NCBI RefSeq assembly: GCF_014400405.1
Contig: NZ_CP060496.1
Location: forward strand, 682,001 to 746,000
Length of the DNA: 64,000 nt
Source: Brachybacterium sp. Z12
GTDB lineage: Bacteria > Actinomycetota > Actinomycetes > Actinomycetales > Dermabacteraceae
Direction: 5' to 3'
Both the position numbers and the translations under genes were made by a program. Under the pieces are notes generated by a model. It saw only the letters and a program-made list of their open reading frames with translations, did not search any database and was not told the DNA's origin. Below, in pieces: positions 1 through 64,000 of this stretch (positions within the stretch are counted from its first letter, which is position 1; the number at the start of each line of letters is the position of its first letter).

Positions 1-666
1 CGCACCCTCGCGGACTGGGAAGCGGTGTACACCGCCTTCAACGAGGGCGGCGTCGCAGCCTTCGTGACCGGCGGCGGCGCGATCCTGAACGCGGGCCTCG
101 GCATCCCCACCTCGCTGTCGGCCACGATCCTGGCCACCATGGCAGTGCTGTTCGCCGCGACCACGATGGACACCGGCGTGCGCCTGCAGCGCTTCGTGGT
201 CCAGGAGATCGGGCAGGTCGTGGGAGTGAAGCTGGGAACGCTGGTCGCGACGTTGATCGTGCTGGCGGTCTGCCTGGGCCTGGCCTTCAGCGCAGGAGCC
301 GACGGCGCCGGCGGCATGATCATCTGGCCGCTGTTCGGCACCACCAACCAGATCCTCGCCGGGCTGACCCTCGCGATCCTCGCGGTGATGCTGATGCGCA
401 AGCGCCGCCCGGTGCTGCCGATCATGATCCCGCTGCTGTTCGTCCTGTTCGTCAGCGTGTACGCGGCGCTGATCCAGCTGGGCAGCTTCTACCGTGAGGG
501 CAACTGGCTGCTGCTGATCATGGACCTGGTGATCGTGGTCGCCGCCGTGTGGGTGATCGTCGAATCCGCGATCGCCCTGAAGCGGGCCCACGCCTCTGAG
601 CCGGAACCTGATCTGGATGAGGACGAGCTGGACTCCGTCTCGGCGGACGGCGGCTCCGGCGAGTGA
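1..666 (+). CDS. cstA: Carbon starvation protein CstA family, C-terminal part
   Basis: The frame is open from the first base, so the 5' end lies outside the window; 221 residues remain. CstA proteins are polytopic membrane peptide/pyruvate transporters induced on carbon starvation. Several hydrophobic membrane segments are visible, including the family-like stretches TTMDTGVRLQR and WPLFGTTNQILAGLT, followed by more helices and an acidic cytoplasmic tail rich in Glu and Asp. The stop overlaps the start of the next gene in a GTGA junction, so the two are translationally coupled. The family assignment is firm; the transported substrate in this organism is not known. Confidence 0.9.
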   Translation, partial: RTLADWEAVYTAFNEGGVAAFVTGGGAILNAGLGIPTSLSATILATMAVLFAATTMDTGVRLQRFVVQEIGQVVGVKLGTLVATLIVLAVCLGLAFSAGADGAGGMIIWPLFGTTNQILAGLTLAILAVMLMRKRRPVLPIMIPLLFVLFVSVYAALIQLGSFYREGNWLLLIMDLVIVVAAVWVIVESAIALKRAHASEPEPDLDEDELDSVSADGGSGE

Positions 667-1007
667 GCCCGCAGTCCCCACACACTCCCGTCGGCGGGTC
701 CCCGGACGGACCCGCCGACGGGGTGGCCCCCGCCGCGGCACGTCCCTCCCTCAGGGAGCGCTGGCGTGCCTTCAGTGACGGCCTGCACGAGTTCTACGTG
801 GCCCCCTACCGGCGCACCTTCGCCCGCGCTCAGCGCGATGAGGACGATCTGTTCCGCATGCTCGTGATGAGCGAGCTGCTGGGCGTGCCCAACCCCGCCG
901 CCTACTACACCGCAGAGCTGCTGCCCGTGCTGTACGACAGCTTCCACGACTGGCATCGCCGGATGGGGATGGAGCGTTCACCGCTGGAGGACTACCGATG
1001 CTGCTGA
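663..1007 (+). CDS. cory-CC-star protein
   Basis: A 114-residue soluble protein that starts at a GTG overlapping the cstA stop. After a Pro/Gly/Ala-rich N-terminal tail of about 30 residues comes a conserved Tyr- and Phe-rich region ([27 protein letters not shown]). The last two residues are Cys-Cys directly before the stop, the hallmark that gives the cory-CC-star family its name. Members are encoded beside an ArsA-type ATPase, as here: the next gene begins ten bases before this one ends. By analogy with ArsA/GET3 ATPases the two may form a complex handling thiol ligands or membrane-protein clients, but the function is not established. Confidence 0.8.
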
Positions 1008-1989
1008 GGCTCGCCGCCGAGCGCCGAGTGCTGTTCCTGGGCGGGAAGGGCGGGGTCGGCAAGACCACCGTCGCCTCCGCCGTGGCTCTCGCTGCGGCCC
1101 GTGAGGGTCGGCGCGTCCTGGTGGTCTCCACCGATCCCGCCCACAATCTCGGCCATCTGTGGGGGCAGAAGATCGGTGACCGCGCCACCCCGCTAGGCGA
1201 CGGCGTCGGCGGGCGCCTGGCGGGCCTCGAGATTAATCCCGACGCCACCACCGATCAGCACCTGCAGGACGTCGCCCGCACCCTGAAGCGGCTCATGCCC
1301 GGGAACCTCGCCGGCGAGGTGGACAAGCACATGGACCTCTCCCGCCGCTCTCCGGGCACCCACGAGGCCGCCGTGCTGGAACGGATGACGGAACTGGTCG
1401 AGACCGGGATGCGCAATCACGACCTGGTCGTCTTCGACACCGCTCCCTCCGGGCACACCGCACGCCTGATGGCCCTGCCGGAGGTGATGACCGCCTGGAC
1501 CGACGGACTGCTGAAGCGTCGCGAGAAATCCCAGAAGCTCGGTGCCGCCATGCGCGGCCTCGACCGCGATCGGGGGACGACCCTGCTCGGGTCGACCGCC
1601 CCCGCGACCCGATCCAGGAGCGTGACGAGGAGATCCGCTCCATCCTGCTGCGCCGGCGCGACCGCCTCGCCGGCCTGCGCGAGGTGCTCGTGGACTCTGC
1701 GCTCTCGTCGTTCGCGATCGTCCTGGCCGCTGAGCGCCTCCCCGTGCTGGAGACCATCGAGCTGCACGAGGAGCTCACCCGCACCGGCGTCGACGTCGGC
1801 GCGCTCGTGGTCAACAGGCGCTCCCCGGCCGATCGCGGTGAGTTCCTCGCCCGGCGCCGCGCCGTCGAGGACGAGCACCTGGTGACCCTCCGCGACGCCC
1901 TGCCCCGCGTGCCCCTGCAGGAGGTGCCGCTGGGGGAGGAGGACGTGGTGGGTCCGGAAGCGCTCGAGCGCTTTTCGACGTTGCTGTGA
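998..1989 (+). CDS. ArsA-family ATPase, one apparent frameshift
   Basis: A P-loop ATPase of the ArsA/GET3/MinD class, about 330 residues once a frame break is repaired. The N-terminus carries the deviant Walker A motif [10 protein letters not shown], followed by STDPAHNL and [12 protein letters not shown], all typical of ArsA-like ATPases. The C-terminal part (VVNRRSP, then [14 protein letters not shown]) continues in the frame one base earlier. The break maps to a G5 run at 1572-1576 and is explained by one missing G. It overlaps the cory-CC-star gene, with which this family is usually paired. No arsenite-efflux (ArsB) gene is nearby, so an arsenic role is not supported here. Confidence 0.85.
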
Positions 1990-2005
1990 GATGCCCGCCC
2001 GCGGC

Positions 2006-3577
2006 TCAGCCGGCGGCCTCGACCTCCGCCGGGTTCGCCTTCAGGGTGAAGGCCAGCACCACCGCGACGGTCGTGACCACGCCGCCGAAGGCGAAGGCCC
2101 AGGAGGCACCGCTGGCCTGAGCGATCTCCGCCGAGGCCCCGGACTCGACCGCGATGGCCGAGCCGAGGGTCAGCAGCGCGATGAACACCGCGGTGCCGAG
2201 AGCCCCGGCCAGCTGCTGGAGGGTGTTGAGGATCGCTGAGCCGTGGCCGTACAGCGAGCGCGGCAGCGCCCCCAGCGAGAGCGTCATCAGCGGGGTCATC
2301 ACCATCGCCATGCCGATGCCCAGCGGGATGTTCAGCGCGATGATCAGGCCCTGAGTGGCGTTCGCATCGAGCAGGAACACCTCGAGCCAGCACACGATCG
2401 CCATCAGCAGCATGCCGGGCACCACGATCGGCCGCGGCCCGAACCGGTCGTACAGGGCGCCCACGAACGGGCCCAGCAGGCCCGAGGCCGCCGCGCCGGG
2501 AAGCATCGTCAGACCGATCTCGAGGGTGGTCATCTCGAGCGCGCCGGTCATGTACAGCGGAAGCGCCACGACCGTGCCGAGCATCGTCGCGAAGCCCATC
2601 AGGATCACCAGCACCGAAACGGTGAAGGTGCGCACCTTCAGCGGCTGCAGATCCAGCAGCGGCTCGTCACCGCGGGAGAGCATGCGCAGCTGGCGGATGG
2701 TGAACACTGTCAGGGCGAGCACACCGATCCCGGCCACCAGCAGCGGGACCAGGCGACTGGTGCCCGAGACGATCTGGCTGATCGAGGCCAGCGCGTAGAT
2801 CACGCCGCCGAAGCCGATCGCGGAGAGGATCACCGAGATGACATCCAGCCGCACCTTCTCCGGCTCGGTGTAGTTGCGCATGAAGAGCAGCCCGATGGTC
2901 AGGGCGATCACGATGATCGGCAGCATCATCAGGAACAGGTGATGCCAGGTGCCGTGCTGGAGGATGAAGCCCGAGATGGAGGGGCCCAGCGCCGGAGCAG
3001 CGGAGATCACCACGCCCACCAGGCCCATCACCAGGCCGCGGGACCTGATCGGCACCAGTGCGAGGACGGTGGTCATCAGCAGCGGCAGCACCATCGCGGT
3101 GCCCGCGGCCTGGATCACGCGGCCGCCCAGCAGCACCGGGAAGGTCGGGGCGAGCATCGCGATGGTGGTGCCCGCCAGGAACAGCAGCATCGCGACGGAG
3201 AAGACGGTGCGCACCGACAGGCGCTTCATCAGGAAGCCGGTGGTGGGGATGACCACGGCCATCGTCAGCATGAACCCGGTCGAGAGCCACTGCGCGGTGA
3301 CCGCGCTGATCGACAGGTCCTCCATCAGGGTGGGCAGAGCGACCGACAGCAGGGTCTCGTTGAGGATCATCACGAAGGCGGAGACCACCAGCACCGCGAT
3401 GATCGGGGTGACCTTGACGGATGCCGGGGCGTGGCCGTCGACCACGGTGGTGCTGGGGTCGTCGGCCCCGTCGCGGGTGCTGAACTCGGCCTCGGCCGCG
3501 GCGGAGCCGCCGGCCACGATCCCGGGTGCCTCGAGGGCCGGGAACTCTCCGGTGGGGGTGGGGGTGTGCGTGGTCAT
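2006..3577 (-). CDS. DHA2-type MFS multidrug transporter
   Basis: A 523-residue major facilitator protein with about 14 hydrophobic segments, the arrangement of the drug:H+ antiporter-2 (EmrB/QacA-like) group. Recognisable parts are a hydrophilic N-terminal tail of about 60 residues, the motif LNETLLSVALPTLMEDL in the first helix, AAPALGPSISGFI (antiporter motif C) near the middle, and GALYDRFGPRP in a cytoplasmic loop. The ATG at 3577 is used because the upstream extension has poor composition; there is no clear Shine-Dalgarno. It lies about 200 bp downstream of a two-component system on the same strand, which may control it. The substrate cannot be told. Confidence 0.88.
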   Translation of the reverse strand: MTTHTPTPTGEFPALEAPGIVAGGSAAAEAEFSTRDGADDPSTTVVDGHAPASVKVTPIIAVLVVSAFVMILNETLLSVALPTLMEDLSISAVTAQWLSTGFMLTMAVVIPTTGFLMKRLSVRTVFSVAMLLFLAGTTIAMLAPTFPVLLGGRVIQAAGTAMVLPLLMTTVLALVPIRSRGLVMGLVGVVISAAPALGPSISGFILQHGTWHHLFLMMLPIIVIALTIGLLFMRNYTEPEKVRLDVISVILSAIGFGGVIYALASISQIVSGTSRLVPLLVAGIGVLALTVFTIRQLRMLSRGDEPLLDLQPLKVRTFTVSVLVILMGFATMLGTVVALPLYMTGALEMTTLEIGLTMLPGAAASGLLGPFVGALYDRFGPRPIVVPGMLLMAIVCWLEVFLLDANATQGLIIALNIPLGIGMAMVMTPLMTLSLGALPRSLYGHGSAILNTLQQLAGALGTAVFIALLTLGSAIAVESGASAEIAQASGASWAFAFGGVVTTVAVVLAFTLKANPAEVEAAG

Positions 3578-3729
3578 GAGAGGAGAGCGGTGCTTTCGTC
3601 GTCGAGGGACCGGAGGGCCGGAACCCGTGCCTCCGCCGCACGTGGGGCGGAGCAGTCGGGTCACCTTCCGGTGGGGGCGTCGGACACCATCCGCAGCCTC
3701 GCTGATCCTGTCACAGGGACCCTCTTCTC

Positions 3730-3747
3730 GTCACGGTGATATGTGAC
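3730..3747. promoter_or_regulatory. Imperfect palindrome upstream of the DHA2 pump
   Basis: GTCAC and GTGAC arms separated by eight bases, in the roughly 210-bp stretch between the response regulator and the pump gene. It could be an operator for the response regulator or another regulator of the pump. The rest of this stretch shows no other convincing signal. Confidence 0.25.
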
Positions 3748-3786
3748 GCGCTGCGCCCGCCTTACGTTCCGCGCAACCGCCCGATC

Positions 3787-4494
3787 TCAGCCCCGGTGCT
3801 GCTGCCACCACAGCGCGGCCTGGACCCTCGAGTCCAGCTGCAGCTTCATCAGCGCGTTCGACAGATGCGACTTCACCGTGGTGATCTCGACGAAGAGCTG
3901 CCGGGCGATCTGCTGATTGGTCAGCCCCCGCGCGACCAGTGCGAGCACATCCTCCTCGCGGCGGGTGAAGGCGGGTTCGGGGCCGACGGGACCCGGCTTC
4001 TCCGCCACCGGAGCAGGGGAGTCGGATCTCCCTGTGCCACGGCCGCGCAGCGCTCCCACCACGGCCCGGGTCGCCGCTGCGGAGAGCACCGCGTCACCGC
4101 GATGCACATCCCGCACGGCGGCGAGGATCCGCTGCGGGTCCTCGGTCTTCACGAGGTAGCCGTCGGCCCCGGCCGCGAGCGCCCCGAGCACATAGTCATC
4201 CAGGTCGAATCCAGAGATCACCAGCACATGCGCGCCGGTCTCACGCAGGCGCGGGGTGATCTCGATCCCGGTCGCGCCGGGCATGCGCACATCGGTGAGC
4301 ACCACGTCGGGGCGGTGCTCCCGCGCGGCGGCCACCGCGGCCTCCCCGTCGGCCGCCTCGGCCACCACGGTGATGTCCGGGGCGGAGCCCAGCAACGCCA
4401 CCAGCCCCGAGCGCACGGCGGGATGATCATCGGCGACCACCACCCGGATCGGGGGCTGCGCGCCGGTGCCCTCTGCGGGAGGAGGAGTGGTCAT
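3787..4494 (-). CDS. NarL/FixJ-type response regulator
   Basis: A 235-residue two-component response regulator. The receiver domain (residues about 17-135) has the acidic pair in VVVADDHP, the phospho-acceptor Asp near residue 68 in LTDVRMPG and the conserved Lys in YLVKTED. A linker precedes a LuxR-type helix-turn-helix (about 170-230), with TRREEDVLALVARGLTNQQIA and TTVKSHLSN motifs. Its start overlaps the stop of the upstream histidine kinase by four bases (ATGA), so the two are translationally coupled and form one signalling pair. The likely local target is the DHA2 transporter downstream. Confidence 0.93.
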   Translation of the reverse strand: MTTPPPAEGTGAQPPIRVVVADDHPAVRSGLVALLGSAPDITVVAEAADGEAAVAAAREHRPDVVLTDVRMPGATGIEITPRLRETGAHVLVISGFDLDDYVLGALAAGADGYLVKTEDPQRILAAVRDVHRGDAVLSAAATRAVVGALRGRGTGRSDSPAPVAEKPGPVGPEPAFTRREEDVLALVARGLTNQQIARQLFVEITTVKSHLSNALMKLQLDSRVQAALWWQQHRG

Positions 4495-5824
4495 GGAGTG
4501 GTCTCCTGGGTGAGGGGGACGGGATCTCGGGCCGAATCGTGTGCAGAGTCATGCGCGGAAGAAGCATCGGCAGCACCGCCGGGCCCGGTGGCGTGCGCGG
4601 GGAGCCGGGCGAGGACCTGCCAGGTGCCCGGCGTGGGAGCCTCCGCGGGGCCGGCTGCGGGCATGGGACCGGAGCTCGCGGTGCCGCCCACGGCGGTGGC
4701 CCGGTGCGAGATCGCCCCGCGGCCCACCCCGCGGCCCTCCGCACCGCCCGACCCGCCGCCCGGCTCCGAGGCGTCGGCCCGTCGGTTCACCAGCTCCAGC
4801 CGCACCTCGCGGCCGAAGAGCCCGACGTCCAGCGTGATCGGCGCCCGGCCGTGACGGACTGCGTTGGTGACGGCCTCCGCTCCGATCCGCAGCAGCGCCG
4901 CTTGCACAGAGGGCTCCACCCGGGCGGGATCGCTGAGCGCCGGATCGATCCGCATCTGCGCGGCGGGGTCGCGGTCGCGCAGGCGCGCAGAGAGGGAGGG
5001 CCAGTCGAGCGTGACCGCGGGCAGGGCCCCGGCCTGCTCGGTGGAGAGCACCCCGATCATCGAGCGCAGATCGCGCAGCGCCGCATGGGCGGAATCCCGC
5101 GCGGTGGTCAGGGAGCGGTCGCGGGCGGCGGGATCCTCCAGGGAGGAGGCGAGATTGGTGTGCAGGGAGACGGCGCTGAGGTGACCGGCGATCACATCGT
5201 GCAGGTCGTGAGCGATGCTGCGCCGCTCGGTCTCCACCGCGTGGGCGGCCCGGGTCTCGGCGAGCTCGTGCTCGAGGCCGGCGAGCTGCTCGGCGGCCTG
5301 CCGGGCGCCGCGGTGATGGCGCACCTCCCAGCCCCACAGCAGCGGGGTCATCACCACCAGGGTGGCGAGAAGCGCGATCACGAACACCAGCTGGCCGGGC
5401 AGTCCGGCGAACAGCGCCGCCAGCAGCGCGAGCGCCGTGCCGACGATCGCGATCCGGGTGGTGAGGCGGGCCAGGCGACGGCTGCCGTGCATGACCGGCT
5501 CGAACAGCGCCTCGAACAGCAGGACGTAGGCGGAGACCTGACCGCCCACGATGATCTCCGCGAGGCCCAGCGGCCCCGCGACGGCGAGCGTGACCCCGGG
5601 CCGTCGGCGCCGCCAGATCAGGCTCACGCAGCCCACCAGCATCAGCGCCACCGAGACCCACGTCGGCCAGCCCTGCCCCTGCGGCAGGAACCCGGAGTTG
5701 TGGGCCCCTGTGCCGGCCAGCAGCAGCACCAGCGCGGCATACCCACCGGCGACCAGCAGATCCCGTCGGCCCACCGGCGGATTCGGGGCGCCTCGGGATC
5801 GACCATCAAGGGGGCGGCGGACAT
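4491..5824 (-). CDS. Sensor histidine kinase (HisKA_3 type)
   Basis: A membrane sensor kinase of the NarX/DesK group, about 444 residues. Around six hydrophobic segments fill residues 20-180, then the dimerisation/phosphoacceptor helix with IAHDLHDVIAGHLSAV (His near residue 208) and an ATPase domain with the N-box EAVTNAVRHGR. The Gly-rich ATP lid is unusually long and low in complexity (a Gly/Ala/Pro insert of about 50 residues). An ATG at 5824 lies about six bases past a TATTCT -10-like element, suggesting leaderless transcription. Using it requires one missing C in a C4 run near 5785. The alternative is an in-frame GTG at 5828. It is coupled to the response regulator. Confidence 0.88.
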
Positions 5825-5927
5825 GCACCGAGAATACGTGGCGCCCCCGCGCGCACCGGCCCCGGCGGACGCAGCTCCTCCCAAGGGAGGAGGCCCCGGC
5901 GGGTGCACCGACGCCACGATGAGGAGC

Positions 5928-6669
5928 ATGGAATCCCTGCTCGATGTCGCCGGCCCGCTGGGCCTGCTGGTGCTCGCCCTCGTGGACTCGACCTCGATGG
6001 GCACGCTCGTGATCCCCGTGATCCTGCTGGTGGCGGGGGAGGGCGGGGCACGCCGCGTGGCCGGGCGCACCCTGCTGTTCCTGGCCGTGATCGGAGTGTT
6101 CTACCTGCTGCTGGGCATCGCGCTGCTGGCCGGGCTGCTCCCCTGATCGAATCCTTCGGGCATCTGCTGGCCGCGCCGCAGGTGATGGCGGTGCTCGCCG
6201 TGCTCGGCGTGCTGCTGATCATCTGGTCCTTCCGCATCGACCCCAAGGCGATCGCCAAGCGCGGCGGCGACCCCGAGGCCTCCGCTCGACGATGGACCCA
6301 GCGCGCCCGCCGCGCCTCGGGCCGGCCCTCCCTGCTGATCGGCCTCGCGCTCATGGCGGGTCTGATCGAGGCCGCTTCGATGATCCCGTACCTCGCGGCG
6401 ATGGGGATCATCGCCGAGATGGGGTGGGCCTGGGCCGCGGCGCCCTGATCCTGGTTGTCTACTGCGCGGTGATGGTGGCTCCGGGCGCGGTGCTGTGCAC
6501 CGTGCGGTGGCTGCTGGGACGCCGCGCCGATGCCTTCCTCGACCGGGCCCATGACTGGGCGGTGAAGAATGCGAGCGGCGCCTTCTCCTGGACGGTGGGC
6601 ATCATCGGGGCGATCATCGTGCTGAACACGATCGGTCCGGCGCTGAACTGGCTCACCGGCGGGTCCTGA
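5928..6669 (+). CDS. Sap/GAP-like membrane protein, two apparent frameshifts
   Basis: A small polytopic membrane protein of about 247 residues resembling the Sap (sulfolipid-1-addressing protein)/GAP family of actinobacteria. It begins with ESLLDVAGPLGLLVLALVDS and has six or so hydrophobic segments separated by a basic cytoplasmic loop with AKRGGDPEA. Two frame breaks, at the C4 run 6140-6143 and the C3 run 6443-6445, are each repaired by one extra C, giving a continuous protein. The start is uncertain: ATG at 5919 is in frame and equally possible. It is divergent from the histidine kinase. The function is unknown; mycobacterial relatives help export surface glycolipids. Confidence 0.7.
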
Positions 6670-6868
6670 GCACGGCGGGCCCCTGCCCGGACAGCCTCCG
6701 ACGCGCGAGGACGGCCGGTAGACTCCGGGGAATCGATCAGCAGGCGCGGGGTGATGCCGCGCGGGGCGCTGTGAGGCGGAGGGCCGATGATGCGCTCCGA
6801 CGGTGAGGGCCCTGGCGCGCAGAGCATCCTCGCCACGCCCTGTTCTGCTCCCAGGAGGCCACGCAGCC

Positions 6869-7915
6869 ATGACCCGCGATTCCCGAGGCCCCGTGCCCCG
6901 CGGCACCGTGACCCTGGCCGATGTCGCCCGCGCGGCGGGGGTGTCGCTGGCGACCGCTTCCTTCGTGCTCTCGGGCCGCGGCGGTTCCCGCTCCGCCGGC
7001 TCCGAGAGCACCAAGGCCAAGGTGCGCGCGGCCGCGACCGAGCTGGGCTACGTCCCCAACCGCCACGCCCAGGCCATGCGCACCGGCCGCGGCGGCGGCA
7101 TCGTGCTGACCCTGGGAACCCTCGACGACCCCTGGGGTGTGCAGCTGACCACCCAGGTGCGCGATGACGCGCTCCAGCACGACTTGTCCACGCTGGTCCT
7201 GGCCGATGAGCGCTGGTACGAGTACCTGCTCGGCGCCTCGACCGATGCCGCCCTGCTGACCAGCATCGACTTCGTCGAGAACGGGCCCAGCCTGGTGCGC
7301 CGGCTCGCCGCCTCGACCCACAGCGGACTGGTCGCGTTCAGTGCGCAGATGGAGCCGGAGGAGTTCGACGTCGTCTCCTCCACGCCCTTCCTCGCGATCC
7401 GCCGGGCCTACGAGCTGCTGCGCTCCCGCCACCGACGGGTGCAGATGCTCGCCCCGAACCTCGAGCACCGCGCCGGCGGCGCCCTCGGCCACCCACGCAC
7501 CGGTGCCTTCCTCGAGGCCGCGCACGAGAGGGGAGACGGCCCTGCGGAGTCGCTCGTCCACGTGGTCCCCGAGGGCAGCCACGACACCTATCTCGCGGCG
7601 GTCGAGTGGCTGCAGGGCCCGGACCGCCCGGAGGCGGTCATCTGCTTCACCGGCTACCAGGCGGTGGCCCTCCAGCTCGCCGCCGAACGGATCGGCATCA
7701 GGGTGCCCGAAGATCTCGAGTTCATCTCCATCGGTGACGTCCCCGCCAAGACCGAGTTCTTCGGCCCCATCAGCTACTACGGGGTGGACGACGTCTTCGT
7801 GAGGCTCTCGAGCATCATCATCGATCGCGCGATCGACCGCGAGGACCGCCCCGGCGCCCTGCACACCTTCGACTGGGAGTTCTTCCCCGGCACCACCACC
7901 CGCGACGACGAATGA
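6869..7915 (+). CDS. LacI-family transcriptional regulator
   Basis: A 348-residue LacI/GalR regulator. The N-terminal helix-turn-helix reads VTLADVARAAGVSLATASFVLSG, with an Arg/Gly-rich insertion just after the recognition helix, followed by the hinge region and a periplasmic-binding-protein-like effector domain (FISIGDVPAKTEF near the C-terminus). An AGGAGG lies about ten bases before the chosen ATG. The stop overlaps the start of the following hydrolase gene (ATGA), so they form an operon. A sequence AATCGAT at 6731-6737, upstream of the gene, resembles the core of a LacI operator and may be an autoregulatory site. The effector is unknown. Confidence 0.9.
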   Translation: MTRDSRGPVPRGTVTLADVARAAGVSLATASFVLSGRGGSRSAGSESTKAKVRAAATELGYVPNRHAQAMRTGRGGGIVLTLGTLDDPWGVQLTTQVRDDALQHDLSTLVLADERWYEYLLGASTDAALLTSIDFVENGPSLVRRLAASTHSGLVAFSAQMEPEEFDVVSSTPFLAIRRAYELLRSRHRRVQMLAPNLEHRAGGALGHPRTGAFLEAAHERGDGPAESLVHVVPEGSHDTYLAAVEWLQGPDRPEAVICFTGYQAVALQLAAERIGIRVPEDLEFISIGDVPAKTEFFGPISYYGVDDVFVRLSSIIIDRAIDREDRPGALHTFDWEFFPGTTTRDDE

Positions 7916-9212
7916 GCACTATGACCTCCTCGACTTCCTGGACCCTGCCCGGCCTGCAGCTGCGGGACCTGACCCTCTCCGCCCCGCTCGACCACGCCGA
8001 CCCCGCCGGCGCGCAGATCGAGGTGTTCGCCCGGATCGTCACCGCCGACGGCGGTGAGGACCGTCCCTACCTCGTCTACCTGCAGGGCGGCCCCGGCTCC
8101 GAGGCCCCGCGCCCGCTCGAGGCCTCCTCCCCGGCATGGCTCGCCCGCGCCCTGCGCGAGCACCGAGTGGTGATGCTCGACCAGCGCGGCACCGGCCGCT
8201 CCACCCCCGCCGGCCCCGACACCACGCTGCCCGAGGGGGCGATCCCCGGCGCCACCACCCTGCGCGAGGCCACCCCCGCGCAGCAGGCGCACTACCTCAC
8301 CCGCTTCCGGGCCGACTCGATCGTGGCCGACGCCGAACTGCTGCGCGAGCACCTCGGTGTGGGGAGCTGGTCGCTGCTGGGGCAGTCCTTCGGCGGCTTC
8401 ACCACCCTGCGCTACCTCAGCGTCGCCTGCGGCGGCGTCGACAAGGCCCTGTTCACCGGCGGCCTGCCGACCGTCGGCCCGGACATGGACAACGTCTACG
8501 CGACCACCTGGCAGGCGATGGCCAGCCGCAGCGAGCACTACTGGGCACGCTTCCCCGCCGACCGCGACCGCTTCCGCCGCCTCGCCGACGCCGCCGACGC
8601 GGGCCGGCTCCGCCTGCCGGACGGGCAGCGGGTAGGGGTCGAGCGGCTGCGCCGACTCGGCCACCTGCTCGGCGCCTCCCAGGGCGCCGAGCGCCTCCAC
8701 TACCTGCTGGACCTCGACCCCGCCTCCCCGGCCTTCGCCCACGACCTCGCCGGCGCGCTGCCCTTCGGCGGCCGCAACCCCCTGTACTCCGTGATCCACG
8801 AGAGCTGCTGGGCCGACGGGGTCGCCACCCGCTGGTCGGCGGACCGCATGATGCCGGCCGAGGTGCGTGAGGACCCGACCCTGCTGGGCGGGGGGAGCAC
8901 ATGCACCGCAGCCTCTTCGCCGAGGATCCGGAGCTGGAGATGTGGGCGGAGGCCGCAGACCTGCTGGCCGAGCACGACTGGCCGCAGCTGTACGATCCCG
9001 AGGCTCTGCGGCGCTGCACGGTGCCTGGCGCCGCCGCGATCTACTTCGGTGACGTGTACGTGCCGCGCGAGTTCTCCCTCGCCACCGCCGCCCTGCTGCC
9101 CGGCCTGCGCACCTGGGTCACCAGCGAATACGAGCACAACGGCCTGCGCGCGAGCGGCGAGGTGGTGCTCGACCACCTGCTCGACCTCGCCGCCGGCCGC
9201 CGCGCCGCCTGA
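7912..9212 (+). CDS. Alpha/beta hydrolase, proline iminopeptidase-like (S33), one apparent frameshift
   Basis: An alpha/beta-hydrolase of about 433 residues resembling the peptidase S33/prolyl aminopeptidase group. Visible are the oxyanion-hole stretch YLQGGPGSE, the family motif MLDQRGTGRS and the nucleophile elbow LLGQSFGGF (Ser in GQSFG). A large cap region follows, and near the C-terminus EYEHNGLRASGEVV contains a candidate catalytic His. A G6 run at 8890-8895 breaks the frame; one more G restores it. It is translationally coupled to the LacI regulator, which suggests sugar- or metabolite-responsive expression. No signal peptide is visible, so a cytoplasmic peptidase acting on imported short peptides is the simplest reading. 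Confidence 0.85.
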
Positions 9213-9248
9213 GCCGGGCCCGACCCGGCCCCGCCAGCAGCCACGACC

Positions 9249-9688
9249 CGAAAGGTGCCACCCAGTGGAACCTTTCGCCTGGCCGCTGGCGGGTGCCGGC
9301 TGAGCCGGGCCCACCAGCCGCGCTGGGCCTGATCTGGTCCCGCCAGCAGCCACGACCCGGAAGGTGCCACCCAGTGGAACCTTTCGCCTGGCCAGCGGCG
9401 GGTTCTCTCGCCACGGCCAGGAAAGTGCCGCTCGCGCGGAACCTTTCGGCCCGTGGGCCGACCCAGGACCCGATCAGCGCGCCCATAGCCTGATCGGCCG
9501 GTCCCGTGCCTGTTCAGCTGCTACGGCGAGAAAGGGGCCATCTGCCTGGAACCTTCCCGGTCGTGGCGGGACGGCCACCGAGCCACGGCGAGGAAAGTGC
9601 CATCTGCCTGGCACCTTCTGGGTCGTGGCGAGGGCTGCCACCGAACCACGGCGAGAAAGGTGCCATCTGCCTGGAACCTTCCCGGCCG
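9249..9688. repeat. Six-copy array of long imperfect palindromes
   Basis: Six related units lie near 9249-9277, 9358-9386, 9419-9449, 9524-9560, 9592-9622 and 9652-9688. A typical unit has an outer arm pair CCACGGC/GCCGTGG, an inner arm pair with GAAAGGTGCCA against TGGAACCTT, and a short loop such as TCTGCC or CCC. The units can therefore fold into hairpins of roughly 40-50 bases. Spacing alternates between about 60 and 109 bases. All six copies lie in the same direct orientation and no T-tract follows, so they are not simple terminators. They resemble REP-type intergenic palindromes. Confidence 0.75.
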
Positions 9689-9881
9689 TGGCGGGGGCCG
9701 TGGTCGGGTCACGACGAGATCCGATCACGCCACACGACCGGCGGCCTCCGGGCTCGAGCATGACCCCGAGACCCCTCCACGGTGGCCTGGCTCACACCGT
9801 CGCGCACGCATCCGCCCAGGCCACGGCGCCCATCGGCCCAGAGGCCGACCAAAACTGACCACTGGAATGTTATGGCTCGAC

Positions 9882-9905
9882 TTATTAGTGGGCGTCGACT
9901 AATAA
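9882..9905. promoter_or_regulatory. Probable TetR operator upstream of the MFS gene
   Basis: A perfect inverted repeat, TTATTAGT then eight bases then ACTAATAA, unusually AT-rich for this genome, about 85 bases before the GTG start of the MFS transporter. The TetR regulator encoded directly after the transporter is the obvious candidate to bind it. Confidence 0.6.
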
Positions 9906-9988
9906 TGGCCGTCACGATCGCCGCGTCGGGCCCGCACAGCTGCGGAACCACTGCCTCGCCGCGCTCCATGTTGACGAAGGAGTCCTCC

Positions 9989-11329
9989 GTGACCGTCTCC
10001 ACCCCTGGTCAGGGTTTCGCGCCTGATCCCACGATCGACCTCGAGGGCAGCCCGAACCTGCTCGGGCCGAAGCTCCCTGTTCCGCACATCGGCATCGAGC
10101 CGGACCGGGTCAAGCCCTGGTGGTTCGTCGTCGGCGTGGTGCTCGGCCAGCTCGGCATCTTCCTCGGCCTCATGGGCCCTGCCACCGTCTCGATCCAGCT
10201 CAAGGCGACCGCGCTCTCGACGGTCCCGGCCGAGCAGGCCGCGATCACCGCCTTCGCCCTGGCCCCCGGCGCCCTGGCGGCCGTCCTCTTCAACGCTCTG
10301 GGCGGTCGCATCTCCGACCGCACCACAGGCCGCTTCGGGCGGCGCCGACCGTGGATCATCGGCGGTGCCGTGGCGATGGTGGTCGGCCTGTTCCTCATCG
10401 CGATCGCTCCCGGCGCCGGTCTCATGGCCGTGGGCTGGTTCCTCGCGCAGGCCACCGCGAACATGGCCTTCGCCGCCTTCACGGCGTCGCTGTCCGATCA
10501 GCTCTCCAGCACCCAGTACGGGAAGGTGTCGGGCCTGGTGGGCATCGCCTCCAACCTGGCGGTTCTGGTCGCCACCTGGCTGGCCGCGGTGCTGGACCAC
10601 AACATGGTCCTGCTGTTCATGGTGCCCGCGGTGGTCGGTGCGGCGCTCGCGATCGTCTATGCGCTGATGCTCCCCGAGCCGGTGCTGAAGCAGAACCGCC
10701 ACCCGTTCAACCTGGTCGAGCTGCTGACCACCTTCTGGCGGAACCCGCTCAAGTATCCGGACTTCGCCCTGGCCTGGGCCGGACGATTCACGATCATCCT
10801 CGCCTCGTTCATGTTCGTCACGTTCCGCCTGCTGTACATGACGAACCATCTGGGCCTCGATGCCGGGTCCGCGACCGGTGTGGTCGCCGTCGGCGTCACC
10901 ATCTACACCGCCACCTCCATGGCCGCGAGCGTGTTCGGCGGGTGGCTCTCCGACAAGCTGGGCAGGCGCAAGATCCTGGTCGCCGCCTCTATCCTCATCT
11001 TCGCCCTGGCGACCTACCTGCTGCTGCACGCGGACACGGTCGCCGCCTTCTACGTGGTCGAGGCGATCATGGGCATCGCCTACGGCGCCTACATCGCCGT
11101 GGACCTCGCGCTCGTGCTCGAAGTGCTGCCGAGCCGCGAGGAGGCCGGCAAGGACCTGGGCGTCTTCAACATCGCCAATGCCCTGCCGCAGTCGCTGGCT
11201 CCGGCCTTCGGCGGGTTCCTGCTGGCGAGCCTCGGCGGAGGCACGAACTTCGCTCCACTTCTCATCACTGCCGCGATCATCGCTCTGCTCGGCGCGATCA
11301 TGACGATGTTCATCCGGGGCGTGAAATAG
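9989..11329 (+). CDS. MFS transporter (sugar/GPH-like)
   Basis: A 446-residue 12-helix major facilitator. It starts at a GTG preceded by GAAGGAG at a suitable distance. The N-terminal cytoplasmic tail of about 45 residues ends at KPWWFVVGVVLGQLG. MFS loop motifs are clear: GGRISDRTTGRFGRRRPWI between helices 2 and 3 and GGWLSDKLGRRK between helices 8 and 9, the latter like sugar-transporter/SLC45-type proteins. Upstream lies the TTATTAGT/ACTAATAA operator and downstream a TetR regulator on the same strand, so it is probably an inducible importer or exporter. The substrate is not evident. Confidence 0.88.
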   Translation: MTVSTPGQGFAPDPTIDLEGSPNLLGPKLPVPHIGIEPDRVKPWWFVVGVVLGQLGIFLGLMGPATVSIQLKATALSTVPAEQAAITAFALAPGALAAVLFNALGGRISDRTTGRFGRRRPWIIGGAVAMVVGLFLIAIAPGAGLMAVGWFLAQATANMAFAAFTASLSDQLSSTQYGKVSGLVGIASNLAVLVATWLAAVLDHNMVLLFMVPAVVGAALAIVYALMLPEPVLKQNRHPFNLVELLTTFWRNPLKYPDFALAWAGRFTIILASFMFVTFRLLYMTNHLGLDAGSATGVVAVGVTIYTATSMAASVFGGWLSDKLGRRKILVAASILIFALATYLLLHADTVAAFYVVEAIMGIAYGAYIAVDLALVLEVLPSREEAGKDLGVFNIANALPQSLAPAFGGFLLASLGGGTNFAPLLITAAIIALLGAIMTMFIRGVK

Positions 11330-11340
11330 TAGAGCGCTGA

Positions 11341-11355
11341 CTCCGACGGTCGGAG
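11341..11355 (+). terminator. Short hairpin between MFS and TetR genes
   Basis: CTCCGA and TCGGAG arms around a three-base loop, just past the MFS stop codon and before the TetR ribosome binding site. It has no T-tract, so it may be a weak terminator or an operator half-site. Confidence 0.35.
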
Positions 11356-11367
11356 CGGGGAGGAGAG

Positions 11368-12007
11368 ATGAGCGCCGACGCACAGGACTCCCGCCCCGCC
11401 CGCCGTGGGCGTGGTCGTCCCCGTGGCCAGGACTCCGCCGTGGTGCGCGAGAACGCGCTGCGTGCGGCGATCGACCTCATCGCCCGTCACGGCTACGCCG
11501 CCACCTCGATGGCGCAGGTGGCGGAGGCTGCGGGCATCTCGCCCTCGGGGCTCGCCCATCACTTCCGCTCGAAGTCGGCGTTGCTCGGGGCCGTGCTCGA
11601 CCACCGGGACAGGATGGACAGCATTCCCCTGGAGGGACTCGAAGCGGGCCCGTGGCGGATGTTCGACGCCCTCGTGAGCCTGACCCGCGAGAACATGCGG
11701 CGCCGCCAGCTGGTGCTGCTGTACACCTCGATGGTCGGGAGGCGATCGCGCCGGAACATCCGGCGCACAGCTGGATGCTGCGCCACTTCGAGGCCTCCGA
11801 GGGGCTGCTCACCGACGGGCTCCGCGAGGATCAGCGCAGCGGCCATGTGCTGCCCGACGCCCCGTGGAGCGGATCGCCCGCTCGATGATCGCGCTGATGG
11901 ATGGCCTGCAGGTGCAGTGGCTGCTGGACCCCGAGTTCGACATGGGCGCGGCCCTGGCCGAGCACGTCGAGGAGCTGAAGCGGACCTGGGGCACGGCCCG
12001 CACCTGA
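11368..12007 (+). CDS. TetR-family regulator, two apparent frameshifts
   Basis: About 213 residues after repair. A basic N-terminal tail (RRGRGRPRGQ) precedes the TetR DNA-binding domain, residues about 28-75, with ATSMAQVAEAAGISPSGLAHHF containing the recognition helix. The remaining helices form the ligand-binding domain. Frame breaks at the GGG at 11737-11739 and the C4 run 11860-11863 are each explained by one lost base; the restored middle reads EAIAPEHPAHSWML and the end RIARSMIALMDGLQ. The gene follows the MFS transporter on the same strand, 38 bases downstream, and probably represses it through the palindrome at 9882. Confidence 0.85.
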
Positions 12008-12022
12008 GGGTCCCGCCTCAGG
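12003..12022. terminator. Bidirectional hairpin across two convergent stop codons
   Basis: Arms CCTGAGG and CCTCAGG with a six-base loop. The stop codons of the TetR gene and of the convergent formylglycine-generating enzyme gene are both inside the stem, so one structure probably ends both transcripts. Confidence 0.6.
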
Positions 12023-12988
12023 CGTCGACCGCGAGGCGGAAGCCCTTGTTGCCGCTGGCATCCTCTGCGGCGGTCGAGGAGCGAGCAGCGACCCGGTAGC
12101 GGTTGCAATACGAGTCGTGGCACAGGTATGAGCCGCCGCGCATCACCCGCACGTCCCCGGTGAGCGAGTCGGCCTGCCCCGTGCGCCAGCGGTCGCTGCA
12201 CCACTCCCAGACGTTCCCGGCCACCTCGTACAGCCCGAAGCCGTTGGGCGGGAAGCTGCGCACCGGCGCCGTGCCCAGGTACCCGTCCTCGAGGGTGTTG
12301 CGCACCGGGAAGCCGCCCTGCCAGATGTTGCAGCGGTGCTCACCACCCGGGGTCAGCTCCTCACCCCAGGCGTAGCGAGCCTGGTCCAGGCCACCCCGTG
12401 CGGCCTTCTCCCACTCCGCCTCCCGCGGCAGGCGCATCCCGCACCAGACCGCGAAAGCCTCCGCGTCCCGCAGCGACACATGCACCACCGGGTGATCTCC
12501 CCGCTCGGCGACCGTGGAGCCCGGCCCCTCGGGCTGGTCCCAGCGGGCCCCCTCGACCGCCCGCCACCAGGGCGTGCCGGGAGGCTTCCGGCTCGCGCGC
12601 CGCAGCTCCTTCTCGACCAGCGCCCCGAAAACGAACGACCAGCCGAACTCCTCCGCCTCGGTGACGTACCCGGTCTCGTCGACGAAGGCGGCGAACTCGG
12701 CGCCCGTCACGCAGGCGGCGTCGATGCGGAAGGCGGGCACATCCACCGCGCGCACGGGCGATTCCCCGTCGCCGCGGTTGCGATCGGGATCCTCGGTGCC
12801 CATCCGGAAGCTGCCCGCCTCGATCAGCACCGCACGCTCCGCCCGGGCCCGCACCTCGGCGGCGGGGGCCGCGAAGGGTGGCTGCGCCGCGCGGTGTCCG
12901 AGCCGGTCTCCGCCGTCTCGGCGAGAGCCGTCGAGGCGTCCATTCCCGCCCGCCCGGCCGCGCAGCAGCTGTTCGTCGTGCCCACCAT
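12018..12988 (-). CDS. Formylglycine-generating enzyme (SUMF1 type)
   Basis: About 323 residues. FGE oxidises a Cys in the CxPxR motif of sulfatases to formylglycine using a copper-bound Cys pair. The FGE fold shows in EAGSFRMGTEDPD near the start of the domain, LPREAEWEKAARGG, NVWEWCSD and the C-terminal active-site stretch SYLCHDSYCNRYR with both cysteines. The short N-terminal segment begins VGTTNSCCA and joins the domain after one frame break near 12890 (one missing base). The ATG at 12988 follows GGAGGGACGAGG. The closest sulfatase with a CVPAR motif is at 48.5 kb, so the enzyme acts in trans. Confidence 0.88.
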
Positions 12989-13185
12989 GTCCTCGTCCCT
13001 CCTCTGTCGGCGCGACCGCCGCACAGACCTCACGGTAGCCCGATCGCCACGCGGCCCCACGTGGGGTGATGCCCCTGCCGGTTGTGACCGGGGACACAGG
13101 GTTGTTAGCGTGCTCGATCGTGCGCCCTTATGCGGGAGCGCCGCTCCCGCGCGCACGATCCGACGACGATGACGGAGGTCCCCTC

Positions 13186-14551
13186 GTGAACCAGGCAGCA
13201 CCGCGACAGACGGAGCCGACGACAGACGAGAGGGCCCGGCCCGGCCGGCGCAGGGTCCTCGCCTCCCTCGGCGCCCTGCCCGCCGGAGCGGTGCTCGCCG
13301 GCGCCGGCGCCGCCCATGCCGCCCCCGCCGGGCGCGGCGGGACCAAAGGCAAGGGGAAGGCCGACGGCGGCTTCCGCCTCGGGATCGAGAACCTGCTCGA
13401 AGCCGACGTGCTGGAGACCCTGCGCGATGCGCGCGTCGGCCTGATCACCAACCCCACCGGCACCGACAGCTCCCTGCGCTCCACGATCGATCTGCTGGTC
13501 GGCGCACAGGAGGAGGGCGGCTTCACGATGTCCGCCCTGTTCGGCCCCGAGCACGGGGTGCGCGGCGCCGAACCGGCGGGCGGCTCCGTCGGCGACTACA
13601 TCGATGAGAAGACCGGGCTGCCGGTGCGCTCCCTGTACGGCGAGACCCAGAAGCCCACCCCGGAGATGCTCGAGGACGTCGACGTGCTGATCTTCGACAT
13701 CCAGGACATCGGCGCCCGCTTCTACACTTACATCTGGACCCTCTACTACGCGATGGAAGCGGCGGGCGAGAACGACAAGCGATTCATCGTGCTGGACCGC
13801 CCGAACCCGCTGGGCACCGACATCGAGGGCTTCGTGCTCGAACCCGAGCTGTCCTCCTCCTTCGTGGGCCTGGGGAGATCCCGCAGACCCATGGCCTCAC
13901 CGTCGGCGAGCTGGCCCTGCTGTTCAACGGCGAGTTCCTCGACGGCGCCACCGATCTCGAGGTGATCCAGATGAGCGGCTACGACCCCGAGGACCCGATG
14001 GCCGCGGGCCTGCCGTGGGTGCTGCCCTCCCCGAACATCCCCACTCCCGAGACCGCCGTGGTCTACGCGGGCACCGGCATGATCGAGGCGCTGAACATCT
14101 CCGAGGGGCGCGGCACCACCACCCCCTTCCTCTGGTTCGGCGCGCCCTTCATCACCGAGGTGCATGTGGACACGCTCATTGCCGAGCTGCAGGCCGCCGA
14201 GCTGCCGGGCGTGCTCTATCGGCCGATGTTCGCCACCCCCACCACCTCGAAGCACGCCGGCGAGTTCTGCGGTGGGATCCAGATGCATGTCACCGACGTC
14301 GAGGCCTACGAGCCGGTGCGCACCGGCGTCCACGTGCTCGCCGCGCTGCTGCGGAACGTGGAGGAGGCGACTGGCGCGAGGGCGAGGACTGCCGCACCGA
14401 GGAGGACGAGTGCTGGGTCGACAAGCTCACCGGCACCAAGCGCACCCGCCTGATGCTCGAGGGCGGCGACAGTCCCGAGTCGATCGTCGCCGCCTGGCGC
14501 CGAGAATCCCGTCGCTTCCAGGTCACCACCCAGCGCTACCGCCGCTACTGA
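13186..14551 (+). CDS. namZ: DUF1343 exo-beta-N-acetylmuramidase (NamZ-like), two apparent frameshifts
   Basis: About 455 residues. NamZ (family GH171, formerly DUF1343/YbbC) removes terminal MurNAc from peptidoglycan fragments. A Tat-type signal is visible: GRRRVLASLGALPAGAVLAG, followed by an AHAAPA cleavage region. Family motifs include GLITNPTG, LFGPEHGVRG, DVLIFDIQDIGARFYTY and LDRPNPLG. A GTG start has GGAGG seven bases upstream. Frame breaks lie at a G4 run (13872-13875) and near 14366; one extra G at each restores the protein, which ends in Tyr-rich sequence. The next gene encodes NagZ, the same pairing as ybbC-nagZ in Bacillus subtilis, supporting joint exported muropeptide degradation. 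Confidence 0.88.
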
Positions 14552-14564
14552 GCAGGAGCACGCC

Positions 14565-16338
14565 ATGATGACGCTGAACCCCACCCCCGCCTCAGCCGCC
14601 GCGGCTTCACAGCGGCCGCTCTCGCCGGCACCGGCGCCGCGCTCGCACTGCCCGCCACCGCCCATGCCGCTCCCGGCGCGGGCAACGGCCGCCATGAGGC
14701 CCGGATCGACGAGATCCTCGCCGGCATGAGCCTCGAGCAGAAGATCGGCCAGCTGTTCGTGGCCGTCGGCTATGGCTCCCGCGCCGATCAGGAGCACGCC
14801 TCGAACACCTCGACCACGGGCGTGGCCACGATCGCCGAGATCGTCCGCACCCATCACGTGGGCGGGCTGATCTACTTCGTGTGGAGCGACAACCTCGAGG
14901 ACATCGAGCAGATCGCGACCCTCTCGAACGGCGCCCAGGACGCCGCCCTCGACGCCGGCGGGATCCCGCTGATCATCAGCGCCGACGAGGAGCGCGGCGT
15001 GGTCTACCGGCTGCCCGAGCCCGCCACCCCGCTGCCGGGACAGATGGCGCTCGGCGCCACCGGCTCACGTGCCCACGCCCGCAAGGCCGGCGACATCATC
15101 GGCGCCGAGATGCGGGCCGCCGGCCTCCACCAGGCGTTCTCCCCGGTGGTCGACGTGAACGTCGAGGCGCAGAACCCGGTGATCGGGGTGCGCGCCCTGG
15201 GCGCGGATCCCCAGGCCGTGGCCCGCCTCGCCGCCGCCCAGATCAAGGGCCTGCAGGGCGCGAACTGCTCGGCGTCGGCGAAGCATTTCCCCGGCCACGG
15301 CGACACCGCCGTGGACTCCCACCTGGGGCTGCCGGTCATCGACCACACCCGCGAGGAGCTCGACGAGCTGGACCTGCCGCCCTTCCTCGCCGCGATCGAG
15401 GAGGGCATCGACTCGATCATGACCGCGCACATCGTGGTGCCCGTGCTCGACGATTCCGGGGTCCCCGCGACCCTCTCCCACCCGATCCTCACCGGTCTGC
15501 TGCGCGAAGAGCTCGGCTATGAGGGCGTGATCGTCACCGACTCGCTCGCCATGGACGGCGTGCGCACCCTGTTCAGCGACGACCGGGTCCCGGTCGAGGC
15601 GATCCTCGCCGGCGCCGATCAGATGCTCATGCCGCCGGATCTCACCGTCGCGATCGGCGGCGTGCGCGAGGCGGTGGCCGATGGGGAGATCACCGAGGAG
15701 CGGCTGGACGAGTCGGTGCGCCGCATCCTGCGCCAGAAGCTCGAGCGAGGCCTGTTCGAGCAGGTGCATGTCGATCCTGCCGGTGCCGTGAGCTCGATCG
15801 GCACCCGCCGCTCGATGAGCACGGCCCAGCGGATGGCCGAGGACTCGATCACCCGGATCACCGACGACGGCAGCACCCTTCCGCTCGCGAGCGGAGCGAG
15901 CGTGCTGGTCACCGGCGCAGGCACCGTCGCGAAGTTCGAGGTGACCTCCCGCGAGCTCGCCGAGCAGGGGCTCAAGGTCACCGCCCTCCCGGACCCGGCC
16001 CCCGAGCAGGCCGCCGAAGTCGCCGCGGGCGTCGACGCGGTGCTGGTGTTCACCTCCTCGGCCGGCTTCGTCACGCCCGCGGCGCAGGTGGAGCTGGTCG
16101 AGGCGCTCGTCACGACCGGGGTCCCGGTCATCCACGCTTCGCTGCGCAACCCCTACGACGTGGTGCACGTGGGGGAGGTGGCGGTGTCACTCGCCGCCTA
16201 CGGCAACGCCGATGCCTCGCTGCGCGCGCTCGCTGGTGTCCTCACCGGCACGGTGCGCACCCGCGGGAAGCTCCCGGTCGCGATCCCGCAGGCCGACGGC
16301 ACGGGGAGGCGTACCCGCTGGGGCACGGGATCAGCTGA
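14565..16338 (+). CDS. nagZ: Beta-N-acetylglucosaminidase NagZ-like (GH3), two apparent frameshifts
   Basis: About 591 residues. The GH3 domain has the hallmark KHFPGHGDTAVDSHLGLP containing the Asp-His dyad of NagZ enzymes and VTDSLAMDGV with the nucleophile Asp near residue 325. A C-terminal GH3 second domain follows, ending YPLGHGIS. The N-terminus reads LSRRGFTAAALAG, a Tat signal, once one C is added to the C5 run 14584-14588; a second break at the G4 run 16303-16306 hides the true C-terminus. It starts 13 bases after namZ and overlaps the convergent MFS gene by eight bases. It should release GlcNAc from muropeptides outside the cytoplasm. Confidence 0.9.
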
Positions 16339-17581
16339 GGCGGGGCGACAGGCCCTCGCGCGCCCTCTGCTCGGCCGCCTCCCTGGCCAGACGCCGGCGC
16401 CGCGCGTTGACCCAGGCGGCCGTGAACACCAGCCCCGTCACGATCATCACCGTGGTCATCACGCCGATGACCACGGTGAAGGTGGTCTGAAGGGTGGCCA
16501 GGGAGAGCAGGGCGCTCGAGGTGATGATGCCCAGCGCGTTCGCGGTGCGCAGCTGGGCGAACACTTCGGCGCGGTGCTCGGGTGAGACCAGCCGGTCCAG
16601 CACCAGCGAGTAGTAGGTGGCCAGCGGTGCGAGCACCGCGCCGACCAGAAGAGCGCCGATCACGGTGGTGGTCACCGAGTTCCCGAATCCCACCGCGGCC
16701 ACGCCGAGCGCGGTCACCGCGAGCCAGGCGAGCACGGTGCGGCGCCGCGGCACCCGGTTGCGCACGCTCACCCAGATCCCACCGAGGATCGAGGTCACGC
16801 AGATAGCGACCGGGAACAGCACACCCCAGGCCGCCGGCATCCCGAAGGAGACCGCCATCGAGACCGCGCCGATCTCGATCGCCGCAATCGATGCAGCGCT
16901 CGCGCCGCCGCACACCAGCCACAGCATGATCATCGGGGACAGACGCAGTCGGGTCGCGCGCTGCTCGGGTCCCGGCGCCGTGGCGGTGGGGATTCGTGGC
17001 AGCAGCAGCATCGGGCCCATCCCGAGCACCACCATCGCCCAGGCCGCGGCCTGCGGGGAGATGCTGCCGAGCGCCGCCGCGAGCACCGGGGCGGCGACGA
17101 AGGTGACCTCGTTCAGGGTCGCCGCAACGCCCAGGGAGCGCGGCAGCCGGCTCGCGGGCACCAGATGGTTCAGCACAGCGCGGAGGGTGCCGTAGGCAGC
17201 GCCGTTGACCAGCCCCGCGAGCGCGGCCCCGGCCACCACCAGGCTGAAGGGGGCGTGCATCCCGGCGAGGATCGCGATGCCCACCAGGGCGAGGGTGCGC
17301 AAGCCGATCAGCACCCGCAGGAAGGGGATCGGGGAGAGGCGCCGGCCCAGTCGAGTGATCGGCACGGCGCCCAGCACCTGCGCGATCGTCATCGCGAGCA
17401 TCATGGCCGCGCCGCTGGCGGCGTTCCCGGTCAGCGGCAGCGCGATCAGCGAGAAGGCGATCGGGGCCGCGGCCTGCGGCACCGCGAAGGAGCCGTAGGA
17501 GACGAACCAGCGCAGCAGAGGGCCTCGCGGGCGGCGCACCGGGGTGTGCTGTGCGGGGGCGAGGGCGGTGGTTCCGGCCAT
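16331..17581 (-). CDS. MFS transporter
   Basis: A 416-residue 12-helix major facilitator without recognisable substrate motif. It starts at an ATG with an AGGAGG-like ribosome binding site and ends inside the convergent nagZ gene. Helices are evenly distributed, with a cytoplasmic loop TRLGRRLSPIPF between helices 2 and 3 and a basic C-terminal tail (ARRRRLAREAAEQRAR). The divergent neighbour is an XRE-cupin regulator, and the shared intergenic region has three direct repeats, so this transporter is probably under that regulator. Such regulator-MFS pairs often handle amino acids or small toxic compounds. Confidence 0.82.
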   Translation of the reverse strand: MAGTTALAPAQHTPVRRPRGPLLRWFVSYGSFAVPQAAAPIAFSLIALPLTGNAASGAAMMLAMTIAQVLGAVPITRLGRRLSPIPFLRVLIGLRTLALVGIAILAGMHAPFSLVVAGAALAGLVNGAAYGTLRAVLNHLVPASRLPRSLGVAATLNEVTFVAAPVLAAALGSISPQAAAWAMVVLGMGPMLLLPRIPTATAPGPEQRATRLRLSPMIMLWLVCGGASAASIAAIEIGAVSMAVSFGMPAAWGVLFPVAICVTSILGGIWVSVRNRVPRRRTVLAWLAVTALGVAAVGFGNSVTTTVIGALLVGAVLAPLATYYSLVLDRLVSPEHRAEVFAQLRTANALGIITSSALLSLATLQTTFTVVIGVMTTVMIVTGLVFTAAWVNARRRRLAREAAEQRAREGLSPRLS

Positions 17582-17626
17582 GAGGACCTCCTTCGAAGCG
17601 TGGGGGAGAAGGGGCGATGCCGCCTA

Positions 17627-17667
17627 TGCGCAACATAGTGCGCAATCAAGTGGTTGCGCAATATAGT
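17627..17667. promoter_or_regulatory. Triple direct repeat in the MFS/XRE divergent promoter
   Basis: Three copies of a TGCGCAATATAGT-like 13-mer begin at 17627, 17639 and 17655 (variants with ACATAGT and TCAAGT). The third includes TATAGT, a good -10 for the regulator gene. The repeats overlap the promoters of both divergent genes, as expected for the binding sites of the XRE regulator. Confidence 0.5.
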
Positions 17668-17728
17668 TCCCGTCACCCCCGGTTAGGCTTCGGTGCACGG
17701 CATGGCAGGAGAGGTCGAGGAGGCCCGG

Positions 17729-18295
17729 ATGAGCGGAGGGATGCGCCCCGCGGTGGTCGAGCAGCTCGGTGACCGCATCCGCGCCGCACGCCAGGAGCAG
17801 GACCTCAGTGTCGGCGCCCTCGCAGAGCTCAGCGACGTCAGCCGCCGCATGCTCACCCAGATCGAGCTCGGCCAGGCGAACCCTTCCGTAGCGACCCTCG
17901 ACCGGGTCGCCGCGGGCCTCGGCACCACCTTCGCCGCCCTGATGGGCGTGGGGGCCGACGGCGCCCCCGACGGGGTGGAGGTCTGGTCGACCGAAGCCGG
18001 CAGCTGGGCGGTGCTGCTGGACGCCGTGGACACTGAGCTGCTCTCCGTGGAGACCTGGAAGTGGAAACTCTTGGGCGAGGACGTCTACGAGGGCGGCGCG
18101 GGCATCCCCGTGCCCGGGATCATGCATCACGTCATCGAGGGTGCGCTCGAGATCGACACCGGTTCGGAGGTGCGGGTCATCGAGGCCGGCGGCTCCGGCC
18201 GCGTGGTCACCGGCGGCGGCTACCGCTATCGCGCCCAGGAGGGCCAGGCGGCGGTGTTCTTCTCCGTCGCACTGCTCGCGCGACCGCCGCGCTGA
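17729..18295 (+). CDS. XRE-family regulator with C-terminal cupin
   Basis: 188 residues. An XRE/Cro-type helix-turn-helix spans about residues 13-66 (IRAARQEQDLSVGALAELSDVSRRML then IELGQANPS), and the C-terminal half is a cupin beta-barrel (PVPGIMHHVIEGALEI). Such proteins sense a small ligand through the cupin and control neighbouring transport genes. An AGGAGG lies five bases before the ATG. It is divergent from the MFS transporter, with the repeat cluster between them, so transporter control plus autoregulation is likely. Confidence 0.87.
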   Translation: MSGGMRPAVVEQLGDRIRAARQEQDLSVGALAELSDVSRRMLTQIELGQANPSVATLDRVAAGLGTTFAALMGVGADGAPDGVEVWSTEAGSWAVLLDAVDTELLSVETWKWKLLGEDVYEGGAGIPVPGIMHHVIEGALEIDTGSEVRVIEAGGSGRVVTGGGYRYRAQEGQAAVFFSVALLARPPR

Positions 18296-18402
18296 CCCTC
18301 GGCTCGACGGCCAGCCCGCGCAAACATCCCATCTGTAGTCCTTGCCGCGCCGAACGTGGTGCTGCGCGGGCGTTGCGACAGCGACACGTCGTGTGCAGTC
18401 TG

Positions 18403-18431
18403 TTGGCAGGTTCGCGATTGATTGATAGGTT
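18403..18431 (+). promoter_or_regulatory. Promoter of the ribose-type ABC operon
   Basis: TTGGCA, a 17-base spacer and TAGGTT, about 90 bases upstream of the first gene of the operon. The 230-base gap in which it lies holds no other recognisable element and no GTAATCG-type operator. Confidence 0.5.
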
Positions 18432-18522
18432 CACCACAGTCCGTTCAGGGCGTGGAGAAATCTCAAATGATCCGATGATGCTGCTCCTGCGCCCGTGAAC
18501 CCTCCGAGGAAGCAGGTAGGAC

Positions 18523-20042
18523 GTGAACGAGCCGTTGCTCGAAGTGCAGGGAATCTCCAAGAGCTTCCCTGGCGTCAGAGCGCTCCAGGATGTCCAGTTC
18601 CGGCTCGACGCCGGAGAGGTGCTCGTGCTCGTGGGCGAGAACGGAGCCGGGAAGTCCACCCTGATGAAGATCCTCTCCGGGATCTACCAGAAGGACGCCG
18701 GCACGATCAGGATCGACGGTCGCGAGGTCGACATCGCCGGGCCCGCCGAGGCGCAGCGACTGGGGATCAGCATCATCCATCAGGAGATGAACCTGATGCC
18801 CGACCTCACCGTCGCCCAGAACATCTTCCTGGGCCGCGAGCCCCGCCGCGGCCCGATGCTCGACGAGAGAAGGCGCTGAACCGCAACACCGCGCGGCTGC
18901 TCGCCGACCTCGGGATCCCGCTGAGCCCCCGCCGCCGGGTCTCCGACCTCACCGTCGCCGCCCAGCAGATGGTCGAGATCGCCAAGGCGCTGTCCGTCGA
19001 CGCGCGGGTGCTGATCATGGACGAACCCACCAGTGCCCTGACCGACACCGAGGTCGAGACCCTCTTCGGGCTGATCGACTCGCTGCGGGCCGCCGGCACC
19101 GGGATCGTCTACATCTCCCACCGCATGGAGGAGCTGAGGAGGCTCGCAGACCGTGTCACGGTGCTGCGTGACGGCCAGTACATCGGCAGCCTCGAGCGCT
19201 CCGAGATCGACGTCCCCACCATCATCGAGATGATGGTGGGACGCACCCTCGAGACCAGTTCCCGTCCCGAGCTGCCCGAGAACGCCTCGCACGAGGTGGT
19301 GCTGAAGGTCGAAGGGCTCAGCACCCGCAGCCTGCTCAAGGACGTCGGCTTCGAGCTGCGACGCGGGAGATCCTCGGCTTCGCCGGGCTGATGGGCGCCG
19401 GCCGCACCGAGACCGCCCGCGCCGTCATCGGCGCCGACCGCTCCACCTCCGGCACCGTCGAGGTGCACGGGAACCAGGTGCGCATCCGCCAGCCGGCCGA
19501 CGCGGTCCGCCACGGCATCGGCTACCTCTCCGAGGACCGCAAGACCCTCGGCCTGATGCTCGAGCAGTCCGTCACCGCCAACACCATCGCAGCCTCCTAC
19601 GACCGCTTCACAGGACTTCTCGGAGTGGTCAACGACCGTCGCGCGCGACGCGTCGCCGCCCAGTACGTCGAGGAGCTGCGTACCCGCACCCCGAGCGTCG
19701 ACCAGCCCGTGAAGCTGCTCTCCGGCGGCAACCAGCAGAAGGTCGTCATCGCCAAATGGCTCGTGCGTGACTGCGAGATCCTCATCGTCGACGAGCCCAC
19801 CCGAGGGATCGACGTGGGCGCGAAGGAGGAGATCTACCGCCTGCTGCAACGGCTCGCCGCCGAGGCAAGTCGATCATCATCGTCATCTCGAGCGATCTGC
19901 CCGAGGTGCTGCGCCTGTCGCACCGCATCGTGGTCATGGCCAACGGCCGCGTCCAGGGCACCTTGGACAACGAGGACGCCACCCAGAACTCGATCATGGA
20001 ACTCGCCACGCGCTTCGACGCGGGGAAGGAACCGCAGCATGA
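18523..20042 (+). CDS. Sugar ABC transporter ATP-binding protein RbsA/XylG type, four apparent frameshifts
   Basis: About 507 residues after repair, the normal size of a duplicated ribose-type (CUT2) ATPase. The first half has Walker [16 protein letters not shown]-loop [12 protein letters not shown], a diverged signature ([14 protein letters not shown]) and Walker [12 protein letters not shown]. The second half has the usual degenerate P-loop (GLMGAGRTE), signature [15 protein letters not shown] and [19 protein letters not shown]. Frame breaks near 18866, 19366, 19864 and 20023 are each explained by one lost G. After the last repair the stop TGA overlaps the ATG of the permease gene. It powers import of a monosaccharide by the following two genes. 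Confidence 0.9.
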
Positions 20043-21057
20043 GCACTCCCGAGAGCGGCGCGACCACCGCCGACGCCCCCACCCCTGCGGCCCCCGCAGC
20101 GCCGTCCACGCCCCCGCGTGGAAGGTGTGGCTGCAGCAGGGCCTGGCCTTCGGCACCCTCATCGCCCTCGTCATCTTCTTCTGGGCCGCCAGTCCGCGCT
20201 TCCTGACCTGGTCGAACATCTCCGGCATCCTGCTGGCGACGGCCGTGATCGGAATCCTCGCACTCGGCACCACCTTCGTGATCACCACCGCTGGCATCGA
20301 CCTCTCGATCGGCACCGGCATGACGCTCTGCTCGGTGATGACCGGGATCTTCGCAGTGAACCTCGGCCTGCCGATGATCGTCGCCGTGGTGCTCGGCATC
20401 CTCACCGGCGGACTGATAGGCCTGATCAACGGGCTCAACGTCGCGATATTAGGGTTACCACCCTTCATCGCGACCCTGGCGATGATGATGGTCGCCCAGG
20501 GCCTCGCCCTGGTGATCTCCGGGGTCGCCCCCATCTACTTCCACGACGTCGAGGGCTTCCAGGCGATCGCCCTGGGCAAGCTCATCCCCGGGCTGTCCAA
20601 CGCCGTGCTGATCATGTTCGTGGTCGCGGCCCTGGCCTGGTTCCTGCTGTCCAAGACGGTGCTCGGCCGCATCACCGTGGCCATCGGCTCCAACGAGGAG
20701 GCCGCACGGCTCTCAGGTATCGACGTGCGGCGCTGGAAGCTCATCATCTACGTCGTGGCCGGGCTGTTCACCGGCCTCGCCGGCGTGGTGATGGCGGCTC
20801 GCCTCGGCTCCGCCCAACCCCAGCTGGGGGTGGGTTACGAACTCCAGGCCATCGCCGCGGTGATCATCGGAGGCACCTCGCTGATGGGCGGCCGCGGCTC
20901 CATCATCGGCACGCTGATCGGGGCGCTGATCATGAGCGTCCTGATCAACGGGCTGCGCATCCTGTCCATCCAGACCGAGTGGCAGAACGTCGTCGTGGGC
21001 GTGGTGATCGCCCTCGCCGTCTTCTTCGACACCCTGCGCAACAAGCGCACCGCCTGA
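20039..21057 (+). CDS. Sugar ABC transporter permease RbsC type
   Basis: About 339 residues with around ten membrane segments. RbsC-type motifs include [43 protein letters not shown] and [19 protein letters not shown]. The start ATG overlaps the ATPase stop; a Pro/Ala/Thr-rich N-terminal tail is joined to the first helix (AWKVWLQQG) by adding one C to the C5 run 20111-20115. It forms the membrane channel of the CUT2 importer with the flanking ATPase and binding protein. The sugar is probably a pentose or similar monosaccharide. Confidence 0.9.
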
Positions 21058-21147
21058 CCCAGCGCCTCTCTCGCCGCCTGCCCGCACCGCCGCGAGCAGG
21101 CGACCACCCCCACCGCCGGGAGACCGGCATCGACGATCGGAGCAACG

Positions 21148-22112
21148 ATGAAGTTCACTCGCAGAACCGGTATGGCGGCACTGGCCGCCTCACCCCTCCT
21201 GCTCGCCCTGCCGGCGTGCAACCGCGGCGCCGGAGAGGCGGGCGCTCTCGACATCGCCCTCGTCTCGAAGGGTTTCCAGCACCAGTTCTGGCAGGCCGTC
21301 AAGAGGGGCGCGGACCAGGCGGCTGAGGAGCACGGGGTGACGATCACCTTCGACGGCCCGTCTGCCGAGACCGAGGTCGACACCCAGCTGCAGATGATGC
21401 AGGCTGCGATCGACCGCGGGCCGGACGCGATCTGTTTCGCGGCCCTGGACCCCGAGGCCTGCGTACCGCTGTACGAGGCGGCGGAGAGCGCCGGCATCCC
21501 GGTCGTCGAGTTCGATGCCGGCTGCAACAGCGATTACCCCTCGAACCTCGCCGCCACCGACAACCATGCCGCCGGTGCGCTCGCCGCCGAGCACCTCGCC
21601 GAGGCGATCGGGGAGAGGGCAAGATCGGTGTCGTCGGCCATAGCCAGATCAGCCTGACCGGCGTGGACCGCCGCGACGGCTTCGTCGACCACATGGAGGA
21701 GAACCATCCCGGTATCGAGATCGTCGACATCCAGTACGGCGACGGTGACCATCTGAAGTCCGCGGACATCGCCAAGGCGATGATCGGCGCGCACGATCTG
21801 GTCGCCCTCTACGGCACCAACGAGGGCTCGGCGATCGGGATCGTCAACGCTGTCGAGGAGCTCGGGATGTCGGGCGAGGACCTCGTGATCGTCGGCTTCG
21901 ATTCGGGGACCGCGCAGCAGGAGGCGATCCGCTCGGGACTCATGCTCGGTTCCGTCACCCAGGATCCGATCGCGATCGGCCGCCTCACCGTCGAGGCGGC
22001 GATCGCCGCAGTCAACGGCGAGGAGCTCGAGGAGTTCACCGACACCGGGTCGTACTGGTTCGATGCGGACACCATCGATGACGAGGACATCCAGGAGAAG
22101 GTCTACGACTGA
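21148..22112 (+). CDS. Ribose-type sugar-binding lipoprotein RbsB type, one apparent frameshift
   Basis: About 321 residues. An N-terminal signal with a lipobox (LALPAC) shows that it is anchored outside the membrane by the Cys. The rest is a type-I periplasmic-binding fold with IALVSKGFQHQFWQAVKRG, VEFDAGCNSDYPS and YGTNEGSAIGIVNAVEE, typical of RbsB/XylF. A break at the G4 run 21610-21613 is repaired by one G, giving GEGKIGVVGHSQ. It is the last gene of the importer operon, followed by a strong terminator. A free monosaccharide is the expected ligand; D-arabinose is my suggestion from the neighbouring GH183 and GH172 genes, not something the sequence shows. Confidence 0.9.
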
Positions 22113-22129
22113 TCCATACGTCCATACGC

Positions 22130-22168
22130 GACGGCGCCGGCAGGGAGCTCTCCCTGCCGGGCGCCGTC
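22130..22168. terminator. Strong hairpin between convergent rbsB-like and DUF4185 genes
   Basis: Nested arms GACGGCGCC/GGCGCCGTC and GGCAGGGAG/CTCCCTGCC form a stem of about 18 base pairs with one bulged G. It lies 17 bases past one stop codon and 16 bases from the other, so it can serve both transcripts. Confidence 0.75.
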
Positions 22169-22184
22169 CGTCGCATGGGGCGGG

Positions 22185-23452
22185 TCAGCCCCGTGGCTCC
22201 ATCGCCCGGCGCAGCCCTTCGACCCGGTACTGCTGCACGTGGTACGGCCAGCCCTCGCCGGTGTTCCACTGCGAGCACAGCAGGTGCAGATCATCCAGGG
22301 TCGAGCCGGGCAGCACGTAGGGGCCGTACAGCTGGGCCACGCGCTCGTCGTCCTCCTGGCCCCAGTTGCAACCCCACAGGAGCGTCTCCGCGAGGCGGGG
22401 GCTCTGGATCTCGGTGGGCGAGTCCGCGATCAGCACATCGGCCCGGTACAGGCCCGCGTTGAACCAGGTCAGCACCCAGGCGCCGTCCACGATCCGCAGG
22501 CACATCTCGCCCACCTGGCCGCCGACCACCGGGGTGGGGTCATTGCCCCAGGCCCACTGCTGGTCCTCGCCCTCGCCGGTCGCGCCCCAGGTCTCGTACG
22601 CGCCGGGATCCAGCACCGCGTCCTGCTTCACGCGCTGCAGGATGGCCTCCTTGTCGCGCTGGAAGCCGGTGGTCAGCAGGTACACGTAGCCGTCGGTGGG
22701 GTGGAGGGCCCAGGTGCACTGCTGGGAGAAGCCGTCCAGGTGGTCGCCGGCGAACATCTCCGCGGTCCGCTCCCAGGTCTCCCCGGAGTCGGTCGAGGTC
22801 CAGATCTCGGTGGAGCCGACGTTCCCGAAGCCGTGGTTGAGCATCATCCACAGGTACATGGTGTCGCCGATGGTGATCACGTCACCGGGCAGGATGGTGG
22901 AGACCGGATCGCTGTCGTGCGGGTACTCGACCAGCTCCTCGGCGGTCTCGCCGCCCACAGCGCTGATCCACTCCAGGCCGTGTTTGAGCTTGCGCTTCGG
23001 ATCGGCGTAGAGGCCGACGGGGAGCGCCACCAGCTGTCGCCCACGGCGGGCTCCTCGAAGGTGTCGCCGAAGATCACCAGGATCCGTCCGTCGGGCGTGA
23101 CGGCAGGTGCGCCCAGATCGGTGGCATCCATCCGGAAGCGGGTGGTGATGCCGGGGCCGGTGACCGTCGCCAGGCGGGTGATCTCCGGGCGGTGGTAGTC
23201 CGGGTTGGGGTCGACGCCGCGGCCCACGCCACGGCCGGGACGACCCTTGCCGCCGGCGGGTGCGGCCTGGGCCGAGACGCCTGTGGCGAGCGCGGCCCCC
23301 AGGGCGCCGGCGCCCAGGGCGAGAGCGCCGCCGTGCAGGAATCCCGAACGGGAGACGTCGGCATCGACATCAGTCGGGGTGGCGGGGGAGGGGTGGTCGG
23401 AACGGGGTTCGTCGGGCGCATCGGAGTCTCCATCGGCTGTGGTGCGGGTCAC
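22185..23452 (-). CDS. DUF4185 protein, candidate GH183 endo-D-arabinanase
   Basis: About 422 residues. After a hydrophilic N-terminal region comes a Tat-like signal (VSRSGFLHGGALALGAG, cleavage near VSAQAAP; the Arg pair is degenerate), so the protein is exported. The body has the repeated strands of a DUF4185 beta-propeller: TDLGAPAVTPDGRILVIFGDTF, VGLYADPKRKLKHGLEW, STEIWTSTDSGETWERT, MCLRIVDGAWVLTWFN and QLYGPYVLPGSTLDDLHLL. DUF4185 is the basis of CAZy family GH183, endo-D-arabinanases that cut mycobacterial arabinogalactan and lipoarabinomannan. One missing base in the run 23019-23022 breaks the frame. The GTG start at 23452 lies 42 bases from a LacI-type operator. Family placement is probable; activity is inferred. 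Confidence 0.78.
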
Positions 23453-23491
23453 GACATTGCGGTCCCACAGTAAGCACGAGACGGGCCGGTC

Positions 23492-23505
23492 GGCAATCGT
23501 TTACT
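23492..23505. promoter_or_regulatory. LacI-type operator upstream of the DUF4185 gene
   Basis: GCAATCGTTTAC closely matches the operator GTAATCGTTTAC at 33522. It lies 42 bases upstream of the DUF4185 start. Next to it the 13-mer CGACGCAATGGAG occurs in inverted orientation and recurs near 23712 on the other side of the divergent region. Confidence 0.55.
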
Positions 23506-23658
23506 GACGCTCCATTGCGTCGAAGGCGCGTCTACCCGGCGGTCGGCAAGCCAGTTTCCTCCGGGCGCATCAAACAACAATCCAGGTCAGAGCGCGTTCG
23601 GCGGCGCGCGTTCCGGCCGCCACCTCTGCGACACCCGTCAACGACTTCTCGATAGGGG

Positions 23659-23687
23659 TTTACCAGGCCCCTCATCTCGCCTACGGT
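23659..23687 (+). promoter_or_regulatory. Candidate promoter of transporter operon A
   Basis: TTTACC, a 17-base spacer and TACGGT, some 47 bases before the GTG start. The LacI-type site at 23700 lies just downstream of the -10 element. Confidence 0.4.
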
Positions 23688-23699
23688 GGGCCCGCGATG

Positions 23700-23714
23700 A
23701 GAAATCGATTATCG
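23700..23714. promoter_or_regulatory. LacI-type operator of transporter operon A
   Basis: GAAATCGATTATCG contains the perfectly palindromic core AATCGATT of LacI-family operators. It lies between the candidate -10 element and the first gene of the operon, a repressing position. Confidence 0.5.
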
Positions 23715-23733
23715 ACGCAATGGAGTGCCGATC

Positions 23734-24778
23734 GTGAGCGACCCGAGCTATTCCCAGGGCGAAGCGCCCACCGAGCCCGCTAGGGCTCGGGCCGTTCTCG
23801 GCCAGGACCCTGCGAAGTCGGTCGAGGGCAGCGGCCGCGGGCGCTTCCGGTGAGACCAAGACGGCTGCTCCGTTCGGGCGCCGGCTGCTGACCGCGATCC
23901 GTCACCACCCCTGGATGTACGCCTTCATCCTGCCGGGGCTGATCTTCTTCGTCCTGTTCCACTACGTGCCGCTGCTGGGCAATGTGATCGCGTTCCAGGA
24001 CTACTCCCCGTACCTCGGGGTCACCGGCTCGCGCTGGGTGGGACTGCAGAACTTCACCTCGATCATTCGGGACCCGGAGATCCTGAACGCGATCACCAAC
24101 ACGCTGATCATCTCGTTCTTGCAGCTCGCCTTCGCCTTCCCGGCGCCGATCGCGCTGGCGATCTTCCTCAACTCCCTGCTCTCGGAGCGGCTCAAGCGCT
24201 GGATCCAGACCATCGTCTATCTGCCGCACTTCCTCAGCTGGGTGATCGTCATCGCGCTGTGGCAGCAGGTGCTCGGCGGCGCCGGCTCCCTGGCCAACGG
24301 CCTGTCCCTGCTGGGCATCGAGAACGTCAACCTGATGAGCGACCCCTCGTTCTTCAAGGTGCTGGTGGTGCTCCAGGTGGTCTGGAAGGACGTCGGCTGG
24401 GGGACCATCATCTTCTTCGCCGCGATCTCCACCATCTCCGCCGAGCTCTACGAATCCGCTGCGGTGGACGGTGCCGGCTCCTGGCGCCGCATCTGGCACG
24501 TGACCCTGCCCGGCCTGCTGCCGGTGACGGTGATGCTGCTGATCCTGCAGCTGGGCAGCGTGCTCACCGTCGGCTTCGAACAGCTGCTGCTGCAGCAGCC
24601 CGCCGTCGGCGCCGGAGCCGCGCAGGTGATCGACACCTTCGTGTACTTCCGCGGCATCGCCGGCGGTGACTGGGGAGTCTCCACCGCGGTGGGGCTGATC
24701 AAGGGCGTGGTCGGCACGGTGATGGTGCTCGGCGCCAACCGGCTCGCCAAGCGACTGGGAACGGACGGACTGTTCTGA
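23734..24778 (+). CDS. ABC transporter permease, LplB type (importer A)
   Basis: About 348 residues if the N-terminal tail is included. It has six membrane segments, starting WMYAFILPGLIFFVLFHYVPL, and the EAA loop YESAAVDGAGSWRRIWHVTLPG that contacts the ATPase. This LplB-type subfamily carries oligosaccharides. The GTG start at 23734 has GGAG nine bases upstream; the frame from it (SDPSYSQGEAPTEP) does not join the membrane part directly, and two lost bases or one extra base before 23870 must be assumed. The stop shares one base with the next start (TGATG). No ATPase is encoded here, so a shared MsmK-like ATPase is needed. Confidence 0.85.
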
Positions 24779-25660
24779 TGGCTGCCTCACGTGCTCCGTG
24801 GATGGAGAAGCCCAGCCCGCTGGTGCGGGCCGCGAAGATGCTCGCGATCGCGATCATCGTGACGCTGATGCTCTACCCCTTCGCGTACGTCATCCTCGCC
24901 TCGGTCACCCCGCCGGGGAGACGCTGCGCTTCGGGTTGATCCCCACCGACTGGACGCTGGACGCCTACCGCTCCGTGCTGGCCGGCCGGATCATCCCCCG
25001 CGCGCTGATGGTCTCGATCGGGATCACCTTCGTGGGAACCGTGCTGTCGGTCGCTTTCACCACCACGCTCGCCTTCGGGCTCACCCGCACCAAGGACATC
25101 CCCGGCTCCAAGGGCGTGCTGTACGTGGTGCTGTTCACGATGCTGTTCGGTGCCGGGCTGATCCCCAACTTCATCCTGGTCAAGGAGCTGGGACTGCTGA
25201 ACTCCTACTGGTCGCTGATCCTGCCCGGCCTGATCAGCGCCTTCAACATGCTGGTGGTGCGGAACTTCTTCATGCAGATCCCGGCCGAGCTCACCGACTC
25301 CGCCCGCATCGATGGTGCGAGCGACGGCCAGGTGTTCCTCCGGATCATGCTGCCGCTGTCCAAGGCGGTGATCGCCGTGATCGCCCTGTTCTACGCCGTG
25401 GGCTACTGGAACGCGTTCTTCAACGCCCTGATCTACATCCAGGACACCTCGAAGTGGCCGATCCAGCTGGTCCTGAACACCTACGCGGTGCAGGGCTCGC
25501 CGATCAGCAACATCGAGAACCCCAACGCCGCCGGCTCGGTGACCCCGCAGGCCATCCAGATGGCGATCGTGGTGCTGGCCACCCTGCCGATCCTGTGCGT
25601 CTACCCCTTCGCCCAGCGCTTCTTCACCAAGGGGTGCTCACCGGCGCGATCAAGGGCTGA
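24778..25660 (+). CDS. ABC transporter permease, YtcP type (importer A), two apparent frameshifts
   Basis: About 294 residues. It is the second permease of an LplB/YtcP pair: first helix AIIVTLMLYPFAYVILASVTPP, then TDWTLDAYRSVLAG, six helices in all, the EAA loop DSARIDGASDGQVFLRIMLPL and the C-terminal QRFFTKGVLTGAIKG typical of this group. Breaks at G4 runs 24915-24918 and 25631-25634 are each repaired by one G; the second restores the conserved end. It partners the permease upstream and the lipoprotein downstream. Confidence 0.88.
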
Positions 25661-25708
25661 GCGCCTCGGCCCGAACCATTCAGCAGGCACCGTCTCAAGG
25701 AGGAGACC

Positions 25709-27354
25709 ATGTCCCATCGCTTCACCCGCCGATCCCTGATGGCCGCGGGCGGCATCGCCCCGCTCGCCGCCCTCGCCGCATGTTCGGGCGAGACGCCCGG
25801 AAGCGGCGTCGCCATCGACAACGCCACCGGCCTCGAGCTGCCGAACCACACCCCGCCGCCCGAGGTCGACGGCGCGATCATCTCCGACGTGGAGGGGTGC
25901 CGCCCGGCTACGAGAAGCTCCCCGCCGAGCTGATCAGGACCGTCGACGCCCCGCCGGGAGACGGCGGTGTCCTCACCGAGTTCAAGATCAGCTGGGATGC
26001 CCCCGCGCCGCCGCTCGCGGAGAACATGTTCTGGCAGTCCTACAACGAGACCCTCAACGTCGACTACCAGCCGCAGATCGCCCCGGCCGGGAACTACGAC
26101 GAGCGCCTGGCCACCCTGTTGGCCGGCGGCGATCTGCCCGACATCGTGCAGCTGCTGGACACCGCGCAGTCCGCCCGCGCGATCCGTGACGGGGCGTTCG
26201 CGGATCTCAGCCCGCTGCTGGCCGGCGACGCGATCGACGAATGGCCTAACCTCGCCAACATCCGCGAGGACCAGTGGCGCTACGTCGCCTACGACGGCAA
26301 GATCGTCGGCTTCCCGATCGACCTGCCCGCCTACAACAACGAGTTCCGCTACCGCCAGGATTGGGCGGAGGAGAACGGCTACCCGGATCCGCCCGCGGAT
26401 GCCGAGGAGTTCAAGGAGCTGTTCGCCTCCTTCTCCAAGATGGGCGTCGACGGCCGCTACGGCCTGGCGGACGCCCCGGGCACCGCGATGATCGCGGCCA
26501 ACGCCATGTTCCATGTGCCGATCGGCTGGCGCTACGAGAACGGCTCCCTCACCTATCACCAGGAGACCGAGGAGTTCGCGGCGGCGGTGCAGTTCATGAC
26601 CGAGCTGTGGGAGGAGGGAGCCTTCCACCCCGACGCCCTGTCGCTGGACGCGAACGTCGGTCAGACCCTCTCGATGATCCCCGCCGGGACGGTGGGCATC
26701 TCCTGGATCGCGACCGCGAACTGGTTCAACCCCGGGGTGTACTACGACGCGCTGCAGGAGTCTCCGGACAGCTGGGCCCCGTTCGTCCCGCCCCACCACG
26801 AGGGCGACGGTGCGGGCCTGTTCGGCCGTTCCACCGGGGTCTTCGCCCGAGTGGGGATCTCCTCGCAGGCCGCCGAGGACGAGGAGAGGCTGAAGATGCT
26901 GCTGGACTACTGCAACTACCTGCGCGCCCCCTTCGGCAGCGAGGAGCACTACTTCCTGCATCACGGCGCCGAGGGCGACTACTTCACGCGCAGCGGCGGA
27001 GGGGAGCCGACGCCGGTGGAGGGCACCAGCTTCCAGCCCGAGGCCGCGCAGCTCACCTACGGCCTGGCCCCGGTGGTCTACGACTTCGCCGGGGCGCAGG
27101 ACGCGATCACCATCAACGAGCAGTACGTGAACAACTCGGAGATGGACCCCTGCGCGGGACTGTTCTCCGATGCGGCCACCCGTGCGCAGCCGCAGCTGGA
27201 CGAGCTGTTCGAGAGCTACGTCAACCAGATCATCGTCGGCAACCGGCCGCTGACCGATCTGGAGGTCTACCTCGAGCAGTGGCGCTCCCGCGGCGGCGAC
27301 GACATGCGCACGGAGTTCGAGGAGGCGCTCAAGGCCCGCGAGAACGGGGAATGA
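25709..27354 (+). CDS. Extracellular solute-binding lipoprotein (importer A)
   Basis: About 548 residues, long as in LipO/LplA-type binding proteins for oligosaccharides. RFTRRSLMAAGG is a Tat-like signal and LAALAAC a lipobox. Motifs of the family-1 binding fold include YDERLATLLAGGDLPDIVQLLD and YDGKIVGFPIDLPAYNNEFRYRQDW. A strong AAGGAGGAG precedes the ATG. One G missing from the run 25894-25897 breaks the frame near residue 62. The stop overlaps the start of the GH172 gene (ATGA), tying substrate capture to hydrolysis. The ligand is probably a short furanoside oligomer. Confidence 0.88.
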
Positions 27355-28511
27355 CGGTGTCGCAGACTGCAGGCCTCGCTGACCTCGCCCTGCTCAGCGA
27401 GGCTCGGACCTTCTCGATCAGCGCGGAGAATCGCGATGGCCGCCCGGGCGGTGGGGGACGCGCTGCGCGCGGCGACCACTCCACCGCCTGGGCCTCGCGC
27501 GAGCTGCCCGTGGGCTGGAAGAAGTCGCCCACCATCGACCTGGAGGGCCGCTCCCGGCGCACCTTCGCCGAGATCGAGGGGCCGGGCGTGGTCCAGCACA
27601 TCTGGATCACCGTCCTGCCCCAGCACCAGCGCTCGATAGTGCTGCGCGTGTTCTGGGACGAGGAGGAGGAGCCCTCGATCGAGGTGCCGCTGGGCGACTT
27701 CTTCTGCCAGGGCTGGTCCCGGTACGTGCCGGTCACCTCGATACCGGTGACCGTGGCGCCCGCCGGAGGGCTGAACTCGTACTGGCGGATGCCGTTCCGC
27801 CGCCGGGCCCGCTTCGAGGTGGAGAACCTGTCCACTGCCACGATCGAAGGGTTCTTCTACCAGGTCACCTGGTCGCAGGAGGACGTGCCCGAACGGGCCG
27901 CCTACCTGCACGCCCAGTGGCGACGCTCAGACCCGATGGACGAGATGAGCCCGCACGTGATCCTCGATGCCGTGGCCGGCCAGGGCCATTACGTGGGCAC
28001 CTATCTGGCCTGGGAATCCCACCAATCCGGCTGGTGGGGCGAAGGGGAGGTGAAGTTCTACCTCGACGACGACCTCGCGGGCGTCGGCCCTGGGGAGGGC
28101 GGCGAGGGTGCCACGGCGCCGACCATCTTCCCCACCATCTGCGGCACCGGCACCGAGGACTACGTGGGCGGGGCCTGGGCTTTCGAGGACCCTCAAGGGC
28201 AGTACGCCGAGTACTCCACCCCGTACCTGGGGATGCCCGAGGTGCACCGTCCTGATGGGTTCTACGCCTCCCAGCAGCGGTTCGGGATGTACCGCTGGCA
28301 CATCCCCGACCCGATCCGGTTCCGCGAGCGGATCCGGGTGAGCGTGCAGGCGCTGGGATTCCAGCGCCCGGTCGACGACCTGGTGCGCTACAAGCCGCTG
28401 CGCGACGATGTCGCCTCGACCGCCTTCTGGTACCAGTCGGAGCCGCATCGCCCCTTCGCCGACGACCCCGCTCACCAGGTGCTCACCTGGGACCTGCTGG
28501 ACCCCACCTGA
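27351..28511 (+). CDS. DUF2961/GH172 glycoside hydrolase A
   Basis: 386 residues, intact. GH172 enzymes cleave non-reducing alpha-D-arabinofuranosides and alpha-D-fructofuranosides. Family blocks are clear: GPGVVQHIWIT, LRVFWDEEEEPSIEVPLGDFF, GGLNSYWRMPF, GQGHYVGTYLAWE, FPTICGTGTEDYVGGAW and YLGMPEVHRPDGF. The conserved Glu of GTGTEDY is in the active-site region. No signal peptide is present, so it works on imported sugars in the cytoplasm. It overlaps the binding-protein gene and is about 50% like the paralogue at 33.7 kb by eye, the two differing most at the N-terminus, where this copy has lost the EGTGA block. Confidence 0.87.
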   Translation: MTVSQTAGLADLALLSEARTFSISAENRDGRPGGGGRAARGDHSTAWASRELPVGWKKSPTIDLEGRSRRTFAEIEGPGVVQHIWITVLPQHQRSIVLRVFWDEEEEPSIEVPLGDFFCQGWSRYVPVTSIPVTVAPAGGLNSYWRMPFRRRARFEVENLSTATIEGFFYQVTWSQEDVPERAAYLHAQWRRSDPMDEMSPHVILDAVAGQGHYVGTYLAWESHQSGWWGEGEVKFYLDDDLAGVGPGEGGEGATAPTIFPTICGTGTEDYVGGAWAFEDPQGQYAEYSTPYLGMPEVHRPDGFYASQQRFGMYRWHIPDPIRFRERIRVSVQALGFQRPVDDLVRYKPLRDDVASTAFWYQSEPHRPFADDPAHQVLTWDLLDPT

Positions 28512-28529
28512 CCCGCCCCGAGGAGACCC

Positions 28530-29407
28530 GTGACCATCCGTCTGATCCCCGGCGCCAAGCGCCGCCTGCTCGATGCCTCCCCTCAGTCGATGAGCCCTGG
28601 TACATCAACGACCACACCCTGATCCGTGCGTCCGACGGGCGCTGGCACGTCTTCGGGATCTGGCATCCCGAACCGGCAGCACCGCTCGACGAGACGATGT
28701 TCCTCCATGCCTCCGCCGACGATCTCGAGGGCGCGCAGTGGACGATCCACGACTCCGTGCTGCACGCCCGCACCGAGCTCGGCGAGACCCATGTGTGGGC
28801 GCCGCACGTCATCCACCACGAGGGCCGGTACTGGATGTTCTACGCCGGCGGCACCGAGGACCACACCGCCTACCGGATGACTCTCGCGACCAGCGAGGAC
28901 CTGTTCACCTGGACCCCGCACGAGCAGATCCTGTTCGAGGATGGCTTCGATGCGCGCGACCCGATGGTGATCCATGACGGCCAGCGCTGGCTGATGTACT
29001 ACACCCGCAATTCCGCGCCCGACGGCGGCTTCCACCAGGTGGGGGTGCGCACCAGCGAAGACCTCCTGACCTGGTCCGAGCCCGCGGTCGCGTACCAGTC
29101 GACCGTCTCGGGCACCTACGGAGGGCCGACAGAATCCCCGTTCGTGGTGCGCAGGGACGAGGGGTGGATCCTGTTCGTGTGCGAGTCCACGCAGTACGAC
29201 CGCACCCTGGCCTACTTCTCGACTGATCCGCTGCGCTTCGAGGACGCCGGGCAGGTCGACGTGGACCTCGACGAGCACTGCGCCGAGATCGTCACCGATC
29301 CAGGCGATGGGCGCACCTGGATCACCGGCGGCGGCTGGGGCCGTGGTGGGCTGAGCATCCGGGAGCTGCAGATCCTGCCCGGAGGCTCAGGCGCCGCCCG
29401 GGGTTAG
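28530..29407 (+). CDS. Five-bladed beta-propeller glycosidase, GH43/GH32-like
   Basis: About 292 residues. Signs of the GH-J/GH-F furanosidase propeller are WYINDHTLIRASDGRWHVFG (candidate nucleophile or base Asp), FDARDPMVIHDGQRWLMYYT (RDP motif) and TESPFVV (candidate acid Glu), with repeated W-F-Y strand patterns. It lacks a signal peptide, so it should act on imported substrate. One C missing from the run 28579-28582 interrupts the start; the GTG at 28530 is preceded by GAGGAG. It is the last gene of operon A, 18 bases after GH172. The exact family is unresolved between GH32, GH43 and related groups. Confidence 0.75.
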
Positions 29408-29438
29408 GGTGGGCGTACGACGATCGAGGAGGCCCGTC

Positions 29439-29654
29439 ATGAGCACGAAATTCGCCGTCGGTGACCATGTCAGCTGGAACTCCGAGGCCGGGCGCGTCTC
29501 GGGCACCATCACCGAGGTCCATACCCGCGACTTCGACTACAAAGGACACACGCGCCGCGCGAGCGAGGACGAGCCCCAGTACGAGATCGCCAGCGACAAG
29601 ACCGATCACGTCGCCGCGCACAAGGGCTCGGCCCTGAGGAAGCTCTCGAGCTGA
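29439..29654 (+). CDS. DUF2945 (HVA1/Tudor-like) small protein
   Basis: 71 residues: a short beta-rich domain with VGDHVSWNSEAGRVSGTITEVH, then DEPQYEIASDKTDHVAAHKGSALRKL, which matches the DUF2945/hypervirulence-associated family. GAGGAGG lies ahead of the ATG. It sits alone between the two sugar operons and has no evident link to them. The biochemical role of the family is unknown. Confidence 0.8.
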   Translation: MSTKFAVGDHVSWNSEAGRVSGTITEVHTRDFDYKGHTRRASEDEPQYEIASDKTDHVAAHKGSALRKLSS

Positions 29655-29707
29655 CGAACCCGGGGAAACCCGCGCGGGGAGCGCCATCTCCCGGCACACT
29701 GTCAGTC

Positions 29708-30115
29708 ATGGACGACCATCCGCAGCTCCGCTTCGCCTGGCGCGAGGAGATCATCGATCAGGAGGTCTCCGCGCTGCACGCGGCGGCCTTCGGCGGCGAT
29801 GGCCAGGTCGAGCCGTGGGCAGAGCGTCTCGACCGCTACTCCCTCGGCTGGGTCACGGCCCGCCGTGGTGAGGAGCTGATCGGGTTCTGCAACGTCATCA
29901 CCGACGGCGGGCGGCACGCCTTCCTGCTCGACGTGGTCGTCCATCCGGGCCACCAGGGCACCGGCATCGGCCGCTCGCTGGTGCTGCACGCGATCGAGGA
30001 GTGCCGGTCCTGCCGGGTCGAGTGGCTCCATGTCGACTTCGAGGCCGACCTCGGCGACTTCTACATGGCCGACGGGCTCTTCCGGCGCACCACCGCCGGG
30101 ATCCTGAGGCTCTGA
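29708..30115 (+). CDS. GNAT family N-acetyltransferase
   Basis: 135 residues. The acetyl-CoA-binding motif A appears as LDVVVHPGHQGTGIGRSLV, with Gln-Gly-Thr-Gly-Ile-Gly matching Q/RxxGxG. The fold continues to DFYMADGLFRR. The acceptor substrate cannot be deduced. It ends 13 bases from the convergent permease gene. Confidence 0.87.
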   Translation: MDDHPQLRFAWREEIIDQEVSALHAAAFGGDGQVEPWAERLDRYSLGWVTARRGEELIGFCNVITDGGRHAFLLDVVVHPGHQGTGIGRSLVLHAIEECRSCRVEWLHVDFEADLGDFYMADGLFRRTTAGILRL

Positions 30116-30128
30116 GCCCATCGTCCTC

Positions 30129-31047
30129 TCACTTCAGGCCAGCCATCTTGATGTTCGCGATGATCTGACGCTGGAAGATGAGGAAGATGATGATGATCGG
30201 CAGCGCCGCGCAGGCGGAGCCTGCCATCAGCAGCCCCAGTTCCGATGAGCGCTCGCCGCGGAACGCTGCCAGGTACTGCTGCACCTGGTACAGCTCAGGG
30301 CTGGTGATGGTCATGACCGGCCAGACGAAGTTGTTCCAGTAGGCCATGAAGCTGGTGATCCCCACACAACCACGAAGGGCGCCTTCGACAGCGGCAGGAA
30401 GATCCGCAGGTACACGCCCCACCTTCCGCAGCCGTCCATCACCGCGGCCTCTTCGAGGCTCGAGGGGATGTTCAGATAGAACTGGCGCACGAAGAAGATG
30501 TGCCCGGCTGCAGCCAACCCTGGGATGATCAGCACCGCGAGGGTGTCGAGCATGCGCAGGTTGGTGACCACGATGAAGCTGGTGAGCAGGATCGTCATTC
30601 CGGGGATGAACATCGTCATCAGCACCAACGGCCATACGAAGCGTTTACCTGCGAACTCGAGACGTGCGAAGGCATAGGCCGCCATTGAGTTCACGGCGAT
30701 CGAGCCGACGGTGAACACCACTGCGCCTCCGCCGGTGATCATCAGCGTTCGCAGGAACGCCGTGTCCGCGAGGATCTGTGCGTAGTTCTGCCACTGCCAG
30801 ACCTCGGGGAAGAACTGGAACGGGGTGGAGACCACCTCGGTGCGGATCTTGAATCCGGAGATGATCATCCACGCCAGCGGGAACAGCGCCATGAACACGA
30901 TCAGCACGCTGAAGAACGCCTTGACCACGAGGCCCAAGAGCGTGCGCGGGTGCAGGAACCGGCGTCGGCGGGCTCGGCGCCGCAGTCCGGAGGCGTGCCC
31001 GGAGCTGCCGAGGGGGTGTGGGGGCGGGGGTCGGTGAGCACAGTCAT
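30129..31047 (-). CDS. ABC sugar permease, MalG/UgpE type (importer B), two apparent frameshifts
   Basis: About 306 residues. It is a CUT1 inner-membrane component with six helices (AFFSVLIVFMALFPLAWMIISG, GGGAVVFTVGSIAVNSMAAYAF), the EAA loop EEAAVMDGCGRWGVYLRIFLPL and the C-terminal FLIFQRQIIANIKMAGLK typical of MalG-like proteins. The basic N-terminal region joins the first helix once one base is added near 30993; a second break lies near 30365. The ATG at 31047 is one base from the upstream permease stop, so they are coupled. No ATPase gene accompanies it. Confidence 0.88.
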
Positions 31048-31048
31048 C

Positions 31049-32031
31049 TCAGTCCACCAGCTTCTCGGAGTTGACGATGCGGAAGATGACCGAGGAGATC
31101 GAGCCCAGCACCACGAACAGCAGCAATGCAGCGGCGATCGAATAGCCCACGTATGCGTCGCCGCGGAAGTGGTTGAAGATGAAGAGGTTCGGCAGTTCGG
31201 TGGCCCCGTTCGGGCCGCCACCGGTCATCACCAGGGGCAGCTCGTACTGCTGGATGGAGCCGACGAACCCGGTGACCAGCAGGAACAGGATCACGTTCTT
31301 CATCTGCGGGATGGTGATGAAACGGGTCCGCTGCCACCAGTTCGCACCTTCCAGCTGCGCCGCCTCGTAGAGACTCTCGGGGATGTCGAGCATCGCCGCG
31401 ATCATGATCAGGGTGGTGATGCCCATCCCCAGCCAGACCGCAGGCACCGCGATCGCCGCGAGCGCCCAGCGCGGATCGCCCAGCCACGCCTGGTTGGGTG
31501 CTCCGAAGACGTTGACCAGCGCGTTGAGCAGGCCGCCGGAGTAGTCGTAGATGATCACGAACGTGATCGAGGCGATGACACCCGAGATCACCGAGGGGAT
31601 GTAGATGCTGACCTTCAGCACTGAGGAGATCCACTGGGAGACAGTGGTCGCCAGGGTCGCGACGAGGAAGGAGAGGACCAAGCTGACGGGCACGGTCATC
31701 AGCACGAACTGCAGGCCCCGCACCACCGCCTCCCAGAAGCTGGGGTCGATGAGCACGTTGCGGAAGTTCTTCCAGCCCACGAACTCCGACTCGACATAGA
31801 AGCTCCAGTCGAAGAAGCTCAGGTATACGGCCTGGATCGCAGGCCAGATGACGAAGATACTCAGCAGCACGAGCACCGGCGCCAGCATGATGTACGCCAT
31901 GCCGGTGTCCCGGCGCCTGCTGGGGTGCACGGTGCGGCGGCGGCGTTGTTTCGCCGCGACGGCGACCCCGAGCATCCCATCGGTGCTGGGACCCCGGAGC
32001 CGCCGGTGGTGCCGGAGGTGTTGATGGCCAT
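31049..32031 (-). CDS. ABC sugar permease, MalF/UgpA type (importer B), one apparent frameshift
   Basis: About 327 residues. The first helix is AYIMLAPVLVLLSIFVIWPAIQAVYLSFFDWS, with WKNFRNVLIDPSFWEAVVRGL before the second, and the EAA loop reads LYEAAQLEGANWWQRTRFITIPQ. It pairs with the MalG-type permease. AAGGAGAGGG precedes the ATG at 32031, and one base missing from the run 31992-31995 separates the N-terminal 15 residues from the rest. The subfamily suggests di- or oligosaccharide import. Confidence 0.88.
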
Positions 32032-32057
32032 CCCTCTCCTTCCTTGTCGCGTCCGGC

Positions 32058-33410
32058 TCAGGCGTCCATCTCGGCACGGACCTGGGCCAGTCCCTCGCGA
32101 TCGATCACCTTCTGGATCTCGGCGTTCGCATCAGACAGGGCCTCGGCAGGGCTCTTCTCGCCGAGCATGCCGGCCTGGAGCGCGTCACCCATCGCCACGT
32201 TGACGTCCCAGGGATACTGCGCCTCGGGGATGCAGAAGGGGACCACATCGTTGAAGACCACGTCGGACCACGGCGCATCTGCGGCTGCAGGATCGGAGTT
32301 GACCACCTCGGTCACCTCGTCACGGGCAGGAGCCTTGGTGAACTGGGTGTCGGCGAAGAAGGGCGTGAGCACCTCCGGCTTCCCGCCGATGGCCCAGCTG
32401 ATGAACTTCGCCGCAGCCTCGGGCTCCTTCGCCTTGGCATCGACCACCCACTTCATGTTGCCGATGGTGGAGATCGAGTGCGACATATCGCCGTCGGACT
32501 GCACCCACGGCGCCACCCCGGCCACCGAGACCATGTCGGGGTAGTCGGCGGCGATCTCGGACATGCCCCAGGAGCCCTGGGACATCATCGCGACCTTGCC
32601 CTCGCCGAAGGCCTGGGCGGAGTTGCCTTCTCCCAGCGGCTGGCGGGGATCCAGGCGTTGTCCTGGAGAGTCTTGTAGAAGTTGATGAGCTCCTCGTACT
32701 TGGCGTCCTCGGCATCCGCGGAGGTCCAGTCGTCCGAGATCGGCAGGTGGCCGGCGACGTGCTGCTGCGCAGCCACGGTGGTCCAGCCGAAGGTGCCGGA
32801 GTCCACCGCGGTGTTGAGGGCGAACTCGCCGTTGCCCATCACTCCGGCCAGAGCCTCGCAGGCGTCGTACATCTGGTCCCAGGAGGCCGGGGGCGTGTCC
32901 GGGTCCAGGCCAGCCTGTTCGAACAGGTCCCGGTTCCAGTAGAGCATCATCTGCGGCTCGACCAGCAGTGGGAAGGCGTAGAACTGGCCCTGGTACTGGG
33001 AGACCTCCTTCGCGATGTCCGTGACCGAGGCGAGCACGTCCGCCTCGAACAGGTCGTCCAGCGCCAGCAGGGTGCCGGTGCGGGCGGCGGTGTCCAGGCG
33101 GCCGGCCTGGATGTACACGTCGGGGCGGTGCCCGCAGCCTGCGCAGCCTTGAGCTTCTGGTCCCAGGCGTCGCCGGGGACCACCTGGTAGTTGATGAAGA
33201 CCTCGTCCTGGGCGGCGTTGAAGTCCTCGACGATCTTCTCGTACCAGGCGTTCTCCGGGGTGGTGAAGACGTTGCCCCAGAACTCGACCGTGGTGCGGCC
33301 CGCGGCCGCCGGGTCGTCGGCCTTCTGGCCGGGGTGCCGCTGCCGCAGGCTGCGAGTCCGGCCACGCCGGCGGTGGCGGCGGCTGCGGAAAGAAAACCTC
33401 TGCGCTTCAT
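32058..33410 (-). CDS. Extracellular sugar-binding lipoprotein (importer B), three apparent frameshifts
   Basis: About 451 residues. MKRRGFLSAAAATAG with a twin-Arg-like start and the lipobox LAAC give a lipid-anchored exported protein; the fold is a CUT1 family-1 binding protein (VEFWGNVFTTPENAWYEKIVEDFN, FYAFPLLVEPQMMLYWNRDLFEQAGLD, FGEGKVAMMSQGSWGM). Three breaks, near 32626, 33122 and 33331, are each repaired by one base. The ATG at 33410 has GAGGAG upstream; an earlier ATG at 33428 is less well placed. The gene starts operon B minus and is read from a promoter with a LacI operator. Confidence 0.88.
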   Translation of the reverse strand: MKRRGFLSAAAATAGVAGLAACGSGTPARRPTTRRPRAAPRSSSGATSSPPRRTPGTRRSSRTSTPPRTRSSSTTRWSPATPGTRSSRLRRLRAPPRRVHPGRPPGHRRPHRHPAGAGRPVRGGRARLGHGHREGGLPVPGPVLRLPTAGRAADDALLEPGPVRTGWPGPGHAPGLLGPDVRRLRGSGRSDGQRRVRPQHRGGLRHLRLDHRGCAAARRRPPADLGRLDLRGCRGRQVRGAHQLLQDSPGQRLDPRQPLGEGNSAQAFGEGKVAMMSQGSWGMSEIAADYPDMVSVAGVAPWVQSDGDMSHSISTIGNMKWVVDAKAKEPEAAAKFISWAIGGKPEVLTPFFADTQFTKAPARDEVTEVVNSDPAAADAPWSDVVFNDVVPFCIPEAQYPWDVNVAMGDALQAGMLGEKSPAEALSDANAEIQKVIDREGLAQVRAEMDA

Positions 33411-33521
33411 GGTGCTGCTCCTCGTCATCGGGGATCTAGCGGTGGGTGGAGATCGAGCTGTCGATGTGACTGCGCGTGCTGCTCAGAGCGATCGGGGTCG
33501 GCACTTCGATGTGTCAACCTG

Positions 33522-33567
33522 GTAATCGTTTACGCGTCAAGCTAACCCCACCCTCGATGGGTGTCAA
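33522..33567 (-). promoter_or_regulatory. Promoter and LacI operator of importer B
   Basis: On the minus strand TTGACA (33562-33567), a 17-base spacer and TAGCTT (33539-33544) form a good promoter. The near-palindrome GTAATCGTTTAC (33522-33533) follows five bases after the -10, where a repressor would block transcription start. Confidence 0.62.
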
Positions 33568-33622
33568 CGATCTCGACCCCGACTCCAGGTTACGATTCGG
33601 TCTACGGGGCGCGGAGCGCGCA

Positions 33623-33667
33623 TTGACGCACCAGAGCGCCTTCCGTATGGTCTCAGTAATCGTTTCC
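33623..33667 (+). promoter_or_regulatory. Promoter and LacI operator of the GH172-B operon
   Basis: TTGACG (33623-33628), a 17-base spacer and TATGGT (33646-33651), then GTAATCGTTTCC at 33656-33667, again five bases after the -10. The layout is the same as on the divergent promoter, so one regulator probably controls both. Confidence 0.65.
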
Positions 33668-33728
33668 CCACCGTCGCTCCGCGACGCGAGAACGAATCGA
33701 CGCTGATCCGACTCCAGGGAGTGCTTCC

Positions 33729-34865
33729 GTGAACCGTTCTGCCAGCTCGTCCCATGCCCTTTCTCCGCTCTCGCGTCTGCGCCCCGTGCAGACCCGCTCC
33801 ATCAGCCCCGAGAACTTCGACGGCTCCGTCGCTGGAGGCGGTCGCGCCACCGAGGGCACCGGCGCAGAGCCCGCCCGCCCGCGACCTCGGCCAGGGATGG
33901 AAGGTCTCGCCCAGCGTCGATGTGAAGGCGGGGAGACCTTCACCCTCGCCGACATCGACTCCGCCGGCGTGATCACCCACATCTGGATCACCACGCACAC
34001 CGACCACTGGCGCCAGCTGGTGCTGCGCGCCTACTGGGACGGGGCTGAGGAGCCCGCCGTGGAGGTGCCCTACGGGGATTTCTTCGCCAACGGCTGGGGG
34101 AAGTTTGCACAGGTCGACTCTCAGATGATCGCCTCGAACCCGCATGGCGGCTTCAACTCCTACTGGCCGATGCCGTTCCGTGAGGGTGCCCGCCTCACGG
34201 TCGAGAACACCTCCGACCAGGACGCGCGGGTCTACTACCAGGTGACCTACGAGCTCGGAGGGGACCACAGCGAGGACGCCTACTTCCATGCGCAGTGGCG
34301 CCGCTCGAACCCGCTGGACGAGGCCACCCCGCACGTGCTCGTCGACGGCATCGAGGGCCAGGGCCATTACGTCGGCACCTATATCGCCTGGGGTGTGAAC
34401 TCCAACGGTTGGTGGGGCGAGGGCGAGATCAAGTTCTACCTGGACGACGACACAGAATTCCCCACCATCGCGGGCACCGGCACCGAGGACTACTTCGGCG
34501 GGGCCTGGAACTTCGACGTCCCCGGCGAGGGGTACACCGCCTTCTCCACCCCGTACCTGGGGATGCCGCAGGTGATCCGGCCCGACGGGCTGTACCTCTC
34601 CCAGCAGCGCTTCGGGATGTACCGCTGGCACGTGACCGACCCGATCCATTTCAGCACCGGCCTGCCCCGCGTCGACATCCAGGCGCTCGGCTGGAAGAGC
34701 GCCTGGCGCTACCTGCCGCTGCGCGACGACATCGCCTCCACCGCGATCTTCTACCTCGACCGTCCCGTCACCAGCCGGCCGGAGTCCCCGAGCTTCGATT
34801 CGATGGAGATCCACCTGGGCGCCGGGGCAGGACCGCACAGCCCCGCCGGTCCCGCACGCCACTGA
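33729..34865 (+). CDS. DUF2961/GH172 glycoside hydrolase B, two apparent frame breaks
   Basis: About 380 residues. GH172 blocks are complete: TRSISPENFDG, EGTGAEPA, DLGQGWKVSPSVDVKAGETF, AGVITHIWITTHT, YWDGAEEPAVEVPYGDFFANG, FNSYWPMPF, GQGHYVGTYIAWG, FPTIAGTGTEDYFGGAWNF and YLGMPQVIRPDG. No signal peptide is present. The GTG start has GGGAG at eight bases. One break at the G4 run 33930-33933 is a lost G; the other, within a GCCC repeat near 33880, shifts the other way and could be a four-base repeat change. It heads the operon with the isomerase, LacI and AKR genes. D-arabinofuranoside or fructofuranoside hydrolysis is expected. Confidence 0.87.
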   Translation: MNRSASSSHALSPLSRLRPVQTRSISPENFDGSVAGGGRATEGTGAEPARPRPRPGMEGLAQRRCEGGETFTLADIDSAGVITHIWITTHTDHWRQLVLRAYWDGAEEPAVEVPYGDFFANGWGKFAQVDSQMIASNPHGGFNSYWPMPFREGARLTVENTSDQDARVYYQVTYELGGDHSEDAYFHAQWRRSNPLDEATPHVLVDGIEGQGHYVGTYIAWGVNSNGWWGEGEIKFYLDDDTEFPTIAGTGTEDYFGGAWNFDVPGEGYTAFSTPYLGMPQVIRPDGLYLSQQRFGMYRWHVTDPIHFSTGLPRVDIQALGWKSAWRYLPLRDDIASTAIFYLDRPVTSRPESPSFDSMEIHLGAGAGPHSPAGPARH

Positions 34866-34883
34866 TCCACGAAGGGAACACCC

Positions 34884-36533
34884 ATGACCGTCACGTACCA
34901 GCTGCCCCAAGTCCGCCAAGAGCTCCCTGCGCCGGAGAAGACCGTCTACCTCATCCCCAGCGGTGACCTGCGCGAGAGCGCGAACGTCCCGGCCTGGCCG
35001 TACCAGCAGGAGCTCGAGCGGATCGTCGGCGACGCCGTCGGCGCGACCGGCTGGAGCGTGCAGCGCGCCTTCGAGGAGGATCCCGAGCTCGGGCACGGCT
35101 TCATCCGCTCCCAGCGCATGGGCATCGAGGTGTTCAAGGAGATCCCGCCCGAAGCGCCGCTGATCGTGGCCACCGCGAACTGGCAGTACAGCCACCACGT
35201 GCTCGCCGGTCTGCGCACCCATCGCGGGCCGATCCTCACGATCGCGAACTTCGCCCCCGAGTGGCCGGGCCTGGTGGGCCTGCTGAACCTCAACGGCGGG
35301 CTGACAAAGATGAACCGCGCGTACTCCTCGCTGTGGACCGTCGACGGCACCGATTCCTGGTTCCGCGACGGGATCTCCACCTGGATCGAGTCCGGCACGG
35401 TCGAGCACGACGCGAGCCATGTGCGCGCCCTGCCCGCCCTGCCCAGCACCTCCGAGGTCGAGCTCGGCCGGGCGCTCGCCGATCAGCTCATGGGGGACAA
35501 GGCCATCATCGGCATCTTCGACGAGGGCTGCATGGGCATGTACAACGCGATCATCGACGACGAGATGCTCAACCCGCTGGGCATCTACAAGGAGCGGCTG
35601 AGCCAGTCCGCGCTGTGGGCGGAGATGCAGACCGTCCCCGACGAGGAGGCCGACGCGATCGGTGCCTGGCTGCGGAACGCCGGGATGACGTTCAAGCTCG
35701 GCACCGACGAGGCCACCGAGCTCACCGAGGCCCAGCTGCGCTGGCAGCACAAGATGTACATCGCCGCGCTGCGGATCAGCGACGACTACGGCCTGGATGC
35801 GGTGGGCATCCAGTACCAGCAGGGGCTCAAGGATGTGTGCCCGGCCTCCGACCTGGTCGAGGGCCTGCTGAACAACGTGCAGCGGCCCCCGGTGACCAGC
35901 CGAGACGGCTCCCGCGTGCTGTGGGACGGTGAGGCGCTGCCGAACTTCAACGAGGTCGACGAGGGGGTCGCGGTCGACGCCCTGGTCACCAATCGGATCT
36001 GGAACGCGATGGGCATGGACCCCGCCACCACCCTGCACGACGTGCGCTGGGGCGAGGAGTACCAAGATCAGTACGTGTGGGTCTACGAGATCTCCGGCTC
36101 CGTCCCGCCCAGCCACTTCCCGAACGGCTACACCGACGCCGAGGGGTGGCGCCAGGGCCCGGAGTTCTTCCCGGCCGGCGGCTCCACGATCAACGGCGTC
36201 TCCAAGCCGGGCGAGATCGTCTGGTCGCGCGTCTACGTCGAGAACGACGCCCTTCACGTGGACCTGGGCCGCGGCAGCGTCGTCGAGCTGCCCGAGGAGG
36301 AGACCCGTCGGCGCAAGGAGGCCACCAACCCCGAGTGGCCGATCGCGCATGTGGTGCTGCACGGCGTGAGCCGTGACCAGTTCATGGGCAGGCACAAGGC
36401 CAACCATGCCCAGCTCGTCTACGCTGACGACTCCGACGCCGCCGATCGTGCGCTGACCGCGAAGGCCGCGCTGTTCCAGCGCCTCGGGGTGAGCGTCCAC
36501 CTCTGCGGCGATGCAGTGATCGTCGGATCCTGA
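34884..36533 (+). CDS. L-fucose/D-arabinose isomerase-like protein
   Basis: 549 residues, intact. The size and layout fit the FucI/AraA-like sugar isomerase group: IFDEGCMGMYNAIIDDEMLNP in the middle holds candidate metal-binding Glu and Asp, and MGRHKANHAQLVYAD near the C-terminus a candidate metal-binding His. L-fucose isomerases also convert D-arabinose to D-ribulose, which would suit the product of D-arabinan breakdown by the GH172 gene immediately upstream (18 bases). I cannot confirm the subgroup without alignment; some relatives have no assigned activity. It is probably cytoplasmic. Confidence 0.6.
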   Translation: MTVTYQLPQVRQELPAPEKTVYLIPSGDLRESANVPAWPYQQELERIVGDAVGATGWSVQRAFEEDPELGHGFIRSQRMGIEVFKEIPPEAPLIVATANWQYSHHVLAGLRTHRGPILTIANFAPEWPGLVGLLNLNGGLTKMNRAYSSLWTVDGTDSWFRDGISTWIESGTVEHDASHVRALPALPSTSEVELGRALADQLMGDKAIIGIFDEGCMGMYNAIIDDEMLNPLGIYKERLSQSALWAEMQTVPDEEADAIGAWLRNAGMTFKLGTDEATELTEAQLRWQHKMYIAALRISDDYGLDAVGIQYQQGLKDVCPASDLVEGLLNNVQRPPVTSRDGSRVLWDGEALPNFNEVDEGVAVDALVTNRIWNAMGMDPATTLHDVRWGEEYQDQYVWVYEISGSVPPSHFPNGYTDAEGWRQGPEFFPAGGSTINGVSKPGEIVWSRVYVENDALHVDLGRGSVVELPEEETRRRKEATNPEWPIAHVVLHGVSRDQFMGRHKANHAQLVYADDSDAADRALTAKAALFQRLGVSVHLCGDAVIVGS

Positions 36534-36570
36534 GCGGCGCAGGCCGGCAGAGCGGAACGAGGAGCAGCCC

Positions 36571-37569
36571 ATGGTGTCACCACGGCCCACGATCATGGAC
36601 GTCGCGCGCACCGCGGGCGTCTCCTCGGCGACCGTATCCCGGGTCATCAACGGTGCGACCACCGTCGACAAGGAGCTCTCCAAGCGGGTGCAGGCGGCGG
36701 TCCGGGCGACGGGCTACGTGCCCAACGCCCTGGGCCGCTCCCTGCGCCGCGGCGGGACCTCCCAGATCGCGGTGGTCGCGCCGGATGCGGAGAACCCGTA
36801 CTTCACCCAGATCATCGGCGAGGTGGAGAGGATCGCCCGCGACCAGAGCCACTCGGTGACGGTCGCGCACACCGAGGACGATCTCGCCGTCGAGCAGGAG
36901 TGCTTCGCACAGCTGGTCAGCCGCCACGTCTCGGGCGTGCTGCTGGTGCCGGTGGACGGCATGCGCACCGATCTGGGACCGCTGACCGATGCCGGCATCC
37001 CGGTGGTGCTGGTGGACCGCGGCATCGATGGAGCACACACTGACGTGGTCGCCACCGACAACCACGATGCGGGGCGGCAGGCCGCCCGTCACCTGCATGA
37101 ACGGGGCTTCCGCGCCCCGGCGGTGATCGCCGGCTCGCAGACCCTGCGCACCACCGAGGACCGCGCCACAGGGTTCCTCGGTGCCTGGCGCGAGCTCGGG
37201 GTCGAGGTCGGGGCCGACGCCCTCCAGCGCGGCGACCTGCACCTCGAGTCCGGCCGCACGGTGATGGAGCAGCTGCTGGCAGCGGGCGAGGCGGACTGCG
37301 TCTACGTCACCAACAACCGGATGTCCGCCGGGGCGTTCGAGGCGATCCGCGGGGTCGAGGGGGCGCCTGCGCTGCTCGCCACCGATGACGACCTGTGGAC
37401 CAGGCTGGTCACCCCGTCTGTCTCCGTGGTCCACCAGGCGGTGCGCGCCACCAGCCGCGCCGCGGCCCGCATGCTCACCCAGCGGATGGCCAACCCCGAC
37501 GAGGAACCCTCGACCACGCTGCTGCGCTCGCGGATCATCGAACGAGATTCGACACAACCGAAGGGCTGA
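36571..37569 (+). CDS. LacI-family regulator of the sugar island
   Basis: 332 residues. The N-terminal helix-turn-helix is clear: PTIMDVARTAGVSSATVSRVING, then the hinge ATGYVPNALGRSLRRG, and the effector domain (VAPDAENPYFTQIIGEVE, GVLLVPVDGMRTD, VVLVDRGIDGAHTD, TNNRMSAGAFEAI). The recognition helix is of the classical type that binds operators centred on CG, which fits the GTAATCGTTTAC sites at 23.5, 33.5 and 33.66 kb. GAGGAG precedes the ATG. It lies in the GH172-B operon and most likely represses operons A and B; the inducer is probably a sugar released from the polymer. Confidence 0.92.
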   Translation: MVSPRPTIMDVARTAGVSSATVSRVINGATTVDKELSKRVQAAVRATGYVPNALGRSLRRGGTSQIAVVAPDAENPYFTQIIGEVERIARDQSHSVTVAHTEDDLAVEQECFAQLVSRHVSGVLLVPVDGMRTDLGPLTDAGIPVVLVDRGIDGAHTDVVATDNHDAGRQAARHLHERGFRAPAVIAGSQTLRTTEDRATGFLGAWRELGVEVGADALQRGDLHLESGRTVMEQLLAAGEADCVYVTNNRMSAGAFEAIRGVEGAPALLATDDDLWTRLVTPSVSVVHQAVRATSRAAARMLTQRMANPDEEPSTTLLRSRIIERDSTQPKG

Positions 37570-37600
37570 CTCCCGTCCCGTTCAGGCATACGCTTACCGC

Positions 37601-38485
37601 ATGACTGCTCCCACCCGCCGTATCGGCTCCCTGACCGTCTCCGCCCTGGGCCTGGGCGCCATGCCGCTGTCGATGGGGCGCGGCGAGCCCGCCCCGCATG
37701 ACCGTGCGATGGCCACCGTCCACGCCGCCCTCGACGCGGGGATCACCCTCCTCGACACCGCCGACATCTACGCCCCCAGCTGGGACACCATGGGCCACAA
37801 CGAGCAGCTCGTCGGCGAGGCGCTGCGCAGCTGGGGCGGCGACCGCTCCCAGATCGTGCTCGCCACCAAGGGCGGCATCACCCGCTCCGCCGAAGGCGGA
37901 GGCCGCGACGGCTCCGCCGCCTATCTCCGCTCCGCGCTCGAGAAGTCCCTCACGGCGCTCGGCACCGATTCCGTGGACCTCTACTACTGGCACCGCCCGG
38001 ACCGCAGCATCCGCTACGCCGACGCGGTCGAGGTGCTCGCCGCCTTCCAGCAGGAGGGGCTGATCCGTGAGGTCGGCATCTCCAACGCGAACGTCGAGGA
38101 GATCGACGTGGCCCGTGAGGTGCTCGGGGACGGCGGGCTCGCCGCGGTGCAGAACGAGTTCTCGCCGACCTTCTTCCACACCAGCCGCCGCGAGCTCGAG
38201 CACTGCGGCGAGCACGGCATCGCCTTCGTCCCGTGGTCGCCGCTGGGCGGCACCGGCGGCGGCGCCGCCGCAGTGGGGGAGCGGTTCCCGCAGATCCAGC
38301 GCATTGCCGAGGCGCATGCGGTCAGCCCCCAGCAGGTGGTCCTGGCGTGGGAGCTCGCACTGGGCGAGCACGTGATCCCGATCCCGGGCGCGAGCCGCCC
38401 CGAGTCGATCACCGACTCCGCGCAGGCGATGTCGCTCCAGCTCAGCGACGTGGACCTCGCCGAGCTGAACCAGATCATCGTCTGA
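37601..38485 (+). CDS. Aldo/keto reductase
   Basis: 294 residues. The TIM-barrel AKR tetrad is visible: LLDTADIYA (Asp and Tyr), LATKGGI (Lys) and YYWHRPD (His), with IPIPGASRPESI for NADP binding near the C-terminus. It follows the LacI gene by 31 bases and probably belongs to the same operon, where it may reduce or oxidise a pentose. The substrate is not shown by the sequence. Confidence 0.88.
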   Translation: MTAPTRRIGSLTVSALGLGAMPLSMGRGEPAPHDRAMATVHAALDAGITLLDTADIYAPSWDTMGHNEQLVGEALRSWGGDRSQIVLATKGGITRSAEGGGRDGSAAYLRSALEKSLTALGTDSVDLYYWHRPDRSIRYADAVEVLAAFQQEGLIREVGISNANVEEIDVAREVLGDGGLAAVQNEFSPTFFHTSRRELEHCGEHGIAFVPWSPLGGTGGGAAAVGERFPQIQRIAEAHAVSPQQVVLAWELALGEHVIPIPGASRPESITDSAQAMSLQLSDVDLAELNQIIV

Positions 38486-38505
38486 GGCGCGCGAGGAGAT
38501 CTCCC

Positions 38506-38534
38506 TTGTCCGTCGGAGGCACCCGGCGTAGCGT
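38506..38534 (+). promoter_or_regulatory. Promoter of the mini-ORF/FBP transcript
   Basis: TTGTCC, a 17-base spacer and TAGCGT, about 30 bases before the start of the 17-codon reading frame. It implies a leader of roughly 140 bases in front of the FBP gene. Confidence 0.5.
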
Positions 38535-38565
38535 GGCCGGGTCCATGACGGGAGAGGAGCATCGC

Positions 38566-38619
38566 ATGCGCATCTGGCATGCAGAGAGCGGGGCGGTCCA
38601 CGCGGCCTGCTCGGCGTGA
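38566..38619 (+). CDS. Possible 17-residue leader peptide
   Basis: An ATG preceded by GGGAGAGGAG at about seven bases opens a 17-codon frame (MRIWHAESGAVHAACSA) that ends 63 bases before the FBP gene. The ribosome binding site and promoter are better than chance would suggest, and a pair of competing hairpins begins right at its stop codon. It may be a regulatory leader. Coding capacity is unproven. Confidence 0.35.
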   Translation: MRIWHAESGAVHAACSA

Positions 38620-38639
38620 GTGCGGCGTGCCCGCACGCC
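38620..38639 (+). promoter_or_regulatory. Overlapping alternative hairpins after the mini-ORF
   Basis: GTGCGG pairs with CCGCAC (38620-38636) and, exclusively of that, GGCGTG pairs with CACGCC (38624-38639). Ribosome position on the mini-ORF could select between them, as in translational attenuation. Confidence 0.4.
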
Positions 38640-38682
38640 CCTTCGCGCCCAGCACACTCCCGCTCCCTCCCGTGAGGACCCC

Positions 38683-39180
38683 ATGCGACCCCTGACCCCT
38701 GACCAGATCCGCTCCAGCTTCCGCAACGCCACCAAGGGCGACGCCACCCGCGCTGAGCTGCCCGACCTCACCGCCGTGCGCTGGGAGGACATCGATTACC
38801 TCGGCTGGCAGGACGCCCGCAAGCCGCAGCTGCACTACGTCGTGCTCGAGGTCGAGGACGAGCCCGTCGGGCTGCTGCTGCGCGGCACCGGACGGCCCCC
38901 GACCCGCAAGATGCTCTGCGCCTGGTGCGAGGACGTCGTCGACGGGATCCGCGCCGCCTCCTTCGTGGCACCGCTCGCGGGGGCCTCGGGCCGTCGCGGG
39001 AACACGATCGGCACCGCGATCTGCGCCGACTTCCGCTGCTCCCGCAACGTGCGCCGGGCCCCGGCGGCCTTCGAGCTGCGCACCGAGGACCCGGCGCTGC
39101 TGGCCTATCACCGGCAGCAGCGGATCGAGGGGCTCCGTGAGCGCAGCGCGAGCTTCGCCCGCGCGGTGATGCGCGACTGA
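38683..39180 (+). CDS. FBP-domain (FusB-like) EF-G-binding protein
   Basis: 165 residues. The C-terminal treble-clef zinc finger of the FBP family appears as LCAWCEDV and later CADFRCSRNVR, giving four Cys ligands. Relatives such as staphylococcal FusB bind elongation factor G and release it from fusidic-acid-stalled ribosomes; housekeeping homologues probably help ribosome recycling. The N-terminal half (PDQIRSSFRNATKGDATR) is helical. The gene is preceded by a possible leader peptide with alternative hairpins, which would fit ribosome-sensing control. Resistance to fusidic acid is not shown. Confidence 0.82.
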   Translation: MRPLTPDQIRSSFRNATKGDATRAELPDLTAVRWEDIDYLGWQDARKPQLHYVVLEVEDEPVGLLLRGTGRPPTRKMLCAWCEDVVDGIRAASFVAPLAGASGRRGNTIGTAICADFRCSRNVRRAPAAFELRTEDPALLAYHRQQRIEGLRERSASFARAVMRD

Positions 39181-39192
39181 GCGCCACGCCGC

Positions 39193-39840
39193 TCAGCTCA
39201 GCTGGACCAGCACGTCCGCCCGGTCGCGGGTCTCCGCGATCAGGCGGGCGTTGTCCTCGTCGGGACCGAGCGCCCACTCCCGCGCCGCCGCTGGGGGTTT
39301 CCCGAACCGTTCGTGCCGCGCGATCAGCCAGGTGTGCCGCAGCTCCTGCGGGGCCTCCACGAACCAGCGCGCATCCAGCATCGCGTGCACCTGTGCCCAC
39401 GCAGCGTCATCGCACAGCAGATAGTTCCCCTCGGTGATCACCAGCGGCACGCTGGCCGGTACCTCGATCGCTCCGGCCAGCGGCTGCTCGAGCTCCCGCT
39501 CGAACATCGGCGCCCACACCGGTGGGTCCTGCGGCATCGCGGTGCGCAGCCGCTGCAGCAGCGCGACGTACCCTGCCGCGTCGAAGGTGTCCGGTGCGCC
39601 CTTCCGCTCGAGCCGCCCCAGCTGCTTGAGCGCCACATCCGCCAGGTGGAACCCGTCCATCGGCACCACCGCGCAGCTGCCCGCGGGAAGCTCCCGGGCG
39701 AGCAGCGCGGTGAGCGTCGACTTCCCGGCCCCGGGCGCCCCGGCGATCCCCAGCAGCCGCCGCCCGCCGCTGCGCAGCGCCTCGTCGAGCAGCACGCGGG
39801 CGGTGTCGACGGCCTGCTGGATGCTCAGCTCAGCGGGCAT
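39193..39840 (-). CDS. Nucleoside/nucleotide kinase family protein
   Basis: 215 residues. Walker A is GIAGAPGAGKSTL, then VVPMDGFHLAD (typical of uridine kinase/PanK-like and fructose-kinase YggC-like proteins), ITEGNYLL and a C-terminal DRADVLVQL. It phosphorylates a nucleoside, pantothenate-like or sugar substrate that cannot be specified. The start overlaps the end of the helicase gene by 11 bases, so it is the last gene of that operon. Confidence 0.85.
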   Translation of the reverse strand: MPAELSIQQAVDTARVLLDEALRSGGRRLLGIAGAPGAGKSTLTALLARELPAGSCAVVPMDGFHLADVALKQLGRLERKGAPDTFDAAGYVALLQRLRTAMPQDPPVWAPMFERELEQPLAGAIEVPASVPLVITEGNYLLCDDAAWAQVHAMLDARWFVEAPQELRHTWLIARHERFGKPPAAAREWALGPDEDNARLIAETRDRADVLVQLS

Positions 39841-42800
39841 GCGCTGCCAGCTCGATCTCGATGACCTCGCCCCGCAGCGGCAGGTGCATCAGGATCCTGT
39901 CCGGTGCCCGGCCCGCCGCGGCCAGGGCGCGGGAGTAGGTCGCCATCTGTCCCAGGTAGTGGCGGCGCACGTGGCCCACCGGGTCATCGCCCGGATACGA
40001 CTTGTGGTCCACCAGCACGATCTCGCCGGAGGGCAGGCGCAGCAGTGTGTCGATCCATCCCTCCATCACCTGGTCCTCCTCGTTCCACCAGGTGATCGGC
40101 TGCTCGGTGAGCTGCTGCGCGCCGGGGAACTCCTCGGCGAGGAAGCGTGACCACGCCTCCCCGGTCTCGTGCAGCACCCGCGCATCGACGGTGCGGGTGA
40201 CCACCCAGCGCTCCAGCAGGCGCTGCGCGGCGGCCTCCCGCTGCGCACCCGAGAGCTGGTCGAGCGGCAGGGCGAGGTAGGCGTGGACGGCCTCGCCCAC
40301 GCGCTCCCACTGCGGCCCGCCGCCGCGCACCAGGACCGGCCCGATGCTGCGCGGCGCGCTCACGCTCGCGAGCGACTCCTCGGAGCCGACGCCCGAGGCC
40401 TGGAAGCGCGCGGAGACGCGAGGGCCCTCCCCGGCCTCCGGCCGCAGCGGCACGTCCGTCGCGGCCAGCGGATCCGTGCTGCCCGGCAGCCGGACAGGTG
40501 CCTCCTCCGCCAGGTCGTCGACGTTCACGCGGGTCACAGTGGCGGGCAGCGGTGCATCCGTGCCGTGCACGGCGATCGCCGCCTCCGTCCAACGCACCAG
40601 CTGCGTGCCCTCCACGAGGGTGTCGAGAACGGTCGCGGTGCCGGGGACTGCGAGCACCCCGGTGCGGGCGGCGCGGGTGAGGGCCACGTAGTGCAGGCGC
40701 CCCGACTCCTCGGCCTCGGCATCACGCCGACGGGTCGCGAAGTCCGACCCGGAGAGGTTCTCCGAGATCTCCGCGGGCGTCGCCACCTTCGGCCAGAAGC
40801 GCAGGCTGCGACCGGCCAGCGGTGCAGTGACGTCGAGAGCGCCGGGGAGACCACGAGCACCCCGCTGGAGTGGTCGCGCTCCTTCGGGGGCGCGCCGAGG
40901 TAGGTGACCACGTGGTCCCATTCCAGACCCTTGGCACCGTGGACGGTGCCCACCCAGACCGCCTCGGGCAGGGCGGAGAGATCCGGCCCCTTCTCCCAGG
41001 CGTCCAGCTCCGCGCGCAGGCCGGTCAGCGTGATCGGGGAGCCCTCTGCCCGGCGCCGCTCCGTGGTGTCGCGGGCCATCGCCCGCAGCGCGTCGAGCGT
41101 GCGGCGGCGCGAGTCCTGGCCGCTCCAGCGCTTGATCCGCTGCGGCAGGTCCAGGGCGTCGATCAGCGCGCTCATCATCTCCACGGGGGTGAAGCCGATG
41201 CAGGCCCGGCGCACCTCCCGCAGCCCGGCCAGCACGGGATCCTCCCACCAGCTCGCGAACACGGCCTTGCGCACGTCCCGGTCCGGTGCCGCCATCAGCT
41301 GCGTGAACCAGTCGTCGTGCGCCCCGTGGTCGCTCAGCAACGTCACCAGCTCGGTCAAGGCCAGGGTGTCCGAGCCGTCGAGGGTCACCGCGAGCGCGGC
41401 CCGCACCATCTGCGCCTCACGGGTCGCGAGCAGGGGATGAGCGGCGCCGGCGGTGGGCACGCCCCGTTCCTGCAGGGCGGCGACCACGGAGGCCCGCTGG
41501 GCGTTGCTGCGCACCAGGACCGCGGTGCCCCGGGGGGTGAAGGCGCCCTCGTCGATCCGGCGGCGGATCTGCTCGGCGATCATCGCGGCATGCTTCTGCG
41601 CGGAGACCACCCTGCGGTCATGCTTCGTCGCCTCCCACACCTCGAGCACCCCGCCGTGCGCTGCCTCCTCCCGCTGTGCGGGGATCGCGAGCCGCACCCG
41701 CTCCAGGCCCTCGCCGGAAGGGGCGAACACGGGGGTGAACATAGCGTTGGAGAAGTCGACCAGCAGCTTCTGGGAGCGCCAGGAGTGGGAGAGGTTCTGG
41801 ACATCGCCGGTCCCGAACACGGTGCCGCCGCCCTCGAGCGCGGCGATGATGTCGCGCATCAGGCGGGGGTCGGCGTCACGGAAGCCGTAGATCGCCTGCT
41901 TCGGGTCTCCCACCCAGATCTTCTCCTCGATGAGCTGGGAGAGTTCGAGGAAGAGGGCGAGCTGGATGGGGGAGGTGTCCTGGAACTCGTCGACCGCGAG
42001 CAGCCGGAAGCGGGAGGCGACCGATTCCCGCACGCGCGCAGAGCCCTGCAGCAGGCGCAGCGCCTGCACCTCCTGGTCGATGAAGTCGATCAGGCCCAGC
42101 TCGCGCTTGTAGGTCTCGTAGGCCTCGAGCGACTCCGCGGCGACATCGAGGACGAGCGTGATGAGGTCCTGCAGGTCCTGCTGCCAGGCGGGGTTCTGTG
42201 CGAAGCCCTCGCCGATCTCGAGCGCGAGCGGCTCCAGGGCTTTCTTCGCCGGCGCCCCGAAGGATCCACCGGCCAGCCGCAGCCAGCTCGACCACGGCGC
42301 CCGTTCACGGTCCCGCAGGGTCCGCTCCAGCCGCCGCAGCGCCTCGAGATCGCCTCGTGCCTTGTTCACGCTGCGCGGCGCGATCGGCCCGCCCTTCACC
42401 GCCTCCCCGGACTCGTCCACGGAGGCCGCGAGATCCTCCGCGAACCCCTCGATCCGCGCACCCAGCTCATGCAGCCAGCGGACGCGCAGATCCTGCCCGG
42501 GCTCAGGCAGCTGCGCCGCGGCGCGGAACTCCTCCCAGGAGGCGGGCGCCGCGGCCCGCAGGTTCTCGGCCGTCAGGAGGTTGGTGCGTGCGGCGTCGGC
42601 CACGTCCTTCACGCGGGCGCGCCAGGCCTGCTTCCTGCTGATGAAGCCGGTGTCCCGCTCGTCGCCGTCGTGCTCGGTGCGGGCGAGCATCGCGCCCCAG
42701 CGCAGCCCGGCCGCAGCGGCGGTGCGGTCGATCGCCGCGGCGAAAGCCGCCTTCTGCGTCGTGTCGTCGAGCACCCGCACCTGTGGGGAGATCCCCGCGT

Positions 42801-43068
42801 CGAGCGCGTACTCGGTCACCAGGCGCCCGGCGACGGAGTTGACGGTGCTGATCAGGGCGCTGTCGATGCCGCGCGCCGCCTCGACCTGCTGACGGTCCAG
42901 CAGTGTCGAGCGCACCCGCTGGGAGAGCTCGTCGGCGGCTTTGACGGTGAAGGTGGTGGCGATGACCTCGGAGGGGTCCAGCCCTGCGGCCAGACGCTCG
43001 GCGAGCAGCCGGGTCAGGGTGTATGTCTTGCCGGAGCCGGCAGAGGCGTTGATCAGGGTGAAGCTCAT
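39830..43068 (-). CDS. UvrD-type helicase-nuclease, AddA-like, one apparent frameshift
   Basis: About 1,079 residues. Helicase motifs: Walker A LINASAGSGKTYTLTRLL, TTFTVKAADELSQRV, Walker B LLAVDEFQDTSP, WVGDPKQAIYGFRDADPR and GTVHGAKGLEWDHV. A C-terminal PD-(D/E)XK nuclease domain has GWIDTLLRLPSGEIVLVDHKSY. One base missing near 40844-40847 splits the protein. Start ATG overlaps the stop of the nuclease gene upstream by four bases. With it this forms an AddAB/AdnAB-like ATP-dependent end-resection machine for double-strand-break repair. Confidence 0.9.
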
Positions 43069-45739
43069 GACGCATCGCCTCTCAGGCCGCACAGCAGGGA
43101 GAAATCGCAGAAGTCGCAGCGGGCATCGACCACGATCCCGCCGTCGGCCCGGGCCACCTCCTGCACCGCGGCGTAGGTCTTCTTCGCCTCCGTGCGCGGA
43201 GTGCCGAGACCCTGCCCGGCGTCGCGCAGGATCTGCCCGGACTGCGCGGAGACGGTGCCCTCACCGATCGCGTCCAGCGCCTCGGTGATCCCCGCGGTGG
43301 TCGTGGCCCAGGCCTGCGCGATGTCGAGCGTGGGCCGGCCATGCGGATCCAGCGCCGGGTTCGCGGAGACGAACTCACCCTGTTTGAGCAGGAAGTAGCC
43401 GACGTCCGCGCTCGGATCGTCGAGCGACCAGGCGTAGGAGGCCAGCTGCAGCGCCTCGCCGCCGTCGAACAGCGCGGGGTACTTCTTCGCCGCCGAGGTC
43501 CACTTCAGGTCGATCACGGTGGGCCGGCCGGCGGCGTCCTCGGCGAGCACATCGCGGTAGCCGGTGAACGGCACCTCGACGTCCCCGCGCTTCAGGTGCA
43601 GGGTCAGCGGCTCCTCGAAGCGGGACTCCACCGAGGTGATCACCAGGCCCGCCTCGGCCAGCCGGCCGAAGAACTCCAGCAGGGAGCGCACGGCCGTCTC
43701 ACGCATCGTGGTCAGCTCGACCTCGCGGCCGGGCAGCAGCAGCTCCGAGGCGAGCTGCGGCACCAGGCGCTCCAGCATCTCGGAGATGTCCTCGGCCGTG
43801 GGGGCCTCGCCCTGCTCCTGCCGGGCGTTGACCAGCTCCTCGACCACGGCATGGACGAGAGTGCCGATCATCTGGTTGCCGCTGGGCACGCTCGCGACCG
43901 AGGCCGGCCGGATCCCCAGCCCCGCGCGGTAGGTCCACTTCTGCCGGCAGCCCAGCAGGTTCTCCGCCTGGGAGTAGCTGAGCGAGCGCGGCAGCAGATG
44001 CGGCGCGGGCACGGTGTGCCGGGTGAGATCCTCCGGCGGCTCCCAGGGCTGCTCGAGCGGAGGGACGCTCAGCTCCCGCCGCGACCCCGCGAGCTCCCAT
44101 CCCGCCGCGCCGACGGTGCTGCGCGGATCGATCCGGTGCCGTTCGAGCACCGCGGCGACGTCCTCACCGGGCCGTGCCCGCTCCGCCGCGAGGTGCGCCA
44201 GCAGCGAGTGCGGTGCGGTCGCCTTCTCCTCGCGGCTGCGGGTACGGATCACGATCACCCGCCCGGCACCGAGCAGCGCCCGAAGCCCGGCGTCGGTCTC
44301 CAAGGCGGCCAGCGCGGCAGGATCCAGCACCCGCGCGCCGAGCGCCGTGAGCGCCTTGACCTCGACCGCGTCCCAGGTCACCCCGGTGGGGGCGTCCTGC
44401 CGGTCCGCGCCCCACCACAGCACGTCCCCTCCGGAGGCGCGCAGCTGCGCCGGACGGGTGCAGGTGGTCCGCCCCGTGCTCGCCTCGGGTCGGGCGAAGG
44501 GTGAGGCGGCTCGCCCGCCGGAGGCCTCGAGCACCTGGGAGAGCTCCCGCTCGCCGAGCACATGATCTTCCCCGAGCGTGTCGAGCACCTCGAGGAAGGT
44601 CTGCAGGTGGGCGCTCGCCCGCACCAGCCCGGGGTCCCCCTGACCGAGGGCGCGCAGCCGCTCGCCGAGCCAGGCGGTCGCCGCACGCAGCCGCGCCGGA
44701 GTGAGCTGATCGGGGCGGATCGGGTCGGTCACCAGCTCGGAGACCGCCCGGGCGATCGCCAGGGCCGCAGATTCGTCGGGATCGGCGGCGAGCTCCGTGA
44801 GCACCGCCTGCCAGGCCGGACCGCCGGTGCCGGGCTCCGCGGCCAGCGCGTCGAGGAACAGCCGACGCACCCGGGAGGGCACCAACCCGATCGGTTCGCG
44901 GTCGGCTTCCGGGGCGTCCAGCACCCGCAGGTCGAGGAACGCACCGAGCTGCACGTCCACGGGGGCGATCGCGATCGACAAAAGCAGCGGGAGGACCTGC
45001 AGGCTGGTGCGGTCCGCCGACGCCCCGGCCACTCCGAGCGCGGCCTGCCCGCGGCGATGCAGCTCCTGGTCCAGCAGGACCGTGTCCTCGGTGGCGAGCA
45101 CATGGACGGTCCGCCCCTCACACCCTGCGAGGAAACGGGCGGCGGCTTCGGCGGCGGCCCATTCGTCCTCCGCCTCGAGCAGCACCAGCTCCGGCCGTCC
45201 CGTCGGCGCCTGTTCGCCCGGCATCGCCTGAACCCCGCACCCGGCCAGCAGCTCGAGGAGCCGAGGCCACAGGCCCGGCAGGGAACCGGGCTCCTCATGG
45301 CATAGGAGGCGGTCGATGCCGAGCGGCCACGGCGATTCCTCGAGCAGTGCCACCAGCTCCCGCAGATCATCAGCCGCTCCGGGGAGAGGTCGGCGGCCTC
45401 CTCGACCGTGCACAGCGCCTCGATCCGCGCCGGCAGGCCAGGCGCCGAGCGCAGCCGGGCTCCGGCCATCACAGCGGCATCCCGCCAGCTCAGCATCGTG
45501 GACGCGGTCGCCCACGGATCCACAGTGAAGGAATCCCGTGCCCAGGGATGATCGGCCGCGGCGATCGCACGCGCGTACTGCGCGACCCGCACCGCCGGAT
45601 CGACGGAGGGGCGGGTCAGCGCGAGCCGCGTCTGCAGCAGCTGCACCAGACCGCGCGGGCCCAGCCGCACGGATCCGGTGGCGCTGGAGCCGTCGGCCCA
45701 CGCGGCGCCATCGAGGGACCAGCCGAACTCGATCTGCAT
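43065..45739 (-). CDS. PD-(D/E)XK nuclease, AddB-like, one apparent frameshift
   Basis: About 891 residues. The N-terminal part lacks a Walker A and is helicase-like but inactive. The C-terminal nuclease shows GYRDVLAEDAAGRPTVIDLKWTS, with the Asp and DLK catalytic residues. An early Cys (LLGCRQKW) plus RCDFCDFSLLC near the end match the CxxCxxxxxC pattern of the AddB iron-sulfur staple. A G4 run at 45381-45384 (a lost base) separates the first 120 residues. It is the first gene of a three-gene operon with the helicase and the kinase. Confidence 0.86.
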
Positions 45740-45784
45740 GCAGGCGCTCCTCCGTCGCAGGTCGCGGGCCCCGGCGGGGCTGCG

Positions 45785-45802
45785 CTCCCCACCTTAGGGG
45801 AG
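45785..45802 (-). terminator. Hairpin at the stop of the membrane-protein gene
   Basis: CTCCCC and GGGGAG arms with a six-base loop that includes the TAA stop codon of the minus-strand gene at 45794. No T-tract follows. It may insulate that gene from the AddB-like gene downstream. Confidence 0.5.
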
Positions 45803-46330
45803 GGGGCCGACGTCCGGACGGCGCGACGGGGCCGGCGTCGTCGCGGTGTCGATGATGCCCCCGATCAGCTGTGCCAGGCGGGTGCATGGTGCGAGCACCA
45901 CCACCGTTCCCACGAGCAGCCACCAGGCCCCCGCGGCGACCTCCGGCTGCTCGAGCGCTCCGGCGGTGAGGGCGAGAGCCGCCAGCAGCGACGGCGCGAC
46001 GGTGGACATCCCGGTCGCCACCAGGGACAGCACCGGCACCGCCGAGGAGTGCTCGCTGTCGCCGATCCGGCGCACGGACATCACGGTCACCGCCACATCG
46101 AGCCCCACCGTCGCCAGCCCCAGCGCCACCGCCCCCACGATCACGACGACGAGTGCTGTGAATGCGGCGCGCACGTCCTGCTCGTCCGTCGGTGAGGGGG
46201 TCAGCACCGTGGAGACCCCGAGGAACGCGGAGTAGATGCCGATCATGACAGCGATGACCGCCATCGACACGGTGAGCGTCCAGCAGACGGCGGCGAGCAG
46301 GCAGAGGAACCCGTAGCGGCGACCGGTCAT
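45794..46330 (-). CDS. Hypothetical four-helix membrane protein
   Basis: 178 residues, not recognised. Four hydrophobic segments are visible (LLAAVCWTLTVSMAVIAVMIG, ALVVVIVGAVALGLATVGLDVAV, VLSLVATGMSTVAPSLLAALAL, AAGAWWLLVGTVVVLAPC) with short polar tails. Members of this size next to DoxX-type genes occur in actinobacteria but I know no function. It starts 21 bases after the DoxX gene ends, so they are co-transcribed. Confidence 0.7.
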   Translation of the reverse strand: MTGRRYGFLCLLAAVCWTLTVSMAVIAVMIGIYSAFLGVSTVLTPSPTDEQDVRAAFTALVVVIVGAVALGLATVGLDVAVTVMSVRRIGDSEHSSAVPVLSLVATGMSTVAPSLLAALALTAGALEQPEVAAGAWWLLVGTVVVLAPCTRLAQLIGGIIDTATTPAPSRRPDVGPLP

Positions 46331-46351
46331 GAACGGATCATAGTGAGGTGC

Positions 46352-47410
46352 TCAACGGTTGAACGGATCGTCCACACGCGCGCCCCAGCTGAATCCGCGC
46401 TCGTACAGCACCATCGCGGACTCATCCGGTGCGAGCACCAGGTCCTGTCCCTCACCGGTGAGGTGGACGGTGCCGTCCCCGCGCTCCTGGACGGTGAGGG
46501 TCAGTTCGGTGGGGTCGTCCTCGGTGTGCTCCCTGATCGAGACCCCGGGGTCGCGCAGCGGCCGCAGCGACAGCTCGACGGTGCCCTCACCGGTGCGCTG
46601 GTAGCTGCCGGTCAGCAGTTCTCCGTTCGCGTACCGGAGCTGGACGACGGCATGGCCGTCGTACTCGTTCTCTCCGAAGGCGATCGCACTCCATCGGGTG
46701 TCCTCGCTCAGCTGTGCGGCCGGTGAGGCGGCATCCTCCTGCACCGACCACACCCCGGCGGGGGCGGTCTCATCGGTGCTGCGCTCGGGGTACATCGCAG
46801 CGACGCCCCAGCTGATCAGCCCCACCAGCACGAGCCCCGCGATGGGCCCGAGGATGTTCATGACCCGGGCCAGCGGGCGCCATGGCATCAGCGTGGGCAC
46901 CGGGCCGGGGCGGATCTCGCCGTGGCCGAGGACGGCGCGGGCCAGGCGGGGCATCCAGGGGATCAGCACCAGGATCGACATGATCAGCAGGGCCAGGGAG
47001 ATCTGCTTGACGGGCACGTCGTATCCCAGGTTCAGCACGAACACCAGGGCCATCGAGCCGCCGGCCAGCACCGCGCCGAGAGGTACGGTGCGTCGCCACA
47101 GCAGCGCGAGCCCTGCCCCGAGCTCCGCCAGGCCCGCCAGGAACTGGAACAGCGGGGAGAGGGCGACCATCCGCCACAGCACCCCCATCGGGCTCATCTC
47201 GCCCTGGGCGATGAGGGCGCCGCCCATGTCGGCGACGCCGAACTGACCGAACACGAGCTTCGCGACGCCGTAATAGACCATCGCGATCGCGAGCACCAGT
47301 CGCACCATCCCGTGCACCCACCAGCCGAGGGTCACCGCTGCGGTGCGGACCACCTGCTTCTCGAGGGAGTAGTCGGGAGCATCGGTGGGGGAGGTGGCAC
47401 GATCCTTCAT
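46352..47410 (-). CDS. DoxX-family membrane protein with extracytoplasmic domain
   Basis: 352 residues. The N-terminal half is a DoxX-type four-helix unit (AIAMVYYGVAKLVFGQFGV, QFLAGLAELGAGLALLWRRTVPLGA, VLNLGYDVPVKQISLALLIMSILVL). After a fifth helix near residue 220 comes a beta-rich domain of about 120 residues (YANGELLTGSYQRTGEGTVELSL) that presumably faces outward. DoxX proteins take part in thiol and quinone redox balance in mycobacteria; the C-terminal domain is not one I recognise. The ATG at 47410 has AGG nearby. Confidence 0.8.
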   Translation of the reverse strand: MKDRATSPTDAPDYSLEKQVVRTAAVTLGWWVHGMVRLVLAIAMVYYGVAKLVFGQFGVADMGGALIAQGEMSPMGVLWRMVALSPLFQFLAGLAELGAGLALLWRRTVPLGAVLAGGSMALVFVLNLGYDVPVKQISLALLIMSILVLIPWMPRLARAVLGHGEIRPGPVPTLMPWRPLARVMNILGPIAGLVLVGLISWGVAAMYPERSTDETAPAGVWSVQEDAASPAAQLSEDTRWSAIAFGENEYDGHAVVQLRYANGELLTGSYQRTGEGTVELSLRPLRDPGVSIREHTEDDPTELTLTVQERGDGTVHLTGEGQDLVLAPDESAMVLYERGFSWGARVDDPFNR

Positions 47411-47429
47411 CCTGCTATCCCACCGCAGA

Positions 47430-47464
47430 GGTCGACCCCGCGGCATCCGCCCGCGGGGTCGACC
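47430..47464. terminator. Perfect 14-bp stem downstream of the alcohol dehydrogenase
   Basis: The arms are GGTCGACCCCGCGG and its exact reverse complement, with a seven-base loop (CATCCGC). It lies 22 bases past the stop of the alcohol dehydrogenase and before the DoxX gene. A GC-only terminator without a T-tract is the likely role. Confidence 0.7.
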
Positions 47465-47485
47465 CGATACGACTTCCGTCGAGTG

Positions 47486-48445
47486 TCAGGCCTCGTAGAT
47501 CGCCACGTAGCGGCCGATCACGCCGCCGGCGCGGAGCTTGTCGATCGCCTCGGGGATCTCTGCGTGGGTGATGTGGTTGATCGGCGGCGTGAGCTCGCCG
47601 GAGGCCATCAGCTCGTAGAGGCCCTCGAGGTCCTCCTTGGTGCCGGAGTTCGAGCCCTTGATGGTCAGCTGCTTGGTGATCAACTGATAGGTGTCCAGGG
47701 GCGCCTCGAGCTTGCCCATGCCCACCTGCACGAAGGTGCCGAACTTGGCGAGCGCCTCGACGCCCTGCGCGGTGGTGGTGCCGAAGCCGGCGTAGTCCAC
47801 GACCAGCTCGAGGCCCTTGTCTGCGAACTCGGTGATCGACTCGGCGACCCCGGCCAGGCCGATCTCGCCGGCGAGCTCACGGGTCGCGGGGTTGATCTCG
47901 GCGCCGTAGACCTCGGCGCCGGCCAGCGCGGCGACGCGGGCACCGATGTAGCCGAGCCCGCCCAGGCCGATCACGCCGATCTTCATGCCGGGCTTCGCGC
48001 CGCCGAGCGTCATGATCGCGTGGTACGCGGTGAGGCCGGCGTCGGTCGCCATCGCGCCGAGGTCGAAGGGGACCGCGTCGGGCAGCTTGACGAGGTTGTC
48101 GTCGGTCGCGCGGAGCTTGGGGCCGAAGCCGCCGTCCCAGGGGCCGTAGCCGAGCGCGGTGCCGTCGGACATCATCGGGGCCAGGCCCACGCGGTCGCCG
48201 ACCTGCCAGTGCTCCATGCCCTCGCCCACCTGGCTGACCACGCCGGCGGATTCATGGCCCATGGTGCGGGGCAGGCCCTGCTGGAACAGCGCCATCCAGC
48301 CTTCGTCGTCGAGCGTCGCCACGTCGGAGTGGCAGACGCCGGAGGCCTTGACGTCCACGACCACCTCGCCGGGGCCCGCAGTGGGCTCCGCGACCTCGTT
48401 GAGCTCCAGGGGGTTGCCGGTACCGGTGAACTGCCATGCCTTCAC
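47486..48445 (-). CDS. Zinc-type alcohol dehydrogenase (MDR family)
   Basis: 319 residues. The catalytic zinc site has KASGVCHSDVATLD (Cys) and RTMGHESAGVV (His-Glu); the Rossmann fold has IGVIGLGGLGYIGARVAAL. The four-Cys structural zinc lobe that follows the His-Glu motif in many alcohol dehydrogenases is absent, so this is one of the shorter MDR members. AAGGAG stands before the ATG. It is transcribed alone from the promoter at 48485-48513. The substrate is unknown. Confidence 0.9.
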   Translation of the reverse strand: MKAWQFTGTGNPLELNEVAEPTAGPGEVVVDVKASGVCHSDVATLDDEGWMALFQQGLPRTMGHESAGVVSQVGEGMEHWQVGDRVGLAPMMSDGTALGYGPWDGGFGPKLRATDDNLVKLPDAVPFDLGAMATDAGLTAYHAIMTLGGAKPGMKIGVIGLGGLGYIGARVAALAGAEVYGAEINPATRELAGEIGLAGVAESITEFADKGLELVVDYAGFGTTTAQGVEALAKFGTFVQVGMGKLEAPLDTYQLITKQLTIKGSNSGTKEDLEGLYELMASGELTPPINHITHAEIPEAIDKLRAGGVIGRYVAIYEA

Positions 48446-48484
48446 GGGGGATCACTACTCCTTCGTCGTCGATGTGATGATCCC

Positions 48485-48513
48485 ATCGTAGCTGAAAGTT
48501 AAACTAAATGCAA
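48485..48513 (-). promoter_or_regulatory. Promoter of the alcohol dehydrogenase
   Basis: On the minus strand TTGCAT, 17 bases and TACGAT, about 40 bases before the gene. The spacer contains AGTTTAACTTTCAG, an AT-rich, partly symmetrical stretch that could bind a MarR-like regulator. Confidence 0.55.
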
Positions 48514-48520
48514 GGGCAGG

Positions 48521-49996
48521 TCAGAGCCGCGCGAACTCCCGCAGCCACGACGCCTCGGACTGCAGCGGTCGGCCCGCCACCAGCGCCCCGCCGTCCACGA
48601 AACCCTCCTCGCGCACCGCGAGCTCGGCGATCAGCAGCTCCCGATGCCGCACCAGCTCCTCTCCGAACCCGGGATCTCCCGCGAGATCCTGCTCCTCACG
48701 CGGATCCGCCTCGAGGTCGAACAGCTGCTCGTGCCCGTCGCCCGAGAACCACACATATTTGAAGCGCTGCGAGCGGATCCACTGCATCGAATGCCGGCCC
48801 AGCGAGCCGATCAGGTGCTCGCCGTGCAGATGCTCGCGCACCTGCTCGCCGCGCGAGGCCGCGCCCAGATCCACCCCATCCACGCCCTCCGGCACATCGA
48901 CCCCGGCGAGCCCCAGCAACGTCGGCATCAGATCCCGCAGCTCAGCGATCGCGCCGACCTCACCCGGGCCGCCCCACCCCTCGCGCCAGCGCGGCGGCAC
49001 GTGCATCACCAGCGGCACCCGTGCAGAGCCCTCGTAGCCCACGGACTTCCGGTACATGTCGTGGTCGCCCATCATGTCGCCGTGGTCGGAGACGAACACG
49101 ATCACGGTGTCCTCGAGCAGCCCCTGATCGGAGAGGGTCTCCTTGAGCCGGTTCAGCTGCAGGTCGATGAACTCGATCGAGCCGTAGTAACCGGCCCTCA
49201 CCTGCTCGTGGGTGCTCTCCTTCTGCGCCCCGAACTCCGCCTCGGAGTGGAAGTCGCGGCGATGCTCCGCGAAGCCCGCCACCCATTCGCCCTGTGCGCG
49301 CTCGGGGCTCGAGCGCCCCCGGTACTTGTCCCACAGCCACTGCGGCGGGTCGAAGGGCGCATGCGGCCGGTGGAAGGACATGTACAGGAAGAAGGGCCGA
49401 GTCGGGTCACGCCGCTCGAGGAAGCGCAGCGACTCATCCGCGACCCAGCGGGTGGGATGAAGCCGCTCCTCCCGCTCCCACGGCCGGGCGGTCATGGCAT
49501 TGCAGCCGATCCCGGTCTCCTGGTAGTCGGCGCGCGGATCCCCGGTCTCACGGCGCAGGAACTCGACGTAGTCGTCGATCGCGCCCGACGGGCCCCGGCT
49601 CAGCCGGCGCGAGGTGTGCAGGAACCCGTCGTGCAGCAGCACCTCGTCGAAGCCGCAGCGGGCCCGGTCCGGGAACACGTGCATCTTCCCCACGGCGAAG
49701 GTCTGATACCCGGACTTCCGCAGAGTGGACTGCAGCGTCACCGGGTAGGCCTCGGGGAACGAGACCCCCTCCCGATAGCCGTAACGGCCATGCAGGGAGG
49801 GGGACTTGCCGGTGAACATCGCGACCCGCGCCGGCACACAGGTGGGCGTCGCCGAGTAGGCGCGGGTGAAGTGATACCCGCCGCGGGCGAGGTCGTCGAG
49901 GTTCGGGGTGTCGATGTGCTCGTTGCCGGCGGCCCCCATCGCATCCGCTCGCATCTCGTCGACGCAGACGAGCACGACGTGGGGCCGCTCGGTCAC
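48521..49996 (-). CDS. Sulfatase (alkaline phosphatase superfamily)
   Basis: 491 residues. The sulfatase signature CVPARVAMFTGK contains Cys53, which must be converted to formylglycine; the metal Asp is in VLVCVDEMRAD and further active-site residues in VGKMHVF and FVSDHGDMMGDH. No signal peptide is visible, so it is likely cytoplasmic. The FGE at 12 kb could mature it. Substrates of such enzymes include choline sulfate, sugar sulfates and aryl sulfates; this one is not assigned. Confidence 0.9.
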   Translation of the reverse strand: MTERPHVVLVCVDEMRADAMGAAGNEHIDTPNLDDLARGGYHFTRAYSATPTCVPARVAMFTGKSPSLHGRYGYREGVSFPEAYPVTLQSTLRKSGYQTFAVGKMHVFPDRARCGFDEVLLHDGFLHTSRRLSRGPSGAIDDYVEFLRRETGDPRADYQETGIGCNAMTARPWEREERLHPTRWVADESLRFLERRDPTRPFFLYMSFHRPHAPFDPPQWLWDKYRGRSSPERAQGEWVAGFAEHRRDFHSEAEFGAQKESTHEQVRAGYYGSIEFIDLQLNRLKETLSDQGLLEDTVIVFVSDHGDMMGDHDMYRKSVGYEGSARVPLVMHVPPRWREGWGGPGEVGAIAELRDLMPTLLGLAGVDVPEGVDGVDLGAASRGEQVREHLHGEHLIGSLGRHSMQWIRSQRFKYVWFSGDGHEQLFDLEADPREEQDLAGDPGFGEELVRHRELLIAELAVREEGFVDGGALVAGRPLQSEASWLREFARL

Positions 49997-49999
49997 TGC

Positions 50000-51151
50000 T
50001 CAGCCCTGGTTCGCGCTGCCCGGGTGCGCCCACGGCGGGACCTGCCCACCGGGGTAGCCCTGCGGCGCCTGCTGAGACTGCTGGGCCTGCTGCTTCGCCT
50101 CGCGGGCACGCTGCTCGGCATTCGCCCGGGCCTGCTCGGTGCGGGCCTGCTCCTGCTCCCGCAGCTGGTCGGCGGAGACTCGCTTACGGTCTGCGGCGTC
50201 GGCCGCATCGGCATCCTTGCTCGACTCCGCCGCCGCCTGCGACTGCAGCATCGCGGTGCGGATCTCATCGCCCATGGAGCCGACGGCACCGGGGTTCGAG
50301 GGCAGGTACAGCACGTTGGAGCGGGCGTTGCGCGCCACGTCCTGCATGGTGTCGAAGTACTGCGTCATCAGCAGCAGCTGCTCGGCGGAGTTCTCGATGC
50401 CGACCTTGCGGAGCATCTCGTACTGCTCGGCGATGCCCAGGGCGATCGCCTTGCGCTGGGCGGCGACGCCCTCACCCTGGAGGCGCTTGGACTCGGCCTC
50501 GGCCTCGGCCTGGGTGACGCGCTTGATCTTGTCCGCCTCGGCGAGCGACTGAGCGGCGACGCGGTCGCGCTGGGCGGCGTTGATGGAGTTCATCGAGTCG
50601 CGCACGCGCTGGTCCGGGGAGATGTCCTGGACCAGGGTGTTGATGATGTTGAAGCCGAACTCCTGCATACGCTCCGAGAGCGTGGTCTCGACGCTGCGGG
50701 CGATATCGTCCTTCGACTCGAAGGCCTGATCCAGCTCGAGGCCGGACAGCGCCGAACGGACGGTGTCGAAGACGTAGGAGCGGATCTGCGCCTCAGGGTT
50801 CGACAGCTTGTAGTACGCGTCGACGACCTGCTCGTCGCGGATCCGGTACTGCACCGCGACCGGCACGTTGACGAACACGTTGTCCTTGGTCTTGGACTCG
50901 ATGTTCACCTCCAGCTGCTGGACGCGCAACGAGACCGGCTTGGTGGTGTTGTCGATGAAGGGGGTCTTGAAGTTCAGACCTGCGTGCGCGACGCGCTTGA
51001 ACTTGCCGAAGCGCTCGACGATGACGGCTTCCTGCGTGTGCACCGTGAACATCAGCGAGGTGCGCAGGCCGCCGAACAGCAGCGCGGCCACGATCACGAG
51101 GAAGATCAGCAGGCCGAAGCCTAGGACGAGGAAGAGGACGACGCCTTCCAT
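50000..51151 (-). CDS. SPFH-domain (stomatin/prohibitin) protein
   Basis: 383 residues from the second ATG. One N-terminal membrane helix (VVLFLVLGFGLLIFLVIVAALLF) is followed by the SPFH domain (QEAVIVERFGKFKRVAHAGLNF, VRDSMNSINAAQRDRVAAQSLAEADKIKRV), a coiled-coil part and a long low-complexity Gln/Ala-rich tail ending QGYPGGQVPPWAH. SPFH proteins form membrane microdomain scaffolds and protect membrane proteins from FtsH-type proteases. No NfeD gene is adjacent. The start at 51160 is an alternative. Confidence 0.9.
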   Translation of the reverse strand: MEGVVLFLVLGFGLLIFLVIVAALLFGGLRTSLMFTVHTQEAVIVERFGKFKRVAHAGLNFKTPFIDNTTKPVSLRVQQLEVNIESKTKDNVFVNVPVAVQYRIRDEQVVDAYYKLSNPEAQIRSYVFDTVRSALSGLELDQAFESKDDIARSVETTLSERMQEFGFNIINTLVQDISPDQRVRDSMNSINAAQRDRVAAQSLAEADKIKRVTQAEAEAESKRLQGEGVAAQRKAIALGIAEQYEMLRKVGIENSAEQLLLMTQYFDTMQDVARNARSNVLYLPSNPGAVGSMGDEIRTAMLQSQAAAESSKDADAADAADRKRVSADQLREQEQARTEQARANAEQRAREAKQQAQQSQQAPQGYPGGQVPPWAHPGSANQG

Positions 51152-51216
51152 GGGAGTCACCTTTCGGGTAGGCGGGTGCTGTGACCCACGCTACCAACTG
51201 ACCGGGGCCGGTCAGT

Positions 51217-51720
51217 TCAGCGCAGGCCCAGGTCCGCCTCGATCCGCCTCGCGATCCGTGCCGGCGGCACCGGCGGGGCGTAGCGGCGCAGCACCTTCCC
51301 CTCGCCGTCGATGAGGAACTTGGTGAAGTTCCAGGCGATGCGGCCACCGATCACGCCGGCCTTCTGTGCGCACATCCACTGCCACAGCGGGTGGGCCGTC
51401 GGCCCGTTGACGTCGACCTTCGAGAACAGCGGGAAGGTCACCTCGTAGCTCGAGGTGCAGATCTCCTGGATCTCCTCATCGGTGCCGGGGTCCTGTCGGA
51501 ACTGGTCAGAGGGGAATCCGAGCACCGTGAAGCCATGCTTGGAGAAGCGGTCGTGGAGCTCCTGCAGGGCGGTCAGCTGTGGGGTGAAGGCGCACTGCGT
51601 GGCGGTGTTGACGACGAGTACGAGCCGACCGCGGTACTCGCCCATGTCCCGCTGCTCGCCGTCGATCGTCGTCGCCCGGAAGTCGTGGAAGCTGATGCCG
51701 GTCCCGGCCTGGTCGTCCAT
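51217..51720 (-). CDS. Glutathione peroxidase-type thiol peroxidase
   Basis: 167 residues. The peroxidatic Cys lies in NTATQCAFTPQL, the Gln in FPSDQFRQ and the Trp-Asn pair in WNFTKFLI, so the catalytic tetrad is complete with Cys instead of selenocysteine. In actinobacteria, which lack glutathione, such enzymes use thioredoxin or mycothiol-linked reductants. AAGGAG sits before the ATG at 51720. It reduces peroxides in the cytoplasm. Confidence 0.92.
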   Translation of the reverse strand: MDDQAGTGISFHDFRATTIDGEQRDMGEYRGRLVLVVNTATQCAFTPQLTALQELHDRFSKHGFTVLGFPSDQFRQDPGTDEEIQEICTSSYEVTFPLFSKVDVNGPTAHPLWQWMCAQKAGVIGGRIAWNFTKFLIDGEGKVLRRYAPPVPPARIARRIEADLGLR

Positions 51721-51798
51721 GGTCTCCTTGCGCCTGTCGTACGTGATGTGCGACTCCATCCTAGATCCGGAGCCTGATCTGTGGCAGGGACCGTCCGC

Positions 51799-52709
51799 TC
51801 AGGCGAGGAACGCGTCGACCTCGGCGCGGGTGGGGGCGCTCTCGGTGCCGTGCCGGGTCACCGCGATCGCGGCGGCGGCGTTGGCACGGGTGGCGGCGGA
51901 TTCCCAGTCGGTGCCGAGAGCACGCTCGGCCAGCAGCACCCCGGTGTGGGTGTCGCCCGCGCCGTTGGTGTCCACAGCCTTCTGCGGGAACGCCGGGATC
52001 TGGGTGCCCCGGCCGTGGTGGAACACCATGCAGCCGCGCTCGCCGTCCCGCACCACCACTGCCGCGCCGGGGGCCAGCCAGCGCCGGATCGACTCGGGGG
52101 TGTCCTCGAGGGCGTCGAGCTGGGTGAGCGCCTTCGCCTCGTCGGCGTTGGAGGTCCACACCGTGGTGCGGGACAGCACTCGGTTCTGGACCTCTCGGGG
52201 AAGGTGGCGAAAGGAGCGCCCGGGTCGAGCACCACGTCCACGCCCTCGGGCAGAGCCTCGAGGAACTCCAGCAGCGGGGCCCGGGTGGGCTCGAACAGGC
52301 TGTACCCGGATACGCACACCAGATCCCCGGGCTCCGGTTCCAGCGTCGCGAGGGACGCGGCGGTAATGTCTCGCTCTGCCCCGTACACGGTCAGGAACGT
52401 GCGTTCGGCCGACGGTTCGAGCAACACCGTGCAGTAGCCGGTGTCCATGTCGGGGCGCTTCGCGTCCGAGAGCGTCACGCCGTCGCGCGCGAGCGCCTCC
52501 CGGATCACGTCGCCATGCGGACCGGTGCCGTGCGCACCGCCGTGCACCGCGGTCGCCCCGGTGCGGGCGGCGGCGATCAGCGTGGTCACGGCACCGCCGG
52601 CGTACCAGGTCTCGCTGCGGGCATTGGCGTTGCCGCCGCGCGGCGGCAGCTCGTCGATCTCCAGGATCACGTCGACGAGCGCCTGGGCGGTATGGAGCAC
52701 TCGGGGCAT
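51799..52709 (-). CDS. PfkB-family carbohydrate kinase, one apparent frameshift
   Basis: About 303 residues. The ribokinase fold has the GG motif RGGNANARSETWYAGGAV near the start and the PfkB signature DTNGAGDTHTGVLLA with the catalytic Asp. A G4 run at 52197-52200 has lost a base, which breaks the central part (FPREVQNRVL). The gene is divergent from the penicillin-binding protein with a 30-base gap. Substrates may be a ribose- or fructose-like sugar or a nucleoside. Confidence 0.88.
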
Positions 52710-52739
52710 GGCCACGAGTGTAGGTGCGAGCATGGTGCC

Positions 52740-54626
52740 ATGGCCCCCACCTCCGCCGCTCCGCGCCGCCGAGCACCCCTGATCGTCCTGATCGCCCTGA
52801 TCGCGATCGCCGCCCTGGTGGCGGGCGGTCTGCTGTGGCGTGATCGCTTCGGCAACGGGCAGGAGGAGGCCGAGGCGCTCGCCGCCGCACTTGCCCAGGC
52901 CGATGCCCCGGAGCATCAGGAGGTGCTCGGTCCGCTGATCGAGGCGACCGGCGCCGCCCCGCAGGTCGAGCTCGCCGATCCCGGCAGCGCCGAGGACGGC
53001 GAGCGGACCGTGACCCTCGCCTGGACCTGGACACTCCCGGATGAGGCCGGGACCTGGGAATACACCACCCAGGCGACCCTCCGCCGCGGTGAGGACGGCT
53101 GGGCTCCGGACCTCGGCCCCGAGACCTATGCCCCCGACCTCCAGGAGGGCGAGCACCTGGACCTCGCAACCCTGGATCCGGCGCTCGGCACGATCACCGA
53201 TCGCGATGGCGGGGTGCTCTACGGCGAACGCGAGGTGAAGGTGCTCGGCCTGGACAAGACCCAGATCGACGAGGCCGAGCAGGAGAGCGCCGCCCGCGAG
53301 CTCGCCGGGCTGCTGGGCACCGACGCGGACCGCTACGCGCAGACCGTCGCCGACCACGGCCCCGACGCCTTCGTCCCCGCGCTCACCATCCGCGTCGACG
53401 ACGAGGGCGAGTACCCGCTGGGCGACGCCGCGCAGATCACCGGATTCCTCGCCGTCGAGCAGAGCCGTCCCCTCGAGGTCGAGCGGGACTACGCCCCCGG
53501 GGTGCTCGGCTCCCTGCGCGAGGCCAGCGGTGAGGACGTGGAGAACTCCGACGGGGAGATCGAGGCCGGGGACCTGGTCGCGACCGGCGGCGTGGTCGCC
53601 GCCGAGCACGGGGCCCTGGTGGGCACCCACGGGTTCGACGTGGTCGCCGTCCACGAAGAGAGCGAGGAGGAGCGCTCCCTGCACCGCGTGGACCCGGTCG
53701 ACGGCACCGCCGTCCCCACCACCCTCGACGATGACCTGCAGCGACTGGCCACCGCCGCGATCGCCGACGAGGACTCGCCATCGGCCGTGATCGCCCTGCA
53801 GCCCTCGACCGGTGACGTGCTCGCCGCCGCACACGGGCCCACCGGCCAGTCCTACCCGGTGGGCCTCGTGGGCCAGTACGCCCCCGGCTCCACGTTCAAA
53901 GCGGTCACCGCGCTCTCGCTGCTGCGGGCGGGCGTCACCCCGGACACCGAGCTGGAGTGCCCTGAGACTGCGACCATCGAGGGCGCGAGCTTCAAGAACG
54001 CCGATTCGATGGACCCGTCCCTGTTCGGCACCATGCCGCTGCGCAGCGTCATCGCGCACTCCTGCAACACCGCCCTGCTGCTCGAGCACGACACCGTGGA
54101 CCAGCCCGCGCTCGCCGACGCCGCCACCACCCTCGGGATCGGCCAGGAGGCGCCCGCAGGCCTCGAGGCGTACATGGGGTCGGTGGATCCGGAGGACACC
54201 GGCACCGAGCATGCCGCAGCGATGATGGGCCAGGGCCGAGTGCTCACCTCCCCGCTGTCGATGGCAGTGGTCCTCGCGAGCATCCAGCAGGGCGAGACCG
54301 TCGCCCCGCGGATCCTCGCCGACCAGGAACCAGCGGCCGCCGAGGTGCCCACACCGCTGACCGAGGAGGAGACCTCCCAGCTGCAGGAGATGCTGCGCGG
54401 CGTGGTCACCGACGGGAGCCTCGATGACCTCGCGGACCTCCCCGGCGAGCCCGTGATCGGCAAGACCGGCACCGCGGAGTGGACGAACGAGGACGGCGAG
54501 CTGGCGCTGCACTCCTGGGTGATCGTCGCCCAGGGCGACCTGGTGGTCGCGGTCTTCGTCGAGGACGGCAGCTACGGCTCCGTCACCGCCGGGCCGATCG
54601 CGCGCGAGGTGCTCGAAGGAGCCTGA
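52740..54626 (+). CDS. Penicillin-binding protein, transpeptidase with NTF2-like N-domain
   Basis: 628 residues. A single N-terminal membrane helix (LIVLIALIAIAALVAGGLLW) anchors an exported protein. The MecA-like NTF2 domain follows (about 40-150), then a dimerisation-like part and the transpeptidase with APGSTFK (active Ser near residue 384), HSCNT (SxN) and GKTGTAEW (KTG). It is a class B cross-linking enzyme. No resistance role can be read from the sequence; similar proteins are normal in actinobacteria. Confidence 0.9.
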   Translation: MAPTSAAPRRRAPLIVLIALIAIAALVAGGLLWRDRFGNGQEEAEALAAALAQADAPEHQEVLGPLIEATGAAPQVELADPGSAEDGERTVTLAWTWTLPDEAGTWEYTTQATLRRGEDGWAPDLGPETYAPDLQEGEHLDLATLDPALGTITDRDGGVLYGEREVKVLGLDKTQIDEAEQESAARELAGLLGTDADRYAQTVADHGPDAFVPALTIRVDDEGEYPLGDAAQITGFLAVEQSRPLEVERDYAPGVLGSLREASGEDVENSDGEIEAGDLVATGGVVAAEHGALVGTHGFDVVAVHEESEEERSLHRVDPVDGTAVPTTLDDDLQRLATAAIADEDSPSAVIALQPSTGDVLAAAHGPTGQSYPVGLVGQYAPGSTFKAVTALSLLRAGVTPDTELECPETATIEGASFKNADSMDPSLFGTMPLRSVIAHSCNTALLLEHDTVDQPALADAATTLGIGQEAPAGLEAYMGSVDPEDTGTEHAAAMMGQGRVLTSPLSMAVVLASIQQGETVAPRILADQEPAAAEVPTPLTEEETSQLQEMLRGVVTDGSLDDLADLPGEPVIGKTGTAEWTNEDGELALHSWVIVAQGDLVVAVFVEDGSYGSVTAGPIAREVLEGA

Positions 54627-54636
54627 CCCCGCGGTC

Positions 54637-56700
54637 TCACAGGGCCGCGACCACCTCGACGGCCTGACGGATCGCGCGCTCGGCATCGAGCTCGGCGGCG
54701 ACGTCGGCCCCGCCGATCACGTGCACCCGGGGCGCGCGGCCCTTGCGCGCCGCGACCACCTCCTCGGCCAGTGCGTTGACGCTGACCTGGCCGGCGCAGA
54801 CCACCACGGTGTCCACATCGAGCACGGCCGCCTCCTCGCCTTCGAGGATGTGCAGACCCTGTTCGTCGACGTGGCGGTAGGTGACTCCGCGGTGCTGGAT
54901 CACCCCTGCGTGACGCAGCTCCGCCCGGTGGACCCAGCCGGTCGTCCGGCCGAGGCCAGCCCCGATCCGGGTCTCCTTGCGCTGCAGCAGGTGGACCTCG
55001 CGCCGGGCAGGCGCGGAGGGTCGGGTTGTGACGCCGCCGCGATGCTCCTCGTCGGCGTCCACCACGCCCCAGTGCTGCTTCCAGGCGTCCACGTCGAGGG
55101 TGGGCGAGGGCTGCGGAGCGCTGAGGAACTCGGCCACGTCGACCCCGATCCCGCCGGCGCCGATGATCGCGACCCGGTCGCCGGCCTCTGCGCGGCCCTC
55201 CAGCAGGTCGGCGTAGCTGATGACCTGCGGCCCGCCCTCCGCGGGCAGGTCGATCCGGCGCGGTGCGACGCCGGTGGCGATGATGACGTCGTGGAAACCG
55301 GTGAGGTCGCGGCCGCGCGGCTTCACGCCGAGCCGGATCCCGACCCCGGCCGCCGCCAGCCGCATCCGCCAGGACTCGAGCGCCTGCGCGTAGTCCTCCT
55401 TGCCGGGGATGCGGGCGGCCATGCGCAGCTGCCCGCCGATCTCGTCGGTCGCCTCGTACAGGGTCACCACGTGGCCGCGCTCGGCGGCGGCCAGCGCCGC
55501 CTCGAGCCCGGCGGGCCCGGCACCGATGACAGCCACCTTGCGGGCGCGGCGCTCGATCACCGGCTTCAGCACCAGCTCGGTCTCGTGCCCCGCGCGGGGG
55601 TTGACCAGGCAGCTGGCGCGCTTGCCGTCGAAAACCTTGTCCAGGCAGGCCTGGTTGCAGGAGATGCAGGCGACGACCTGGTTGCTGCTGCCTTCGGCGA
55701 GCTTGTTCGGCAGGTGGGGGTCGGCCAGCAGTGGCCGGGCCATGGAGACGAGATCGGCCTGGCCGTCGGCGAGGACCTGCTCGGCGACGGAGGGGGCATG
55801 GATCCGGTTGGAGGCGATCACCGGCACGTCCACCAGCTCGCGCAGGGCGGCGGTGTTCTCGACGAAGGCCGCGCGCGGCACCGAGGTGACGATCGTGGGC
55901 ACCCGGGCCTCGTGCCAGCCGATCCCGGAGGAGAGCACATCCACCCCGCGCTCGACGAGTCCCTGGGCCAGCGCTGTCGTCTCCTCCCAGGTCTGGCCGC
56001 CGGGGACGAGGTCCAGCAGGGAGATGCGGTAGCTGAGGAGGGCGTTCGGGCCGAGCGCCTCGCGCACCGCGGCGGCGACTGCGAGCGGCATCGCGCGTCG
56101 GCCGTCGGCGCCGCGCCCCCAGCGGTCCCGGCGCCGGTTCGTGGCCGGGGCCAGGAACTGGTTGAGCAGATATCCCTCGGAGCCCATGATCTCGACGCCG
56201 TCGTAGCCGGCCTCGATCGCGTGCCCGGCCGCCTCGGCGAAGTGCTCGATGGTGCGCCCCACGCCGCGACGGCTCAGCCTGCGGGCCCGGAACGGGGAGA
56301 GCGGGGACTTCCCGGCCGCGGCGGAGGCGGACAGCGGGTGGAAGGCGTAGCGGCCCGCGTGGAGCAGCTGGAGGAGGATGCGGCCGTCGGCCTCATGGAC
56401 TTCGCGGGTGATCACCTTGTGACCGCGCAGGGTGCGCGCATCGGCCTGGCCTCCGCGCGGGGTGAGGCGGCCGGTGCGGTCGGGGGAGTAGCCGCCGGTG
56501 ACGATCAGCCCCGCGCCGCCACGGGCGCGCTCGCCGAGGTAGGCGGAGAGCTTCTTGACGTCGCCCGGGCGGTCCTCGAGCCCGACGTGCATGGATCCCA
56601 TCACGATGCGGTTCCGCACCTCGAACGGTCCGAGATCCAGCGGAGAGAGCAGCCGCGGATAGGAACGGGGCACGGTCGGGTGAGGAAGCGACGCTGGCAT
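54637..56700 (-). CDS. FMN/FAD oxidoreductase, 2,4-dienoyl-CoA reductase-like
   Basis: 687 residues. The N-terminal FMN-binding TIM barrel (SPLDLGPFEVRNRIVMGSMH, LLQLLHAGRYAFHP) is followed by the four-Cys iron-sulfur motif CISCNQACLDKVFDGKRASC and a C-terminal FAD/NADPH part with AVIGAGPAGLEAA and AIIGAGGIGVDVAEF. The order matches FadH and related old-yellow-enzyme proteins. It probably reduces enoyl compounds with NADPH. The start at 56700 is chosen because upstream residues are not family-like. Confidence 0.92.
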   Translation of the reverse strand: MPASLPHPTVPRSYPRLLSPLDLGPFEVRNRIVMGSMHVGLEDRPGDVKKLSAYLGERARGGAGLIVTGGYSPDRTGRLTPRGGQADARTLRGHKVITREVHEADGRILLQLLHAGRYAFHPLSASAAAGKSPLSPFRARRLSRRGVGRTIEHFAEAAGHAIEAGYDGVEIMGSEGYLLNQFLAPATNRRRDRWGRGADGRRAMPLAVAAAVREALGPNALLSYRISLLDLVPGGQTWEETTALAQGLVERGVDVLSSGIGWHEARVPTIVTSVPRAAFVENTAALRELVDVPVIASNRIHAPSVAEQVLADGQADLVSMARPLLADPHLPNKLAEGSSNQVVACISCNQACLDKVFDGKRASCLVNPRAGHETELVLKPVIERRARKVAVIGAGPAGLEAALAAAERGHVVTLYEATDEIGGQLRMAARIPGKEDYAQALESWRMRLAAAGVGIRLGVKPRGRDLTGFHDVIIATGVAPRRIDLPAEGGPQVISYADLLEGRAEAGDRVAIIGAGGIGVDVAEFLSAPQPSPTLDVDAWKQHWGVVDADEEHRGGVTTRPSAPARREVHLLQRKETRIGAGLGRTTGWVHRAELRHAGVIQHRGVTYRHVDEQGLHILEGEEAAVLDVDTVVVCAGQVSVNALAEEVVAARKGRAPRVHVIGGADVAAELDAERAIRQAVEVVAAL

Positions 56701-56789
56701 GCGGCGATTGTGCCAGCAACGGCTGACCGATCGTTGGGGGCACTCCGTACCCTGGGTGTCGACCCCTGCCAACTGACCGAGGAGACCCC

Positions 56790-57391
56790 GTGCCGTCGCG
56801 GATGCTGATCATCGTCGATGTCCAGAACGACTTCTGTGAGGGCGGCGCCCTCGGAGTGGAGGCGGCGGCGCTGTGGCGTCGCGGATCGCCGAGCACGTGC
56901 GGAAGCACGGCGAGGGGTACGACCGGATCCTCGCCAGCCAGGACTGGCACCGCGGGGACACTGACAACGGCGGGCATTTCGCGGTACCGCCTGCGGAGCC
57001 GGATTTCTCTGAGACCTGGCCGGTGCACTGTGTCGCGGGTACCGAGGGTGCGGCGCTGCGCCCTGAGATCGCGGCGCTCGCCGAGGAGCTGGGGGAGCGG
57101 CTCGAGGTCGTGCAGAAGGGGCATGGCATCCCCTCGTACAGCGTGCTGGAGGGGACGGTGATCGCAACGGATGAGCGCGTGGACCGGCTGATCGCCGATG
57201 GCGACTGGGAGCGGATCGATGTGGTGGGGCTGGCGTACGACTTCTGCGTGCGCGCCACGGCGCTGGGCTCGGTCGAGTCCGGCGCGCCGGTGCGGGTGCT
57301 GCGGGACCTGACCGCGGCGGTGCATCCCGCGACGATCCCGGCGCTCGAGCAGGAGCTGACGGGTGCGGGGGTGGAGGTCTCGGACTCCTGA
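56790..57391 (+). CDS. pncA: Nicotinamidase (isochorismatase-like), one apparent frameshift
   Basis: About 200 residues. The catalytic Asp lies in LIIVDVQNDFCEGG, metal ligands in SQDWHRGDTDNGGHF, the Lys in VVQKGHGIPSYS and the nucleophile Cys in GLAYDFCVRATAL, so the triad and metal site are complete. It converts nicotinamide to nicotinate for NAD salvage. The break near 56861, in GGC repeats, is repaired by one G. The GTG start has GAGGAG a few bases before. It is divergent from the FadH-like gene. Confidence 0.9.
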
Positions 57392-57415
57392 GCCGGGCGG
57401 CGGGCGCCGCGCCGG

Positions 57416-59074
57416 TCAGAAGGGCGGCGTGGTCGCATCGATGGTGGGGCCGGGTGGGATGATCCGGCGCCCGCGGTGAGCGGCGAGAGCGGCGGCGCGT
57501 TGCTCCGCGACCCGTTCCTGTCGAGGGCGGGCCCTGTTCTCGGCGTGGAGTCTCGTTGCTTCGTCGTGGGCGTGCTGGTGTGCGCGCCAGGCGCGTTCCA
57601 GCACCTTGACGGTGTGCGGGGTGAGCAGGTCGGTGTTCTCTCGGGCGCGTGCGCGGATCTCCCGATCGATCATCCAGGTCGTCTCCAGCGGCCCGGCAGT
57701 GGTGGTCCCATCCCCGGCCTCGGGATCGTCGTGGGGATCGCGTACGGGATCGATCAGGCCGGCGGTCTTCATCTGGTGGTGCTGCCAGCACAAGCGGTGG
57801 AGGTTCCACAGACTGGTCTGCCCACCGCGGCCGGAGTGGTCGTGGTCGTACTCGATGATGTGGTCATCCTCCGCCGCCATGGCCGTGGACCGGGTGCAAC
57901 CGGGCACCGCGCAGACCGGATGACGCAGCCGCAGCTGGAGCCGCATCTGCGACGTGGGCTGGTACGTCGTCGCGCTGACGGGCAGATGCGCACCGGTCAT
58001 CGGGTCGGTCAGGATCCTCTGCCAGGTGCCCTCACCCGCCGCAAGCTCGCGAGCCAGCTCCGCAGGGACCGGGGTCATCCCATCGAGCATTGCCGGGGCG
58101 TCGTCAAGGCCCAGCAGCGTCGTCGCTGGCACAGTGACGAGGATCTTGTACGGCTTCGCGGTCTCTTCAACCGGATCGATATCCATGATCGAGTGAGTCA
58201 GGATCGCATAACGCAGCGTCCGCAACGACAGGGCCTTGCCGCGCTCGGCCAGATCGCGGTCGATGTCGAAGGGGAGCGGCCCCTCAGCACCGGCCTCCAG
58301 CGCGGTCCGCTGGGCTTTCTGCACCGTGCGGGACGCGACATCGAGCCGGTGGGCGAGGGCTTGGATCTCCGGGATCGGACCGGTCACCAGCAGTGATGCG
58401 GTCCCCGTCTCGGTATCGACGTCCACGATCTCGACATCGCGAGAGCGTGAGGGCGGGGTGGGCAGGGAGCCGGCAGTTGCGAGCTTCACCGCGAGGCGCA
58501 CGTGTTTCTCGAAGGTGTCCTGTGAGACCGACGGCAGCTCCACCCCAGCCATATGCGCATCGACCTCGCGGGCCTGATGCTCGGTGAGACGACGGACATG
58601 CCGGACCAGGTAGTGGTGCCACTCCTCCGGCAGATCCCCACGCCGGAGATACGTGAACGTCAGCGGCATCCACTCAACAGCGGCATGCGCATCACGGACT
58701 TTCGCCCAGGCCCGCACGTAGCTGCAGCGCAGACCGGCCGCGACCTTCAGGGCCGTCACCTCCGCGTCATCCAGCACGCCCCGCACCTCGGGATCCTCAC
58801 GGAAGAACGTCGCCAGCTGACGCAGGTGATGGGCATGGAGGCTCGCGCGGGTCCGCATCGTGCGATGCAGCCCGAGCACCCGCCCAGCCTCGAGACTGCC
58901 CGGCTCAACCTCCTCGAGGAGACAGTCCTCATCCAACTCCCGACGCGCCCGCACCGACCACTCCGGCAAGGCCTGCGCAGGAGTCGGCGCTCCGTGAGCA
59001 GCCAGCTCCTCATGCTCGCGCTCATCGAACTCACCCACCGAACCCACCCCCTCACACGTCGTCGAATCTGCCAC
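57416..59074 (-). CDS. DUF222 HNH endonuclease-like protein
   Basis: 552 residues. A long helical DUF222 region fills the first 400 residues, then the HNH domain CAVPGCTRSTAMAAEDDHIIEYDH...NLHRLCWQHH, with two zinc Cys pairs and the catalytic His. These proteins are multi-copy in actinobacteria and their role is unresolved; some are thought to be selfish or phase-variation related. The GTG start has no clear Shine-Dalgarno. Two tandem repeats with DnaA boxes lie right upstream. Confidence 0.88.
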   Translation of the reverse strand: MADSTTCEGVGSVGEFDEREHEELAAHGAPTPAQALPEWSVRARRELDEDCLLEEVEPGSLEAGRVLGLHRTMRTRASLHAHHLRQLATFFREDPEVRGVLDDAEVTALKVAAGLRCSYVRAWAKVRDAHAAVEWMPLTFTYLRRGDLPEEWHHYLVRHVRRLTEHQAREVDAHMAGVELPSVSQDTFEKHVRLAVKLATAGSLPTPPSRSRDVEIVDVDTETGTASLLVTGPIPEIQALAHRLDVASRTVQKAQRTALEAGAEGPLPFDIDRDLAERGKALSLRTLRYAILTHSIMDIDPVEETAKPYKILVTVPATTLLGLDDAPAMLDGMTPVPAELARELAAGEGTWQRILTDPMTGAHLPVSATTYQPTSQMRLQLRLRHPVCAVPGCTRSTAMAAEDDHIIEYDHDHSGRGGQTSLWNLHRLCWQHHQMKTAGLIDPVRDPHDDPEAGDGTTTAGPLETTWMIDREIRARARENTDLLTPHTVKVLERAWRAHQHAHDEATRLHAENRARPRQERVAEQRAAALAAHRGRRIIPPGPTIDATTPPF

Positions 59075-59541
59075 GAACCACTGCCCGCGAGATTCCTCGA
59101 GACTATTCGAGACAAGTCATTTACTGAAGGGGCGGGGTGAAATGGGGATGAATCTGTGGATAAGCCGCCTGTGTGGAGGAAACGTTCTGTGGATAACCCA
59201 CCGGTGTGGAGGAACGGTCGTGGGCTGTAGTGATGGTGAGAGCCTTGGTGGCCTGCGCGAGGGCGACGGGCGGTCTGTGTCGCTCGAATTCGGGTTGTTC
59301 TTGGCGTTGTGTTGTAGGGATCGACCCAAGGAATTTCCAAGAGAGTGGAATGCTCTGCCTTTCGCGCTCGGGAAGCGCATTGTGGAAATAGCCAGAACAC
59401 ATTCTTGATCAATGGGGAGGGTTCGTGTTGGGGAGGAGCAGTGGCGGGGGCGATCGACCCACAGCAGCACTCGCGCTCCGAGCCGCCCTGCCCCGCACCA
59501 CCGTGGGCTCCGCCCCCTGTACACACATCTACACACGCGGC
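59075..59541. other. 467-base intergenic region between HNH and AAA genes
   Basis: It contains the DnaA-box tandem repeats at 59154-59218. The remaining 320 bases are lower in GC than their surroundings in part (around 59230-59430) and show no convincing gene, promoter or structured RNA. Confidence 0.6.
59154..59218. repeat. Two tandem 32-33-base repeats, each with a perfect DnaA box
   Basis: Unit one (59154-59186) and unit two (59187-59218) share CTGTGGATAA, then CC..CC and GTGTGGAGGAA. TGTGGATAA is the reverse complement of the DnaA box TTATCCACA, present at 59155-59163 and 59188-59196. The window has no dnaA or dnaN, so this is not the replication origin as normally organised. Confidence 0.65.
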
Positions 59542-60779
59542 ATGATGGCTGGCATGGCCCCGCGCAGCACGAGCCCCGACACCGGCACCGGCGCCACCGC
59601 CGGCAGTGCCAATCCCTTCACACCCGGCTTCGGCCTCACCCCGATGATCCTCGCGGGGCGGGACCTCGCGATCGAGGAGTTCACCGCGGCGCTCGCCGGG
59701 AACGTTCCGGAGGCGAGGGCGATCCTGATCTCCGGCACCCGCGGCTCCGGCAAGACAGTGCTGCTCACCGAGTTCCGCGAGCTCGCCCTCGACGCGGGCT
59801 GGACCGACCTGCGGATGCACACCTCCTCGACCTCCCTGGTCGAGGAGCTGCGCGGCCAGGCCATCGCCCATCTGCGCGAGCTCGATCCCGAGGCGGAGAC
59901 CTCGCGGCTGACCTCCGCGCGCGTCTCCTCGCTCAGCGCCTCGCGCGACATCGTCCAGCGCTACAGGGGGGAGGGGAGGTGCTCAGCACGGTGCTCGATC
60001 GCCTCGCCCAGCTCGCCGACGAGGACGGCGGCGGGTTGCTGATCACCCTCGACGAGCTGCAGTCGGTGGATCGGGACCAGCTGCATGCCCTCACCCAGCA
60101 CGTGCAGGACCTGATCGGCTCAGGCCACGCGGTCGCGTTCATCGCCGCCGGCGTGCGGCCCGGGGTCGATGCACTGCTGGACCACGAGCGCACCACCTTC
60201 CTGCGTCGTGCCCACCGGATCGAGGTGGGCAGCGTGGACGTGGGCACCGCGGCAGAGGCGATCCGCATGACCATCGCCGACACCTCCAAGACGATCACGC
60301 CCGAGGCCGCGGTGCTGGCCGGCGAGATCTCCCGCGGCTACCCCTATCTCATCCAGCTCATCGGTTCCAAGGCCTGGCAGAGCAGCGGGGACGCCGACAC
60401 CATCGAGATCGAGGACGTGCGCGGCAGCCGCGATGCCGTGGTCGCGGCGATGATCAAGAACGTCCACGGCCCGGCGCTGCGTGGTCTGAGTCCCCGCAAA
60501 CGCGAATACCTCCGCGCGATGCTGGAGGACGAGGGGCCCTCGAGCGTCGGCGACATCGCCCGACGGATGGGCATCGACCCGCGCAACCAGTCCACCTACC
60601 GTGAACGCCTCATCGAGGAGGAGCTGATCCGCCCCGCCGGGCGCGGCTTCGTCGAGTTCTCCCTGCCGTACCTGGGTGACGCGCTGCGCCACGAGGCCCG
60701 CGCCGGGGTCGGCGCCGACGTCGAACCCGACCGCGGAGTGCGCCGTTCCCACCGTTCGCGACGCAGCCCTCGACGATAG
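59542..60779 (+). CDS. AAA-type ATP-binding protein with winged helix, one apparent frameshift
   Basis: About 412 residues. Walker A is ILISGTRGSGKTVLL, Walker B LLITLDELQSVD, with FIAAGVRPGVDALL as a sensor-like stretch; the C-terminus has a winged-helix fold (LSPRKREYLRAMLEDEGPSSVGDIARRMG). It resembles the STAND/AAA ATPases annotated simply as ATP-binding proteins in actinobacteria. One G missing from the run 59973-59976 breaks the frame (restored: EGEVLSTVLDRLAQL). Several ATGs (59542, 59545, 59554) are possible; no Shine-Dalgarno, so it may be leaderless. Function unknown. Confidence 0.75.
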
Positions 60780-60823
60780 GCGGAGGCGGGCGCCGCGACG
60801 GCGTCGGTACCGTGGCAGGCACC

Positions 60824-61320
60824 ATGAGCACGATCATCACCAAGTCCCAGCGTCCCGCCGTGCCTACACCACCGGCCCGATCACCAGGGCGCTGCGGTGG
60901 TTCACGGTGCTGTCGACGGTCGGCATCACGGCCTGGCTGCTCGTGCGCTACCCCTCCCTCCCGGACACGGTGGCGACCCATTTCGACGCCCGCGGCCAGG
61001 CCGACGACTGGGGCCCGAAGTGGTCTGTCCTCGTCGTCGCCGGGATCATGGTGGTGCTGTCGCTGGCGCTCGCCGCGATGTCCACCCGCCCGCGTGGCTT
61101 CAACTATCCGACCGAGGTCACCGAGGACAACGCCCAGGCCATCTACCGCGAAGGGGAGCGGATGCTGGTCTGGACGCTGCTCGGGATGCAGGCGATCTAT
61201 CTCGGGATCGTCTGGGCGGTGATGGGGAGCGGCGGCGGCCCGCTGCTCGCCGTCGGCCTGGTGGGACTGATCGGCGCATCGATCGTCGGGATCATCCGCC
61301 TGCTCCGCGCCGCGCGCTGA
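60824..61320 (+). CDS. SdpI/DUF1648-like membrane protein, one apparent frameshift
   Basis: About 165 residues. The DUF1648 motif RYPSLPDTVATHFDARGQADDWGPK follows the first helix; a total of four hydrophobic segments follow (VLVVAGIMVVLSLALAAM, VWTLLGMQAIYLGIVWAVM, LLAVGLVGLIGASIVGIIRLL). Relatives include the SdpI immunity protein, but most members are of unknown function. One C missing near 60857 separates the first 12 residues from the rest. It is convergent with the MerR-PP2C gene, with a 10-base gap. Confidence 0.78.
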
Positions 61321-61330
61321 CCGTCCGCCC

Positions 61331-62407
61331 TCAGGCCCGCGCGACGGCGAGGGCGATGTTGTCCGGACCGCCGGCGGCGAGCGCGAGGTCGACGAGCGCC
61401 CCGGCGAGGGCGTCGAGGTCCGCCTGTCCGTCGCCCGCGAGCGCCTCCGCGAGAGCCGACGGCTCGACCACGGCGTGCAGGCCGTCGGTCGTCAGCAGCA
61501 CCAGGTCGCCGGGTTCGAGACGGCGCACCAGCAGGTCCGGAGCTGTCGGAGCGCCCGCGGCCAGAGCCCGGTTCAGCACCGCACGGTCCGGATGCGCGGC
61601 GACCTCCTCGGCGGAGAGTCGGCCCGCCTCGACCAGGGAGCGCAGGCGCGTGTGGTCCTGGGTGACGTGCTCGATGTGCTCCCCGCGGAGGAGCACCACG
61701 CGGGTGTCGCCGAGATGCGCCACGTGCAGCCGGTCCCCGTCCAGGAGCGCGGCCGTGAGCGTCGAGCCCGCCTCGCCGTCGGCCGGGACCAGCGCCTCGG
61801 CCGCAGACCAGGCGGTCTCGAGCGCGGTCAGCGGGGCGGCCGACGGGTCGCTCTCCAGCGCGTGCTCGAGCGCTGCCGTGAACGCTGTGAGGATCTGTGC
61901 GGCGAGATCCTCCGCGATGCCGAAGCCGTCGGCGATGGCGAGCAGAGAGCGCCCGCTCGGCAGGTCGCGGAGGAGCACGGCGTCCTGCTGGGTGCGCCGC
62001 TCGCGGCCGATATGCAGCGCCGAGGCGGTGCGGGGCGTGGTGGTGGATGCGGTCATGGTGTCCTCCGAGGGGAGTTCTCCGAGGTCACGAGCGAGGGTGT
62101 GGACGGCGGCGGCGCGGGAGAAGGTGTCGGCCTCCTCCTGCCGCCACCAGGAGCGCAGCTCCGCAGCGGCGGCGTCGCCCTCCAGATCACACAGCACCCG
62201 GATGCGGGCGAGCCCCATCCCGATGCCGCGCAGAGCGGCGATGAGCCGCGCGCGATCGACCTGGTCCGCGCCGTAGGAGCGATAACCGGTGAACGGGTCG
62301 ACCCGACGCGGCACCAGCAGCTCCGACTCGGCGTAGAGGCGCAGCGCCTTGGGGCTCAGACCGCTGCGTGCGGCCAGCTCCCCGATGCTCAGCAGCATCT
62401 CGTCCAT
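61331..62407 (-). CDS. MerR regulator fused to a PP2C phosphatase
   Basis: 358 residues, two domains. Residues 4-70 are a MerR helix-turn-helix: LLSIGELAARSGLSPKALRLYAE then PFTGYRSYGADQVDRARLI. After a helical linker, residues about 120-358 form a PP2C-type serine/threonine phosphatase with RERRTQQDAV, LLAIADGFG, GSTLTAALLDG, VAHLGDTRVVLLRG, LLTTDGL and GGPDNIALAV; the Asp residues that bind two metals are present. GGAGG lies five bases before the ATG at 62407. DNA binding may thus be tied to a phosphorylation signal, for example from a PknB-like kinase, none of which is encoded here. Confidence 0.9.
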   Translation of the reverse strand: MDEMLLSIGELAARSGLSPKALRLYAESELLVPRRVDPFTGYRSYGADQVDRARLIAALRGIGMGLARIRVLCDLEGDAAAAELRSWWRQEEADTFSRAAAVHTLARDLGELPSEDTMTASTTTPRTASALHIGRERRTQQDAVLLRDLPSGRSLLAIADGFGIAEDLAAQILTAFTAALEHALESDPSAAPLTALETAWSAAEALVPADGEAGSTLTAALLDGDRLHVAHLGDTRVVLLRGEHIEHVTQDHTRLRSLVEAGRLSAEEVAAHPDRAVLNRALAAGAPTAPDLLVRRLEPGDLVLLTTDGLHAVVEPSALAEALAGDGQADLDALAGALVDLALAAGGPDNIALAVARA

Positions 62408-62554
62408 CCGATCCTCCGTCGTGCCTCGCCCGGTCTCCCGGGCACCGGGACGATCCCGGCTATGCCCACGCTCGGGACTGCCCCGGGGAAGAGTCAAGCC
62501 TCGCCCCAGAATAATCCGTCGACCAGCACCGATCCGGTGTGTTCCACTTCCTCC

Positions 62555-63594
62555 ATGCACGTGAGCATCCGTCCCCTGGACCCCTCCTCCGATCTCGAGC
62601 TCGACCAGTACCTCGCGCTCGAGACCGCCCTCGACGAGCACACCTATGGCGGCAGCCAGGCGCTCACCCGCGAGCAGCTGCGCGCCCAGCTCGTGGACTC
62701 CCCGTACTGGCGCACCCAGCGCTGGATCGCGCTCGCCGAGACGATGGAGGGCGGAGAGAGCCTCGTCGGCCGCGCCGCGGCGTTCATCCCGCTGCAGGAG
62801 AACCTCGAGAGCATCTCCGTGGGCGTCTCCGTGCACCCCGCCTTCCGCGGCGGGGGATCGCGACCGCACTCGTCGAGGAGGTGCTGATCCCGGCGATCCG
62901 CGACTCCGGCCGCACCCTGGTCGAGGGGTGCGGCGAGATCGGGGCCGACGGCGACGCCGACAGCACCGACGAGCCGGTGAACCGTCTCGCGCGCCGGATC
63001 GGGATCTCCCGCAAGAACCTCGCCGTCTGCCGGGCGCTGCCGCTCCCGATCGAGGACTCCCTGCTGGATGCTCTGCAGGCCGAGGTGGAGGAGAAGCTCG
63101 GCCAGTACCGGGTGGAGCTGTGGGACGGTGAGATCCCCGAGGAGCACCTGGTCGCGTACGGACTGATGCTGCGCCAGCTCGATCTCGACGAACCCGATGA
63201 GGAGGTCGAGCACGAGGCACCCGAGTACACGCCGGAGAGGATCCGGGAGGGCGAGCGGCGGATGCGGGAGGAGGGCACCCAGCGGCTCACGGCGGTCGCC
63301 GTCGCGCCCGACGGCAGCTTCGCCGGGAACTCCGAGGTGCACCTCCACACCGGCCCGGACAGCACCCTCGGCTGGCAGGAGAACACCCTGGTCATGCCCG
63401 AACACCGCGGGCACCGGCTGGGCCTCGCGCTGAAGGTCGCCACCCACCGGCAGCTGCGCGAGCGAGCCCCGCAGCTGCGGAGCCTGGTGACCTGGAACTC
63501 GCACGTGAACCCCTGGATGATCGAGATCAACGAGAAGCTCGGCTACCGGGCGCTCTACCGCGAGCTGGTGCTGCAGGGCCGCCCCGAGCTCTGA
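62555..63594 (+). CDS. GNAT family N-acetyltransferase (two GNAT-like domains), one apparent frameshift
   Basis: About 346 residues, the size of a tandem GNAT protein. The first domain has the motif VSVHPAFRGGGIATALVEE (acetyl-CoA loop), the second HTGPDSTLGWQENTLVMPEHRGHRLGLALK. The G5 run at 62852-62856 has lost one base inside the first motif. An ATG at 62555 or a GTG at 62561 may be the start. Substrate unknown; such proteins sit in actinobacterial antibiotic-tolerance contexts but nothing here shows that. Confidence 0.82.
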
Positions 63595-63669
63595 GGGCGA
63601 CACGCCGCGCCCCTCCCGCGCCTCCGCTGCCTGCCGGACTAGGTTCTGCGGCATGGGAGGGGGCTGTCG

Positions 63670-64000
63670 ATGAGCGTGCAGGCGAAGCATCGCAGGAGGA
63701 CTCGGCGCGGCCGACCCCATGAGCAGTTCACCATCGCCATCGCGATCCTGTCCCTCGTGATGGCCGGTGGCATGGTCGCCGGTCTCGCGACCAGCGCCGT
63801 CACATCCGACGCAGGGGATCAGGCCGCGGGTGCGGTGCCGCAGCCCCCGCCCGGCGACCCCTCGAACACCACCCGCCTCGCGCACCTGGATCGGATCACC
63901 GGGGACATCACCCCGAAGTCCGTGGCCGCGAGCCCGGCCGGTGCGGTCATCGCGAACAACATGATGTACAGCCATTCCTCGACCCTGTACGACCCCGAGA
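63670..64000 (+). CDS. YncE-like exported protein, N-terminal part
   Basis: The frame is open to the window edge; 110 residues are visible. A basic start (KHRRRTRRGRPHEQ) and a hydrophobic segment (IAIAILSLVMAGGMVAGLATSA) form a signal or anchor. Then comes a Pro-rich linker and HLDRITGDITPKSVAAS...NNMMYSHSSTLYD, like the beginning of actinobacterial YncE-type beta-propellers. The rest is outside the window, so the family call is tentative. Confidence 0.6.
   Translation, partial: MSVQAKHRRRTRRGRPHEQFTIAIAILSLVMAGGMVAGLATSAVTSDAGDQAAGAVPQPPPGDPSNTTRLAHLDRITGDITPKSVAASPAGAVIANNMMYSHSSTLYDPE

Follow-up and report, generated by a model that had tools for sequence, protein, structure and literature searches.

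Loci for the use of D-arabinan, the polymer whose synthesis is the target of ethambutol (PMC10509167), were described in 2023 in Microbacterium. According to the accessible part of that report (PMC10509167), the D-arabinan PUL of Microbacterium arabinogalactanolyticum comprises EndoMA1, EndoMA2, ExoMA1 and ExoMA2, the known exo-β-D-arabinofuranosidase belongs to GH116, and in such a locus the genes for GH183, GH116, GH172 and binding proteins are induced by D-arabinose and by mycobacterial wall extract. PUL42 of Dysgonomonas gadei, a Bacteroidota locus, holds GH183, GH172 and a predicted fucose isomerase (PMC10115798) as well as a putative GH116 (PMC10509167); the accessible text of PMC10115798 does not mention an ABC importer. 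The αFFase1 operon of Bifidobacterium dentium groups genes for LacI, an ABC importer, a GH172 with Gly299, E85 and K147, and a GH32 annotated as a putative β-fructofuranosidase, and GH183 is not mentioned in the portion of the source available (PMC8605356).

Here we analysed a stretch of 64,000 nucleotides from Brachybacterium sp. Z12 (the window), with an island that probably lets an actinobacterium feed on D-arabinan, a sugar polymer of an unusual kind found in the walls of mycobacteria. Judged from its sequence, the island is very likely a Brachybacterium locus for D-arabinan utilisation. It is a variant of the kind already described in Microbacterium, not a new kind, and the view of the preliminary description that such a layout was undescribed does not hold against the loci in the accessible part of PMC10509167. 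Compared through related Microbacterium loci, it shares with the M. arabinogalactanolyticum PUL an exported GH183, a signal-less GH172, an ABC importer and an isomerase. In contrast to that PUL, no GH116 was found in the Brachybacterium genome and no kinase in the island, which adds a GH43/GH32-like protein (GH32L), a second GH172 with Ala at the position of ExoMA1 Asn253, a ribose-type importer and an importer A; the unstudied GH32L may replace the absent GH116. GH183, GH172 and the fucose isomerase type are shared with D. gadei PUL42, which differs in its putative GH116, and the gene types of the B. dentium operon are likewise grouped here. Microbacterium, Sanguibacter and further genera also have the isomerase, a GH172, an importer of B type (46–67% identity) and a LacI-type gene (about 35%), in most cases together with GH116 and a kinase.

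Pfam searches and comparison with relatives recover everything that the preliminary description had listed: DUF4185, two DUF2961 proteins, the three importers, LacI, AKR and the protein resembling fucose isomerase. Chance is excluded as the source of this set, which recurs in similar order across the genus. The proposal of D-arabinan use is well supported by the Asp–Asp spacing of GH183, the kinship of GH172_2 with ExoMA1 and the identity of the isomerase to those of other loci; the sequence also shows family membership, the catalytic Asp pair of GH183, Glu motifs in both GH172s and a recurring gene order. A literature search, mostly outside subscription papers, found no paper joining D-arabinan with Brachybacterium.

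The exported DUF4185/GH183 protein, a putative endo-D-arabinanase (22185–23452, minus strand), matches PF13810 at 180 bits (cut-off 39.5), in two pieces at 22188–23369 (minus strand; 6.6e-53) and, N-terminally, 22880–23452 (minus strand; 4.4e-10), with a frameshift near 23030; in relatives the frame is longer and open. The Asp–Asp spacing of 18 between TDLG and FGDT in the window piece (L001) equals that of the catalytic D33 and D51 of EndoMA1, by motif and not by structure. The Glu of GEMCLR, present in the second piece, lies about 200 residues past the first Asp in just 26 of 60 listed DUF4185-like frames, so that its equation with Glu243, the third acidic residue of EndoMA1, is a guess. For this GH183 subtype (TDLGAPAVTPDGR...), a PDB search found no close solved relative (best match 81 bits). 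GH183 occurs in 17 of the 38 Brachybacterium genomes.

Both GH172 proteins match DUF2961 (PF11175), with E-values of 8.5e-88 for GH172_1 (27351–28511, plus strand) and 1.7e-87 for GH172_2 (33729–34865, plus strand), and no signal was seen in either. GH172_2, a putative exo-α-D-arabinofuranosidase, looks like an ExoMA1 orthologue: its best PDB match is the exo-α-D-arabinofuranosidase ExoMA1 itself (8ic8_A; 678 bits, 2.9e-203), and it keeps Asn253, given in the accessible part of PMC10509167 as the residue blocking fructofuranose. GH172_1 keeps the Glu motifs WWGEGE and GTGTED. It has Ala at the position of Asn253, so the earlier assignment of one job to both enzymes is unsupported. Asn253 is not obligatory in the family, with Cys in its place in 8ah3.

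The fucose-isomerase-like protein, a putative D-arabinose isomerase (34884–36533, plus strand), is 65–89% identical to isomerases of five other loci, one of them from the same genus, and 24% identical to E. coli FucI; it matches Fucose_iso_C (PF02952) barely above the cut-off (8.8e-08; 32.3 against 29.3 bits), and a PDB search gave no match at E ≤ 0.1. FucI binds its metal through E337, D361 and H528. In the alignment with FucI only the His is matched, and Asp361 falls in a gap. The gene is present in 19 of the 38 genomes. The suggested route needs a kinase for the step beyond D-ribulose, and none was found within the island; elsewhere in the Z12 genome, at C1:3.315 Mb, lies a gene that is probably orthologous to the kinase of other D-arabinan loci, in pieces of 61% identity over 187 residues and 70% over 83.

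Each of the three importers has its counterpart elsewhere in the genus. The ribose-type importer (18523–22113) consists of an RbsA-like ATPase (18523–20041, plus strand), recovered by tblastn from the relative L200 in four frameshifted pieces, an RbsC-like permease (20039–21057, plus strand; 62–63% to L200) and an RbsB-like binding protein (21148–22113, plus strand) with a frameshift near 21600, the first piece of which matches RhaS, RbsB and others, all under cut-offs. Importer A (23735–27354) comprises permease 1 (23735–24778, plus strand; PF00528; 86–87% in L224 and L225), permease 2 (24779–25663, plus strand; 98% to L224 over 24909–25637) and a solute-binding lipoprotein (25710–27354, plus strand; PF01547) with a frameshift near 25900; it is confined, like GH172_1, to some strains of the genus. 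Importer B (30130–33411) runs on the minus strand, with permease 2 (30130–31048; 89–100% to L206, frameshift near 30365), permease 1 (31049–32040; 82% to L206) and a frameshifted solute-binding protein (32058–33411; PF13416, PF01547); in other actinobacterial genera, 17 loci have a permease 1 of 46–67% identity, and others reach about 30%.

From sequence we infer the substrates, the transport steps, the cellular place of each protein and the regulation. The exported GH183 would cut mycobacterial-type D-arabinan outside the cell, and the oligosaccharides would be taken up by ABC importers, most likely B, with A serving in a subset of strains. Inside, GH172_2 would release α-D-arabinofuranose, and a second furanosidase step by GH32L, joined by GH172_1 where present, would finish branched or β-capped ends. 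The D-arabinose would then be converted by the isomerase to D-ribulose, which a kinase encoded outside the island would phosphorylate; free pentose probably enters through the ribose-type importer.

GH32L (28530–29407, plus strand; alignment A1), an island member missing from the preliminary description's list, is the candidate exo-β-D-arabinofuranosidase. Its start lies in another frame, with a shift near 28580, and by eye no signal peptide is visible across the genus. It matches both PF04616 (GH43; 53.6 bits in the window and 71.1 in the relative L100, cut-off 32.2) and PF00251 (GH32N; 51.5 and 52 bits, cut-off 22.1), and profile searches of the PDB returned both GH32 and GH43, in local alignments that leave Asp30 outside their printed parts. 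All 17 Brachybacterium genomes with GH183 carry it, as do 18 of the 19 with the isomerase (Fisher values of 1e-8 to 9e-8, which ignore kinship and linkage). GH116 (PF04685) occurs in one of the 38 genomes (G413, three copies, far from the island), and a profile search found none in Z12, with a model that recovers the GH116 of a D-arabinan locus (L024) at 150 bits. None of the 17 genomes whose named loci have GH116 nearby contains GH32L.

The case for GH32L is weakened by the isomerase tree, in which the genus rows form a single clade (100/100), so the exchange of GH116 for GH32L counts as about one evolutionary event. The tree label GENUS includes G417, a genome without GH32L, and the rows L003 (Z12) and L028 both wrongly carry the label 'neither', the L028 genome too having GH32L; the sets of 38 named and 38 genus genomes overlap, with L014 equal to G418 and L028 to G424 by coordinates. 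Outside the genus, GH172 and GH32L are fused in one protein in two Nakamurella genomes, and a plasmid search gave only one weak Deinococcus match for GH32L. The joint occurrence of GH116 and GH32L in two Nakamurella genomes and one Streptomyces weakens the case further, as do the GH116 copies of G413. A literature search, mostly outside subscription papers and with CAZy beyond its scope, found no β-D-arabinofuranosidase of GH43/GH32 type. We put forward GH32L as a possible new β-D-arabinofuranosidase, with somewhat less than even confidence; GH172_1, with its Ala253, would then be a partner with a wider subsite −1. If this is true, a second, unrelated enzyme for β-linked D-arabinan caps would become available as a new tool, beside the D-arabinan-cutting enzymes that have recently (2023) come to serve the mapping of mycobacterial walls, and a branch of the GH43/GH32 superfamily that is so far uncharacterised would gain a function.

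It is rather unlikely, in our estimate, that the target of GH32L is not β-D-arabinofuranose but a different component of these wall polymers, galactofuranose or a cap sugar. The L100 protein scores higher on GH43 than on GH32N (71 against 52 bits), and in the accessible part of PMC10115798 galactan is hydrolysed by two enzymes acting together, one of them from GH43_31. Furthermore, both GH116 and GH32L are missing from ten genomes that do have the isomerase and GH172 (8 of 9 Streptomyces genomes, Promicromonospora and Actinotalea), so the known β-enzyme is not always present. Against this, GH32L is present in the genus where GH116 is missing and, being without a signal peptide, would meet imported arabinan pieces.

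We consider it more unlikely still that importer A, GH172_1 and GH32L form a separate module for α/β-fructofuranosides (difructose anhydride or inulobiose) merely lying inside the D-arabinan island. The B. dentium operon (LacI–GH32–GH172–ABC) has the same gene types as this segment (accessible part of PMC8605356), Ala takes the position of αFFase1 Gly299 in GH172_1 of all 7 Brachybacterium genomes (of 38) in which the gene was found, and GH32L scores on GH32N besides GH43. However, the L100 protein stays far under the GH32 equivalog cut-offs (BfrA, 27 against 900 bits; scrB, 23 against 356), GH32L accompanies GH183 throughout the genus, and of the 19 genomes of the genus that carry GH32L, 12 yielded no GH172_1. 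GH172_1 is also far nearer to ExoMA1 (8ic8, 389 bits) than to αFFase1 (113 bits), and in alignment with the latter the αFFase1 region about E85 finds no counterpart while K147 lies inside an insertion, residues that the available text of PMC8605356 gives as required for inulobiose and not for pNP-α-D-Araf. GH172 occurs in 22 of the 38 genomes, five of its 38 matches being unclassified (G412, G426, G409 and two in G413); since Asn and Ala both occur at the specificity position, GH172 enzymes of either type can be compared within this one genus.

That the natural substrate is another D-arabinan, of pilin or lipopolysaccharide glycans, seems improbable: some GH183 enzymes cut pilin oligosaccharides of P. 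aeruginosa PA7 (accessible part of PMC10115798), but the genes of the related Microbacterium locus are induced by mycobacterial wall extract (accessible part of PMC10509167).

At least 6 of the 16 island genes (DUF4185, RbsA, RbsB, the importer A binding protein, one importer B permease and the importer B binding protein) are read in more than one frame relative to relatives, and by eye RbsC, importer A permease 2 and GH32L start in another frame. As the Z12 genome is one contig with a completeness of 85.7%, indel errors of the assembly are probably the likeliest cause; pseudogenes are not favoured, given how many genes are affected and that the match to relatives' frames carries on past each break.

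The LacI-type regulator (36571–37569, plus strand; PF00356, PF00532) is 62–94% identical in loci of the same genus and 32–40% outside it. The AKR does occur within the 20 kb, as first described, and is close to LacI in other relatives; in the relative L205, however, the two stand apart, with genes between them whose leading residues look urease-like, so we dropped it as a pathway enzyme and regard it as probably a mere neighbour of the island.

The DUF4185 protein, the two DUF2961 proteins, the Fucose_iso_C protein, the LacI regulator, the AKR and the two solute-binding proteins claimed in the preliminary description were all recovered with Pfam at their places in the window (C1:682001-746000 of a single 3.51-Mb contig), together with a gene missing from that list, here GH32L (28530-29407), which scores 53.6 bits on GH43 and 51.5 bits on GH32N. 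The second DUF2961 gene (GH172_2, 33729) aligns at 678 bits with PDB 8ic8, the exo-alpha-D-arabinofuranosidase ExoMA1 of Microbacterium, and retains Asn253, the ExoMA1 residue that blocks fructofuranose (PMC10509167). By motif search, the DUF4185 protein (GH183, 22185-23452) carries a TDLG...FGDT pair with a spacing of 18, the same as that of the Asp pair in Microbacterium EndoMA1 (PMC10509167). The Glu of a GEMCLR motif, which lies in the second piece of the window GH183 and occurs in 26 of the 60 listed frames, could at a guess be Glu243 of EndoMA1. The fucose-isomerase-like protein (34884-36533) shares 65-89% identity with five counterparts at other loci and 24% with E. coli FucI.

Among the best 80 of at least 589 confirmed GH172_2 relatives, isomerase and GH172 genes are clustered in Microbacterium, Sanguibacter, Cryobacterium and other genera, many of these clusters also carrying GH116 and an FGGY kinase. 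PMC10509167 reports that D-arabinose and mycobacterial wall extract induce the genes for GH183, GH116, GH172 and binding proteins at such a locus, and already proposes the same D-arabinan route. On these grounds the main inference of D-arabinan use is right, but islands of this kind have already been described.

According to PMC10509167, D-arabinan has beta-links at its non-reducing side, which the GH116 enzyme ExoMA2 takes off in Microbacterium. A profile search with PF04685, which as a control picks up the GH116 of locus L024 at 150 bits, returned no GH116 in the genome carrying the window and none in 37 of the 38 Brachybacterium genomes compared. Across these 38, GH32L is present in 19, the isomerase in 19, GH183 in 17 and GH172 in 22. 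GH32L and the isomerase co-occur in 18, the mismatches being G428 (GH32L without isomerase) and G417 (isomerase without GH32L), and every GH183-bearing genome (17/17) also has GH32L; the Fisher values for these counts ignore kinship and linkage. A second set consists of 38 genomes, the sources of 38 among the 80 named loci; GH116 is present in 24 of them and GH32L in 5. GH32L is found in none of the 17 genomes whose locus combines GH116, isomerase and GH172 on one stretch (L015-L027, L029, L034, L037 and L043, with L021 counted though its isomerase is truncated at the end of the contig). It is present, and GH116 absent, in Brachybacterium L014 and L028, whose genomes are G418 and G424; the two sets overlap by these two, and GH32L coordinates are identical in the L014 genome and G418. 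Both genes occur in Streptomyces L061 and Nakamurella L035 and L036, and neither in Streptomyces L047-L050, L059, L081, L083 and L084, Promicromonospora L030 and Actinotalea L031. A class sample has GH32L in 4 of 394 genomes, including the one studied here. Placed on a tree, the swap from GH116 to GH32L corresponds to about one evolutionary event.

As a putative furanosidase with no visible signal peptide that accompanies GH183 where GH116 is absent, GH32L is, we infer, a fair candidate for removal of the beta-links from D-arabinan. Asn29-Asp30-His31, Arg145-Asp146-Pro147, Thr203-Glu204-Ser205, His252 and Glu255 are all kept in 18 aligned GH32L proteins and are similar to the acidic residues found in GH32/GH43 enzymes; Asp30 and Glu204 may match the GH32 NDPN and EC motifs. 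No signal peptide is visible by eye in the genus GH32L proteins, whose start sites are uncertain, and every NCBIfam model scores far below its own cut-off. In three large actinobacterial genomes (L195-L197), GH32L has a signal-like start together with a C-terminal tail of repeat type, and no other island gene was found within about 10 kb.

In both Nakamurella genomes, a DUF2961 and a GH32L domain are joined in a single chain (1650 residues at L220:6097-11046, 1663 at L221:5916-10904), which has a signal-like start and lies behind an RbsABC-type importer. By eye, its GH172 domain has a large residue, the Tyr after GTGTED...W, at the specificity position. GH32L also adjoins the ribose-type importer in the Brachybacterium loci L225 and L228. 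Through fusion and neighbourhood, GH32L is connected both with an alpha-furanosidase family and with a pentose-type importer.

The first DUF2961 gene (GH172_1, 27351) has ExoMA1 as its closest solved structure (389 bits) and Ala at position 253. Among 106 distinct GH172 frames from a motif search in the compared loci, some being overlapping copies of one gene, this position is Asn in 90, Ala in 10, Asp in 3, Cys in 2 and Gly in 1, and all Ala rows are GH172_1. With 5 of the 38 genus GH172 matches left unclassified, GH172_1 was found in 7 of 38 genus genomes, with Ala in each; it lies immediately before GH32L in six, the ribose-type importer standing between them in G409, and is itself split over two frames in G404. 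A wider subsite -1 is likely. Use of inulobiose is disfavoured, since alignment with the Bifidobacterium dentium GH172 alphaFFase1 leaves the E85 stretch unaligned and places K147 within an insertion. G426 and G404 (L167, L169) each have one more GH172, located away from the island's contig and carrying Asp at the specificity position, and an Anaerolineaceae MAG has a tandem GH172 pair (L060:8860-11050) with Cys in one and Asn in the other.

Compared with relatives, RbsA and RbsB of the ribose-type importer (18523-22113), GH183, the solute-binding proteins of importers A (23735-27354) and B (30130-33411) and one importer B permease each occupy more than one reading frame, so that at least 6 of 16 genes are frameshifted, all within 18523-33467; by eye, the start of RbsC, of permease 2 of importer A and of GH32L also falls in a different frame. 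A completeness of 85.7% for a one-contig genome is in keeping with indel errors and suggests indel-rich sequencing. Between LacI and AKR, Brachybacterium sp. EE-P12 encodes a GH35-type protein of 1158 aa with an exported-type start (L014:14669-18142), for which the window has no gene at the corresponding place. Upstream of the island lie a GH3 gene (+) and an MFS transporter gene (-) at 14726-17581; judged by leading residues only, GH3-like and MFS-like genes flank the island in L200 and L229 too, and a ribokinase-like gene (L200:6401-7429) adjoins the ribose-type importer in the former.
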